A DNA stretch of 64,000 nt from Patiria pectinifera. Its lineage: Eukaryota > Echinodermata > Asteroidea > Valvatida > Asterinidae. Numbering within the stretch: position 1 is the first letter of the stretch; each line of letters begins with the position of its first letter. Position numbers and translations under genes: made by a program. Below, in pieces: positions 1 to 64,000 of the stretch. Under the pieces are notes generated by a model that saw only the letters and a list, made by a program, of their open reading frames with translations, ran no database searches and was not told the origin of the DNA. Location of the stretch: contig CM057149.1 in assembly GCA_029964075.1 (NCBI GenBank), positions 7,388,465-7,452,464 of the forward strand, given 5' to 3'.

Positions 1-600
1 TAAGCGTCTGTACTAGAAAGCAGGAGGTAGTGGGTTCGAGTCCCACCCGAGTGAATTTTTCCAACTTTTACTCGGGAAGGTAACACACTGAGTATACAGG
101 GCGAGTAAAAAAAAAGTGAAACCCAAATGTCCGGACCATCATTTTAGTGAAGTTCTGCATGTAGCCCTTGCCAATTCTAGGATATGAAAGCCCAATTCAT
201 GGGCTTTCTTTTAGTACAAGAATCATTCAAATCACTCATGTAATTTTCAAATTATGGATCACAAGAAGGTAGGTGTTCTTTCAGAAAAGCGAAAACAAAT
301 AGGGATGTGTGTGGTCATTATGAGTTGTTTTCGTTTGGCTGAAAGAACGCACACCTTTTTTGTGATCCATGGACAGAACTTAAAATGGTGGTTGTGTTTA
401 AAATTTTGTAACTTGAAAAGTACATGCATGATTTGAGTGATTCTTGTACTAAAAGAAAACATGAATTGGGCTTTTATATCCTAGATTTTGAAAGTGCTAC
501 ATGCAGAACTTCACTAAAACAATAGTTCTGACATTTGGGTGTCACTTTTTTTTACTCACCCTGTACAGTGTTTATACGTCGGTGAAGGGCAAAACCTAGT
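1..600 (+). mobile_element. tRNA-derived SINE split by a palindromic MITE
   Basis: Bases 1-96 carry the right part of a tRNA-like SINE with a perfect B box (GGTTCGAGTCC). Its continuation resumes at about 566. The gap is filled by the palindromic MITE at 97-563. The uninterrupted version of the same sequence lies in inverse orientation at about 2881-3030. The SINE head is cut off by the window edge. Confidence 0.75.
97..563. mobile_element. Palindromic (foldback) MITE, 467 bp
   Basis: The whole element is an imperfect palindrome. The left end is CAGGGCGAGTAAAAA and the right end is its complement (TTTTTACTCACCCTG). The arms pair through the interior, including GCATGTAGC with GCTACATGC and a GGATCACAAGAAGG segment near the centre. 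TA flanks it on both sides. The homologous empty site at about 2910 has a single TA, so the TA is a target-site duplication, as for Tc1/mariner-type MITEs. It encodes nothing. Confidence 0.85.
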
Positions 601-627
601 TAGAAATTTCATTTTTCTTTCATTTAC

Positions 628-861
628 CTGAAGCATGCACATGGTTGGAGTGCCAGGCGTTGGCTTAGACTCTTGAGAAGCCGTTGCCTGTTGGGATGCC
701 TCCATTTTAGCGCCCCCAGGAGGTTCCGCGGCAGTAGCGCCAGGCTGAGTAGGGGGAGTTGTCCCCACGCAGGTCTCAGGCTTGGGGCTTGTTGGTAGCT
801 TGCCATGCTGGTGTCTGGCCTCCTTATCGGCTTCGATGTTCTTTAAGATGTTACTCCTCGC
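628..861 (-). CDS. UBA-UBX gene, exon 5 (helix end, Pro/Thr linker, UBX start)
   Basis: This 234-base, 78-codon exon is phase 0 at both ends. It begins ARSNILKNIEADKEARHQ, similar in pattern to the UBXN1 helix that precedes the UBX domain. A Pro/Thr/Ala linker follows, and the exon ends TMCMLQ before a GTAAAT donor. The next exon, which should carry most of the UBX domain, is beyond the left edge. Confidence 0.8.
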
Positions 862-3800
862 CTGGAGTTAGGACAGAGATTCTGGCATTAGTTGTACCTT
901 GTTTATGATTGACCCATCAAGTGAAAGTGCATTGAAGAATGCATATGTGTTGTTCAGCTTGTGTCATATTATCCATATTGCTTGATACAAATAAATGTTT
1001 AACTTGCAATTCTTGAACATGTCTGCCGAGCCATTATTTGAAGAAAACTTGTGAAATGTATCAGTGTTGCAGTACTCGTACTCAGTACATGTACTGGAGT
1101 ACTACTTGAGTCCTTTTTTTTTGAGTACTCGTACTCGTACTCGAATGTCAAAGTACTCGTACTCGAAATGACAGTACTCCTACTCAGGCAGCAAAGTACT
1201 CGTACTCGACATGTCGAAATTGTACTTGGTCATCAAAGTACTTGTACTCGAATAGCAGTACTCGAAAAAAATTGTATAGCTTGACTTATCACGACTTCGT
1301 TTTATTATCGATACTTTCAGTTGGAAATGGTTGAGTGGCTTGCAGAGAAATCAAAGTATCCTGATATTTCTCTGTGCACGTCCGGACAAACACATAACCG
1401 TGAGTGGGTCTGTATATCGGTCTGAATGGGCCTGGGCCAATTACGCCCAAACGAACCATTTGCCGTATGGCCGTATTCGGAAATATAAGTACTTGTACTC
1501 GTACTGTACTTGTACTGCTAATTCTGAAATATTGAGAGCTAGTCCCATTGAATGCTACAGTTGTATCATGCTGCAGTTGCTGACCACGGACTCTGCTGCA
1601 GTTGGTGACCGTAGACTCTGAAGCAGTTTGGCCTTGAGATTTAGGATCGGATGGATCTTGCTACACTAAACAAGTCTGTCATTTTGACAGTCAAAAAAAT
1701 AGTCAAAATATCGTAGTGAGTTAGGTGAAGTGAGGCGGACCACTTGCCTGTTTCGCCTGCAGTCTGGCCTGCCGAGCTTCCACGGCAGCCTTTTCTCTCT
1801 GCTCCTTCTCCCATCTCTCTTTGTCCTGTCTCTTCTTCTCTGACAAGGAGAACCGACTCACGACGTCCTGCTGCTGAAACCTGCTCTCGTCTGACGTCGG
1901 TGGGACGGCGGGATGTGTCAGACCTTGAGGGGAGTCTCCTGGAGGGTCTGATGATGGGGCTGATACGGGCGGTAAGCTGAAGGGAAGGTAGCTGGCATCG
2001 CTAGATTGGGTCGCTGGTCCGGCCTGGGTGATGAAAAGTTACAATTTCAGGTATTCTATTTATTCTGTTTAGGACAGGTCCAACATTTAAGTATAATTCG
2101 TCTTTTTGTTACAAATGTGACCCGACGATATAATTATGTGTCTTCAGGACTATTTTGTCACTTCTTTCTTTTCCATGTGCACTATGCAGAGTAAGTTCAA
2201 GACTTGGATGTGATTTATCACATACTGTAGCTGAATATTCTAATGAATATGAAGTAAGGGGCCATTCAAATAATCAAAGTTCAAAGAAAAGAAGTTTTCA
2301 ATGATTTCCTTGCCCTACCAATCCATATTTTCAAGACATTTTTTTCAAAATTTTAAAACATTTATAAATCTGAATGGCCTCTTATGCAGGTGAAAATAGC
2401 GACTTTTTTTAATGTCCAGTGTGCAAAGTGCAAATTGTGATTCAACTCGAACGTAGCTCTAGAAACTTCCAACTCAATTTCATATGGTTGGGTCATAACC
2501 ATGTCTGAAAATTTTACAACTTGTAAATGTTATCAAATATTTGAGTTTTTCAATTTTGTTTTTGTCCTCAAAAGATTTTAATATTTTTAAGTCACACATG
2601 TATACAGACACAGGGTTAAGTTGAAAGTACGCCCAAAATCTGTATTGCCTCTCTGTACAATCCTGTATGTAAATCTCTATCCAGGGGTTAAAAATATTTT
2701 TTTTTGAGACAGTGTGCTTTCAAAAATTGCTTATGAGGGGAAAAATTGCAACTAACCTGAGATGGTTGATTGAGACTCAGTGTGGGTGCTGAACGTGATG
2801 GGATTGTATCTTCAGCACCGTGACCCTGCAGTAACCTGGACAACAGCGACAAGAACTCTAGACATTAAATCAAATTACAGGTTTTGCCTTTCATCGACGT
2901 TTAAACACTGTATACTCAGTGTGTTGCCTCCCGAGTGCAAGTTGGAAAAAATCACTCGGGTGGGACTCGAACCCACGACCTCCTGCTTCCTAGTGCAGAT
3001 GTCTTACCACTCGACCACTGAGCCAACGGGATCAGATGGCTGGTTCAAATCTGATGTACATAGCAGCGGGTACCGCATAAACTATTATAAGAATACCAGT
3101 GTTCTCCACAGACTTTTTCCTTGGGAGGGCGGCATGACGTCATCGGAACTGGCATATGGCCAAAAAAAAATCGGAAAATAGGTCGAACAAAAATACGTGT
3201 CCGAAATCTGGTCCACGCTGCCATTACACACATGTACATTTATGTACAATACACTTCATGCCCAATTTCTGGACACCAACTCCTGCTTTACTTTCCATTC
3301 AAACAAAATTTTAAGATGAAAAAAAAAAGGTCAGTGTTTTCATTGCATAAAATGCCTGAATTACGGTTAGAGTAATGGAGTCATCAATAAAGGAGTTCAC
3401 TTCTTACTTGAGAAAGTCGAGGGAAAAGTCCGAAAGAAAAGGGCACCGTTCATGGTGCTTCAATCATGTCCATGATTCAACCACACAACTCCACTACTAC
3501 ACTTGCATTCATACGTGGGGAAAAATCAGGCATTATCGTCTTTCTCTTCCAGCAAATGCCAGTGAAATGTTTCGCTAATGCTCTCTTCGCTATCCTCGAG
3601 ATAATCATCATGATTTTTAAAGCATTGCATTTTGTACAACTAAATCTGAAACCTCCGAACATCGCACAACATAATGATTTTATCCACTGGATCGTTCACA
3701 AGGCTACCCGTTCCCGACCGGCCATGTGCTAGCGGACGGTACGGTGCGGTACGTACGCGCCGCTGGTACCATTGCATATTCGCACGCACGTGCGACACAG

Positions 3801-6800
3801 TGATTTTTCCATGTCGCCTGTCAATGTGTAACCTTTTGTCCAGCCGCAGAAGGCTCTGATCAGTGTTATGCCCTGTGTTTCTACCGTTTAAACACTCCAC
3901 TAACGACTGGTGAAAGAGATTAAAACTACGTTCGCGATGATTTTAACGTGCCATTTCCATCGACTTTTCTTCAAAATTATGATTGAGATAAAATGACATT
4001 TTGTGAAAAAAATTGTTAGAAAATCCATGATTTGTAAAGTTTTTGGCAGGGCGGCCAATCCTTTGGCAGGGCGGCCTTAATTCTTAGGAGGGCGGCCCGC
4101 CCTCCCAAAACCTACATGTGGAGAACACTGGAATACAATAACTCTAGACATTATCATCAATCCCGTTTATCGGACATTCAATGGATAGCTTCTGGTTGTT
4201 GAAACCCTTATTTCCCTCAATCTACTTTTGCAGTATTTTTATGGATAACACATGATGTGTTTCTAGTAGCTCAGGTCGGTAGGTAGGGGTATTTCGTTTT
4301 CTTTGTACAGAAATATGCTGACAATATATACATTTTCCAATCCAACTGGACAAGTAGAAAAATATCACAAACTAACAAGCATTCCAGATTTTTGACGGGC
4401 ATATTTTTTACTTTCAAAAGCATTCATGTATGAATAAAATTAGTGGGGAACAAAATCAATTATAAAATGAAAAAAATAAACAATTTAACTGCCGACCCTA
4501 TGTGTACATCCACAATTTTAGGGTCGGTCGGGTTTCCAGAAATGTCCTTTTTTTGGTCTAAACAATGCACACCAAAGACCATTTTACATTGGCCATGACG
4601 TCTGCTTTTTGTTGACGTAAAATGAAATGCGTCACATTTTAGCAGCACAGGGTGGAATTTTGGAGGATTTAGGATGCTTTCCGTCAAATAAGGAACAAGG
4701 TTTTGTTGTTGGTTGAAAAATAGTTTTATCAAAGCCTCCACTGATTGTGAAATTAAGTATACATTTGCAATATTGTTTGACATTTATGTTCTGTTCAACT
4801 CACCACTCCACAGCGTCGTTAACGGTGAGTTTCCCACAATTCACTGCTGCTTGGCAACGATCCAACTCAAAGCCCATGCCAACAAGGGAGGCCAAAAGGG
4901 AGTCGACCGTCTACAACACAAACAGACCAGAGATAAAGATTTGGGGTTAATTTTCAAGTTTTCATATTTTTTCAAGTGTTTTTTTTTCAACATCTGGTTT
5001 TATTGTCATGCTTGTGCATGTTATCACAATCCAACAAAGTCATGGCGCACCAATGATGTGCAGCCGGCACTGAACATGTTGAAGCCATAGATTTAGTCTA
5101 GCTTGAGTAACATCCAGCTGACATGCTCATCAGGAACTCACATGTAATGCTGGATACAAAACTACGTTGTAAATATGAGATAATAAGAGACCCTAAAAAA
5201 ACGGCCTCCACAAAATGGTCCTTTTCCCCTCTATCCCAACACAGATTCCATTAAACATACCTCATACCATGCACACAGTCATTCACGATGTTAATGATCG
5301 ACTTGAAACAGAGCAAAACTTACTAAAATATGAAATATATTGTGATTTCGGTGGCTTCTTCAGAAAAACAGTCCAGTGCCACACAGTCATGGCTGTGTTG
5401 TGGATACAGTGTGCTTGTGTCTATCAGCCAATCAGATTATTCCTTGGCTACTTATGCTGAGTAGGAAGGACATCCAACAGCTGTCGGGTCATACACAATG
5501 CATAGACTATAGGCCTACTGTGTAGCAGACCAGTAAATAAACTTCCATAGACCCAAATGGTAAATGCTCCCACTTCAAAAATTCGGGAAAGAATACTCAC
5601 AACTCTCCAAGGTGTTCGAGACACACATCAAATTAAAGCTTATTTCATCATCTTTCATTTTCTTTTCAATTTTCGGGGGGTCAACTGATGACTTTTAGGA
5701 GAAATTTCCATCTGAAGATGATCACCCCTGAAAATAGTCCTGAAGCACATTGCCATTTTGAAAAACGATGCCTACACTCCATTGCAAAATAGAGCGCTTT
5801 TAGGGTCCAAATTACATCAAAATTAGAGAGAACTGCAAGCTCCCAGTCCTGTGCACCCATATTTTTTACAAACCCTCACGTTCATGGCCCACTGCATGCT
5901 CAAATACCGAAGATTTTGAGGGCATGCAAATCGTGATTTGGCCAGCGCAGGCAATTTCGGACCGATTTACTGGTCTGCACCCACTGTGAGCATGCAGAAT
6001 GCACTACTGACCAAACGGCTGTTGGATGTCCTACTCAGCCTAATTAATCGAGGAATAAGCTGAAGAAGCCAACAAAATCATCAATATTTCTCATAGAAAC
6101 TTTTGTTCTGTTTCAAGTCGATCATTATCATAATTAGCTTGGTGAATGACTGAGTGCATGGTGAGGTATGTTTATTGGAATCTGGAATCACATTTACAAC
6201 GTAGTTTTTGTCTCCAGTGTTACATGTGAATTGCTGATGAGCATGTTGTCAGCTGGATGTTACTCAAGCTAGATTTAATCGTCTGATTTCACCCCATAAT
6301 TTTGCTCAAAAATCAAAACCCTGCTCTCGACACCGAATTAATCCTGCCACATGACGTTGCCAGCTATTTTGGTGAATCCAGAAACTAAAAAGTGGATTTT
6401 GTTCTCTTACTGGAAAGGTGTCCTGAACCACAAAATCCTGCAAAAGCCAAAGTATTTATTTCAAATTTGTAATGATTTAGGCAGTGGATATTTAGCCAGA
6501 GACGGCAAACAAACGTTAGCTTGCCTGATATGCACTGAACATGAGCAGTTAGGCCTACTATTTTTTTGTAATTCGGCATTTTCTGGTGACAATTTTTCGT
6601 CTGGCTCCATGCCAACATTATCATTGTAACTTCATATTCACAAGATGGGAATCAGACCATTTTTTTACAATTTTGGACTTTATTTCTCTTAAAAAAATTA
6701 TCCAGAGCCACAAATCTGAAATTGAAAAAGAAAATGTAATACTCTGCAATAAAATGTTTGAGATATGTTAAAAATAAGGCAGGGAATATTTTGCCGCAGA

Positions 6801-9800
6801 CGGCAAACCTTCAGTAAATGTTAGTTTGCCGGATATGCACTGAACATGCGCAGTTACTGTTTTTTTGTACTTAAACATTTTCCGGTGACAAATTTTAGTC
6901 TGGCTCCATGCCAATATTATCGTTGTATTTTTGTATTAACAAGATGGGAATCAGACCATTTTATAATTTCGGACTTTATTTCCCTTTAAAAAAAATCCTC
7001 CAGAGCCACAAATCTGAAAAAGAAAAAGTCATACTCTGCAATAAAATGTTTGAGACATAGGCCCCCTATTAAATAATAAAAGAAGAATATTCTTATTTAT
7101 TTGGGGATGGGAAAAAACCCTTAAAAGTTAAAATTGTGGCATGGGTCAGGATTCGAACTCGGGACATTCCACTCATTAGAACTACCGCTTAACCACTGCA
7201 CCAACTGTGCTACACAACTTTGGTGGGAATTTAATACATATTATAATTCAGCCCTATCTTAAAGAGTACAGCGCCCTCTGTTGATATGGATTGCCGCTGG
7301 CAAACCTTTACTGTAAATGTGTTAATACAAAATTCTGGTTATAACAAACATAAAGCCTAGTCTCGACTGTGCATTTATGTACACAATGAATGGGACTGAT
7401 GTTCCTCTATATAACAAAGAATTTGTGGATATTTTGCCGGAGGTAATGACGGCAAACTAACGTTTTCTAAAGGTTTGCCGGCGGCAATCCATATCAACAG
7501 AGGGCGCTGTACTCTTTAACATAGGGCTGAATTATAAGATGTATTAAATTCCCACCAAAAAGTTGTGTAGCACGTTTGGTGTAGTGGATTTATGCAAAGG
7601 CTATAGTAAGTGGGACGACTCGGGTTCGATTCCGACCACACCACAATTTTAAGGTTTTTTTTCTCATCCCCAAATAAATAAGAATATTCTTCTTTTAGTA
7701 TTTTAACATGTCTCAAACAATTTTTTGCAGAGTATTACATTTTCTTTTTCAGATTTGTGGCTCTGGGGGATTTTTTTTAAAAGGGAAATAAAGTCCGAAA
7801 TTATAAAATGGTCTGAATCCCATCTTGTGAATACGAGGTTACAACGATACTATTGGCATGGAGCCAGACTAAAATTTGTCACCGGAAAATGTGTTAAGTA
7901 CAAAAAAAACCAGTAACTGCGCATGTTCAGTCATGTCAGTGCATATCCGGCAAACTAACGTTTACTAAAGGTTTGCCGTCTCCGGCAAAATATCCACTGC
8001 CTTTAACTTAAGCCTACTCAAATCAAAAGTCATCCAAGCTAGTCACACTAGTGAATGGCCCGGGGTTAGCCCTGGTGGACTCCCTTTCCCCCCTCCGTTA
8101 GTCGTATTGCAATGAAGGGTAATCCTTACTTTTAGGACCCCGTTCCTATATAAGGTTAAAGACTCACCAAAAGAGCTGACTAAATTCTGATATTTCTTGT
8201 CATATATCTGAACAGTACGACACCTTCGTGAATGTCAGCAGGTTTAATTTTGTGGAAAAGGCTGGCGGGGCTTTGATTTTAGAGGGAAATTAAGGGAGAA
8301 AGACGACGATGACGAACAGAAAGTTACTCAAAAAAGATGGCCATGATGGCAAACTGCAAAAAAGGGTATAGTAGGAAAGTCACATTTTCTTTGAAAGTGC
8401 TTTCAAAATTACAACTAACAAGAATTTATCTGAAGAACTGCTTTAGCCTGCAAAAGTCACTTTGGTACTGGACAGTCATCTGCAAAAGTCAGTTTTGAAC
8501 AGAACTCGTAAAAAATAGAGGTGTCCTAAACTTAAGATAACATGGATAAGGATTACCCAATGAAGACTTCGTCCAACCTGGGCTAGGCCCAGTGTCATGG
8601 TCTCACTTCTCCGGCGTGCCAGCTTCTCCGGGTCGATTTGGCGGATAACTGAGCACGTTACAGTGCACGTTACATGAGCACGATTCATGCTCATGTGTCC
8701 GCTGTGCTTACTTTTTCTCGGGCTGTTTTCTGAAGTCTACCAAGCCCATTAATAACACAGTGAGGGACACCCAGGAATTTGTTATGTAACACTTCCTGTG
8801 GGTCAAGTCATTCCATGGTCTTGCAAGCATTCTGATTTGTGTTCCCAGCGTCATGCATGTGTGTGTTCATGGAGGAATAATTAACAACGAACTCCTTGGT
8901 CCGTGTTCCTTGCTCGTTCGTGGTCCATTTTGTCCTTATTTTTGCAACCACGGCTTCAAATAAACGTGCATTTCAAATTCAAGTCTTTAATATTGGGAGT
9001 TAATAGTGCGCGCCACGAAAATTCTATGCATACATATCTTACGTACACAAGTACAGCCCCGAAAAACTCAGCACACTAATACAGTGACGAAAATGTACAA
9101 TACTGCGCAATTTTGTGCATGCGTGTTGAAGCGAAATTTCCGTTTTGGAGAAGCTAGCACGCCGGAGAATAGTCCGAAAATTTGGGACTCTCAATACTGT
9201 GTATGAGAGTCCCAAAACTTAAGGTATCCATATCGTGCAAAAGTTTGTGCTGCATAATAAAACAAGTGTGAATCAAATGTGCAAGCTTCTTACTTACTAC
9301 AGTTTCTTCAATAATCCTTGAAACTTCTGTCTTGCAAAGTTGCTGTTGTGAGCATTGCATCACCAAAAATTCAGCTTTTAATTCTAATTTTGCAGAGAGA
9401 TATCGAAATCCAAACGTGAGACATCACGTTGACGTGTACTGCAATGCATTGTGCAAAAAGACTCCTCAGCTACAACATTTTCATCGTGTAGATAAAACAG
9501 CGCCCTCTTGTTGATCTGAGTGAATGCAGAATGTTTCATTTTTTAACAGAGGGCGCTATGTTCATTTGGCAAATCGATTAAAAAAGAAGTAAGCTGCAAG
9601 GCTTTTCCTACACCTACCCAGAATACCTTGGGAATCACACCACCATTTCTAAAGCATGGAGATTGATGTGGATGGTTTTTGAACTGTCAAAAACTTGCCT
9701 TACAATTGGATTTAAGGTCTCAAATTTTGCAGGTGACATGCTTGCAACTTAAGCATTTTGATGTATGTGTTGTGTGGGCATTAATTAGCCCAATGGTGAG

Positions 9801-10027
9801 TAAAAAAACGTCAGTAGTAATTTTGCACGTTTTTATGCACTCACGGTCCCAGTCTGGCCGGAGAAGTGAGACCGTGACACCGGGGTGCAACTGCAAAGTT
9901 CTGCAAGTGCAACTCCAGTGAATTGGCCACATTTATGGGGCTCAGTGACCAATTCCACCAGTTCATAGAGAAAATATATAATCAAAACAAGTTTTATACG
10001 AATATTTACCTGTGCAGCGTTGGCCAT
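628..10027 (-). CDS. UBA-UBX domain protein (UBXN1/SAKS1-like), 5' part, five exons
   Basis: Five exons join in frame: 10010-10027, 4804-4910, 2757-2835, 1748-2023 and 628-861, giving 238 residues before the gene leaves the left edge. The protein starts MANAAQ and goes straight into a UBA domain (about residues 8-47, with the MGF loop and the AVEWLLQGHG end). A Pro/Ser-rich linker follows, then a charged helix from SEKKRQDKER at about residue 129 to about 177, and a Pro/Thr linker ending MCMLQ, which is how UBX domains commonly begin. UBA plus coiled coil plus UBX is the layout of UBXN1/SAKS1, which binds ubiquitin and the p97/VCP ATPase in the cytosol. The UBX itself is outside the window, so that part is inferred. 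The start is chosen because it is the only ATG exon found upstream and it joins the UBA exon in phase 0. Confidence 0.8.
1068..1270. repeat. GTACTCGTACTCG-type simple array
   Basis: Degenerate repeats of the hexamer TACTCG fill this stretch, with a smaller outlier at 1486-1520. It lies in the intron between exons 4 and 5 of the UBA-UBX gene. The short open frame over it is a by-product of the repeat. Confidence 0.85.
1748..2023 (-). CDS. UBA-UBX gene, exon 4 (Pro/Ser linker and charged helix)
   Basis: This 276-base, 92-codon exon is phase 0 at both ends. It begins AGPATQSSDASYLPFSLPPV and ends in a Lys/Glu/Arg/Gln-rich helix (EARQARLQAKQ). The donor is GCAAGT, so the following intron is a GC-AG intron. 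GC donors are a known minor class and the flanking frame is intact. Confidence 0.8.
2024..2756. other. Intron 3 of the UBA-UBX gene
   Basis: This is an AT-rich intron of about 730 bases. I see no second gene, hairpin or mobile element in it. Confidence 0.6.
2757..2835 (-). CDS. UBA-UBX gene, exon 3 (end of UBA and linker)
   Basis: One base completes the Trp codon, then LLQGHGAEDTIPSRSAPTLS follows. WLLQG is a typical end of UBA helix 3. The exon ends SLNQPSQ in phase 0 before a GTTAGT donor. It is 79 bases long. Confidence 0.8.
2881..3030 (-). mobile_element. tRNA-derived SINE copy (empty site of the palindromic MITE)
   Basis: On the minus strand this reads as a tRNA-like head with an A-box-like region (TGGTCGAGTGG) and a B box (GGTTCGAGTCC). 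The tail contains CACTGAGTATACAGTGTT. The same tail at 85-575 is interrupted by a MITE, so this copy shows the pre-insertion state. The acceptor stem does not pair as in a working tRNA. Confidence 0.8.
3099..4131. mobile_element. Non-autonomous TIR DNA transposon, about 1.03 kb
   Basis: The left end CAGTGTTCTCCACA and the right end TGTGGAGAACACTG are inverted repeats. The inner parts of the ends (GGGAGGGCGGC and GCCGCCCTCCC) also match. The flanks read GAATAC on both sides, a probable 6 bp target duplication. CAG..CTG ends recall hAT elements, but those usually make 8 bp duplications. No transposase frame is visible. It lies in intron 2 of the UBA-UBX gene. Confidence 0.75.
4804..4910 (-). 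CDS. UBA-UBX gene, exon 2 (UBA domain)
   Basis: The exon reads TVDSLLASLVGMGFELDRCQ and continues to NDAVEW, a textbook UBA three-helix pattern. The acceptor is preceded by a pyrimidine-rich tract ending TTGTAG. The donor is GTGAGT, and the codon for the final Trp is split with the next exon (phase 2). Confidence 0.85.
5090..6280. mobile_element. Foldback element, about 1.2 kb, split by a MITE
   Basis: The left end CTAGCTTGAGTAACATCC pairs with the right end GGATGTTACTCAAGCTAG. Pairing continues through CAGCTGACATGCTCATCAG, the Gly/Phe-coding-like GGTGGCTTCTTCAG segment, and GGACATCCAACAGCTG. The centre is occupied by the MITE at 5523-5982. Arm divergence suggests an older insertion than that MITE. 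Confidence 0.75.
5523..5982. mobile_element. GCAGACCAGTAAAT MITE, single copy
   Basis: The terminal inverted repeat is GCAGACCAGTAAAT at the left and ATTTACTGGTCTGC at the right. ACTGTG flanks both sides (5517-5522 and 5983-5988), a probable 6 bp target duplication. The same family makes the three copies inside gene C at 57,267-59,504 and, with degraded left ends, two copies in gene A's last intron. It has no coding capacity. Confidence 0.8.
6479..8003. mobile_element. Large foldback element with tRNA-like modules in both arms
   Basis: Bases 6776-8003 are a long inverted repeat. The left arm begins AAGGCAGGGAATATTTTGCC and the right arm ends with its near complement. The loop is about 7310-7470. 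Each arm contains a tRNA-like block with a B box (near 7150 on minus and near 7620 on plus). A third, solo left arm lies in direct orientation at 6479-6775. The phrase GCGCCCTCTGTTGATATGGA marks the loop-proximal end of each arm. No protein is encoded. Confidence 0.75.
10010..10027 (-). CDS. UBA-UBX gene, exon 1 coding part (start codon)
   Basis: This encodes six residues, MANAAQ, followed by a strong donor (GTAAAT). It joins in phase 0 to the UBA exon 5.1 kb away. A start codon just before a UBA domain matches the UBXN1 layout. Confidence 0.7.
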
Positions 10028-10200
10028 CTCTCATCAGTCACTCTTGCACGGCCACGGACCCAATCAGGCGGCTGCCATGTTAAGAATATTCATGGCTGAC
10101 GATTGGTGGCGCTATATACGATGATTGTTTGATTTCATGGGTCGATGCTTGTTGACGCGACGCTCTGCGTCTGAAATCGGCACACCATCACTATCACTTT
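10028..10200 (-). promoter_or_regulatory. Candidate promoter/5' UTR of the UBA-UBX gene
   Basis: This stretch just upstream of the MANAAQ start is more GC-rich than its surroundings. On the minus strand it holds a CCAAT motif (near 10,105) and TATATA (near 10,117). The order and spacing are not a classical core promoter, so only the location is supported. Confidence 0.35.
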
Positions 10201-12729
10201 CTCACTTTTTCCGGGATTCTATAAATGTGTCGAGATATATGTTGGGTACTGAGGCCCAAATTCTGTTAAATTTGTAACAGAATGCATGTGAAAAATTAAT
10301 ATTGGGTATATATCATCTTGAAACTAGTCAAAAATCGGGCGACGGAATTTTTGGGCGCATTTTGTTTTGTAAACTCCTCCATTGTGGCAATATTTTATGA
10401 CGGGTTCGCGCCTGCACATATCACAATCAGATCTGATTCGTGTCAAAGTGAAAAAAAAACCTTTTTAATAATGGTCTAGAACACCCAACAAATTTGATGA
10501 CCAGGGATAAATTGAACTCACCGAAACTGCATTTTGACTAACTCCACAAGGGCAAGATGTTGGGGGGGGGTGTTAAACCTAAATATGTTAAGCTCGACGT
10601 TCTCTGTTCTGGAAGAGAAATGCTTTGGAACTAATCAAACTTACTTAATATCATGTCATTCATTATGGGAAACAATAAGAATAAATACAGAGAAGAAACC
10701 ACTCGGATGACTTATATGCATTATTTATTGGACAAAATAACACAGGTAGGAACGCATACAATGAAAAGTTAGCGAAATGTAGAAAAAAAATTTTTTAATG
10801 GGACACCAGTGAATTAATATTGTTGTATGATACAACAATATTAAATCATTGGTATCCCATTTATTATAAAACTTTGCTAACCATCAAACCATCTTATCCG
10901 GATGCAGTTTGCTTTAGCATCTCATAAAGAAGAACATTTAAGTAGATATGAAAACAAAGGATTTGCATCAAAATACATGTAAATCCAGGAATCAGAACGA
11001 AACATGTTATTTTATTTCGGTAGCAAACCTCTTGAGTGAGTTTGTGAGGTTCTTTGTGAGGCTCTGAAAAGAACCTCACAAACCCACAAAAGAGATTGGT
11101 CACGTGGTGCTACCGCAAAACGTCATCGTATTGCTATCTTCACCATGCAAACCTTCAAATCTTATTTATTTGGTTTCATTTTTGGTCATATATAGACAAA
11201 CCAAAAACAATACTTACAAAACTATAACAATTGTTCTTAAAGGGAATGTACAACATTTGCTTTTGCTGCAATTTTCAGAAAAAAATGGATTTGGAGGATT
11301 AGTATGTTATATAAAATATTGTTAAACTGACTTGTTTCATGTTTTGGGCTTGTAGATGCTGGAAAAACCAAGAAAACCTATCATGTTCTTGTAATCTGGT
11401 TCCCTGACCCAACTTAAGATGAAACGAAGCAATTAATACACTTTGGGGAATTGTAAGGTCAGAGAATCAGTCAAGCAGGCTTGTACCCCTTCACAGGTGT
11501 GTGATCAATCGCAAAGAAAAGTCAGAATAACTAAATATGAAAAGGTAAGAACAGTTTTTGACAAAAGCCAGTTTTCTCCAACGTTGGTCGGCCGACCAGC
11601 GTTGGAAAAATTGTAGTTTTTCTTGAAAATGTCAGCCCACCAGAAGCCACGATTTTAAAGGATGCTTTAGACTGTCAGTCCCTAACAATTCAGTAAGGTA
11701 TTTCATGATAATTTGATCATTTCGTTTTTTGATGTTTGCAAATGTTGTATTTTCCCTTTAATTGTTCCCTTCTACTCAATTGACTAATCCCGAGATAATA
11801 ATCAAACACAATCATCATTATTTGGATCCTAAACGTGTTTTAGGTTTTGTTTTTTAAAGTTCCCATATTTACAAAACTTACAGTCACAGTCAAGGCATAT
11901 TTAACCAGGTCAATTTACTTAAACTGCAAAATAGTTTTAATTGATGAAACTAATATTTTACGAGAACCCATTTCATGTTGGTCCCAAGTAAGTTCAATGG
12001 AAGACTAAACAAGCCGAAATGAGCAAAAACTGTGTAAACGGTTGTGTAAAGTACCATTATATTTCTGAAAGATTGAGACTAGTTCGCCATTTGACCAATT
12101 ATCTTCTACACCTGTGTAATGTAAATACACAAGAGTATTAATATTGTCAACATCTACTCTTTTATATGAAATATTTCATCTTTTTGAAGGTATATCCTGT
12201 CCCTGATCTTAATAGATTATATTCCTAATCTGTATATTTTAACAAAAAAGTGTCATATTATTTTCTTCTATATTTTGCCGTCTGGACTCCTATGGAAAAA
12301 GGCTTTGATTTGGGTTGCATAGCATCTCCAATGCAAAAAAATATTATCGTGGGGCCGAATAAAACAAAACGAAAAGCAAATAATGCCATTACTAAACATT
12401 AGTGGAAACTTTAGATGTTTCAGACCCCATTTGAAAAAAAAACTATTGCGGTGAAACTCGAAATAAAGGTTTACAGAACAGTCCAGTATAAAGTACATCT
12501 TCAAAAGCAGGGCCTTTAGAAGGTAAATCCTAAATGAATAAGAAAAACGGACAAACAATATCTCCTTCTTTTGAAAATCCCTTCCCCCTCGTCCTTCAGC
12601 CCCATTATGTTTACTTAGCTCTGTTAGTGCCCTCTGGTATGATAACGTTTGATGTAGCTGCATATTAATTAACGGACTGCACTCGGACTCGGACTAGGAG
12701 GTCTCGGACTTGGATTTTCCGACTCGAAC
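10201..12729. other. Intergenic DNA between gene A and the UBA-UBX gene
   Basis: AT-rich DNA downstream of gene A's stop codon and upstream of the UBA-UBX start. A short foldback lies at about 10,767-10,882. I see no exon with convincing splice sites and no RNA gene. Confidence 0.55.
10767..10882. repeat. Short perfect hairpin / mini-foldback
   Basis: The inner arms are GAATTAATATTGTTGTAT and its near complement, around ATGATAC at about 10,829. TAATGGGACACC pairs with GGTATCCCATTTA outside that. The outer GTTAGC and GCTAAC also pair. It is probably a small MITE remnant. Confidence 0.6.
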
Positions 12730-12795
12730 TCAGATTTCGAACTCGAACTCGGACTCGGACTCGGACTCGGACTCGGACTCGTACTCGAATTCGGA
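12672..12795. repeat. GACTCG hexanucleotide array at the 3' end of gene A
   Basis: Tandem and degenerate GACTCG units overlap the stop codon of gene A. Read on the minus strand they encode the Glu-Ser/Glu-Phe tail that replaces the normal LRR C-terminus found in genes B and C. Confidence 0.85.
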
Positions 12796-15700
12796 CTCGC
12801 ATGTGGTGGACTCGACTTCAACACTACTAAGTGATGCAGCGATGAGTTGAATGTCTGCATCACTCAACCAACACTCTTTTAAGACCAGCTTTTTCAGTTG
12901 TTTCAGGCACTTTAGGTGAGACCATGCATCCGAGCGAGTCAGGGGTACATTTCCAGACAGATCCAGTTCGACCAGATTTGACATTTCACAAGGCCATGCA
13001 GCGATGACTTTGATGTCTGCAGTTCTCATTAAAGACCACCGCAAATCCACCTTTTGCAGTTGTTTTGGGCACTTTATGTGAGACCTTGCACTCGAACCAG
13101 CCAAGGACTCATTTCCAGACAGATCCAGTTCAAACAGAGTTGGTATGACACTTAGTGATGCAGTGATAAGTTCAATGTCTGAATAACTCAATGAGCACCG
13201 CCTTAACACCAGCTTTTTCAGTTGTTTCAGGCACTTTAGGTGAGACCATGCACCCGAGCGAGCCAAGGACTCATTTCCAGACAGATCCAGTTCAAACAGA
13301 GTTGGTATGACACTTAGTGATGCAGTGATAAGTTCAATGTCTGAATAACTCAATGAGCACCGCCTTAACACCAGCTTTTTCAGTTGTTTCAGGCACTTTA
13401 GGTGAGACCATGCACCCGAGCGAGCCAGGGATTTATTTCTAGACAGATCCAGTTCAACCAGAGTTGGTATGCCACTAAGTGATGCAGCGATTAGTTCGAT
13501 ATCTGCATTTCTCAATGAGCACCGCTGTAAGGTCAGTTTTGTCAATTGTTTCAGGCACTTTAGGTGAGACCATGTTCTTGAACCAGCCAGGGATACATTT
13601 ATGGACAGATCCAGTTCAACCAGAGTTTGTATGTCACTAAATGATGCAGCGATGAGTTCAATGTCTGCATCACTCAACAAACACTCTTTTAAGACCAGCT
13701 TTTTCAGTTGTTTCAGGCACTTTAGGTGAGGCCATGCACTTGTACCGGCCAGGGATAAATTTCTAGACAGATCCAGTTCAACCAGAGTTGGTATGTCACT
13801 AAGTGATGCAGTAATGGGTTTAATGTCTGCATCACTCACCCAACACTCTTTTAAGACCAGCTTTTTCAGTTGTTTCAGGCACTTTAGGTGAGACCATGCA
13901 CTTGAACCAGCCAGGGAATTTCTAGACAGATCCAGTTCAACCAGAGTTGGTATGTCACAAAGTGATTCAGCAATGTGTTTAATATCTTCATCTATTAATG
14001 AGCTGCTGCTTATTCGCAATCGCATCAGATGTTTCAGTACCTGCAATGCAGGTGACCATTCAGCTGCTTTGCCACTAAGGTTTGCAATATATTCAATTGT
14101 CAAATCAACCAAGTCAGGTCTTCTTCCTATTGCTCTTACAATATTTGCCACATCAGGACCTCGAAATTTACTTGACGGGAGATACAGTCGTATGCCAGAA
14201 CGGATCTCACACGGAACTACTTCAAAGCGTGAACCATCACATTCATTAATTAGACGGCAATGCCCAAGATTTGGCAAACAGCCAGCTACAGCAGCAATAC
14301 TTATCACATCCTCCACTTCTAAGCCACAGTCATATAGTGTCAGTATCTTCAGGTGTGTCAGCTGCTTTAACTTGGACAATGACACACCTGAGCCAGCCAG
14401 GGGATTCTTAGACACATGCAAATGAACCAGATTGGTACTCAGTGATGCAGCAATGTGTTCAATGTCTTTGCCTCTCAATGAGCATTTTTCAAAGTCTATT
14501 CGTTCCAGACATTTCAGTTCTTGTAATGCAGGTGACCACTCAGCTGCTGTACCGCGAAGTCCTTGAACACGATCAATGACCACTTCGACTATGTCACTCC
14601 TGCTACCCATGGCCTTCAGAATATCTGCTACGTCAGAAGCAGTGAATAACTGACCCAAGAGGTTTATCTTCAAACCTGTATCACATGTTGAGACTCGAAA
14701 CACATCATCAACAGTACAGTGGATAAGCTTTGGCATACAGCCAACTAGAGAAGCGATCCGTATCACATCCTCTATTTTTAAACAGCAGTTTTGTAAGTGT
14801 AATTGCTTCCAATAGTTCAGTTCTGGTAATGCAGGCGACCACTCAGCTCCTGTACCACCAAATCTTTGATGAACACGATCAATGACCACTTCGTCTATGT
14901 TACTCTTGCTATAATGTTTAGACAGGTGAAGTTCTGTCAGTGTAGGTGTATCACAAAGAGATTCAGTAATTAGCTTAACATCAGCGCTTGTCAGTGCACA
15001 ACGTTCAAAAATCAACTTGTCTAGTTGCTTTAGTTCCTTGAACTGAGAAGTCCATAATGCTGCTGTGCCTTGCAGTCCCTCAATTGCTGTCATACACAAT
15101 GTAACCGTGTCTGCTCTGTTAGCCAGTGCCTTCAAGATGCGTTTCATTTCTGTACCATTTAATGACATCCCGTGTAGGTCCAGCATAATGCCATATCCCA
15201 ATGGGTGTATCCATAAATGTCCCGTCTCACTCAGTTCCATCAAGTTTGGCATATCACTTAGTGTTAGGGCAATGTGCTTTATATCATCAACCGTCAGACA
15301 GCCGTCCAGCTTCAAAATCCGCAGATGTTTTTTGTTTAACAGTGGCATCCACGAATGCACAAAACCCCTTAAAGCTTCATTGTGCGAAAGGTCTAATTCA
15401 GTCAACTTGTCAGCCTTGCTCAGTGATGATGCAATTTCTGTCATACTTTCAGTGGTTAAAGAGCATCCCCGCAATCTGACAACAGAAATATTAGGCATGT
15501 TGTAAATGGCGAATGCCAAATCTTCAGTACACCTTTCCAAGCTATAGAAATCGAAAGTTAATTCCTTAACTTTGTCAAGGTAAATATTACCGGTGTACTT
15601 CGCCTGGTTACCAACATGTTTGAGAAACCACACAAAGGAGTTCACATCACGGCTGTTGATATAGTCTGTGTTTATCGCTTCAGTTATGACTGAGTGTACG

Positions 15701-17264
15701 AATACCTCTGATAATATATTTTCTGCCTGACTCTCAAAGTAACAATTCAAGGCCATGTTTAATGCTGTATTTTCAGTCCCCTGTGTACAGGTAAGACTAC
15801 TCTCATCATTGATCCTCTTCTGCAACATCTGCAAGACTTTAATAGTACATGCTTCATTGTCACCACAACAAAAGCGCAGCAGATAGTGAAACTTCTCCAT
15901 GTCATCGAGTTTATAAAGATTCGTTTGAAATTCGTCAGCGTCTGATTTCTGTAAGCTTTGCAGGTAAACAGCAGCACAGAATTCTTGAATTGTTTTGTGG
16001 ATAAACTGTATGTTGTTATGAGTGTCCAACCCTATTAAGACCCTCTGGCTTGTAAGGATACCGGCCTTCAGAGCTTTATCAAGCACACTCTTCTCAAACT
16101 CTCTTTCTTGAAATGAAAGCCGCTGCAATGGAGACACTAGGCCATGGAAAGCAACCTTTCCGACTGCAACAAGGATCTCTGGTATTTCCTCCTCCGGTAT
16201 ACATTTTCTCTTGAATATGTATTTATGAGCCTCCCAATATAAGCGTGATATTGTGTTTGGTAGTGTGGATTTTTGTTTCCATAATAAACACATTAAAAGG
16301 AGCAGCATTGGGCTATGGGCTAAATCAAAAAGGACACCTGATGATTTAATTGTTTGGAAAAGAGTGTCGGCATCATGGGGGCTTTTAGAAAAAAACTTTC
16401 CCAAGTAATTCCTAACATCTTGCTCATAGAACCCCAAAACCTTCACATGGGTGAAAGGTTTTCCAACCAGTGATCTGCCGACCAATGTGCCAAAATGAGA
16501 GGTACGGGTTGTTATAACCACATCAATGTCTGCTCCAACTTTTCGGTTTAGAATTTGCAGGATGGATCCGAATGATTTATTATCAAGTTTGGTGGTCATC
16601 AACTCATCAAAGCCATCCAGAAGAATTAACACCTTTTCAGGATTCTTGAAAATAAAGCATTTCAGGTGGTTTTTGTCGATAACGTTAGGATCGATGAGCT
16701 GCTCATATAGAGAGTCAATCAGATCTGCAGTTTGTTCCAGTGCACTCATTCTCAGAACAAAAACAAGCTTATATTTTTCCAGAGGGCCAGATAAGCCACT
16801 TGCCCAGTCGTAAGCAATTTTCCCAATCAGGGTTGTTTTCCCCAGACCTGCCAATCCCTTAAAAATTATACGATTGATAACAACACCTCCTTCGTTTTGA
16901 ACAAGGAAAGCCTCCTGATATGTCATCTCCTTACCCATTTCATTATTACCCCCCGGTCCTGATTGATCACCACCTTCATCATTATCATCATCAGCATCCC
17001 CGTCCTCATTATCATCATTACTAACTAATTGTAAATTTGTGTATATTTTCATGATATGCCTCATGTCATCATCAACCCATGGAATCATTTGCACGTAACT
17101 GCCCTGGGTCTTGTACACCTTCTTGAGTGCCTCTTCACACAGATCTGCTGCAGCGTCTGCTGCTGCATCGATGGATGGACTGGTATCTTGATTTGCTTGT
17201 ACTGATGGGCCGCTTACCTCAGGTTGGATGTATTGTGCAGGGTGTTGATTATTTCCCATTGCTC
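12730..17264 (-). CDS. Gene A last exon: NACHT and LRR
   Basis: This is a 1,511-codon exon. After a linker shared with genes B and C (DLCEEALKKVYKT, then QMIPWVDD) comes an acidic insert of Asp/Glu/Gly absent from B and C, coded by a TCA/ATC-type repeat at 16,960-17,035. NACHT motifs seen are Walker A GLAGLGKTTLIGK (near 16,850), Walker B VLILLDGFDELM (near 16,610) and sensor 1 VVITTRTSHFG (near 16,510). From about 15,500 down to 12,830 there are many LRRs in alternating pairs, with the pattern LxxLxLxxCSLxxxDIxxIAASL then PTLVELDLSxN. The acceptor is a pyrimidine tract ending CAACAG, and the border is phase 1. Confidence 0.9.
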
Positions 17265-20200
17265 CTGTTGAAAAAGTGAATTCACGCACAACTTTGTGGA
17301 ATAGTTTTTAAAATAATTTCCCAAAATATGTCAAACAGAAATATGGACCGGGGTTTACAAGATAATGACATTTTATCAAAATGGGGATCACGTTTATCTG
17401 TAAACCACACACCAGCCCCTTTTGTCATACCAGCCCCTTGTTCCCCCTCCCCTCAATTTGTCAAGTCCACATCTGATTATGCCGTATAATATGAGCTATT
17501 AAAATTGACTGTAACAATGATCTGTTTTATTTTATTTAGTTATATCCTTTGTGTTTTCATGAAATTCTCTTGTCAATTTAAAACGAGAATTTACATATTT
17601 CGGATTTTGTTGTTGAGGGAGGGGGTTCCTTGCCGATATATGATCTTCGCATGTCGACCGAGTGCATGTCCGTTTTAAAGTTGTTTTACCCCCATATGAA
17701 GGTAGGAGTGTGGAAGGTAAGAGGCCGTGTGTTCATACACTTGTGCTTTTCAGATGACTTGCATTTATATCGTACATTATCTACAGTATCCAATCGGTGT
17801 GTCGTAAAAGTAAACCCAACGGTCGAAAGTAGTACTGCTGTTTGTGGTAAATTTGATGAAGGGATGGCATTTTGAATTTCAATCTTTAAATACACAAGTA
17901 CTGAAACTATTTTACAGAGTTGTAACCAAGTCATTTTTCCCAAGTCAAGTCAAGTTGAATCAAGTCCCAAGTCAAATTTTAGCTACTCAAGTCAAGTCTC
18001 AAGTCAATAATTGTTTCTCAAAGTCAAGTCAAGTCAAGTCTCAAGTCCATTTTTCACAAGTCAAGTCCCTAGTCGATTTTTGTCAAGTCGAATCTTGAGT
18101 CGTTTTTTTTTAAATATTAGATGCACATACTACGTGGTAATTCGATGACTTTAGGGAGAAAATTTCATCCAAAGACAATCACCCCTAAAAGTAGTCACCG
18201 TGGCCCATTTCAAAGAAAAGAAAGAAAGCCTGCGCTCCATTGCAGAAAAAAAGCAATTCTGGGATCCCATTTCATGATCTAAATCTCACGGAAATTCGAG
18301 CTCGCAGTCTTGTGCACGACATTAACCAATATTGCTTACAGAGCCTCAAGTTTATGGCCCATAAAATGCTCTAATAACAACCATTTTGGGCGTTTAAAAT
18401 TGTGATTTTTCCCGCGTAAGCAATATCGGGCCTGTTTACAGGTCTGCACCCATAGAGGAACAAATTACAAGACTGTAATAACTATAAATAGCGCCCTCAT
18501 ATTGTGTCCACCATACTGCAATCCAATGGCCTACAGTTGTACCAAAGAAAATTAGTGACTTTCTAGCTGTCGGAACTGGAAATTCGTCATTGTTAATACC
18601 ACCTTCGCCCTGCCCCTTCACCCTAAAAAAATACATTTACACTTGATCTCAGATATCAAACTATTTTCTAGTATCGAACAAGATTATATTTACCTGGTTT
18701 AAATATGATATTAACTCTACTTGAACCAACAATGACAGGGTTCTGGTTACCACTGATTTTGCCGATGCTTCCTAAGCTGGCTCTACCTCTTCGTATTTAT
18801 TTCATCATCCTTAATTTTCTACTTAATTTTCGAGTGGTAATCCGATGACTTTAGGAAGGAAATTTTATCCAAAGATTATGACTCCAAAAGTAGTCACCGC
18901 ACGTGGCCCATCGCCATTAAAAAAAAACGAAGCCTGCGCTCCATTGCAGAAAAAAGCAATTCTAGGACCCCTTTCCATGATCGGAATTTTACAGAAATTC
19001 GAGCTCGCAGTCTTGTGCACGGCTTTAACCGATATAGCTTACAGAGCTTCAAGTTTATGGCCCATAAAATGCTCTAATAACAAACATTTAGGGCATTCGA
19101 AATTGTGATTTTGCCCGTGTAAGCAATTATGGGCCTTTTTACCAGTCTGCACCCATAGAGAAAGAAATTACAAGACTTAAATCACTATAAATAGCGCCCT
19201 CATATTGTGTCCACCATATACTGCCATGCAATGGCCTACAGTTGTACCAAAGAAAATGTGTGACTATCTAGCTTTCGGAACTGGAAATTCTTCCAAGTTA
19301 ATACCACCCTCGCCCTGCCCCTTCACCCTAAAAATACATTAAAACTTGATTTCAGATATCAAACTACTTTATTGTATCGAACAAGATTATATTTACCTGG
19401 TCCCTCCAAAGGCAAGTTGTAATTGATATTAACTCCACTTGAACCAACAATAATAGGGTTTTGGCTGCCGCTGATTGTGTGGATGCTTCCTATGTTGGCT
19501 CCACCTCCTTGTGGGTAATCTACAATCAAAAGCAAGTATTAAAGTATTTTTCAATTCAATTCAATAATGGTTTATCAAAACATGTTTAAAACTGAATTGT
19601 ACATGTGAACTTCATATCTGATAAAAAAACAACCAACATAATATAATTACAAACAGAATATATTAAACTACAATGTACCTGTACATTAAAACAATAAATA
19701 CTTAAAAATATGTGGGCAATCGAACAGAATCCGAACTTGAGTTATGTATGTTAAATAAACATGTCATATGGCTTTTCTGCAAATTTGTATAAGTTTATAC
19801 TTATTTTGTCCATATGCAGTCATCTGAATGATGATTTTAATGTAAGAACAACTTTTCCTGACCTATTTGCTGCTTTTGGTTGCTCCACATTTTACATGTA
19901 TACCAAAACAATCCAAGATAATGTCGATATGACGTAAGCTTCAATTTCATGTAAAACATATACGTAACTATGTATTTACATAGCCAATACATTTTTAAGA
20001 ACATTTCTAGAGCATTTTCTAAACATTTATATTATGAACATTTTAGATAATAATAATAATAATAATAGTGAACATTTACACCACGCCATATCTGTCAATA
20101 TGACACTCCTGACGTCACATGACAAATAATGACGTCATGATGTCACTTGCTTAAGACCAACCAAAGCCTAGGGTCTTGGTCTGTGCCTATTTATTATTTC

Positions 20201-23200
20201 ACGACTAATTATTCCACTGTGCCTACTTATTATTCCACGACTAATTTCTTTATATATAGGAATTCAAAATATACACCTTTATGCTTAGATGACGACTCGT
20301 GACAAATGATGACGTCATAATAACACACAATCTAGTATTGCCTGCAACAAGTCTCTGTATATGTTCATATCAAGTTCCAATCCAATTGGACTTACTTTCT
20401 TTAGATAAAAAATCTTAAAATATATACCTTTAAGATGACGTCATGTGACCATTGATGACATCATTATGGCTTATCTAGGACCAAGTTAACTTTAGGGTCT
20501 TTGCGTATGACTAATTTGCTGTACTTTGAGAGATGGAGAATAATTACTTGGTACGCACCAATTGATGACAGTTAAAAGTCAGTTTGATGATGGACATATT
20601 CACATTGGTTTGTGCAAGGAATGTCCATGTTGCTGCTTGGATGTTGAACATAGGATATGTGCATATATGTCTGTACAACGAATGTCCATATTTGTTTTAA
20701 ACTCCGGGAGGAGGCGTGATTGAGATGCCCCCTACCGTGAATCGCGCCGACGGATCCCATGAGAAGCTCTGCTAGGTTACGGTCTGGTGATACACGGACA
20801 TTGGAAATGCCCTTACCTTTGTATGGCGAATGTTATATATCTGTATAAGATTGTACCTTTTGATAGGCTGGCCAAAGAGGCAGTGACTGATGCTAATACA
20901 GTTGTACTTCCTGTGTCAACTTGCTGTCTATCGCTTGCAAGTGTCTTTTCCTGTGAGTCTTCAGCTTCACTGCCAGCCATGTCTTGTCCGCCTCTCTTCC
21001 TTATTGTACCAGCAGCTGAGATACAAAGACAAAAACTTGAAACAGATCACTTGAAATAGTGGTTTGTCAAAGCTGAAAGATAATATTGTTGAAGAAGCAA
21101 ATTGCCATGTGTGAATCAAATCAAATGACAATATGTTAACGATAGTATTACCGGTCTCTGACGGGGTACTAGCGGCAGTACCGACTACTGCCGATAACAC
21201 CTGTTGCCTTGTCTCACCCAGGCTCTTTGTATTGGTTTCAGCTTCAGATGGTGATTTGTTGGCAGCTGTTCTTTTCCCCTTTTGTATCCTCCCAGAATTG
21301 TTGTCTTTCCTTGGCTGTTCTAATTTCTGAGTTTGTGTTTCCCCTGATGAGTGGGGAGCGGGTTCCTTAACTGCTGCTGAGGAGAGGGAAGTATTCTCTG
21401 AGCGATCTGAGTTTCCTTCCCGGCCACGGCTTGCCCTTGTTTTGGTAGCTTTTCTTTTTGCATTTTGAAGCCTTTCAGAATTGTTGTCTTTCTTTGGCTG
21501 TTCTAGTTTCTTTTCTTCTTTTTCCCCTGATGGGTTGCCAGCAGGTGCCTCAACTGCTGAGGAGATGGAAGAACCCGCTGAGTTCTTTTCACCAACAGAG
21601 CTTGTCGTTTTCTTGGTAGCTTCTCTTTTTTCCTTTTGTCTCCTCCCTGAATCGTTGTCTTTTCTTGGCTGTTCTAGTTTCTGTGTTTGTGTTTCCCCTG
21701 ATGGGTGACCAGCGGGTGCCTTAACTGCTGAGGAGATGGAAGAATCCTCCGAGTTATCTTCAATGCCAAGGCTTGTCCTTGTTTTGGTAGCTTTTTTTCC
21801 CCCCTTATGCCTCCTCCCTGAATCGTCTTTCCTTGGCTGTTCTGGTTTCTGTTCTTGTGTTTCCCCCGATGGTTGAACAGCGGATGCCTTAACTGCTGAC
21901 GTGATGGAAGAATCTTCTGAGTGATCAGAATGTTCTTGGCCCCCACTGTTTGTCCCTGTTTTGGTAGCTTTCCCTTTTTCATTTTGTCTCCTCTCTGAAT
22001 CATTGTCTTTCCTTGGCTGTTCCAGTTTTTGTTCTAGTGATTCTACTGACGGTTGCCCAGCGGGTGAATTTACTGCTGAGCATATGGAAAAGTCCTCAGA
22101 GCTATCCACAGTTACTTCACCGATACGGCTTGTCCTTCTCTTGGTAGCTTTTCTTTTTTCCTTTTGTTTCCTCGCTGAATCATTGTCTTTCCTTGGCTGT
22201 TCTAGGCTCTGTTCATGTTCCCCTGATGGGTGACAAGCACGTGCCTTAACTTTTGAGGAGATGGCAGAATCCTCCGGGGTATCCACATTTTCTTCACCGC
22301 CAAGGTGTTTCCCTGTCATAGGAGCTTTTCGTTTTCCTTTTTGTCTTCTTCTGGAATTGTCTTTCGTTGGCTGTTCTAGTTTCTGTTCTGGTGTTTCCCC
22401 TGATGGCTTGCCAGCAGTTGCCTTATCTGCTAAGGAGATGGAAGGGTCCTCCGAGCTACCCACATCTTCTTTACCGCCAAGGTGTGTCCCTGTCTTAGAA
22501 GCTTTTCTTTTTCCCTTTTGTCTTCTCCTGGAAATGTCTTTACTTGTCTGTTCTAGTTTCTGTTCTGGTGTTTCCCCTGATGGGATGCCAGCGGTTGCCT
22601 TAACTGCTGAGGAGATGGAAGGGTCCTCCGAGTTATCCACATTTTCCTCACCGACAAGGTGTTTCCCTGTTTTAGGAGCTTTTCTTTCTCCCTTTTGTCT
22701 TCTCCTGGAATTGTCTTTCGTTGGCTGTTCTGGTTTCTGTTCTTGTGTTGCCCCTGATGGGTGGGCAGTGGGTGCGTGAAGTGCTGAGGAGATGGAAGAG
22801 TCCTTCGAGTTAACCACGTTTTCTTCACCGCCACGGCTTTTCCTTCTCTTGGTGGCTTTTCTTTTTCCCTTTTGCCTCCTCGCTGAATCATTGTCAGTCC
22901 TTTCTGGTGAATCTCCTGAAGATACGGTTATAAACACATGTATTAAAATTGGCTCGCAAGAATCAGACAGTCAGATAGTTTCTCAAAGGATGACAACGCG
23001 TCACAAGTTCCTGAGTATATCATCATTACCTTGTCTACTAATAGGAGGTTGGAGAATCATTTTATTATCTTCTCTTGGATTATTCAGTAAACTAGCCGAC
23101 AATACAAGGTGAACTCTGACTAAACCACAAACTAGCCGAATTTTTTTGTCTACATAGGTAACTCATTACTGCTACAGAGATTACTCTTTACGCCAACAGA

Positions 23201-26200
23201 GGTAACTTTATACGTCTACAGAGGTGACTCTTTTTAGGTCAAAACAGTACCTGATTACTGCTGTTCAACAACTCTACATGTGCAATAAGACACTGTACTC
23301 ATAACTCTAAACATTTGACAAAAAAGCGTCATCACTAGGTCAACCCTTGAACTGTGGAATTTGGTGAAGCACATAAACCCTGAAGGCCAGCTCATACTCT
23401 GCGCAAAAGCAAATGCAAACTTGAACATGAACTTGTGGCTGCAAATTTGCAAAATTTGAACACATTTCAACTTAGCAAATGACGCAAAATTTGGTGACGC
23501 AACTAAATTTGCATCCACACAAGCTTAATCTATGTGTATAAACTTTACCTGTTGATCTCTGTTCATCATCAGCTCCGCCCATCAACCCAGACACCAAGCG
23601 TAGCTCTATGTTGGTGTCTTGCTGAATTCCAAGTTCTTTGAGCGACATTGTACCCTTGAGCTAACATAAGAAATTAAAAATAAAGAAAATATGTCAAGAT
23701 AGCAACTCTTTAATGATGAAATACTGACAAAAGTGAATATGTAGGATGCTGTGATGGATAACTTATTATGAAGAGGATTGAAAATAGGAACATTTGAGAA
23801 ATTTATTTGAAACGGAAAATAAAGACAATGTGTCAAGATAACAACTCTTTAATGACATACTGGCAAAAGTAAATATATGGAGAAATTTACTAAACAGAGA
23901 TTTCACAACTCTGTACTGTACCTCATGGTTTTTCCTTGTATACAGATGTTGTTTCTTTGGTTCAATCCCTAGTTTGTCCTGTAGTAATCCTTTCAATGCT
24001 GAGATAGTAGTGGACGGATGCAGTTGCAGACATACAGGTGATCTCAAAGAACTAATCACAAACAGCTGGATTTGGGATTCTTTTTTCTCTTCACCAGATG
24101 GTTTCTTGTCAGCAATTGTTTGTTTCCTTGTCTTCTTTCTCCCTAGATGAAAAACAAGAAGCACATCGTTTTCTTTGACCTATTTGCACCATTTGGCTTC
24201 AAATGAAAATTTATTGAATAAAATATTCAATTGACCATCAAAGTTCACAAAGTTAACCATCTGTTGAGGACATAAATGAAGATCAGTATTTATGTGAATC
24301 AGAAGTGCTAGTAATTGAGGTGACAGTCCATAAAAAGACATCAATTGAAATGTTGTGAATGGGGCACTTGCAATTACAAAAGGAAAGGTTAAACATAATG
24401 ACAATCAAACGTTTTGATTGATCACTTCCTATTTGGTTGTACGTGTCAATGAGTACTAACAAAATAGTTTATAAACATGCATATTCATAGTCTTCATGGG
24501 AAAAAAATCATTTCAAATAGGATCGATTGCTGTATCAGCTGCTACATCAGATTTAAACTGCTGTAAGACAACTGCACAAGTAAGTAGGAGGTTGTGGGTT
24601 CGAGTCCCACGAGTGAGCTTGTGAATTTGTTTTTTGTTTTTAGGGGGAGCAGCTTTTGGTAAGCACTAAGTTTACAATACTTGTAAAAATATATCAGTGA
24701 ATGGCAAACTCCATAATTGGAACAGAGAATTTACCTTTTGAGGAAACGGTAGAATCCCTTGAGTTGACCAACTCATCTTTAGCTTCATCGCCTTTGCTTG
24801 TTTTATCGATGGCTTCTTCTTTGGATGAGGATTTCTTGGCAACATTTCGGCCTTTCCTTCTCTTGCCTGAATTGTTCTTAGTCTTGCCTCTTCTGTGTAC
24901 TTTCCCTGCAGGTAAACAAAATATTAAAGGCTGTAGCTATATTCTTCGGCAAGCGAAAAGGCATACCTGCATTCAGATCGTCTTTGATTTTGACCAAAAG
25001 TTAAACGTAAAAATGTACATCAAAATACCGAGATTTACCAGGTTTTCTTGTCAAGGTGTGAGACTCCCCCAAGGCATTCGAAGGATCTCGCTTTTCGTCA
25101 TTTGAGGAAGTTTGTTTTTCAGCCTCATGAAATAAGAGTTTTTGTCTCGCCTTTCCGTGTCGTCTTCTTCTCGTCCTCTTTCTCCCTATAAAAAAGTAAT
25201 GTTTATCAGCTACCGGGTTTACAATTCAAGAATTGACATGCAAAGTTGCCTTGCCATTGTGCCAGCCTTACGTCCATGTAGCTATCTGACCGACAGAGAC
25301 TGACTGACTCTGACCTATGAGCCAGGCATTACTAAACCATAACGCCAATGAAAGGGATACAGCTGGCCCATTGAAAATTCTTGGAAGGGTCTCGCGCAAT
25401 CGTAAAATGAGTGGTTTAAACATAATGACAACCATACAGTTTGATTGATCACTTCCCATTTGGTTGTATACATCAGATTTGAACTGATGTAAAACACCTG
25501 CACTAGAAAGCAGGAGGTCATTGGTTCGAGTCCCACCTGAGTGAGATGGTAAATACTTATTGTTGCAAGTTTTCAAACAGCATATAGTATGCCAGTGAAT
25601 AGCAAAACCCATTATTAACTAGTGAATTTACCTTTTGATTGGTTGTTTCTCTTAGCAGTGGTCTTGGCTGATGAGGAGACGGTGGAATCCCTTGAGTTGA
25701 CCAACTTATTTTCAGCTTGATCACCTTTGCTTGTTTTATCGATGGCTTCTTCTTCGGATGAGGATTTCATGGCAACTTTTTTGCCTTTTCTTGTCTTTTC
25801 TGATTTTTTCTTGGTCTTGCCTCTACTTCCTATTTTCCCTGTAGTTAAACACAAATATAAAAGGACTGCAGCCGTTGCGTCTTTTTAAGCAAACAAAAAG
25901 GCATACCTTCATTCACAACAGCTTTGATTGTGATCCATAAAAAGTAAGAAAGTACATCACTATACTGAGATTTACCAGGTTTTCCTGCTGAGGTGTCAGA
26001 CTTCCCCAAGTCATTCAAGTGATCTTGCTTTTCATCATCTGAGGTAGTTTGTCTTTCAGCTTCATCTAATAACGGGTTTCGTCTCGCTTTCCCTTGTCGT
26101 CGTCTTCTTGTCCTTTTTCCCACTGTAAAAAAAGTAATATTGATCAGCAACCAAATTAACAAGTCCATTTTCATTGGTCCCAGTGCGCCAGCCTAGAGTC

Positions 26201-29200
26201 CTCTTAAAATGTGTACCTATCTGACTGACTGACATATCGACACTTGTGAGCCAGGCAGTGCTACATCATTATGCTACTGAATGGGCTAAATCTGGCTCAT
26301 TGTGTAGACCACATGCATAAACAGACTTCCGGTACATAGCTATTATAAATCAATTGAATATAATTGTTTTCATCTTGTACCTGCTTTAATTCGCTTGTCT
26401 TTTTTTCTTCAAAATAATACTCAAAGAGAGCAGACAAAGGAGTACACGCCTGAAGATTAAGCATAAATTTCAGTGTAGAATCAAAATCCCAGCTAGGTTT
26501 TACCAAGTTTTGCTGATGAAGTTGAAGAATTCCCAGAGTCATTGGAGTGTTCTTGCTCTGCGACAGCTGAGGATGTTGGTCTATTGGTGTCACCTTTAGA
26601 TGAGGAGGTGACTTGAATAGTGCGAGGAGAACAAATGCTCAGGATGACACGCATTATGATCAGTGGGAGGCATAGAATCCACAGAAACAGGTTGAGTTTT
26701 CCTAAATGTGTAGCTGAGCCACCAGCAATTGGAGAGTCATCTTGATCTGGGGTGGTTGATATTTTTCCTTCTTCGCAGGATGGTTCATTTTCGACATGTT
26801 TTTGTCTTCGTCGTCTTTTTCTCTTCTTTCTCCCTAAAAAAATGCAAATACCCTTGATCAATTTATTAAAAAAAAAAATATTTTTAAAATATTTTTTGTA
26901 ACGGAAGTGCAAGAATTGCAAGTCTTTGGTGTTTTAGGATTCGAGTCAGGGACTCACACTTTAGTCCATCTCGAGTTGCAATTTCAGTGAATATGACTTG
27001 ACTCGAGTCATATTCGCAAAAGATTTGGAATCAGACTTGATTATCATTTAATTGGAAATATTCATCAATTTGTATAAATTTGACTCAACTGAACTTGAAT
27101 TAACAAGTGAATTGAATAACTCTGACTGGAACCACTCGAGTCAGAAATCGGACTTTGGTTTGACTCCCGACGTCTAAACTACAATACTGGTACCAGAATT
27201 GTACCTGCTGATTGGTCGCTTGTGGCTGTAGGGGAATCCCCCGAATCGTCGGTTGACCTCACTTGAAATTCCTCATCAGAGTCACTTTGTCTAATCATTT
27301 CCTCTGCAGATGTAGATTTCTTCCCAGATTTCTTTTTCCTTCTTTTTGTCTTCTTTCTCTCTAGAATATCACAAGGTCATGAGGCAGCAAGTTAATCAGC
27401 GCTACTAAATTATGCATAACATGTAAGTTTATATTTGTGAATATATCGGTGGCTTCCTTGTACACTTTGTACAACAGAGAAAGGATCCTTTTACTGTTGA
27501 AGATGCATTAACAGGCCCCTCCAGATGAGGCCCCTAAATTCTCCCTTAATAAAAAAAATTGTTACACCACTCTGACCCCGACCCCTGGCGACAAAGCCTG
27601 TATTCCCTCCCCTCGCCTCTATATCTAAACTCCTACCTGCTGTTTTCTGTTTGTCATCTCCTCCCATCAAGCCAGACACTAGACGCAACTCTATGTTGGT
27701 GTCTTGCTCAATCCCATAATTCCCTAGGGAGAGGTCATCACGGAGCTGTGGACATCAAATAAAAACTTGCTTAAGGCTTGAATTAATATATATATATCAC
27801 TTTCAAATTTCTATATTGCTTTTTTAACAGAAGGGAGACGTTAAATTTAAAATTGGGTATTGCATCTTTATTAGTGTCTAGTCCCCACAAGACAATCACA
27901 AGACATCCAGTCTCAATTCAAGTCAGTAACTATTCGAACAAATTGCAACAAAGGCATTTCTTTGTCATTGTTCGTGCCGTGTTACTTGTGTCTGGTCTTG
28001 TGATGGTCTCGACTACAACACTGACCTTCACAGCCTCCAATCTTCCATGAACTCGGATGTAACATCAACATGAATATCATCATTATTTACCTCATGGTTT
28101 TTCCTTGTAAACAGATGTTGTTTCTCTGGTTCAACCCCCACTTTGTCTTGTAGTAATCCTTTCAACGCTGAGATAGTAGTGGACGGATGTAGTTGCAGAC
28201 AGACTGGTGATGTCAAAGAACTATTCACAAACAGCTGGATCTGTCGTTTCTGGCAGGATTTGGAACTATAGGGGAAGAAAATAAAAAAATGGCAAGTTTG
28301 AAAACAAATTGACTCTGAGGACGTCCTTGCTAAGGATGGAATATCAGGTGACTCAAGTTGTTTTTAAGATTGAAAAAAAAATAGTCCTGAAACCATAGAA
28401 TTATTATTGCTTTAAGGATTAATCCACTTACACATGTACTACATTATATCACACTGTATTTATTTCCTGAAGAATCAATAAAACCATAGAGGACTTGAGC
28501 AGTTACAGGCGGTACAGGGATATGGGGTAAGTATAGAGTACAGTTAATTTATCAATAAACAGTGGCGTCACCAGACTTTTCAGTCTGGGGGCACAGGGGG
28601 CACCAGCATTTGATGGGGGCACTTAGGTGAATATATATATATTTTTTACCAACCCGAATCTCAGATGGGGGCATTCGGGGGCACTAGGTTTTCCAGGGGG
28701 GGGGGGCACGTGCCCCACCTGGCCCCCCCTTGGCGACGCCACTGTCAATAAAATCTGAGACAATTTTAAGCAACAGAATGAAAAGGGCAGGACCATGACT
28801 TGTGTAATTCGAAAACGTTTGAAGAGGACTATCACATAAATTTCCTGAAATTGCTGCACAAACTTTTAAGATTTGCATTCTTTTGATGCTCTTAAAAAAC
28901 GGCCATCAAAACGAAAGTTAATTTTCACAAATACGTTAGCAAAAAATTAAATAATGAAATATAATTGTAACCTTAATTAATTTTAATCAATCCAAATCAA
29001 AGTTTTCTTGCACCATTCAGCAAGCAAACGTGTTTAAAATGAACACAATTCACAGTCATGTTAAAAAAAAAATTTGGACAAAGTAAACACATTTTACAAG
29101 CATGGTTAAAAAAAAACACTTTTAAATGTCCACTTTACCTGCATTCTTGATCCTCTGTGGAAGAACTTGAAACAACAGACTTAATAGGTGGAATGGATTC

Positions 29201-30196
29201 TTGGCAGGACCTGGCAGCTAACAGTACTGACTGGAACGCCTCTTTCTTGGACTTGCGGACTTTCTTCTTTCTCGTGACCATCTTGGCCAGCGAGTGATCA
29301 TTGATGTGCCGAGCAGCTCTCTTGGCATCCTCCAAGTCAGAAAGGGTCCTCAAAGGTTGCAAACAAAAATCCCCCTGGATATTGATAAAGTTATGACAAA
29401 TTTGAAATTGAAGAATACTCATAATTGTTACATGATTTGTCAAATAAAACAGGAGGGCTTTAAGAAAATGCATCAGAGTAATACACTACCACATCTAATT
29501 TTTGGGAAGGGGTATGATAGCCATGAAACAACGAATATCAAATATCTACCCTCCTCCCTCCCCTCCCCTCCCCTCGCCACGCCCCACCCCAACCCCAACC
29601 CCAATCCACGAACAAGATATGTCCATACAATTGCTGACGATACAATCGTTTAAAAATAATTCCATGTGGTTATTTTAAAGGAAAAAATTAAACAAATGTT
29701 TCTATAAATGAGGCAAATAGAACTACATTTTAACTGTAGCCTTGACAAAGTAAAGTCAACAGACGTTAGTGAAAAGTGGTGGCTCAGTTGCGCTATTTCA
29801 AGCGGGGAAGTATGAAGAAAAGCATTTCTGTTCGACCTTTAAATGCCATATAGAGCACGACAAAGACCGATAGTACTTAGTTTCTAAGGAAATATTCACA
29901 ATGCTTACCATTTTTCTGTCTTTACGACCAGATTTGTCACAAGATCCTGTAAATTGAAGGAAGCGTCGCAATTTTAGCTGGTGCGGGAATTCCCCTTTTG
30001 TATGCGCGCGCAGCGTCACGTGACAAAGGCGTCACTGATTATTACCACGTAGACAGTACAAAGGGCGCATTAACAAGGTTAATAATTATTCAAGATCATG
30101 ATCTTCTATGGAACGTTATTTACCGGACAAACCCGAATGAAAGGTAAAGACTTCAAGTCTCTTTTTACAGTCAAAATACGTCACATTTACAATCAT
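12730..30196 (-). CDS. NLR gene A: ubiquitin-like x2, repeat array, RHIM-like exon, NACHT, LRR
   Basis: Seventeen exons join without a frame break: 30124-30196, 29909-29946, 29139-29374, 28091-28265, 27637-27745, 27205-27360, 26504-26833, 25976-26122, 25632-25838, 25039-25185, 24735-24905, 23922-24142, 23549-23660, 21152-22915, 20857-21015, 19397-19519 and 12730-17264. The product is about 2,900 aa. It carries ubiquitin-like domain 1 (about 125-203), a hydrophobic segment (about 308-329), ubiquitin-like domain 2 (about 620-699), a Lys/Arg-rich repeat array, a RHIM-like exon (1349-1389), NACHT with its P-loop at about 1526, and LRRs. The ATG at 30,196 has A at -3 and an in-frame stop upstream. 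NACHT-LRR proteins are intracellular sensors that oligomerise with ATP. The ubiquitin-like and array parts are unusual. The tail is odd: it ends in a Glu-Ser run from a simple repeat. Separate shorter transcripts cannot be excluded. Confidence 0.75.
13128..13463. repeat. Exact 168-bp tandem duplication inside the gene A LRR
   Basis: Two adjacent 168-base units, each coding two LRRs (including CSLSYSDIELITASLSVIPT), are identical or nearly so. They sit beside diverged units of the same length. 168 bases is exactly 56 codons, so the frame is kept. Confidence 0.85.
17935..18110. repeat. TCAAG simple array
   Basis: Repeated TCAAG/CAAGTC units fill the stretch. Related GACTCGAGTC-type DNA occurs at 26,940-27,170, 39,250-39,385 and 48,500-48,720. 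Confidence 0.8.
18130..19500. repeat. Tandem duplication of MITE remnant plus RHIM-like exon
   Basis: Unit 1 (about 18,130-18,786) and unit 2 (about 18,834-19,500) share the same order: a MITE remnant ending in GTCTGCACCCATAGAG, a spacer with ATAGCGCCCTCATATTGTGT, then the RHIM-like exon with its donor. The units differ by scattered substitutions, so the event is not very recent. Confidence 0.75.
18694..18786 (-). pseudogene. Second, probably unused copy of the RHIM-like exon of gene A
   Basis: On the minus strand it reads ASLGSIGKISGNQNPVIVGS and then SRVNIIF, with the same phase-1 donor as the active exon at 19397-19519. The region that should hold its acceptor is replaced by unrelated sequence, so I think it is an exon relic. 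Alternative use by an unseen acceptor is possible. Confidence 0.55.
19397..19519 (-). CDS. Gene A RHIM/amyloid-like exon
   Basis: This 123-base phase 1-1 exon encodes 41 residues: DYPQGGGANIGSIHTISGSQ, then NPIIVGSSGVNINYN and LPLEG. It sits directly before the NACHT exon, where NLRs carry their signalling part. Gly/Asn-rich beta-prone sequence with an IxVG core recalls RHIM-type amyloid motifs, but the classical Gln of the core is absent. The equivalent exons in B (38508-38723) and C (63674-63877) keep the SGS/AGSxN..xxG core. Confidence 0.7.
19520..20856. other. Gene A intron with degenerate TGACGTCA-containing repeats
   Basis: Between about 20,085 and 20,520, three imperfect repeats of about 150-170 bases each contain TGACGTCA or a near copy, plus CTTTAGGGTCT-like ends. 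A (TAA)n run lies at 20,045-20,070. Gene B has its Gln/Glu-rich exon in the matching interval; no trace of that exon is visible here. Confidence 0.6.
20857..21015 (-). CDS. Gene A Ser/Thr-rich linker exon
   Basis: A phase 1-1 exon of 159 bases begins AAGTIRKRGGQDMAGSEAED and ends TASLASLSK. Gene B has a closely similar exon at 42637-42801. It is predicted disordered and I see no known domain. Confidence 0.8.
21152..22915 (-). CDS. Gene A basic/acidic repeat-array exon
   Basis: This 1,764-base phase 1-1 exon encodes about nine copies of a roughly 55-60 residue unit. Each unit has a basic stretch (RRQKGKRKATKTG), a glycine/acidic stretch (GGEENVDNSEDSS), and a Pro/Gly stretch (APAGHPSGETQEQKLEQPRK). 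Basic clusters resemble nuclear localisation signals. NSEDSS is a typical CK2-type phosphorylation context. The array is disordered; its function is unknown. Antisense open frames over it are shadows. Confidence 0.85.
23549..24142 (-). CDS. Gene A ubiquitin-like domain 2 (two exons)
   Basis: Exons 23922-24142 and 23549-23660 join in phase 0 and together form a phase 1-1 cassette. After a basic lead (GRKKTRKQTIADKK) comes the fold: IQLFVISSLRSPVCLQLHPS, then TTISALKGLLQDKLGIEP, KQHLYTRKNHE, and in the second exon ELGIQQDTNIELRLVSGLMG followed by one more Gly. This aligns along all of ubiquitin, including the Lys27/Lys33-like and Lys48-like positions and a C-terminal Gly-Gly. Confidence 0.85.
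24541..24630 (+). mobile_element. tRNA-derived SINE fragment
   Basis: It contains CTGTAAGACA and AGGTTGTGGGTTCGAGTCCC, the tRNA-like B-box part. The same insertion is present in gene B at 46,100-46,190, so it predates the duplication. Confidence 0.7.
24735..26122 (-). CDS. Gene A low-complexity exons 8-11 (four basic/acidic modules)
   Basis: Four phase 1-1 exons occur in the order 25976-26122, 25632-25838, 25039-25185 and 24735-24905. They are two alternating kinds. The first and third (147 bases each) read GKRTRRRRQGKARR or GRKRTRRRRHGKARQ and end in KPG. The second and fourth read GKIGSRGKTKKKS or GKVHRRGKTKNNSGKRRKG and then SSSEEEAIDKTSKGD. So a two-exon module has been duplicated. The last exon is 36 bases shorter than its partner in gene B (46312-46518). 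No known fold is visible. Confidence 0.8.
25440..25560 (+). mobile_element. tRNA-derived SINE
   Basis: The sequence contains GATGTAAAACACCTGCACTA, AAGCAGGAGGTCATTGGTTC and GAGTCCCACC. It is also present at 47,040-47,165 in gene B. Confidence 0.7.
26504..26833 (-). CDS. Gene A exon with a hydrophobic, membrane-like segment
   Basis: This 330-base phase 1-1 exon begins GRKKRKRRRRQKHVENEPSC, followed by an acidic/Ser stretch. A hydrophobic run then starts LNLFLWILCLPLI and ends VILSIC (about 22 residues with one Arg), before a Ser/Thr tail. A membrane helix is possible but the internal Arg and Pro make it uncertain. Gene B keeps the run with only two substitutions (48082-48411). Confidence 0.75.
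27205..27360 (-). CDS. Gene A basic/acidic linker exon after ubiquitin-like domain 1
   Basis: A 156-base phase 1-1 exon begins ERKKTKRRKKKSGKKSTSAE and then runs acidic (SDSDEEFQVRSTDDSGDSP). It has the same basic-then-acidic design as the later modules. Confidence 0.8.
27637..28265 (-). CDS. Gene A ubiquitin-like domain 1 (two exons)
   Basis: Exons 28091-28265 and 27637-27745 join in phase 0. The fold reads IQLFVNSSLTSPVCLQLHPS, TTISALKGLLQDKVGVEP, EKQHLFTRKNHE, then LRDDLSLGNYGIEQDTNIEL and RLVSGLMGG. The intron falls at the same codon as in domain 2, so the two domains arose by duplicating a two-exon cassette. A Gly-Gly end as in ubiquitin is kept, followed by DDKQKTA. Confidence 0.85.
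28560..28744. mobile_element. hAT-type MITE, 185 bp, only in gene A
   Basis: The ends CAGTGGCGTC and GACGCCACTG are inverted repeats. An 8 bp duplication TCAATAAA flanks it exactly (28552-28559 and 28745-28752). Gene B has the empty site with one TCAATAAA near 50,147, so the insertion came after the duplication (or was lost from B). Confidence 0.9.
29139..30196 (-). CDS. Gene A N-terminal exons 1-3
   Basis: Exon 1 (30124-30196) begins MIVNVTYFDCKKRLEVFTFH and ends one base into a Gly codon. Exon 2 (29909-29946) encodes SCDKSGRKDRKM. Exon 3 (29139-29374) reads GDFCLQPLRTLSDLEDAKRA and then ARHINDHSLAKMVTRKKK, a short helical part and a basic cluster. There is no signal peptide. An alternative start is the Met codon that ends exon 2. 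I recognise no domain. Confidence 0.65.
29985..29994. promoter_or_regulatory. Candidate NF-kappaB site in intron 1 of gene A
   Basis: GGGAATTCCC is a perfect palindromic kappaB motif. The same decamer is kept at 51428-51437 in gene B although neighbouring bases differ. In gene A a CACGTG E-box lies 25 bases away; it is mutated in gene B. Proof of use is lacking. Confidence 0.4.
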
Positions 30197-33140
30197 TTTG
30201 TGAACTTATAATCCCTTGAATTTAAATTTAAACAAAACGTGCGCCCCTCGGAATTTCCAGCTGGCAAGTCAATCGAAATATAATTTTGGTAATAATTCGT
30301 ACTCTCATGAATAAAATGACACACACAAAACGGGCATATGTTTGAATTTCTTGTCGGTCAAGATCGAGTCGCTACTCCTTAGAAGTTAATCACGATGCCA
30401 ATCTCAAGTCCAGCTATTCCAATGACTATAACAACACTACTTATTCAACATTTATCTCCTGCCTTTTAATTCTGACATTCCTTGTGATTGTCCCGACTAT
30501 ATCTTATCTTACTTTAAATCACTTTTCAATCTAAAGGCATTGTTACATTTATGGAAATATCAGCTAAGCACAACGTAATTGTATAAGTTGTATTACCAAC
30601 ATTCTTGATTTCCATTGACCGAAGTGATTTGATATTTAATAGCAGTAAAAGTAAGCATGTACAAAAACAATAATACACAGTTCAGATACCATACTTTTAT
30701 AAATAAGGAGTGTTATATTTTTTCTTATAAAAAAATGATGGAATCAGTTAAAAATAAATAAATAAATCTTTCCCACAAAATTGGACAACACTGATTTGAT
30801 AATCATTATGTAATTTTATGTTGACCTGTTACATGTTGGTTTCCACTAAGTTCATTTGACAAACTATGCAAAAAAAGAACCTGTTGAAAAAGACTTATTT
30901 TTACCAGGAATAATTATATTTCGCAAAGGATGCGAGTTTATAGTTCACAATTGACCATCTTCTTCACATGTGTATTTGCTCTGAACACATAAACAAATCT
31001 TAATCATTGACATTAGCTGCTCTGATATGATTCAGTTCATCTTTTTTTTAACATATGCTGTTTCTGATCTTCAACAAATTAAATTTCTAATCTGTATGTT
31101 TAAATTTTGAAACATGTATCATTATTGTTGTGAAAACAGGGCTTTAAGTTTGGGTTGCCCATTATTGATCCGAAAAAAATTAAGAAAATAAAAAGACAAT
31201 AACGTTATAACTATAGTATTAAAGTGGATTTTTAATTTGATATTTTTTTTCGGAAGTTAATAACAGATCATGCTACAAAAATAAACCAGTATTTGTCGTA
31301 AAACTTTAAACAAGCACTATAACAAACAAGGAACTTGTAGGAATGCGAAAAAAAAAACCAGGCAATTATTTTTGCGTGTTTCTTTTCCATAAGTTCCACT
31401 GATATCAGGAAATGCCTTCCAATGAAGAGAGTGTTATCCGTCTCTCAAGAAAAAAAGGTTGAGAACGAGTTAATTAAACATAGTAATTGAAAATAGTAAT
31501 TGATGCCTGGTGTACATATTCGCATGTGTATTCATTTTCAATTAAGTCCGAGATAATCATCTTAGATAACACACTGCTTTACGAAGATTGTATGAAATAG
31601 TGCCAAAATTAATTTTCAAATATCAACAATATATTAAATGGTTACTGAATTTTATCATTGCTTGTTAAGATTACAATGTTGAACATTTCAACCGACTTAT
31701 TTAAAATCACAGTTAATAGCAATGTTTTCTGATGAGGTACAATGATGCATTCACTTGAATTCCATTTTGAAGATTTTGTTGGTGCCATATAATAGCATGA
31801 ACCGTTATATATATTTCAACTGACCACAGAGACATTTCTGGTATTTTGAGCAATCTAAGCAAATTAGTAAGAATGGTTTCGATTGATAAGGCTCAAAGAA
31901 AGGTCCGATAACAAGGGTAAGCCCATCACCATTATACAATCAAGTGCAAAAGGTGTTTACCATTTCAACACTACAACCTAGTCAATATTACATTCCCATG
32001 GTGCTTCCAACATGCTACTCATATTCCACAACGTATGGATCATCCACTCACATACACCTCTCTGACCATGCTGTCAATGCAAACAAATACGACTTTTTTC
32101 CCAAGGACTATGCCAGTTTGGAACAGGCTTCCACCATCTACCGTTCGACACATATCCCCATCTGTGTTTACACCCTGAGGACGGACACACAAAGGGAGAA
32201 CACCATATTCTTTAATTGTTATTGTTGAGAGTCCATCTTTTGTTGAAACGGGAAAGACAATGCCTTGTACGTATGGGAGGTCCTCCTAAAAAAGTTAAGA
32301 GTACAATCAAAAGAGGGACAATAGGGGGTCCATGATCGAAGGTGTTTACAGACTTCTGTGGGTGGGCGGGCCGTCAACTAGTTATGGGGATGTTTTTCAT
32401 TGTTTGGGTAATTAGGAGCGAGTTGTGAGGACTTAATTCTTCCGTCCCTATAGCGTCTTTGGTCCCCATAGTACCATGGGACAACTCAGGTGTAGTCCCT
32501 ACAGTTACAGAACAAAAATGGATGTTTATGTAAATCGAGGATTTCCTATTCTTCCTTATCATCGAACTTTTTTTCATACCTCAGCTCTTTTTTTTTTGGC
32601 AACAGCTCCCATTGGTTTTGTACACGTTTTCTAATCGAGGTCGAGTTCTATTTGACTCCTGTCCTCAATTACGTAAGGATGTTTCACGTGTGTGTCCTCG
32701 ATTTACACTATTACAAACTGTGTGGTCATGAGTCGGTCACCTGTGGGCGTTTTCCCATGAAGCAGGCTAGCCAAAGCCTCATCGGGAATAATTATTTAAG
32801 CACCTCAAGCAAAGACAGCTCACGCGGCTTGCTTATGTACAATGCCTAGCCAAACTAAAACAAAGGAGAACAACTGGCTTTCTACAGGTAAAAATAGACA
32901 TGAAAAGGATAATTATACAGTGCTCGCCCTACCTGAATTTTTACAATTTAAAAAGATTGTACGGATATGCTCAAGTTAAAAACATTAGTATTTTAACAGC
33001 TGGGATGAAAAACAATGGAACAGTTACGAATATTGACAAGGGTAGGTTGCATGTAGAAGAACTGGCAATCGAGTTAGCTTAATGCGAATACAAAATTACA
33101 GTTGAGAAAGTAAGGTACTAATGGTTGTAAATTAGCATTT
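30197..33140. other. Spacer between gene B stop codon and gene A start codon
   Basis: About 2.9 kb that should hold the 3' UTR of gene B and the promoter of gene A. It matches 51,640-54,590 almost base for base. No other exon or RNA gene stands out. The short plus-strand frames here (for example at 31,944) shift between the copies and are not supported. Confidence 0.6.
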
Positions 33141-36100
33141 TCACTGCTGATGGAAATTGTCTACTTTGATGTCCAGATTTGGTCTCCTTAAAGCAGCTAC
33201 AGCTGAAAGAAGGCCACCAAAGAGAGAGTTACCAGACAGATCAAGTTCTACCAGATTTGGCATTTCACTAAGTGCCTTGATGTGTTCAATGTCTGCATAA
33301 CGCAATGAGCCCTGTGACCTCCCTGTGACCAGCCTTTTTAGTTGTTTCAGGCGCCTTAAGTGAGTCAATGCAATTGAGTTAAACCAGGAATGATTTCCAG
33401 ATAGATCCAGTTCAACCAGAGTCGGTATGCCAGTAAGTGATGCAGCAATGAGTTCAATGTCTTTATTTCTCAAGGAGTACCTCCGTAAGACCAGCTTGTG
33501 CAGTTGTTTCAGGCGCGTTAGGTGAGACCATGCACCCGAGCCAGCCAGGGATTCATTTCCAGACAGATTCAGTTCAACCAGAGTTTGTATGTCACTCAGT
33601 GATGCAGTAATTTGTTCCATGTCCACGTTTTCTAACGAACATGAACACACACTCAGCTTCCTCAATTCTTGCAGGCACTGTAAATGACACCAGGCACCGG
33701 ACCCAGCAAGGAGTTTATTTCCAGACAGATTTAGGTCAACTACAGTCCGGGTTTCACTCAGTGATCCAGCAATGTGCTCAATATCTTCACCGTTTAATGA
33801 GCAACAGCTTAGGTCCAATTTTTTAAGATGCTTCAAGCACTTTAAATAAGACCAAGTTGCTGATCCAGCAAATTCTACATTGGAAGAAAGATCTAATTCA
33901 ACCAAAGAGGGCATTTCACTCAGTGATGCAGAAATATCTTCAATGTCGTCGTTTCCTAATGAGCAGGCCTGTAAGACCAATTTCTTAAGACGCTTCATAC
34001 ATTTTAGTATATTCCATGCATGTGAGCCGGACACAAATGAATTTCCACACAGATCCAATTCAACCAATGTGGGTGTGCCACTCGGAGATGCAGATGCGCT
34101 GTGCATTTCTTTCCAAAACGAAGAGCATGATCTTAACACCAATGTCTGAAGTTTTACACAAAGTTGTAGAAAGGCCAACTGTGGGCAAACCAATTGCTTA
34201 TTTTCAGACAGATCCAAATCAACCAAAGTGGGCATATCATGCACTGATGCAGCTATGTGTTCCATGTCTTTTCTTGTCAATGAGCATGACCTTATGACCA
34301 GCTTGTTAAGTTGTCTCAGATGCTGTAAGTGAGACCACAATGCACATGAGCCAGACAGGGATACATTGTCAGATAGATCCAGTTCAACAAGAGTGGGTGC
34401 CACAAGGTGTTCAATGTCTGTGCTCTTCAATGAGCAGTTTTGTAATTCTAATCGCTTGAGACGTTTCAGTTCCTGCAATGCCGGTAACCATTCAGCTGCT
34501 GTTCTACTGAGCGTGGAGATATCTGTCAAGATCACTCCAACCAAGTCAACCCTCGGTCTCATGTTCTTCAAAATATCTGATAAAGCAGAACCATCACACC
34601 TGGAGAGTTTCATCATTATGCCACTATTGATTATACTTACCTCGAATGTATCCCTTTCGTTAAGTGTATCCCAAGCACGACAATGCACAAGATTTGCCAT
34701 ACAGCCAACTGATGCAGAAAGGCATTTGACTCCTTCTATGTCTTCACAATCTGTTGTAAATCTCTTCATGTTTTTAAAGTTCTGTAAAGAAGACCCGGCA
34801 ACTGAGCCACCCGCATTCTCAGACAGATCCAATTCAACCAGAGTGGGTATGTTACTCAGTGATGCAAATATGTGCTCAATATCTGCGGGAACTAATGAGC
34901 AGTTTCGTAAATATAATCGCTTAAGATGTTTAAGTTTCTGCAATGCAGGCGACCATTCAGCTGCTGTGCCACTAAGGCCAACAATAGATACAATGGTCAC
35001 TTCAACTAAGTGACTGTTACTTCCTATTTCCCGCAGAATGTTTGCCACATCAGGACCTCGTAATTTAATTTCACATTCGTAGAGAGACAGGCTTAAACCA
35101 GTTACGAGTTTAACTACTTCAAACTGTAAAAGATCAAATGCATGGCAATACACGAGATTTGGCATACACCCAACTAGGACAGCAATACACTTCACATCCT
35201 CTACTTCTAAACCACACTGATCTAATATCAGCTCCTTAAGTTGTGTCAGTTGCTGTAACTTGGACAATGACACAGCCGAGCCAGCCAGGGGATTCCAAGA
35301 CACATCCAATTTAACCAGAGTGGATGTGTTACTCAGTGATGCAGCAATGTGTTCAATGTCTCTGCCTCTCAATGAACAGTTTTTTAAGTCTAATTGCTCC
35401 AGACGTTTCACTTCTTGTAATGCAGGTGACCATACACCTGCTGTACCATCAAGTCCTTCAACATGAATGCCTACTTGAACTATGTCACTCCTGCTACTCA
35501 TTGCCTTTACAATATCTGCCACGTCAGTACCAGTGAAACTCTGTCTCAAGAGTTCTATCTTTAAACCATGACCACATGTTGAAACTAGAAACACATCATC
35601 GACTTTACAGTGGACAGGCTTTGGCAAACAGCCAATAAATGCATCAATGCACTTTTCATCATCTGTTTCTGAATTAGTATAGTTTTCATATGGGTGAAGT
35701 TTTGTCAGTGAAGGTGTATCATAAAGTGATGCAGCAATAAGCTTAATATCAGTGTTTGTCAGCGTACAATCTTCAAAAGTCAACTTTTCTAGGTGCTTTA
35801 GTTCCTTCAACTGAAAGGTCCATAGTGTTGTTGTGTTTTGCAGTCCATGAATTGCAGCCATGCACAATGCAACTAAGTCTGTTCTGTTAACCAGTGCCTT
35901 CAAGATACACTTCATTAATGTACCATTTAATGAAAGATTCCTTAGGTGCAGCATAATACCACATCCTTCTGGATGTATAGAAATACTTCCCAAATCACTC
36001 AGTTCCATCAAATTCGGCATTTCACCAAGTGACAGAGCAATTTGATTCACGTCAACATCCGTCAGAGAACAGCCTTCGAGCTTCAATATCCGTAGATATG

Positions 36101-37954
36101 TCTTATTTATATGCGGAATCCATGAATGCAGTGATCCACTTAAAGCTTTATTGTCCGAAAGGTCCAATACAGACAACCTGTCTGTCTTACGCAACACCGA
36201 TGCAAAGTCTGTCATATCATCAGTAGTTAAAGAGCATTCCTTCATACTAACAACAGAAATATTAGGCATGTTACTCATGGCCTCTGCCAGATCTTTACTA
36301 CACCTTTCCAAGCTATGGTGATTGAAGTTTAATTTCCTAACTTTGTCAAGGTACATATTGCCTGTGTTCTCTGTCTGGTTAGCAACATGTTTGAGAAACC
36401 ACACAAAGGAGTTCACATCATCACGGCTCTTGAGATAATTCGTGTTTATAGTTTCAGTTATGACTGAATTTGTGAATTCCTCTGATAACAATTTTTCTGC
36501 CTGACTCTCAAAGTAACAATTCAAGGCCATGTTTAATGCTGTAGTTTTGATCAATGTACTCTTGGCATTGATCCTCTTTTGCAACATCTGCAAGACTTTA
36601 ATAGTGCATGCTTCATTGTCGCCACAACAAAAGCGCAGCAAATAGTGAAACGTCTCCGGGTCATCAAGTTTTTCAAGATTCTGTTGAAACTCATCAGTGT
36701 CAGATTTTTGTAAGTTTTGCAGGAAAGCAGCAGCACAGAACTCCTGAATTGTTTTATGGATAAACTGTATGTTGTTATGAGTGTCAAAACCTTTTAAGCC
36801 CCTCTGGTTTGTGAGGATGCCAGCCTTCAAAGCTTCATCAAGCACACTCTTCTCAAACTCTCTTTCTTGAAATGAAAGCTGCTGCAATGGAGACACAAGG
36901 CCATGAAAAGCAACCTTTCCGATTGCAACAAGGATATCTGGTTTTGTCTTGAAGATGTATTTTTGAGCCTCAGCAAATAAGCGTGATATTGTGTCTGGTA
37001 GTGTTGAACATTGCCTCCATAATAAACACATTAACAGGAGCAGCACTGGGCTACGGGCTAAATCAAGAAGGACACCTGATGATTTAATGGTTTCAAAAAG
37101 AGTGTCGGCATCATAGGGGCTTTTATGAAAGAACGTTCCCAGGTAATATTTAATATCTTGCTCAAAGATCCCCAAAACCTTGAAATGGGTGAAAGGTTTT
37201 CCAACCAGTGCGCTGCTGACCAATTTGCCAAAATGAGAGGTGCGGGTTGTTATAACCACAGCAATGTCTGCCCCAATCTTTCGGTTTAGAATTTGCAGGA
37301 TGGATCCGAATGATTCACTATCAAGTTCGGTAGTCATAAACTCATCAAAGCCATCCAAAAGAATAAGCACCTTTTGGGGATTCTTGAAAATGAAGGCTTT
37401 CAGATGATTTTTATCGATAATATTTGGATCGATGAGCTGCTTATATAGAGAGTCAACAAGATCTGCAGTTTGTTCCAGTGCACTCATTCTCAGAACAAAA
37501 ACAAGCTTATATTTTGCAAGAGGGCCAGGAAAACCAATTGCCCAGTCGTAGGCAATTTTCATAATCAGGGTTGTTTTTCCCAGGCCAGCCAATCCCTCAT
37601 AAATTATACGATTGTTAACAATACCTTTTTCGCTCATCACAAAGAAAGCTTCCGTATATGTCATTTCCCTACCTTCACACCCCATCCATATCATGTGTAA
37701 CTCATTAGTGACTAATCTTAACTTAGTTAATATACCCAATATATGCATCATGTCACTATCATCAACCCAAGGAATCATTTGCACGTAACTACCCGTGGTC
37801 TTGTACACCTTCTTAAGTGCCTCTTCACACAGATCCGCTGCTGCATCTGCTGCTGCATCGGTGGCTGGACTGGTATCTTGACTTGTTTGTACTGATGGGC
37901 CGCTTACCTCAGGTTGGATTAGTTGTGCAGGGTGCTGATCATTTTCCATTCCTC
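33141..37954 (-). CDS. Gene B last exon: NACHT and LRR
   Basis: This is a 1,604-codon exon. NACHT motifs are Walker A GLAGLGKTTLIMK (near 37,580), Walker B VLILLDGFDEFM (near 37,340) and sensor 1 VVITTRTSHFG (near 37,245), with a winged-helix region after it (VLDEALKAGILTNQ, then HNNIQFIHKTIQEFCAA). LRRs run from about 36,250 to the end. The C-terminus (AALRRPNLDIKVDNFHQQ) is shared with gene C and absent from gene A. Gene B lacks six LRR residues kept in C near 34,400 (an 18-base loss). Plus-strand open frames across it are antisense shadows. Confidence 0.92.
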
Positions 37955-40900
37955 CTGTTGAAAAAGTGAATTCACGCACCATGACTTTGGGGAATGGTTT
38001 GGGATAAAAATGTCTAAAATATGTCAAACAAAAATATGGACGGGTGTTCTTGAGATCACTAATGAAATGTTAAAATAGGGGCCACTTTAATCTGGAAATC
38101 ACAATCTGGGGAAGAAAGTTTTTTCACAAAAAATTATGAGTTTTTTAATCTCTGTAGCTTTTGTCACACCAGACCCTTGTACTGTTTAATACGAGCTATT
38201 AATGCTTTTGTTTTGATTGCATCTGTTCTATTTTATTTTGTAATTTATTTTGTCTTTTTCATGAAATTTTCTTTACAATTTAAAATCAGTACGAAATGTA
38301 CATAAAAGAAATTGGAGCAGCGGAGTGGGGGTTCATCCCTGCCGTACATATAACCCTGTAAAATGAATTTGTAAATTTCCCATAAACTGGCACTTTAGAA
38401 TTTACAAATTTTCATGCCAAAGACACACATAGTTGTAAATTTCAATAAGAGACCTTATGGCATCTTGAAGTTATATCTTTACACAGAAGTATTGAAAGTT
38501 TATTTACCTGACGTAACTCCCTGATGATGAACTGTCACATACTGTTTGAATTCGTAATTAAAAACGTTCCCTGTAGTTGTACCGAAAAAGACAGGGTTAC
38601 AGCTGCCAGCGTCTCCCACAGCTTCAAGAGTAGGTTGAATGGAATCAGACGAATGACGAGTACAGGGAGTAGATGGATGCTGCATTGCTGGTTGGAGCGC
38701 CGAGGGTACTAGAGCTCGAACTGCTATAGTAATAAGGAAAAAGGTTCTTCAAATAAGATTATTACGAACATAAACATAAGTTTTGGTGCCTATTGTTGTA
38801 GCAGCTTGAAAACGATTTTCAATTTTGGCTATCCCATTGCAAATCTATATCACATGTATAAACTGCAATTCCAACCAGACAACTTCCACCAAAGCACTTC
38901 GGTAGTTTATCTTTTATGGCATAATAAACTTGTACACGTCCACGTCAAATTTCCGGTTTGATGATGTCAGCAGTTAAAATGTTGAAACTGAATACTGAAA
39001 TAATTCAGAGAGGATAAATGTTCGTTATGATGTGGAAAGAAAGCTTCTGGAAGTGTGGAAATTATAAAGAATGTTTAAGTGTATGTATTAACGACCACTT
39101 CCAGTTAAATGACACCTTAGCATTTTGAAGCCCGAAGTCAACATTTTATATGGCTATCGTGATTTTGTGGAAACAATCTTTGAACTTTCATACTTGTGCC
39201 TATTGTGTTCCTTCTTCCATTCCGTAATTTATTAGATGGTGTGCAAATATCAGTGACTCGCATTGACTCGAGTATAAATCTGACTCGACCCGACTTGACC
39301 TATTGACTCGACTCGACTCTAGTCACTTCCTTAAAATGACTCGACCTGACTCAAGTCAACAAATTCAGTGACTCGTTACAGCTCTGGGGATATGCCATTG
39401 GATCTTCCCTTCTGAAGTCTGTGGTGTTAACTTACTTCTGTGACGTCACACTATTGTTAAAAGTGTAGATTACTTGTACGAATGTACAGTTTACTGTTGA
39501 TAGTTAAAAATCTACAGTTTTTGTTGTGATGACATGAATAGCCTCTGCAAACAACTCCTTGTATAAACGGGACTCAGGGGCCTACTAGATTTTTAAAAAT
39601 CACAGTCCACTTTAAAATGAAAGAAATGGACACTTCAATTGTACTTAAAAATGTACGAATTCCGAAAGAGTTTTTTGAACGAATTTGACATGTACCTGAT
39701 TTAGAGAAATAGCCTACTATTTTAGTTCTTTATTTTAATTACACACAATGTTCTCTTTGGATTTTTCAATTTGCCGAGCTGGTACTTTTAATTTTATATG
39801 GTGGCGTTTATCAATTTTAACTTAGGGTCAAGTGTAAAGTATTCTTCTAAATGAATTTTCAAATCTGTTTATATTAATTTTGAGGCTTTTTTATATTTTT
39901 TTAATTTATTATCTTTAATTCTTCATTTAAACTCTTTAAACTCGCATAAAAAGAAATCAGTGGATATCCCTTGGTTAAAATGTATGTTCACATCTAGTCT
40001 TGACCCATTTAATTTTAGTTTGATCATTATTTGTCAGTCTATTTATCACTGACCAGTGAAAAATAGACCATTAACGAAAAGACAATCCTAAAGAGAGTGG
40101 ACGAATAACTAAAGAAATCAAATGAAACTTACCAAATCAACACTTCTCAGAATAAATTACACACTCATCAATTTTCCCAAAACAAAGTTATTTCCTGTGG
40201 TAAGTGAGATGGTGATATTCGAATGTGTACTCCATATAATAAATATCAAGGTAAACAATGTGGTTCTCCATTGAATGGGCAATGACATATGGTTCCACAA
40301 ATCAAAGAAACCTCTGTGCACAAATGAGTTGCTTGTCAAACTTGTTCTAGAGGTTGATGTTACAACTCCTTATAGCAGATTAAATTATAGCACCAAAAGC
40401 ATGTACATGTAATAGTTTTCAGAATCCAGTATAATCCCGCAGCTGTAACACACATGCATAAACTCCTTTTGGCTTTGGGAGTAAGGAATATAGACAGTGC
40501 AGTGTGTTCGCACTATACACCAGTAACTAGCACTAGCTTTCCAGAACAAATGCACTGCCTGCATGTGATGAATGGAACAGAAGATGTGCACCCATCCGAA
40601 GGGTTAACTATAGGATTGTGTCATGATGAAAGCACAGGACCAGGCAAAGTTGAATAGATCGTATATAAACGAATCTACACTGATTCACAAATGTGGAGAT
40701 CGTTTTTAAGAAATAGGTTTATTCGGAGAATAGATTCGGAACTGTAGATTCGTGCAAGAATGGACTCGGCAGCACGAATCTACAGTTCCTCGACCATTTT
40801 CCATAACAGAAAAAAAGTAGATTTTAAGGTTTGAAATTTTCCAATAGCCCAAATGTATCACGTAATAGCACTCAAAAACGAGAACAAACAGCACAAAACC

Positions 40901-43900
40901 TTTAAATGAACGTCTTGATGTATTATAAGCGCGCCAGGTTGCATAAGATGTACATCTGTGTAATAAATATCATCCCTAGTGCCATGTGGTGTCCTGCCTC
41001 CCCCCCCCCCTTGAATTTCCACGACCAGGCAATTAGGATTTTGGTCATCCCCTATCCCCTACTCGCCGGCAAGAATTTAAAATACCGCGTCAATCACCTT
41101 GCATCAGCTCTGTTGACAATCTCTCTTGGTGAAGTTGTTCAGCTTGAGGTTTTTCTTGCACAGATGATATCATCTTTTCCTTAATAGAGCTCTGCTTCTG
41201 GTCTCCTGTTTCAACTTCTGACTGTATTTCTGGATCAGGCCCGGAAAGATCATCATCGCGCTCCTGCCTCATTCTCTGACGCTCAGGCGACGTACTTTGT
41301 TGGGTGTTCTCTTTGCTGACTCCTGCCACTCTCTGTTTATCTTGATGAGGATTGTGTGCATGATGACTGGCTTGCTTAACTCCCTGGTTCTCACGGGTTG
41401 CTATCCCTGGTTGAGAACTCTGCTCATGTCCGAGTTGCTCAGGCGATGCTCTTCCTACTTGTTGAAAGACGTTTTCTCTGATTCCTGACTCCGGCTGAGG
41501 TCTTTCAGTCTCCTTAATCAGCTCGTGCCCTACAGATTGTTTCTCGGGTAGGCTTACAGTTATACCATGTTGACAGCTCTGTTCCACATATTGTTGTTCT
41601 TGCTTTTTGTCTTGCTGAAGTCTGTCTGCACCATCATCCCGCTTGCACCTTAGTACTGTTTCCTCAAGTGATGCCATCGTCTCTGCTTGTGAAATGTGAT
41701 GCTCAGGTGACATAAGTATAGGTTGGTGGATACTCTGTTCATTGACCCCTGCCACTTTCTGTGTATCTTGACGAGGAATGTTTGCATGATGACTTGCTTG
41801 CTTCTGCTCAACTCTTTTGTTCTCACATATTGCTATCACTTGATGAGAACTCTGCTCATGTCCGAGTTGCACAGGTGATGCTTCTCTTTCTTGATGGAAG
41901 CACTGATCTCCGATCCCCGACTCCGGGCGAGGTCTTTCCGTCTCATTTATCCGCTCATGGTTTACGGCTTGTTTCTCAGGTACTATTACACCGTGTTGAC
42001 AGCTCTGTTCCACAGCTTCTTGTTCTTGCTTTTTGTCTTGCACAAGTCCGTCTGGACCATAATCCTGTTTACATCTCAGTCTTGGATGCTCAGGTGATGT
42101 CATTGTTTGTAGTTGTAAACTTCTAGTCCTCTCTGTCTGATGTATGTCTAACTCACGAACATGATCCTGTCCCTGTCTTTGGTGTTCTTTTTGTGACATT
42201 TCATAATGTCTGTCCGCTTTAAGTCTGTCTGGACCAAAATCTTCCTGTCCCACTTCGGGTGTTTCGGATGATAATATGTCTTGGCGATTGTATTTTCCCT
42301 CAGTTTTCTGATCTTTTGGTCTCTGTTGTTCAAGTGCAGTTCCCTTTCCTCGTTGCAGGTTCAATCCCATGACACCTGCTAAGTGCTGATCCTCTGGCTG
42401 GAGTCTGTCAAGATCGAGGATCTGAGATTCTCCCCCATCCTTGGCTGGATTCTTCTCATGATTTTTCCGTCTTCTCCTCCTCCTCCTCCTCCTCCCTGTA
42501 TGTAAAGAATAAACAAAATTGATTTACACAATGAGATGAATTTGTTTTTGTTCAATGAGCAATGTATTTGACTCCACTAATCGACAAGGGCCATTATAGA
42601 ATTAATAACCATGAATAAATATGAATTAGACTGTACTTCTCGATCGGCTCACTGATGAGGCAGTGACTGATGTTGAGACGGGGGAGCTTCCTGTGTCAAT
42701 TGCAACTGGCTGTCTGCCGCTTGCAACAGTCTTTTTCTTTGATTCTTCAGCTTCACTGCCAGCCGTTTCTTGCCCGTCTCTCTTTCTTATTGTTCCAGCA
42801 ACTGAGGTATGGAAATAAAAACCTGAAACAGATCACTTGAAATAGTGCTTTGTTAGAGATAAATAAAAGATAATTTAGCTGACGCAGCAAATTGCCATTT
42901 GTGTAATTACTGAAAATGTGTTAAAGGAAAGAGTGTTACCGGTCTCTGACGAGGTGCTAGTAGCAGTACCAACTACTGCCGATGAGCTGGAATCCCCTAG
43001 ATCACGTAAGATCTGTTGATCTGTATCACAAAGGCTCTCCTTATTGGTTTCTGCTCCAGATGGTGATTTACTGGCAGCTTTTCTTTTTCTCTTAGGTCTT
43101 CTGTCAGAATTGCTGTCTTTCCATGGCTGTTCTAATTTCTGTTCTTGTGTTTCCCCTGAAAGGTGACCAGTGGGTGCCTTAACTGCTGAGGAGGTGGAAA
43201 AATCCTCCGAGTTGTCCATGTTTTCTTTGCTTTCTGCTCCAGATGGTGATTTATTGGCAGCTTTTCTTTTTCTCTTTCGTCTTCTTCCAGAATTGTCTTT
43301 CCGTGGCTGTTCTAGTTTCTGTTCTTGTGTTTCCCCTGATAGGTGACCAGTGGGTGCCTTAACTGCTGAGGAGGTGGAAAAATCCTCCGAGTTGTCCATG
43401 TTTTCTTTGCTTTCTGCTCCAGATGGTGATTTATTGGCAGCTTTTCTTTTTCTCTTTCGTCTTCTTCCAGAATTGACTTTCCGTGGCTGTTCTAGTTTCT
43501 GTTTTTTTGTTTCCCTTGATAGGTGGTCAGCGGGTGCCTTAACTGCTGACGAGGTGGAAGAATCCTCCGAGTTGTCTGCATTTTCTTCACCGCCACGGTT
43601 TGTTCTTGTCTCATCAGTAGCTTTTCTCTTTCTTTTCTGTATCCTTCCAGGATCATTGTCTTTCCTCATCAGCTGGCTAATTTTCCGTTTTTGAGTTCCC
43701 CCCGAAGGGTGACCAGTAGGTGCCTTAACTGCTACGGAGATGAGAGATTCCTCAGAGTTTTCTTCACCGCCAGGGCTTGTTCCTGCCTTAGCTTTAGTTT
43801 TCCCCTTTTGCATCCTCCTGGAATCGTTGTCTTTCCTTGGCTGTTCCATTTTTTGTTCTCGAGTTTCCTCTGATGGGTGACCAGCACGTGCCTTAATAGC

Positions 43901-46900
43901 AGTTGAGGTGGAAGAATCCTCAGAGTTACCCGCGCTTTCTTCTCCGCCAAGGCTTGTACTTCTGTTTGCAGCCTTTCTTTTTCTCTTTCGTCTTCTGCCC
44001 GAATTGTTGTCTTTCCTTGGTTGTTTTACTTTATGTACTTGAATTTCCCCTGACGGGTTATCAGTGGGGGCATTAACTGCTGAGCAGATGAAAGATTCCT
44101 CGGAGTTATCCAGGTTTTTTTCACCGCGAAGGCTTGTCCCTGTCTTAGCTTTACTTTTCCCGCTTTGTATCCTACTGGATTTGTCGTCTTTCCTTGGATG
44201 TTCTAGTTTCTGTTTTTTCGTATCCACTGATGGGTGGCCAGCACGTGCCTTAAGAGAAGCCGAGGTGGAAGAATCCTCAGAGTTACCCGCGCTTTGTTCT
44301 CCGCAGAGGCTCGTCTTTCTTTTAGTAGCTTTTCTTTTCCCCTTTTGTATCCTTCTAGGAGCGTCTTGCCTTGGCTGCTCTAGTTTCTGTTTTGTTTCCC
44401 CTGATGGGTGGCCAGCGGATGCCTTAACTGCAGAGGTGTTGTTACACGTGTCTTCGCCGCCACAGCTGGCTCTACTAGCCTTTCTATTTCCCTTTTGTTT
44501 CCTCCTTGAATCTTTGATAGTTTTTTCTCTTGAATTCCCTGATATGATGATAAACACAAGTATATCAAATTTATCAATAAGTAGAACGTCACAAAATGAT
44601 TCTATTATCGTGGCCTTGTCGACCAACAGGAGGTTGAAAAATCATTTCGTCATTATTCCGTTAGTATCTTCACATCTGGAGGAAAATGGAGGTAAATTTT
44701 GACTAAACCATCAAACTACCTTTACATTTACAGATGTAACTCTTTTTAGGGCTAAATTGTACCTGCTGACTTCTGTTCAACAACTCCACGAATGTCTTGA
44801 AGCACTATACTCATAGCTCTAATTAAACTGTTAACACTCGACAAACAACCTGTTCATTAGCTCAACCAATGATCCCAGCTTGGGGTATCAAGGTTACCCT
44901 TTTTAAATCTCCACATATGCAATAAGACACTATACTCATAACTCTAAACACTTGAGAAACAACCTGTTCATTAGCTCAACCCAGGAACTTTGAAACTTAT
45001 GATTATTAACACATAATCCATGAAGGTAATCTCATACTCTGTGTGAATGCAAATGCAATCTTGAACAATAACTTGTGACATCATAAATAGTTTACAAACT
45101 GAAAATCCGCAAATCTTGAACAAATTTCAAATGTTGGAAATTACGCTGTGTGAGCATTTCGTTTCGTGATCCAACTACATTTGCATCCGCACTTGGTTAA
45201 ATGATCTCTGTGTATAAATTTTACCTGCTGATTTCTTTTTATCATCTGCTCCGCCCATCAACCCAGACACTAAGCGTAGCTCTATGTTGGTGTCTTGCTG
45301 AATTCCAAGTTCTTTGAGCGACATTCTACCCTTGAGCTATCATAGGGGGTTAAAAATGAAGCAAAACTCTGTCAAAATAACAGCTCTGTAATGATAAAAC
45401 GATGACAAAAGTGAATATGTAGGATGTTGTGATTGAAAATAAGGAAATTGGAGATATTTATTTGAAACAGATCTTACATAACTTTACCATACCTCATGAT
45501 TTTTTCTTGTATATAGACGTTGTTTCTTTGGTTCAATCCCCATTTTTTCTTGTAGTAATCCTTTCAATGCTGAGATAGTAGTGGACGGATGCAGTTGCAG
45601 ACATACGGGTGGTCTCAAGGAGCTAATCACAAACAGCTGGATTTGGGATTCTTGTTTCTCTTCACCAGATGGTTTCTTGTCAGCAATTGTTTGTTTCCTT
45701 GTCTTCTTTCTCCCTAGATGAAAAACAAGAAGCACATCGTTTTCTTTGACCCATTTGCACGATTTGGCTTCAAATGAAAACTTAATGAATAAAATATTCA
45801 ATTGACCATCAAAGTTCACAAAGTTAACCATCTGTTGAGGACATAACTGAAGATCAGTATTTATGTGAATCAGAAGTGCTAATTATTGAGGTGACAGTCC
45901 CTAAACAGAATATCAATTGATATTTCGTGAATGGGACACTTGCAATCACAAAAGGAATGGTTAAACATAATGACAATCAAATGTTTTGATTGATCACTTA
46001 CTTTTTGGTTGTACCTGTCAATGAGTTCTAACAAAATAGTTTTAACACATGCATTATCATAGTCTTCATGGGAAAAAATCATTTAAAAATAGGATCGATT
46101 GCTGTATCAGCTGCTACATCAAATTTAAACTGCTGTAAGACACCTGCACAAGTAAGCAGGAGGTCGTGGGTTCGAGTCCCACGAGTGAGCTTGTGAATTT
46201 TGGGGTTTTTTTAGAGGGGGGGGGGGTAGCTTTTGGACAGTACTAAGTTTACAATACTTGTGAAAATATATCAGTGAATGGCAAATTCCATTTTTGGAAC
46301 AGAGAGTTTACCTATTGATTGGTTGTTTTTCTTAGCAGTGGTCTTGGCTGATGAGGAGACGGTGGAATTCCTTGAATTGACCAACATATCTTCAGCTTCA
46401 TTACCTTTGCTTGTTTTATCGATGGCTTCTTCTTTGGATGAGGATTTCTTGGCAACATTTTGGCCTTTCCTTCTCTTGCCTGAATTGTTCTTAGTCTTGC
46501 CTCTTCTGTGTACTTTCCCTGCAGGTAAACAAACATATAAAAGTGCTGTAGCTTTATTCTTCAGCTAGCGAAAAGGCATACCTGAATTCAGATCGTCTTT
46601 GATTTTGACCAAAAGCAAAACGTAAAAATGTACATCAAAATACCGAGATTTACCAGGTTTTCTTGTCAAGGTGTAAGACTCCCCAAAGGCATTCGAAGGA
46701 TCTCGCTTTTTGTCATCTGAGGAAGTTTGTTTTTCAGCCTTATGAAATAAGAGTTTTTGTCTCGCCTTCCCGTGTCGTCTTCTTCTCGTCCTCTTTCTCC
46801 CTATAAAAAAGTAATGTTTATCAGCTACCGGGTTTACAATTCAAGAATTGACATGCAAAGATGTTTTGCCATTGTGCCAGCCTTACGTCCATGTAGCTAT

Positions 46901-49900
46901 CTGACTGACTCAGACTGACTGACTCTGACTTATGAGCCAGGCATAACTAAACCATAACGCCAATGAAAGGGCTACAGCTGGCCCATTGAAAATTCTTGGA
47001 AGGGACTCTCGCAATCGTAAAATGAGTGGTTTAAACATAATGACAACCATACAGTTTGATTGATCATTTCCCATTTGGATGTATACATCAGATTTGAACT
47101 GATGTAAGGCACCTGCACTAGAAAGCAGGAGGTCATTGGTTCGAGTCCCACCTGAGTGAGATGGTGAATACTTATTGTTGCAAGTTCTCAAGCAGCATAT
47201 AGTATGCCAGTGAATAGCAAAACCCATTATTAAATAGAGAATTTACCTTTTGATTGGTTGTTTCTCTTAGCAGTGGTCTTGGTTGATGAGGAGGCGGTGG
47301 AATCCCTTGAGTTGACCAACTTATCTTCAGCTTGATCATCTTTGCTTGTTTTATCGATGGCTTCTTCTTCGGATGAGGATTTCATGGCAACTTTTTTGCC
47401 TTTTCTTGTCTTTCCTGATTTTTTCTTGGTCTTGCCTCTACTTCGTATTTTCCCTGTTGGTAAACACAAATATAAAAGGACTGCAGCTGTTGCGTCTTCT
47501 TAAGCAAACAAAAAGGCATACCTTCATTCACAACAGCTTTGATTGTGATCCCTAAAAAGTAAGAAAGTACATCAAAGTACTGAGATTTTACCAGGTTTTC
47601 CTGCTGAGGTGTCAGACTTCCCCAAGTCATTCAAGTGATCTTGCTTTTCATCATCTGAGGTAGTTTGTCTTTCAGCTTTATCTAATAACGGGCTTCGTCT
47701 CGCTTTCCCTTGTCGTCGTCTTTTCGTCCTCTTTCTCCCTGTAAGAAAAAAAGTAATATTTATCAGTAACCAAATTAACAAGTCCATTTTTATTGGTCCC
47801 AGTGCGCCAGCCTAGAGTCCTCTTAAAATGTGTACCTATCTGACTGACTGACATATCGACACTTGTGAGCTGGCCCATTGTGTAGACCATATGCATAAAA
47901 AGACTTCCGGTACATAGCTATTATAAATCAATTGAATATAACTGTTTTCGTCTTGTACCTGCTTTAATTGGCTTGTCTTTTTTTCTTCAAAATAATGCTC
48001 AAAGAGTGCAGACAAAGGAGTACACGCCTGAAAATTAAGCACAGATTTCAGTGTATAATCAAAATCCTAGCTAGGTTTTACCAAGTTTTGCTGCTGAAGT
48101 TGAAGAATTCCCAGAGTCATTGGAATGTTGTTGCTCTGCGACAGCTGAGGGTGTTGGTCTATTGGTGTCATCTTTAGATGAGGAGGTGACTTGAATCATG
48201 CGAGGAGAAAAAATGCTCAGGATAACACGGATTGTGATCAGTGGGAGGCATAGAATCCACAGAAACAGGTTGAGTTTTCCAAAATGTGTAGCTGAGCCAC
48301 CAGCAATTGAAGAGTCATCTTGATCTAGGGTGGTTGATATTTCTCCTTCTGCACAGGATGGTTCCTTTTCGCCATGTTTTTGTCTTCGTCGTCTTCTTCT
48401 CTTCTTTCTCCCTAAAAAAAAATGCAAGTACCCTTGATCAATTTAAAATACTTTTTTTTTTAAATGTTTTCGTCACCGAAGTGCGAGAATTGCAAGTATT
48501 TGGTGTTCTAGGATTCGAGTCCAGGACTCACACTTGGGTCCATCTCGAGTTGCAATTTCAGTGACTATGACTTGACTTGAGTCATATTCGCAAAAGATTT
48601 GGACTTGGACTTGATTATCATTACTTGGATTTACTCAATTGAACTGGAATTCTTATGTGAATTGAAAAACTCGGACTGAAACCACTTGAGTCAAAAATCA
48701 GATTTTAATTCGAGTCAAATGTCTTTATTACAATACTGGTACCAAATGAGTAGATTTGTACCTGTTGATTGGTCGCCTGTGGTTGTAGGGGAATCCCCCG
48801 ACTCTTCGGTTGACCTCACTTGAAATTTCTCATCAGAGTTACTTTGCATAATCATTTCCATTGCAGATGTAGATTTCTTCCCAGATTTCTTTTTCCTTCT
48901 TTTTGTCTTCTTTCTCCCTAGAATATCACAAGGTCATGAGGCAGCAAGTTAATCAGCGCTACTAAATCATGCAAAACATGTAAGTTTATGTTTGTGAAGA
49001 TATCGTTGGCTCCCTTGTACACTTTGTACGACAGAAAGGATCCTTTTACTGTTGAAGATGTATTAACTGCCCCCTCCGGAAGATGAGGCCCCTAAATTCC
49101 CCCTTAAAAAATTTGTTACACCACTCTGACCCCGACCCCTGTCGGCAAAGCCTGTACTTCCCTCCCTTCACCTCTATATCTAATCTCCTACCTGCTGTTT
49201 TCTGTTTGTCATCTCCTCCCATCAAGCCAGACACTAGACGCAACTCTATGTTGGTGTCTTGCTCAATCCCATAATTCGCTAGGGAGAGGTCATCACGGAG
49301 CTGTGGACAACAAATAAAAACTTGCTTAAGGCTTGAATTAATATATGTATCACTTTCAAATTTCTATATTGCTTTTTCAACAGAAGGGAGACGTTAAATT
49401 TAAAATTTGGTATTGCATCTTTATTAGTGTCTAGACCCCACAAGACAATCACAAGACCTCCAGTCTCAATTCAAGTCACAAACTATTTGAACAAATTGCA
49501 ACAAAGGCATTTCTTTGCCATTGTTCGTGCCGTGTTAATTGTTGCTGGTCTTGTGCTTGGTCTACAATTGGTTTTGTGTCTGGTCTTGTGAAGGTCTCGA
49601 CTACAACACTGATCTTCACAGATGAAGATCCAATATTCCATGAACTTGCATGTAACACGAACATGAATATCATCATTATTTACCTCATGGTTTTTCCTTG
49701 TAAACAGATGTTGTTTCTCTGGTTCAATCCCCACTTTGTCTTGTAGTAATCCTTTCAATGCTGAGACAGTAGTGGACGGATGTAGTTGCAGACAGACTGG
49801 TGATGTCAAAGAACTATTCACAAACAGCTGAATCTGTCGTTTCTGGCACGGTTTGGAACTATAGGGGAAGAAATATAAAATATGGCAAGTTTGAAAAAAA

Positions 49901-51639
49901 TTGCCTCTAAGGAAGTCCTTGCTAAGGATGGAATATCAGGTCACTCAAGTTGTTTTTAATATTGAAAAAAAAAATAGTTCTGAAATCATGGAATAATTAT
50001 TGCTTTAAGGATTAATCCACTTACACATGTACTACATTATATCACACTGTATTTATTTCCTGAAGAATCAATAAAACCATAGAGGACTTGGGCAGTTACA
50101 GGCGGTACAGGGATATGGGTTAAGTATAGAGTACCGTAAATGTATCAATAAAATCTGAGACAATTTTAAGCAACAGAATGAAAAGGGCAGGACCATGACT
50201 TGTGTAATTCGAAAAAGTTTGAAGAGGACTATCACATAAATTTTATGAAGCTGCTTCACAAACTTTTAAGATCTTGCATTGTTTTGATGCTCTTAAAAAA
50301 CGGTCATCAAAATGAAAGTTAATTTTCACTTAATACATTAGCAAACTTCGTTTTTCAACTTTTAAATATTTAATGGTTCTATCAAAAATTTAAATAATGA
50401 AATACAATTGTAACCTTAATTAATTTTAATCAATCCAAATCAAAGTTTTTTGCACCATTCAGCAAGCAAACATGTGTTTAAAATGAACACAATTCACAAT
50501 CATGTTATAAAAAAATGGACAAAATTAACACATTTTACAAGCATGGTTTAAAAAAAAAAACACTTTTAAATGTCCACTTTACCTGCATTGTTGATCTTCT
50601 GTGGAAGTTCTTGAAACAACAGACTTGGGAGGAATGGATTCTTGGCAGGACCTGGCAGCTAACAGTACTGACTGGAACGCCTCTTTCTTGGACTTGCGGA
50701 CTTTCTTCTTTCTCGTGACCATCTTGGCCAGCGAGTGATCATTGATGTGCCGAGCAGCTCTCTTGGCATCCTCCAAGTCAGAAAGGCTCCTCAAAGGTTG
50801 CAAACAAAAATCTCCCTGGATATTGATAAAGTTATGACAAATTTGAAATTGAAGAATACTCATAATTGTTACATGATTTGTCAAATAAAACAGGAGGGCT
50901 TTAACAAAATGCATCGGAGTAATACACTACCACATCTAATTTTTGAGAAGGGGTATGATAGCCATGGAACAACGAATATCAAATATCTACCCTCCTCCCT
51001 CCCCTCCCCTCCCTCGCCACGCCCCACCCCAACCCCAACCCCAATCCACGAACAAGTTATGTCCATACAATTGCTGGCAATACAATCGTCTACACAAATA
51101 ATTCCATGTGGTTATTTGAAAGGAAAAAAATTAAACAAATGTTTCTATAAATGAGTCAAATAGAACTACATTTTAACTGTAGCCTTGACAAAGTAAATTC
51201 AACAGACGTTAGTGAAAAGTGGTGGCTCAGTTGAGCTATTTCAAGCGGGGAAGTATGAAGAAAAGCATTTCTGTTCGATCTTTAAATGCCATATAGAGCA
51301 CGACAAAGACCGATAGTTCTTTGTTTCTTAGAAAATATCAACAATGCTTACCATTTTTCTGTCTTTACGACCAGATTTGTCACCCGATCCTGTAAATTGA
51401 AGGAAGCGTCGCAGTTTTAGCAGCTGTGGGAATTCCCCTTTTGTATGCGCGCGCAGTGTCGCGTGACGAAGGCGTCACTGATTATTACCACGTAGACAGT
51501 ACAAAGGGCGCATTAGCAAGGTTAATAATTATTCAAGATCATGATCGTCTATGAAACGTTATTTACCGGACAAACCCGAATGATAGGTAAAGACTTCAAG
51601 TCTCTTTTTACAGTCAAAATACATCACATTTACAATCAT
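33141..51639 (-). CDS. NLR gene B: ubiquitin-like x2, repeat array, Q/E-rich exon, RHIM-like exon, NACHT, LRR
   Basis: Eighteen exons join in frame: 51567-51639, 51352-51389, 50583-50815, 49684-49858, 49192-49300, 48762-48917, 48082-48411, 47592-47738, 47247-47453, 46654-46800, 46312-46518, 45493-45713, 45225-45336, 42940-44538, 42637-42801, 41098-42495, 38508-38723 and 33141-37954. The product is about 3,448 aa. Landmarks are ubiquitin-like 1 (about 124-202), hydrophobic segment (307-328), ubiquitin-like 2 (631-710), basic array (719-1251), Gln/Glu-rich part (1307-1772), RHIM-like exon (1773-1844) and NACHT P-loop (about 1965), then LRR to the end. The start is the same conserved ATG exon as in gene A, with an upstream in-frame stop. 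All motifs expected for an active NACHT are present, so this is the best candidate for a working copy. Confidence 0.78.
37955..38507. other. Gene B last intron
   Basis: An AT-rich intron of about 550 bases. It is shorter than the same intron in A and C, which share extra DNA missing here. No element is seen. Confidence 0.6.
38508..38723 (-). CDS. Gene B RHIM/amyloid-like exon
   Basis: This 216-base phase 1-1 exon encodes AVRALVPSALQPAMQHPSTP, a Ser/Thr stretch, then AGSCNPVFFGTTTGNVFNYE and FKQYVTVHHQGVTS. The NPVFFGTTTGNVFNYEF core corresponds to NPIIVGSSGVNINYN of gene A. It lies directly before NACHT. An amyloid-forming role is a hypothesis from composition and position. Confidence 0.75.
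38724..41097. other. Gene B intron
   Basis: This 2.4 kb intron has a GACTCG/CTCGACT array at 39,250-39,385. The rest is AT-rich DNA in which I recognise nothing; the open frame at 40,157-40,339 and its neighbours have no splice support. Confidence 0.55.
41098..42495 (-). CDS. Gene B Gln/Glu/His-rich exon (only in B)
   Basis: This 1,398-base phase 1-1 exon begins with a run of ten Arg, then KNHEKNPAKDGGESQ. It contains two copies of a roughly 130-residue unit with DKKQEQ, VEQSCQHG, ETERPxPESGI, LGHEQSS and QASHHA, then a shorter degenerate end. It is strongly polar and probably coiled or disordered. No counterpart is seen in gene A. Arg-run coding by (GGA)n suggests birth from a simple repeat. 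Confidence 0.75.
42637..42801 (-). CDS. Gene B Ser/Thr-rich linker exon
   Basis: This 165-base phase 1-1 exon begins VAGTIRKRDGQETAGSEAEE. It matches the exon at 20857-21015 of gene A. Its donor reads GAA/GTACAG, one G fewer than in A, but the phase is unchanged. Confidence 0.75.
42940..44538 (-). CDS. Gene B basic/acidic repeat-array exon
   Basis: This 1,599-base phase 1-1 exon holds about eight units of the gene A type (KRKRKAANKSPSGAE, DNSEDFSTSSAVKAPTGHLS, GETQEQKLEQPRKD). Two neighbouring units at about 43,140-43,480 are almost identical in DNA (about 171 bases each), which points to recent slippage or unequal exchange. No folded domain is seen. Confidence 0.85.
45225..45713 (-). CDS. 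Gene B ubiquitin-like domain 2 (two exons)
   Basis: Exons 45493-45713 and 45225-45336 match the gene A cassette: IQLFVISSLRPPVCLQLHPS, TTISALKGLLQEKMGIEPKK, RLYTRKNHE, then LKGRMSLKELGIQQDTNIEL and RLVSGLMGG. The phase-0 intron inside and phase 1 at both outer ends are conserved. Confidence 0.85.
46100..46190 (+). mobile_element. tRNA-derived SINE fragment (copy of 24,541)
   Basis: The B-box part AGGTCGTGGGTTCGAGTCCC is present. It occupies the same intron as in gene A. Confidence 0.7.
46312..47738 (-). CDS. Gene B low-complexity exons 8-11 (four basic/acidic modules)
   Basis: Phase 1-1 exons lie at 47592-47738, 47247-47453, 46654-46800 and 46312-46518, with lengths 147, 207, 147 and 207. 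The alternating length pattern shows a duplicated pair more clearly than in gene A. They read GRKRTKRRRQGKARRSPL, GKIRSRGKTKKKSGKTRKGK, GRKRTRRRRHGKARQ and GKVHRRGKTKNNSGKRRKGQ. Confidence 0.8.
47040..47165 (+). mobile_element. tRNA-derived SINE (copy of 25,440)
   Basis: Same insertion as in gene A, with B box GGTTCGAGTCC. It predates the A/B duplication. Confidence 0.7.
48082..48411 (-). CDS. Gene B exon with a hydrophobic, membrane-like segment
   Basis: This exon has the same length and phase as 26504-26833. The hydrophobic run LNLFLWILCLPLITIRVILS is kept while the flanking low-complexity part has changed more, which is mild evidence for function. Confidence 0.75.
48762..48917 (-). CDS. 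Gene B basic/acidic linker exon after ubiquitin-like domain 1
   Basis: A 156-base phase 1-1 exon begins GRKKTKRRKKKSGKKSTSA. It corresponds to 27205-27360. Confidence 0.8.
49192..49858 (-). CDS. Gene B ubiquitin-like domain 1 (two exons)
   Basis: Exons 49684-49858 and 49192-49300 correspond to 28091-28265 and 27637-27745 of gene A, with IQLFVNSSLTSPVCLQLHPS and the end RLVSGLMGG intact. Substitutions between A and B are few. Confidence 0.85.
50583..51639 (-). CDS. Gene B N-terminal exons 1-3
   Basis: Exons 51567-51639, 51352-51389 and 50583-50815 match gene A. Exon 1 begins MIVNVMYFDCKKRLEVFTYH. Exon 3 is one codon shorter than in A (PPKSVV against PPIKSVV). An open frame and in-phase splice sites in both copies support the start. 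Confidence 0.65.
51428..51437. promoter_or_regulatory. Candidate NF-kappaB site in intron 1 of gene B
   Basis: GGGAATTCCC is conserved with gene A (29985-29994). The adjacent E-box of gene A is not conserved here. Confidence 0.4.
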
Positions 51640-54590
51640 TTTGTGAACTTATAATCCCTTGAATTTAAATTTACACAAAACGTGCGCCCCTTGGAATTTC
51701 CAGCTGGTAAGTCAATCGAAATATAATTTTGGTAATAATTCATACTCCCATGAATAGAATGACACACACAAAACGGGCATATGTTTGAATTTCTAGTCGG
51801 TCAAGATTGCGTCGCTACTCCTTAGAAGTTAATCACGATGCCAATCTCAAGTCCAGCTATTCCAATGACTGTAACAACACTCCTTATTCAACATACATCT
51901 CCTGCCTTTTAATTCTGCCTTTTAATTCTGACATTCCTTTTGATTGTCTCGACTATATCTTATCTTACTTTAAATCACTTTTCAATCTAAAGGCATTGTT
52001 ACATTTATGGAAATATCAGCTAAGCACAACGTACTTGTATTACCAAAATTCTTTATTTCCACTGACCGAAGTGATTTGATATTTAATAGCAGTACAAGTA
52101 AGCATGTACAAAAACAATAATACACAGTTCAGATACCATACTTTTATAAATGAGGAGTGTTATATTTTTTCTTATAAAAAATGATGGAATCAGTTCAAAA
52201 TAAATTAAATAAATCTTTCCCACAAAATTGGATAACACTGATTTGATAATCATTATGTAATTTTATGTTGACCTGTTACAGGTTGGTTTCCACTAAGTTC
52301 ATTTGACAAACTATGCAAAAAAAGAACCTGTTGAAAAAGACTTATTTTTACCAGGAATAATTATATTTCGCAAAGATGCGAGTTTATAGTTCACAATTTG
52401 ACCATCTTCTTCACATGTGTACTTGCTCTGAACACATAAACAAATCTTAATCATTGACATTAGCTGCTCTGATATGATTCAGTTCATCTTTTTTTTAACA
52501 TATGCTGTTTCTGATCTTCAACAAATTAAATTTCTAATCTGTATGTTTAAATTTGGAAACATGTATCATTATTGTTGTGGAAACAGGGCTTTAAGTTTGG
52601 GTTACCCATTATTGATCCGAAAAAAATTAAGAAAATAAAAAGATAAACAATAACGTTATAACTATAGCATTAAAGTGGATTTTTAATTTGATATTTTTTT
52701 CGGAAGTTAATAACAGATCATGCTACAAAAATAAACCAGTATTTGTCGTAAAACTTTAAACAAGCACTATAACAAACAAGGAACTTGTAGGAATGCAAAA
52801 AAAAACCCAGGCAATTATTTTTGCGTTTTTCTTTTCTATAAGTTCCACTGATATCAGGAAATGCCTTCCAATGAAGAGAGTGTTATCCGTCTCTCAAGAA
52901 AAAAAGGTGGAAAACGAGTTAATTAAACATAGTAATTGAAAATAGTAATTGTTGTCTCGTGCACATATTCGCATGTGCACTCATTTTCAATTAAGTCCGA
53001 GATAATCATTTTAGATAACACACTGCTTTACGAAGAGTGTATGAAATAGTGCCAAACATTAATTTTCAAATATCAACAATATATTAAATGGTTACTGAAT
53101 TTATCATTGCTTGTAAAGATAACAATGTTGAACATTTCAACTGACTTATTTAAAATCACAGTTAATAGCAATGTTTTCTGATGAGGTACAATGATGCATT
53201 CACTTGAATTCCATTTTGAAGATCTTGTTGGTGCCATATAATAGCATGAACCGCTATATATATATTTCAACTGACCACAGAGACATTTCTGGCATTTTGA
53301 GCAATCTAAGCAAATTAGGAAGAACGGTTTCGATTGAGAAGGCTCAAAGAAAGGACCGATAACAAGGGTAAGCCCATCAACACTATACAATCAAGTGCAA
53401 AAGGTGTTTACCATTTCAACACTACAACCTAGTCAATATTACATTCCCATGGTGCTTCCAACATGCTACTCATATTCCACAACGTATCGATCATCCACTC
53501 ACATACACCTCTCTGACCATGCTGTCAATGCAAACAAATACGACTTTTTTTTCCCAAGGACTATGCCAGTTTGAAACAGGCTTCCACCATCTGCCGTTCT
53601 ACACATATCCCCATCTGTGTTTACACCCTGAGGACGGACACACAAAGGGAGAACACCATATTCTTTAATTGTTATTGTTGAGAGTCCATCTTTTGTTGAA
53701 ACGGGAAAGACAATGCCTTGTACGTATGGGAGGTCCTCCTAAAAAGTTAAGAGTACAATCAAAAGAGGGACAATAGGGGGTCCATGATCGAAGGTGTTTA
53801 CAGACTTCTGTGGGTGGGCGGGCCGTCAACTAGTTATGGGGATGTTTTTCATTGTTTGGGTAATTAGGAGCGAGTTGTGAGGACTTAATTCTTCCGTCCC
53901 TATAGCGTCTTTGGTCCCCATAGTACCATGGGACAACTCAGGTGTAGTCCCTACAGTTACCGAACAAAAATGGATGTTTATGTAAATCGAGGATTTCCTA
54001 TTGTTCCTCATCATCGAACTTTTTTTCATACCTCAGCTCTTTTTTTTGGCAACAGCTCCCATTGGTTTTGTACACGTTCTCTAATCGAGGTCGAGTTCTA
54101 TTTGACTCCTGTCCTCAATTACGTAAGGATGTTTCACGTGTGTGTCCTTGATTTACACTATTACGAACTGTGTGGTCATGAGTCGGTCACCTGTGGGCGT
54201 TTTCCCATGAAGCAGGCAAGCCAAAGCCTCATCGGGAATAATTATTTAAGCACCTCAAGCAAAGACAGCTCACGCGGCTTACTTATGTACAATGCCTAGC
54301 CAAACTAAAACAAAGGAGAACAACTGGCTTACTACAGGTAAAAATAGACATGAAAAGGATAATTATACAGTGCTCGCCCTACGTGAATTTTTACAATTTA
54401 AAAAGATTGTACGGATATGCTCAAGTTAAAAACATTAGTATTTTAACAGCTGGGATGAAGAACAATGGAACAATTACGAATATTGACAAGGGTAGGTTGC
54501 ATGTAGAAGAACTGGCAATCGAGTTAGCTTAATGCGAATACAAAATTACAGTTGAGAAAGTAAGGTACTAATGGTTGTAAATTAGCATTT
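51640..54590. other. Spacer between gene C stop codon and gene B start codon
   Basis: A near-identical copy of 30,197-33,140. It should contain the 3' UTR of gene C and the promoter of gene B. I see no other gene. Confidence 0.6.
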
Positions 54591-57266
54591 TCACTGCTGA
54601 TGGAAATTGTCTACTTTGATGTCCAGATTTGGTCTCCTTAAAGCAGCTACAGCTGAAAGAAGGCCACCAAAGAGAGAGTTACCAGACAGATCAAGTTCTA
54701 CCAGATTTGGCATTTCACTAAGTGCCTTGATGTGTTCAATGTCCGCATAACGCAATGAGCCCTGTGACCTCCCTGTGACCAGCCTTTTTAGTTGTTTCAG
54801 GCGCCTTAAGTGAGTCAATGCAATTGAGTTAAACCAGGAATGATTTCCAGATAGATCCAGTTCAACCAGAGTCGGTATGCCACTAAGTGATGCAGCAATG
54901 AGTTCAATGTCTTTATCTCTCAAGGAGTACCTCCGTAAGACCAGCTTGTGCAGTTGTTTGAGGCACTTTAAGTGAGACCATGCACTTGAGCCAGCCAGAG
55001 ATCTGTTTCCAGACAGATCCAGTTCAACCAGAGTGGGTATGTCACTAAGTGATGAAGTAATTTGTTCCATGTCCACGTTTTCTAACGAACATGAACACAC
55101 ACTCAGCTTCCTCAATTCTTGCAGGCACTGTAAATGACACCAGGCACCGGACCTAGCAAGGAGTTCATTTCCAGACAGGTTAAGTTCAACTACATTCCGA
55201 GTTTCACTCAGTGATTCAGCAATGTGCTTAATATCTTCACCTTTTAATGAACAACAGCTTATGTCCAATTTCTTAAGATGCTTCAAGCACTTTAAATAAG
55301 ACCAAGTTGCTGATCCAGCAAATTCTACATTGGAAGAAAGATCTAATTCAACCAAAGAGGGCATTTCACTCAGTGATGCAGAAATATCTTCAATGTCGTC
55401 TTTTCCTAATGAGCAGGCCTGTAAGACCAATTTCTTAAGACGCTTCATACATTTTAGTACATTCCATGCATGTGAGCCAGACACAAATGAATTTCCACAC
55501 AGATCCAATTCAACCAATGTGGGTGTGCCACTCGGAGATGCAGATGCGCTGTGCATATCTTTCCAAAACGAAGAGCATGATCTTAACACCAATGTCTGAA
55601 GTTTTACACAAAGTTGTAGAAAGGCCAACTGTGGGCAAACCAATGGCTTATTTTCAGACAGATCCATATCAACCAAAGTGGGCATATCATGCACTGATGC
55701 AGCTATGTGTTCCATGTCTTTTCTTGTCAATGAGCATGACCTTATGACCAGCTTGTTAAGTTGTCTCAGATGCTGTAAGTGAGACCACAATGCACATGAG
55801 CCAGCCAGGGATACGTTGTTAGATAGATCCAGTTCAACAAGAGTGAGTGTGCTGCTCAGAGATGCAACAAGGTGTTCAATGTCTGTGCTCTTCAATGAGC
55901 AGTTTTGTAATTCTAATCGCTTGAGACGTTTCAGTTCCTGCAATGCCGGTAACCATTCAGCTGCTGTTCTACTGAGCGTGGAGATATCTGTCAAGATCAC
56001 TCCAACCAAGTCAACCCTCGGTCTCATGTTCTTCAAAATATCTGATAAAGCAGAACCATCACACCTGGAGAGTTTCATCATTATGCCACTATTGATTATA
56101 CTTACCTCGAATGTATCCCTTTCGTTAAGTGTATCCCAAGCACGACAATGCACAAGATTTGCCATACAGCCAACTGATGCAGAAAGGCATTTGACTCCTT
56201 CTATGTCTTCACAATCTGTTGTAAACCTCTTCATGTTTTTAAAGTTCTGTAAAGAAGACCCGGCAACTGAGCCACCCGCATTCTCAGACAGATCCAATTC
56301 AACCAGAGTGGGTATGTTACTCAGTGATGCAAATATGTGCTCAATATCTGCGGGAACTAATGAGCAGTTTCGTAAATATAATCGCTTAAGATGTTTAAGT
56401 TTCTGCAATGCAGGCGACCATTCAGCTGCTGTGCCACTAAGGCCAACAATAGATACAATGGTCACTTCAACTAAGTGACTGTTACTTCCTATTTCCCGCA
56501 GAATGTTTGCCACATCAGGACCTCGGAATTTAATTTCACATTCGTAGAGAGACAGGCTTAAACCAGTTACGAGTTTAACTACTTCAAACTTTAAAAGATC
56601 AAATGCATGGCAATACACGAGATTTGGCATACACCCAACTAGGACAGCAATACACATCACATCCTCTACTTCTAAACCACACTGATCTAATATCAGCTCC
56701 TTAAGTTGTGTCAGCTGCTGTAACTTGGACAATGACACAGCCGAGCCAGCCAGGGGATTTCCAGACATATCCAATTTAACCAGAGTGGATGTGTTACTCA
56801 GTGATGCAGCAATGTGTTCAATGTCTCTGCCTCTCAATGAGCAGTTTCTTAAGTCCAATTGTTGCAGACATTTCAGTTCTTGTAATGCAGGTGACCATAC
56901 ACCTGCTGTACCATCAAGTCCTTTAACATGAATGCCTACTTGAACTATGTCAGTCCTGCTACTCATTGCCTTTACAATATCTGCCACGTCAGTACCAGTG
57001 ACACTCTGTCTCGAGAGTTCTATCTTTAAACCATGACCACATGTTGAAACTAGAAACACATCATCGACTTTACAGTGGACAGGCTTTGGCAAACAGCCAA
57101 TAAATGCATCAATGCACTTTTCATCATCTGTTTCTGAATTAGTATAGTTTTCATATGGGTGAAGTTTTGTCAGTGAAGGTGTATCATAAAGTGATGCAGC
57201 AATAAGCTTAATATCAGTGTTTGTCAGCGTACAATCTTCAAAAGTCAACGTTTCTAGGTGCTTTAG

Positions 57267-59504
57267 GTAGCAGACCAGTAAATAAACTTCCATAGACCCC
57301 AATGGTAAATGCTCCCACTTCAAAAATTCGGGAAAGATACTCACAACTCTCCAAGGTGTTCGAGACACACATCAAATTAAAGCTTATTTCATCATCTTTC
57401 AATTTCTGTTCAATTTACGGGGGGTCAACTGATGACTTTTAGGAGAAATTTCCATCTGAAGACGATCACCCCTGAAAATAGTCCTGAAGCCCATCGCCAT
57501 TTTGAAAAACGATGCCTACACTCCATTGCAAAGTAGAGCGCTTTTAGGGTCCAAATTACATCAAAATTACACAGAACTGCAAGCTCCAAGTCCTGTGCAC
57601 GGTTTCCATCCATATTTTTAACAAACCCTCAAGTTCATGGCCCACAGCATGCTCAAATACCGAAGATTTTGAGGGCATGCAAATCGTGATTTGGCCGGCG
57701 CAGGCAATTTCGGACCGATTTACTGGTCTGCACCCTATAGAGAAGCGAGGTTTTGAAAAAATTCTCCAAACCACTTGTACGGCACGAGGAAGGATGGATG
57801 ACTCATATTTTATCAAAAAATGGCGAGAAAAAAAATCTCTGACTGCGATTTCTGGCCTGAAAACAAGCCCTCTGTTTGCGGCTACCTTACTGTAGGGCGC
57901 CCCCAACGGGCGTGAATTGAGTTTTTGCTCCTTCCGACCCCAAATTACCCCCCCCCCCCTTGTTCGCTCGAAATTGCTGTGATCGGAGGACGGTCCATCG
58001 GCCCTATTCAGATTTTGGGCGCATTTGTTGCGGAACCGCCATTGGTGACCCCTTTTGAAACGCTGCCCCCAGGTTCCGCCCCCCTGAAAAAAACCACTCC
58101 GCAAACATTTTGACAACAAACGGTGGAAGACGCCATTTTGAAACTACAGGTAGCAGACCAGTAAATAAACTTCCATAGACCCCAATGGTAAATGCTCCCA
58201 CTTCAAAAATTCGGGAAAAATACTCACAACTCTCCAAGGTGTTCGAGACACACATCAAATTAAAGCTTATTTCATCATCTTTCAATTTCTGTTCAATTTA
58301 CGGGGTGTCAACTGATGACTTTTAGGAGAAATTTCCATCTGAAGACGATCACCCCTGAAAATAGTCCTGAAGCCCATCGCCATTTTGAAAAACGATGCCT
58401 ACACTCCATTGCAAAGTAGAGCGCTTTTAGGGTCCAAATTACATCAAAATTACACAGAACTGCAAGCTCCAAGTCCTGTGCACGGTTTCCATCCATATTT
58501 TTAACAAACCCTCAAGTTCATGGCCCACAGCATGCTCAAATACCGAAGATTTTGAGGGCATGCAAATCGTGATTTGGCCGGCGCAGGCAATTTCGGACCG
58601 ATTTACTGGTCTGCACCCTATAGAGAAGCGAGGTTTTGAAAAAATTCTCCAAACCACTTGTACGGCACGAGGAAGGATGGATGACTCATATTTTCTCAAC
58701 AAATGGCGAGAAAAAAATCTCTGACTGCGGTTTCTGGCCTGAAAACAAGCCCTCTTTTTGCGGCTACCTTACTGTAGGGCGCCCCAACGGGCGTGAATTG
58801 AGTTTTTGCTCCTTCCGACCCCAAATTACCCCCCCCCCCTTGTTCGCTCGAAATTGCTGTGATCGGAGGACGGTCCATCGGCCCTATTCAGATTTTGGGC
58901 GCATTTGTTGCGGAACCGCCATTGGTGACCCCTTTGAAACGCTGCCCCCCCAGGTTCCGCCCCCCTGAAAAAAACCACTCCGCAAACATTTTGACAACAA
59001 ACGGTGGAAGACGCCATTTTGAAACTACAGGTAGCAGACCAGTAAATAAACTTCCATAGACCCCAATGGTAAATGCTCCCACTTCAAAAATTCGGGAAAA
59101 ATACTCACAACTCTCCAAGGTGTTCGAGACACACATCAAATTAAAGCTTATTTCATCATCTTTCAATTTCTGTTCAATTTACGGGGGGTCAACTGATGAC
59201 TTTTAGGAGAAATTTCCATCTGAAGACGATCACCCCTGAAAATAGTCCTGAAGCCCATCGCCATTTTGAAAAACGATGCCTACACTCCATTGCAAAGTAG
59301 AGCGCTTTTAGGGTCCAAATTACATCAAAATTACACAGAACTGCAAGCTCCAAGTCCTGTGCACGGTTTCCATCCATATTTTTAACAAACCCTCAAGTTC
59401 ATGGCCCACAGCATGCTCAAATACCGAAGATTTTGAGGGCATGCAAATCGTGATTTGGCCGGCGCAGGCAATTTCGGACCGATTTACTGGTCTGCACCCT
59501 ATAG
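57267..59504. mobile_element. Triple MITE composite inserted in the gene C LRR exon
   Basis: Three MITE copies with GCAGACCAGTAAAT ends start at 57,267, 58,150 and 59,031. They are separated by two copies of a roughly 410-base spacer, giving a period of about 881-883. The copies are nearly identical. Gene B has the empty site (GTGCTTTAG followed by TTCCTTC at about 35,795). A short TAG or TTTAG/TATAG duplication may flank the insert. The single-copy MITE at 5523-5982 lacks the spacer. Confidence 0.85.
57741..58149. repeat. GC-rich spacer between MITE copies (second copy 58,623-59,030)
   Basis: It is richer in CpG and G/C than anything around it and contains a poly-C run. On the minus strand it opens with an AAAATGGCG-type start context near 58,135 followed by an open stretch (ATGGCGTCTTCCACCG). 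It could be captured host 5' DNA, or part of a larger parent element. Confidence 0.5.
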
Positions 59505-61657
59505 TTCCTTCAACTGAGAAGTCCATAGTGCTGTTGTGTTTTGCAGTCCATGAATTGCAGTCATGCACAATGCAACTAAGTCTTTTCTGTTAACCAGTGC
59601 CTTCAAGATACACTTCATAAATGTACCATTTAATGAAAGATTCCTTAGGTGCAGCATAATACCACATCCTTCTGGATGTATAGAAATACTTCCCAAATCA
59701 CTCAGTTCCATCAAGTTTGGCAGATCACTTAGTGATAGAGCAATTTGCTTAATATCATCAACCGTCAGAATACAGTCATCTAGCCTTAATATCTGTAGAT
59801 GTGTCTTATTTAACTGCGGCATCCATGAATGCACTGAACCCCTTAAAGCTTTATTGTATGAAAGATCCAATTCAGATAACTTGTCAGCCTTGCCTAACGA
59901 TGATGCAATGTCTATCATACTCTCGGTAGTTAAAGAGCATTCCTTCATTCTAACAACATAAATATTAGGCATGTTACTCATGGCCACTGCCAGATCCTCA
60001 GTACACCTTTCCAAGTTATGGTGATTGAAATTTAATTCCTTAACTTTGTCGAGGTAAATACTGCCTGTGTACTTTGCCTGGTTAGCAACATGTTTGAGAA
60101 ACCACACAAAGGAGTTCACATCATCACGGCTCTTGAGATAATCCGTGTTTATTGTTTCAGTTATGACTGAATGTGTGAATGCCTCCGATAACAGATTTTC
60201 TGCCTGACTCTCAAAGTAACAATTCAAGGCCATGTTTAATGCTGTGGTTTTGATCAATGTACTCTTGTCATTGATCCTCTTTTGCAATATCTGCAAGACT
60301 TTAATAGTGCATGCTTCATTGTCGCCACAACAAAAGCGCAGCAAATAGTGAAACGTCTCCGGGTCATCAAGTTTATCAAGATTCTGTTGAAATTCATCAG
60401 TGTCAGATTTTTGTAAGCTTTGCAGGAAAGCAGCAGCACAGAACTCCTGAATTGTTTTATGGATAAACTGTATGTTGTTATGAGTGTCCAAACCTTTTAA
60501 ACCTTTCTGGCTTGTGAGGATACCAGCCTTCAAAGCTTCATCAAGCACACTCTTCTCAAACTCTCTTTCTTGAAATGAAAGCTGCTGCAATGGAGACACA
60601 AGGCCATGAAAAGCAACCTTTCCGATTGCAACAAGGATATCTGGTTTTGTCTTGAATATGTATTTTTGAGCCTCACCAAATAAGCGTGATATTGTTTCTG
60701 GTAGTGTTGAATATTGTCTCCATAATAAACACATTAATAGAAGCAGCATTGGGCTATGGGCCAAGTCAAGAAGGACGCCTGATGATTTAATGGTTTTAAA
60801 AAGAGTGTCGGCATCATAAGGGCTTTTAGAAAAGAACTTTCCCAAGTAAGTTTTAATATCTTGCTCAAAGATCCCCGAAACCTTTACATGGGTGAAAGGT
60901 TTTCTAACTAGTGCGCTGCTGACCAATTTGCCCAAATGAGAGGAGCGGGTTGTTATAACCACATCAATGTCTGCTCCAACCTTTCGGTTTAGAATTTGCA
61001 GGATGGATCCGAATGATTCACTATCAAGTTCAGTAGTCATCAACTCATCAAAGCCATCCAGAAGAATTAGCACCTTTTTGGGATTCTTGAAAATGAAGGT
61101 TTTCAGATGATTTTTATCGATAAGAAAATCGATGAGCTGCTCATATAGAGAGTCAAAGAGATCTGCAGATTGTTCCAGTGCACACATTCTCAGAACAAAC
61201 ACAAGCTTATATTTCGACAGAGGGCCAGATGAGCCACTTGCCCAGTCGTAAACAATTTTCCCAATCAGAGTTGTTTTTCTTAGACCCGCCAACCCTTCAT
61301 AAATTATTCGATTGATAACAATACCATCTTTGTTTTTAATAAGGAAAGCATCCTGATACGTCACCTCCTTCCCATCTTCATGCCCCCTCCATATCATTTC
61401 TACCTTATCAGTGACTAATCTTAATTTGGTGTATATATCCATTATATGCCTCATGTCATCATCATCAACCCATGGAATCATTTGCACGTAACTGCCCGGG
61501 GTCTTGTATGCCTTCTTGAGTGTCTTTTCACACAGATCTGCTGCCGCATCTGCTGCTGCATCGGTGGCTGGACTGGTATCTTGACTTATTTGTACTGATG
61601 GGCCGCTTACCTCAGGTTGGATGTGAAGTTTAGGGTGCTGATCATTTCCCATTCCTC
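59505..61657 (-). pseudogene. Gene C NACHT and first LRR part
   Basis: It begins at a phase-1 acceptor with GMGNDQHPKLHIQPEVSGPS and then has the shared linker, NACHT and helical regions. It ends at LWTSQLKEL where the composite starts. Compared with gene B it is open throughout, but Walker A has the Gly-to-Arg change. Confidence 0.8.
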
Positions 61658-63673
61658 CTGTTGAAAAAGTGAATTCACGCACCATGACTTTGGGGAATGG
61701 TTTGGGATAAAAATGCCAAAAATATGTCAAACAGAAATATGGACGGGTGTTCATGAGATCACTAATGAAATTCATTAAATTAGGGGTTACTTTAATCTGG
61801 AAATCACAATCTGGGGAAGAAAGTTTTTTCAACAAAAATATTTTTTTTTAATCTCTCTAGCTTTTGTCACACAAGACCCTTGTACTGTATAATACGAGCT
61901 ATTAATGCTTTTGTTTTGATTGCATAAAAATTATGAAATTGCTCAATCAGTTCAGAGAGAAATTGGTCAATCGGTTCAAAGAATATCTCCATTTTAACGC
62001 AATGATCCTAAAACCTCTCTCCTAAAAAAAAATTGATTGTGTGTTTTGACTGTTTGGAACAACAAAGAAAATGACACAGAATGCTTGTTTCAACAACTGT
62101 TACCAACTGTGATACACAGCATAACAATATATTTATAACAACCATGGTTAGGCAAGCAATATGATTTATAAAATCTCCTTTTTTTAAAAGACGGACCTTC
62201 AAAAGGACTTTGTTGAATATTTTTAACTTTTAAACTGAGATTTTATCGCTGGTGATGTTTGAAGACAATTGTGACGACAATTCTTGATATCGCATTTTTT
62301 AGGGGACGAGATAGGTTTTATGGTCCTTGTGTTTAAATGGTGATATCCTTTAAATGGATTGACCAATTTAAGTAATTTTTTTCATCAAAAAGTAGCGTAT
62401 GAAATTGTCTTTCCAGTCATTATTACATTTGGTCCTACATGTACATATTTTTTAAAACATGAAACATAATTTTGGGGGTTTGGGTCCCGCTTTTTTGACT
62501 CGCCCTCTACGTCTCCACAGGGCAATTTCTATAGGTGAATACGTCTTCACAAGGTTATCACGAAATACATATATGGATTTTACTCACAAGCCAGTAATTT
62601 CCAAGATGTGTTGATTAGTTGCAAATTGAAGTAATTAATGAAAGGGATATTAAGTCCTAGTTTCAGGCCAAGACTAATTCCGGTTAAAATAGGAGAATTT
62701 TGAAAGTTAATTTTAAAACTCAATTTTTTAGTACAGGAGAACAAAGAAATGACTCAAAATGAATAAAAATTCCAGTATGTATGAATAAGTAAATGAATGT
62801 GTGTTGCAATTCTTTGCAGATATATGATATTCGCATTTTGACCAAGTGCATATAGGTTTTAAAATTGTATTTGTTCCCATATGAAGGACGGAATGTGGAA
62901 GGGCCCACACAATTTGTAAGAGACCACCAAATGTGGGAGGTGGGCCTGGTGTTTTTATACACTACTGCATTTCGGATGACTGCCTTTATACAGGGTAAGT
63001 AAAAAGAAAAAACCTCAAATGTCGGGACCATTGTTTTAGTGAAGGTCTACATATAACACTTTCAAAATCTAGCATATAATAGCCCATCTAATAAGCCTTC
63101 TTATAGTATAAGAACAATTCAGATAACTTATGCACTTTTCAAGTTACGGAATTTTAAACGCAACCACCGTTTTAAAGTTCTGTCCACGGATCACAAAAAG
63201 GTGGCTTCTTTCAGCAAAACAAAAATTCACACACACCTCTTCGTGATTTGGTTTCGTTTTGCTGAAAAAAAACACTAACCTTCTGATCCGTGGACAGAGC
63301 TTTAGAGCGGTGGCTTAATTGTATGGATGTGTTTAAATTCGGTAACTTAAAAAGTACATAAGTGATTTGAATGATATTTATACTAAATGAAAGCTTATGG
63401 ATTGGGCTTTTATAACCTAGATTTTGAAAGTACTACATGCAGAACGTCAATAAAACAATAGTCCTGACATTTGGGTTTCGCTTTTTATTACTCGTGCTGT
63501 ATATCGTACATTTTCTGCAGTATCAAATCTATGTGATGTAAATGTTGAACGCAATAGCCAAAACTAGGACTGCCTTCAATCTCTACTTAATGTTGTTTTG
63601 TTGTTGTTTAAAGGGATCTTATGGCATCATGAATTTGAATCTATACAGACACAGGTCCTGAAAGTGTATTTAC
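61658..63673. other. Gene C intron before NACHT
   Basis: A 2.0 kb intron. Its part near 62,815-63,570 matches gene A 17,630-17,830 except for the palindromic MITE. The rest is AT-rich and I see nothing else in it. Confidence 0.6.
62991..63499. mobile_element. Palindromic (foldback) MITE, second copy
   Basis: Same family as 97-563, with ends CAGGGTAAGTAAAAAG and CTTTTTATTACTCGTGCTG and TA on both sides. The homologous intron of gene A (near 17,770) is the empty site. The whole element folds back on itself. Confidence 0.85.
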
Positions 63674-63877
63674 CCGAAGTAGCTCCCTGATTAACTGTCA
63701 CATTGAAATGGAAACTGTTCCCAGTAGTTGGACCGACAAAGGTCTGGTTACAGCTGCCAGCGACACCCAAAGCTTCAAGATTACGGTGAATGGAATCCGA
63801 TGAAAGATGAGTTCTCAGAGTAGAGGGATGCTGCATTGCTGGCTGGACCGCTGAGGGTACTAGAGCCCGAAGTGCTG
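63674..63877 (-). CDS. Gene C RHIM/amyloid-like exon
   Basis: This 204-base phase 1-1 exon reads ALRALVPSAVQPAMQHPSTL, a Ser/His stretch, then AGSCNQTFVGPTTGNSFHFN and VTVNQGATS. The AGSCN start and the TTGN core are shared with gene B, while the positions around the xxxG core vary. Confidence 0.7.
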
Positions 63878-64000
63878 CTGCAGCTTAACATGTAGTAATA
63901 AGGCAAAAGGTTGTTCAAACATGATGATAATGAACATAACCATAAACTATAGTGCCCATTGTTGCAGAAGCTGCTGCTAATTATGTAAATCCCATTGCGA

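Follow-up and report, generated by a model that had tools for sequence, protein, structure and literature searches.

We find that a 64,000-nucleotide stretch of the Patiria pectinifera genome (hereafter, the window) carries two tandem neighbours on the minus strand, genes A and B, each of which joins two ubiquitin-like (Ubl) domains to a NACHT-LRR exon. Judging from the gene models, each is very probably one gene of Ubl-Ubl-NACHT-LRR architecture. Animal NLRs usually bear a Death, CARD, PYD or TIR domain at the N-terminus, and NLR receptors are normally classed by this N-terminal output domain. The order in the present subfamily is an N-terminal module, a Ubl, a charged linker, a second Ubl, a second charged linker, a Gly/Asn motif, a pre-NACHT stretch, NACHT and LRR. 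Our main reading is that the window holds members of a single sea-star NLR subfamily in tandem, whose clustered Ubls would form a signalling platform, a joint statement to which we give a probability of about 0.5. A ubiquitin-like N-terminus at some two dozen loci of one animal, in common with SAMD9-like proteins, would be a front end of a new kind for NLRs. The family offers a new way to ask how NLR receptors relay alarm, and makes a question testable: is Ubl clustering by the NACHT ring alone enough to start NF-kB-type signalling?

Gene A comprises 16 coding exons (29911..12730, minus strand; 2864 aa) and gene B 17 (51354..33141, minus strand; 3412 aa). All junctions of the spliced models are GT-AG with consistent phases, and the single stop codon of each is terminal. 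A preliminary description had linked the Ubl exons to the NACHT-LRR exon in consistent phase without a frame break, which holds, and over 17-18 exons, which does not (16 in A, 17 in B). Its starts at 30,196 and 51,639 also shift: we place the start codons at 29,911 (A) and 51,354 (B), each in a tiny exon (ATG/gt; 29909..29911 and 51352..51354). The 17-base string of leader, ATG and donor at these sites has 13 exact copies genome-wide, all on contig C21 (reversed control, 0), and all 13 sit 1.7-3.5 kb before a same-strand Ubl exon. A kB-like site, GGGGAATTCCC, lies 74 bases 5' of the ATG in both genes (29985..29995 in A and 51428..51438 in B, minus strand). The site lies close to 11 of the 13 exon-1 copies (control 0), and is retained in the promoters of A and a third copy, C, despite a promoter identity of only 55%.

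Behind the start exon of A, on the minus strand throughout, the gene model has the N-terminal module (exon 2, 29139..29374; ~50 conserved residues) and then Ubl1, in two halves (exon 3, 28091..28265; exon 4, 27637..27745, ending LRLVSGLMGG), with Pfam on the spliced domain. The N-terminal module appears as a long helix of uncertain quality in the structure model of its P. miniata relative. Six basic or charged exons follow, all phase 1-1 (exons 5-10, 24735..27360), and exon 6 (26504-26833) contains a hydrophobic stretch. Ubl2 begins behind a basic lead (exon 11, 23922..24142; Pfam on the spliced domain) and ends in GLMGG (exon 12, 23549..23660). It is followed by a long charged tandem array with a unit of ~180 bases (exon 13, 21152..22915), a charged linker (exon 14, 20857..21015), the Gly/Asn motif GSIHTISGSQNPIIVGSSGVNINYN (exon 15, 19397..19519) and the exon for pre-NACHT, NACHT and LRR (exon 16, 12730..17264; gene model and Pfam).

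Gene B, also on the minus strand, repeats this layout: N-terminal module (exon 2, 50583..50815), Ubl1 (exons 3 and 4, 49684..49858 and 49192..49300), basic or charged exons of phase 1-1 (exons 5-10, 46312..48917), Ubl2 (exons 11 and 12, 45493..45713 and 45225..45336; both Ubls by gene model and Pfam on the spliced domain), a long charged tandem array (exon 13, 42940..44538) and a charged linker (exon 14, 42637..42801). A Gln/Glu-rich array (exon 15, 41098..42495) precedes the Gly/Asn motif GSCNPVFFGTTTGNVFNYEF (exon 16, 38508..38723) and the pre-NACHT, NACHT and LRR exon (exon 17, 33141..37954; gene model and Pfam). The donor of exon 14 has A at -1 (AGAA/gtacag), and that of exon 15 is weak-looking (CAAG/gtgatt). 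Copy C (54591..61847, minus strand; Pfam and frames) has a NACHT frame and an LRR frame with an insert between them and, read by eye, a Gly-motif exon near 63,700; its N-terminal module and Ubl exons lie outside the window (L009, L010). Pooled dS between A and B is 0.04-0.10 for the N-terminal, Ubl and basic exons versus 0.46 for NACHT-LRR. The two genes are thus recent duplicates in their 5' half, and therefore not independent witnesses.

NACHT (PF05729) scores 79.7 and 69.6 bits against a cut-off of 26.7 (E 2.9e-22 and 3.7e-19), and LRR_1, LRR_4, LRR_6 and LRR_8 exceed theirs at the C-terminus of both A and B. The Ubl coding sequence is split by a phase-0 intron; once spliced, all four window Ubls (36.6, 27.0, 37.0 and 29.2 bits) pass the PF00240 cut-off of 25.4, while the three first halves that were scanned without splicing (exon 11 of A, exons 3 and 11 of B) stay below it at 17.5-20.6 bits. 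An AlphaFold2 model of the first 178 residues of P0001, a P. miniata database protein, gives the Ubl core a pLDDT of ~86-92 and a strand-strand-helix-strand-strand sequence, which is the beta-grasp order as read from the model itself. Comparison of A with B shows purifying selection on the Ubl (P 0.003). For the basic exons, positive selection was considered and rejected: dN/dS between the two genes is 1.33, yet 11 of the 61 substitutions are synonymous where 13.7 would be expected, which does not differ from neutrality.

None of Death, CARD, PYD, TIR or BIR appears in the larger open reading frames of either gene, a set that leaves out exons 5-10 and some small exons, and none is found at E <= 1 in P0001, whose sequence spans the corresponding upstream region. 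Within the window's subfamily, a Death exon accompanies none of 48 Ubl exons and none of 24 NACHT loci, on a Death list made up of the best 150 of 595 candidates.

P0001 ('isoform X2', 1339 aa) corresponds to the Ubl-Ubl-array part and stops before NACHT, so some products may be without the receptor part. It also lends some support to another reading, in which an Ubl-array gene and an adjacent NACHT-LRR gene have been falsely joined by their reading frames. Against this, four sea-star species have between them seven database proteins in which the Ubl precedes NACHT-LRR: P0002 and P0005 (P. miniata), P0003 (Acanthaster), P0009 and P0012 (Asterias rubens) and P0010 and P0011 (A. amurensis). These are seven of 12 matches; among the protein-database matches, Ubl-NACHT-LRR occurs only in sea stars. 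P0002 begins within the N-terminal module and lacks the Gly motif; P0005 lacks the N-terminal module and Ubl1. By our union of rows, at least one of P0001, P0002 and P0005 bridges 15 of 16 junctions in B and 10 of 15 in A; none of the three spans junctions 1, 9, 10, 14 or 15 of A, of which the last two flank the Gly exon. Given the seven proteins, at least one Ubl at 21 of 24 close NACHT loci and a divergent paralogue with the same phases, we hold the two-gene reading to be very improbable.

The arrangement recurs across the animal's own genome. Two or three same-strand Ubl exons lie within 16 kb upstream of 19 of the 24 close NACHT loci, two loci have one, three have none in the list, and no Ubl exon is on the opposite strand. 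In a wider list of 104 NACHT loci, 30 have a Ubl, with 46 Ubl exons on the same strand and 0 on the opposite one (position-shifted control: mean 9.0, maximum 18). The proximity of Ubl and NACHT is thus more than chance. The divergent paralogue on C17 (L013) has Ubl exons 37-39% identical to those of the window, no stop across 9 exons and the same phase series (2-0, 0-1, NACHT entered at 1), with a Death domain behind each Ubl. In the wider family, the Ubl therefore stands beside a classical output domain and is not a simple replacement for it; the Death domains of these kin could carry the signal in place of the Ubl. Between its second Death and NACHT lies a charged array in other wording, and the Asterias proteins also have charged arrays as repeats in other wording, so these arrays look like linkers. 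In a NACHT tree of 22 rows (L003 and L023 absent), Acanthaster groups with the window genes (81/86) and Asterias stands apart, with a very short deep branch; the tree neither proves nor refutes a single origin of the Ubl-NACHT link.

Established at the level of sequence are the order, the phases, the recurrence in paralogues and other sea stars, and the conservation of the kB-like site beside the ATG. Under the mechanism we propose, NF-kB would raise these genes during infection, the LRRs would sense a ligand and NACHT would oligomerise, clustering many Ubls on flexible linkers into a multivalent platform. Such a platform could be a ready-made stand-in for a ubiquitin chain, recruiting ubiquitin-binding partners (NF-kB-type adaptor or kinase complexes), or could, in the kin, act alongside Death domains. 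We put this mechanism forward tentatively, at somewhat less than even odds. The Ubls may be the signalling output, as the preliminary description suggested, but P0001, an isoform model with Ubls and no receptor part, and a Ubl lacking the Gly-Gly end call for caution.

The Ubl could instead be a handle for turnover or folding: an uncleavable fusion would engage the proteasome or shuttle factors and keep receptor levels low until needed, with NACHT-LRR acting through the Gly/Asn motif, or through Death in the kin. The Ubl stands at the front of NLRs, whether or not these have Death, and of SAMD9-like proteins of quite different bodies (it lies upstream of all six strong SAMD9-like loci), a distribution more in keeping with a general regulatory tag than with a single specific output. 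That 19 of the 24 close NACHT loci have retained two or three Ubl exons speaks against a handle, as does a Gly-Gly end that this role does not need, and we regard it as a serious but unlikely alternative.

Another candidate output is the Gly/Asn motif, which might, upon oligomerisation, assemble into an amyloid-like stack and template a partner in the manner of fungal NLRs, with the Ubl only tuning the response. Of the 104 NACHT loci, 16 have the motif exon no more than 6 kb upstream (17 same-strand exons, 0 opposite; shifted control mean 1.6, maximum 7), mostly on contigs or at sites for which no Ubl is listed. By eye, the motif stands 5' of the pre-NACHT stretch in six of the seven NLR proteins, weakly in the four Asterias ones, and P0002 lacks it. 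We rejected its identification as RHIM/PP, since the core G-(I,V)-Q-(I,V)-G, as given in the cited part of PMC7885112, is missing by eye in six NLR proteins and in A and B. Substitutions between A and B at the motif do not depart from neutral (P 0.32), no effector gene bearing it was identified, and the Gly-motif locus on C22 has no clear domain in Pfam. An output through this motif therefore seems improbable to us.

The Gly-Gly end could also be a cut site at which a host or pathogen deubiquitinase-like protease frees the Ubl or trips the receptor. Each of the window's four Ubls has G-L-M-G-G behind its last strand, and the tail has pLDDT < 50 in the model, with a linker behind. GG is present in 14 of 14 second-half exons matched by one pattern (13 sources scanned, 11 with matches, the window's four counted), a pattern that was not blind, being restricted to tails with GG or an early Leu, and that missed the first Ubl of the C17 gene, which has no Gly-Gly. 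In our reading of an alignment whose proteins were chosen by the tail, the place of ubiquitin's R72 is taken by Gly. No free-standing Ubl was found among 3067 candidates of ~64-205 aa at E <= 1e-6. Cleavage is, on this evidence, decidedly improbable. Broader still, one Ubl module might be the common front end of several STAND classes (Ubl-NLR, Ubl-Death-NLR, Ubl-SAMD9-like), feeding one ubiquitin-style signalling or proteolytic switch at the Ubl and its Gly-Gly tail, and triggered by Ubl cutting or clustering, not by a Death-fold filament; we consider this scheme unlikely.

The preliminary description had called the architecture unfamiliar, and in the open-licence PMC literature searched, largely at abstract level, we found no counterpart to Ubl-Ubl-NACHT-LRR and no description of a Ubl-NLR. 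The Ubl-headed NLR is a variant of a known NLR kind in an arrangement not met in that literature. The 53 NLRs of a sea cucumber comprise 24 with Death/DED, 22 NACHT-only, six with other domains (Ig V-set named) and one with LRRs, and the main text passages of this account name no Ubl (PMC8913654). The Death/DED NLRs of sea urchin and sea cucumber share NACHT, tandem expansion and an echinoderm host with our genes, and Death with the C17 kin, but the sea-star genes have the N-terminal module and Ubl before, or without, Death. The sea-star SAMD9-like STAND proteins (P0004, P0006, P0007, P0008) share the N-terminal module, the Ubl and a similar tail, but have a SAMD9-type body (SAM matches weak), one Ubl and no NACHT-LRR; identity to residues 1-190 of P0004 is 61-64% for the other SAMD9-like proteins and 45-55% for the NLR/array proteins. 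Fungal amyloid-motif NLRs (PP/HET-s), as described in the cited part of PMC7885112, likewise have a short Gly/Asn hydrophobic motif before the NACHT part, but their core motif is missing from the sea-star genes and no partner effector was found.

Closer to the Ubl itself are ubiquitin and the Gly-Gly-ended Ubls FUBI/FAU and ISG15. FUBI-S30 has basic residues further on, as do the window's Ubls, which likewise pass the PF00240 cut-off and end in Gly-Gly; ribosomal protein S30 gave no Pfam match in P0001, P0003, P0004 or P0006 at E <= 1. The sea-star Ubl differs: it precedes a receptor body, its coding sequence is interrupted by a phase-0 intron, its tail is longer by two residues and, within the size range and threshold given above, no stand-alone form of it was found. 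OASL, an antiviral immune protein, also carries two Ubls; those are tandem, adjacent and C-terminal, whereas the sea-star pair is N-terminal and, in A, ~420 residues apart.

We rebuilt genes A (29911..12730, minus strand) and B (51354..33141, minus strand) from sequence, with 16 and 17 coding exons, respectively. Every intron is GT-AG, the one stop codon is terminal, and exon-end phases run 0, 2, 0 and thereafter 1, save for phase 0 within the second ubiquitin-like domain (Ubl2). Each gene opens with an ATG exon, the N-terminal module, Ubl1 (two exons), six basic exons and Ubl2 (two exons), and continues through a long charged array, a linker and a Gly/Asn motif into one large exon (pre-NACHT, NACHT, LRR); B carries an extra Gln/Glu-rich array between linker and Gly/Asn motif. 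The preliminary description had joined the Ubl exons to the NACHT-LRR exon without a frame break over 17-18 exons: the predicted joining stands, with GT-AG introns, fitting phases and a single end stop, and the exon count is revised to 16 in A and 17 in B. A ends unlike B because a Glu-Ser simple repeat (gagtcc; 12730-12830, minus strand) closes its LRR exon. An 84.7% repeat (18134-18789 / 18834-19507) contains a second version of the Gly-motif exon of A, apparently decayed, at 18695-18790 (minus strand); judged by eye, its acceptor is poor. Exon 6 (26504-26833 and 48082-48411, minus strand) encodes a 19-residue strongly hydrophobic stretch (hydropathy 2.57 and 2.44), with similar stretches in two P. 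miniata proteins, P0001 and P0002; since this exon is phase 1-1, and could be skipped, membrane and soluble forms are possible.

The Ubls themselves favor the splice: the four window Ubls exceed the PF00240 cut-off of 25.4 bits when joined (36.6, 27.0, 37.0 and 29.2 bits), and the three first halves scanned unspliced stay below it. Compared by sequence with solved structures, A's Ubl1 matches ubiquitins best. In an AlphaFold2 model of residues 1-178 of P0001 (11-row alignment, mean pLDDT 65), the Ubl core reaches about 86-92, and the N-terminal helix and tail are uncertain. A Gly-Gly tail is frequent, not universal. It ends 4/4 window Ubls and 14/14 second-half Ubl exons picked up by one pattern that is itself biased towards Gly-Gly, and it is missing from the first Ubl of locus L013 on contig C17; the protein list for tail comparison was selected by this tail and carries no information on its frequency.

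Residues 1-190 of model A, and likewise of the SAMD9-like protein P0004, were used to search for long related proteins. The first search matched 6 of 901 candidates and the second 12 of 507, every match being a sea-star protein by name. The second list comprises seven NACHT-LRR proteins (P0002 and P0005 from P. miniata, P0003 from Acanthaster, P0009 and P0012 from Asterias rubens, P0010 and P0011 from A. amurensis), four SAMD9-like proteins (P0004, P0006-P0008) and P0001, a Ubl-Ubl-array model that ends ahead of NACHT. The preliminary description proposed a domain search for ubiquitin plus NACHT in related genomes; in the protein databases, the two are joined in these seven sea-star proteins. 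At least one of P0001, P0002 and P0005 bridges 15 of B's 16 junctions (10, 10 and 8 singly) and 10 of A's 15 (9, 7 and 3). P0005, which is without Ubl1, spans B's last three junctions into NACHT. None of the three bridges A's two last junctions; at the corresponding place, C17 locus L015 matches A's Gly exon at 69% over 29 residues.

The same association recurs across the animal's own genome. A search with one Ubl exon, in which 150 of 232 candidates were scored, gave 150 matches (64 on C21, 56 on C17, 18 on C20). Of the 24 NACHT loci that are at least 69% identical, 19 have two or three of the listed Ubl exons within 16 kb upstream on the same strand, 2 have one and 3 have none; an opposite-strand exon precedes 0/24. 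In a wider list of 104 NACHT loci (101 scored among 439 candidates plus three from the window), 30 have an upstream same-strand Ubl within this distance, totaling 46 same-strand exons versus 0 opposite, against a mean of 9.0 and a maximum of 18 when positions were shifted by 30-300 kb in 1000 trials. Same-strand Ubls also lie within 16 kb downstream at 13 of the 104 (22 exons versus 0 opposite), as expected from tandem arrays. The Gly/Asn motif occurs within 6 kb ahead of 16 of the 104 (17 on the same strand, 0 on the other; with shifted positions, 1.6 on average and 7 at most); a genome search for it at E ≤ 1 listed 105 sites, many of them weak. Its core rules out a RHIM. Contig C22 (27-36 Mb and 15.4 Mb) holds 22 motif matches, one of them with an open frame downstream (L018) that has no clear Pfam domain, and the NACHT lists used contain no C22 locus. 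On C21, two near-identical frames (L016:6937-9227), presumably resembling histone H1, lie close to a weak ubiquitin-family match.

The divergent C17 paralogue L013, whose Ubl first-half exons are 37-39% identical to the window's, reads over nine exons as module, Ubl, Death, linker, Ubl, Death with charged array and Gly/Asn motif, and NACHT, in phases matching the window (2-0 and 0-1 for both Ubls, 1 into NACHT). Four further C17 loci (L011, L012, L014, L015) have a similar order, with NACHT, a pair of Ubls and two or three Deaths all on one strand; the module went undetected in L014, and only L015 of these four has the Gly motif. With the best 150 of 595 Death candidates, a same-strand Death lies within 6 kb downstream of 21 of the 150 listed Ubl matches (24 on the same strand, 0 on the other; with shifted positions, 2.8 on average and 9 at most), on C17, C20, C422 and C16, and after 0 of 48 window-type C21 Ubls. 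L019, L020 and L023 have Ubl-Death as their unit (Death in L019, 35.5 bits versus a cut-off of 22.6), with a 29%-identical NACHT match beyond it in L023. An open frame adjoining the C20 Ubl-Death exons (L019:6453-7517, minus strand) we take to resemble a retroelement integrase.

SAMD9-like cores gave seven matches in the own genome; each of the six strong ones has one same-strand Ubl 4.4-10.8 kb upstream, and the weak seventh has none in the list. These Ubl loci lie on C5, C10 and C14. The SAMD9-like proteins P0004, P0006, P0007 and P0008 bear the same N-terminal module and Ubl; P0007 and P0008 additionally have Gly/Asn-rich motifs, e.g., NINIEGNKNIVKVEGDQ. As the Ubl stands ahead of NLRs, with Deaths and ahead of SAMD9-like cores, the module heads at least three receptor types within one animal.

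Judged by pooled dS, the two halves of A and B differ in age: the N-terminal, Ubl and basic exons give values of about 0.04-0.10, exons 13 and 14 and the NACHT-LRR exon 0.45-0.51, and the short Gly exon 0.89. This follows from a 6.9-kb duplication with endpoints inside the genes: 28,937-35,801 (B's LRR to A's 5' end) is 96.4% identical to 50,380-57,266 (C's LRR to B's 5' end). Purifying selection between A and B is detected in the Ubls (P 0.003), long array (9e-5), exon 14 (0.02) and NACHT-LRR (3e-16); the module (P 0.08), six basic exons and Gly exon do not depart clearly from neutral. Copy C (57265-61847, minus strand) has the Walker A GLAGLRKTT versus GLAGLGKTT in A and B, and its LRR part is broken at 57265-59504 by an 883-base unit repeated ~2.5 times in tandem, a piece 94-95% similar to this unit lying at 5515-5982; copy C is probably inactive as a receptor, or decaying.

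The 11-base sequence GGGGAATTCCC occurs twice in the window, each copy 74 bases ahead of a start codon (A, B), and 0 times in 100 shuffles. Gene C's promoter, 55% identical to A's (176/320 columns), retains it. Genome-wide it stands 45-75 bases ahead of the leader string at 11 of 13 exon-1 copies (reversed control, 0), most of the 11 being near-copies of each other, in two promoter types. Of 23 fetched loci two contain it: L010:2959-2969, upstream of gene C, and L015:243-253, 2.2 kb ahead of the module exon of a divergent C17 gene. It resembles the NF-kB consensus and may bind NF-kB.

Onto the parts, order, spread and promoter site that we observe, a mechanism can be sketched in which the LRR would sense ligand, NACHT would oligomerise, and the Ubls, clustered on their linkers, would recruit ubiquitin-binding partners. 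The usual N-terminal output domain was not found in the window subfamily. That a tandem-Ubl NLR is an unfamiliar architecture, as initially suggested, agrees with the open literature searched, where we met no description of a Ubl-NLR; databases do contain models of this architecture, labelled for example 'uncharacterized protein' or 'NLR family CARD domain-containing protein 3-like'. With NACHT and LRR, the predicted products of A and B are NLRs by definition, and what is new about them would be the Ubl front end on an otherwise known receptor class.
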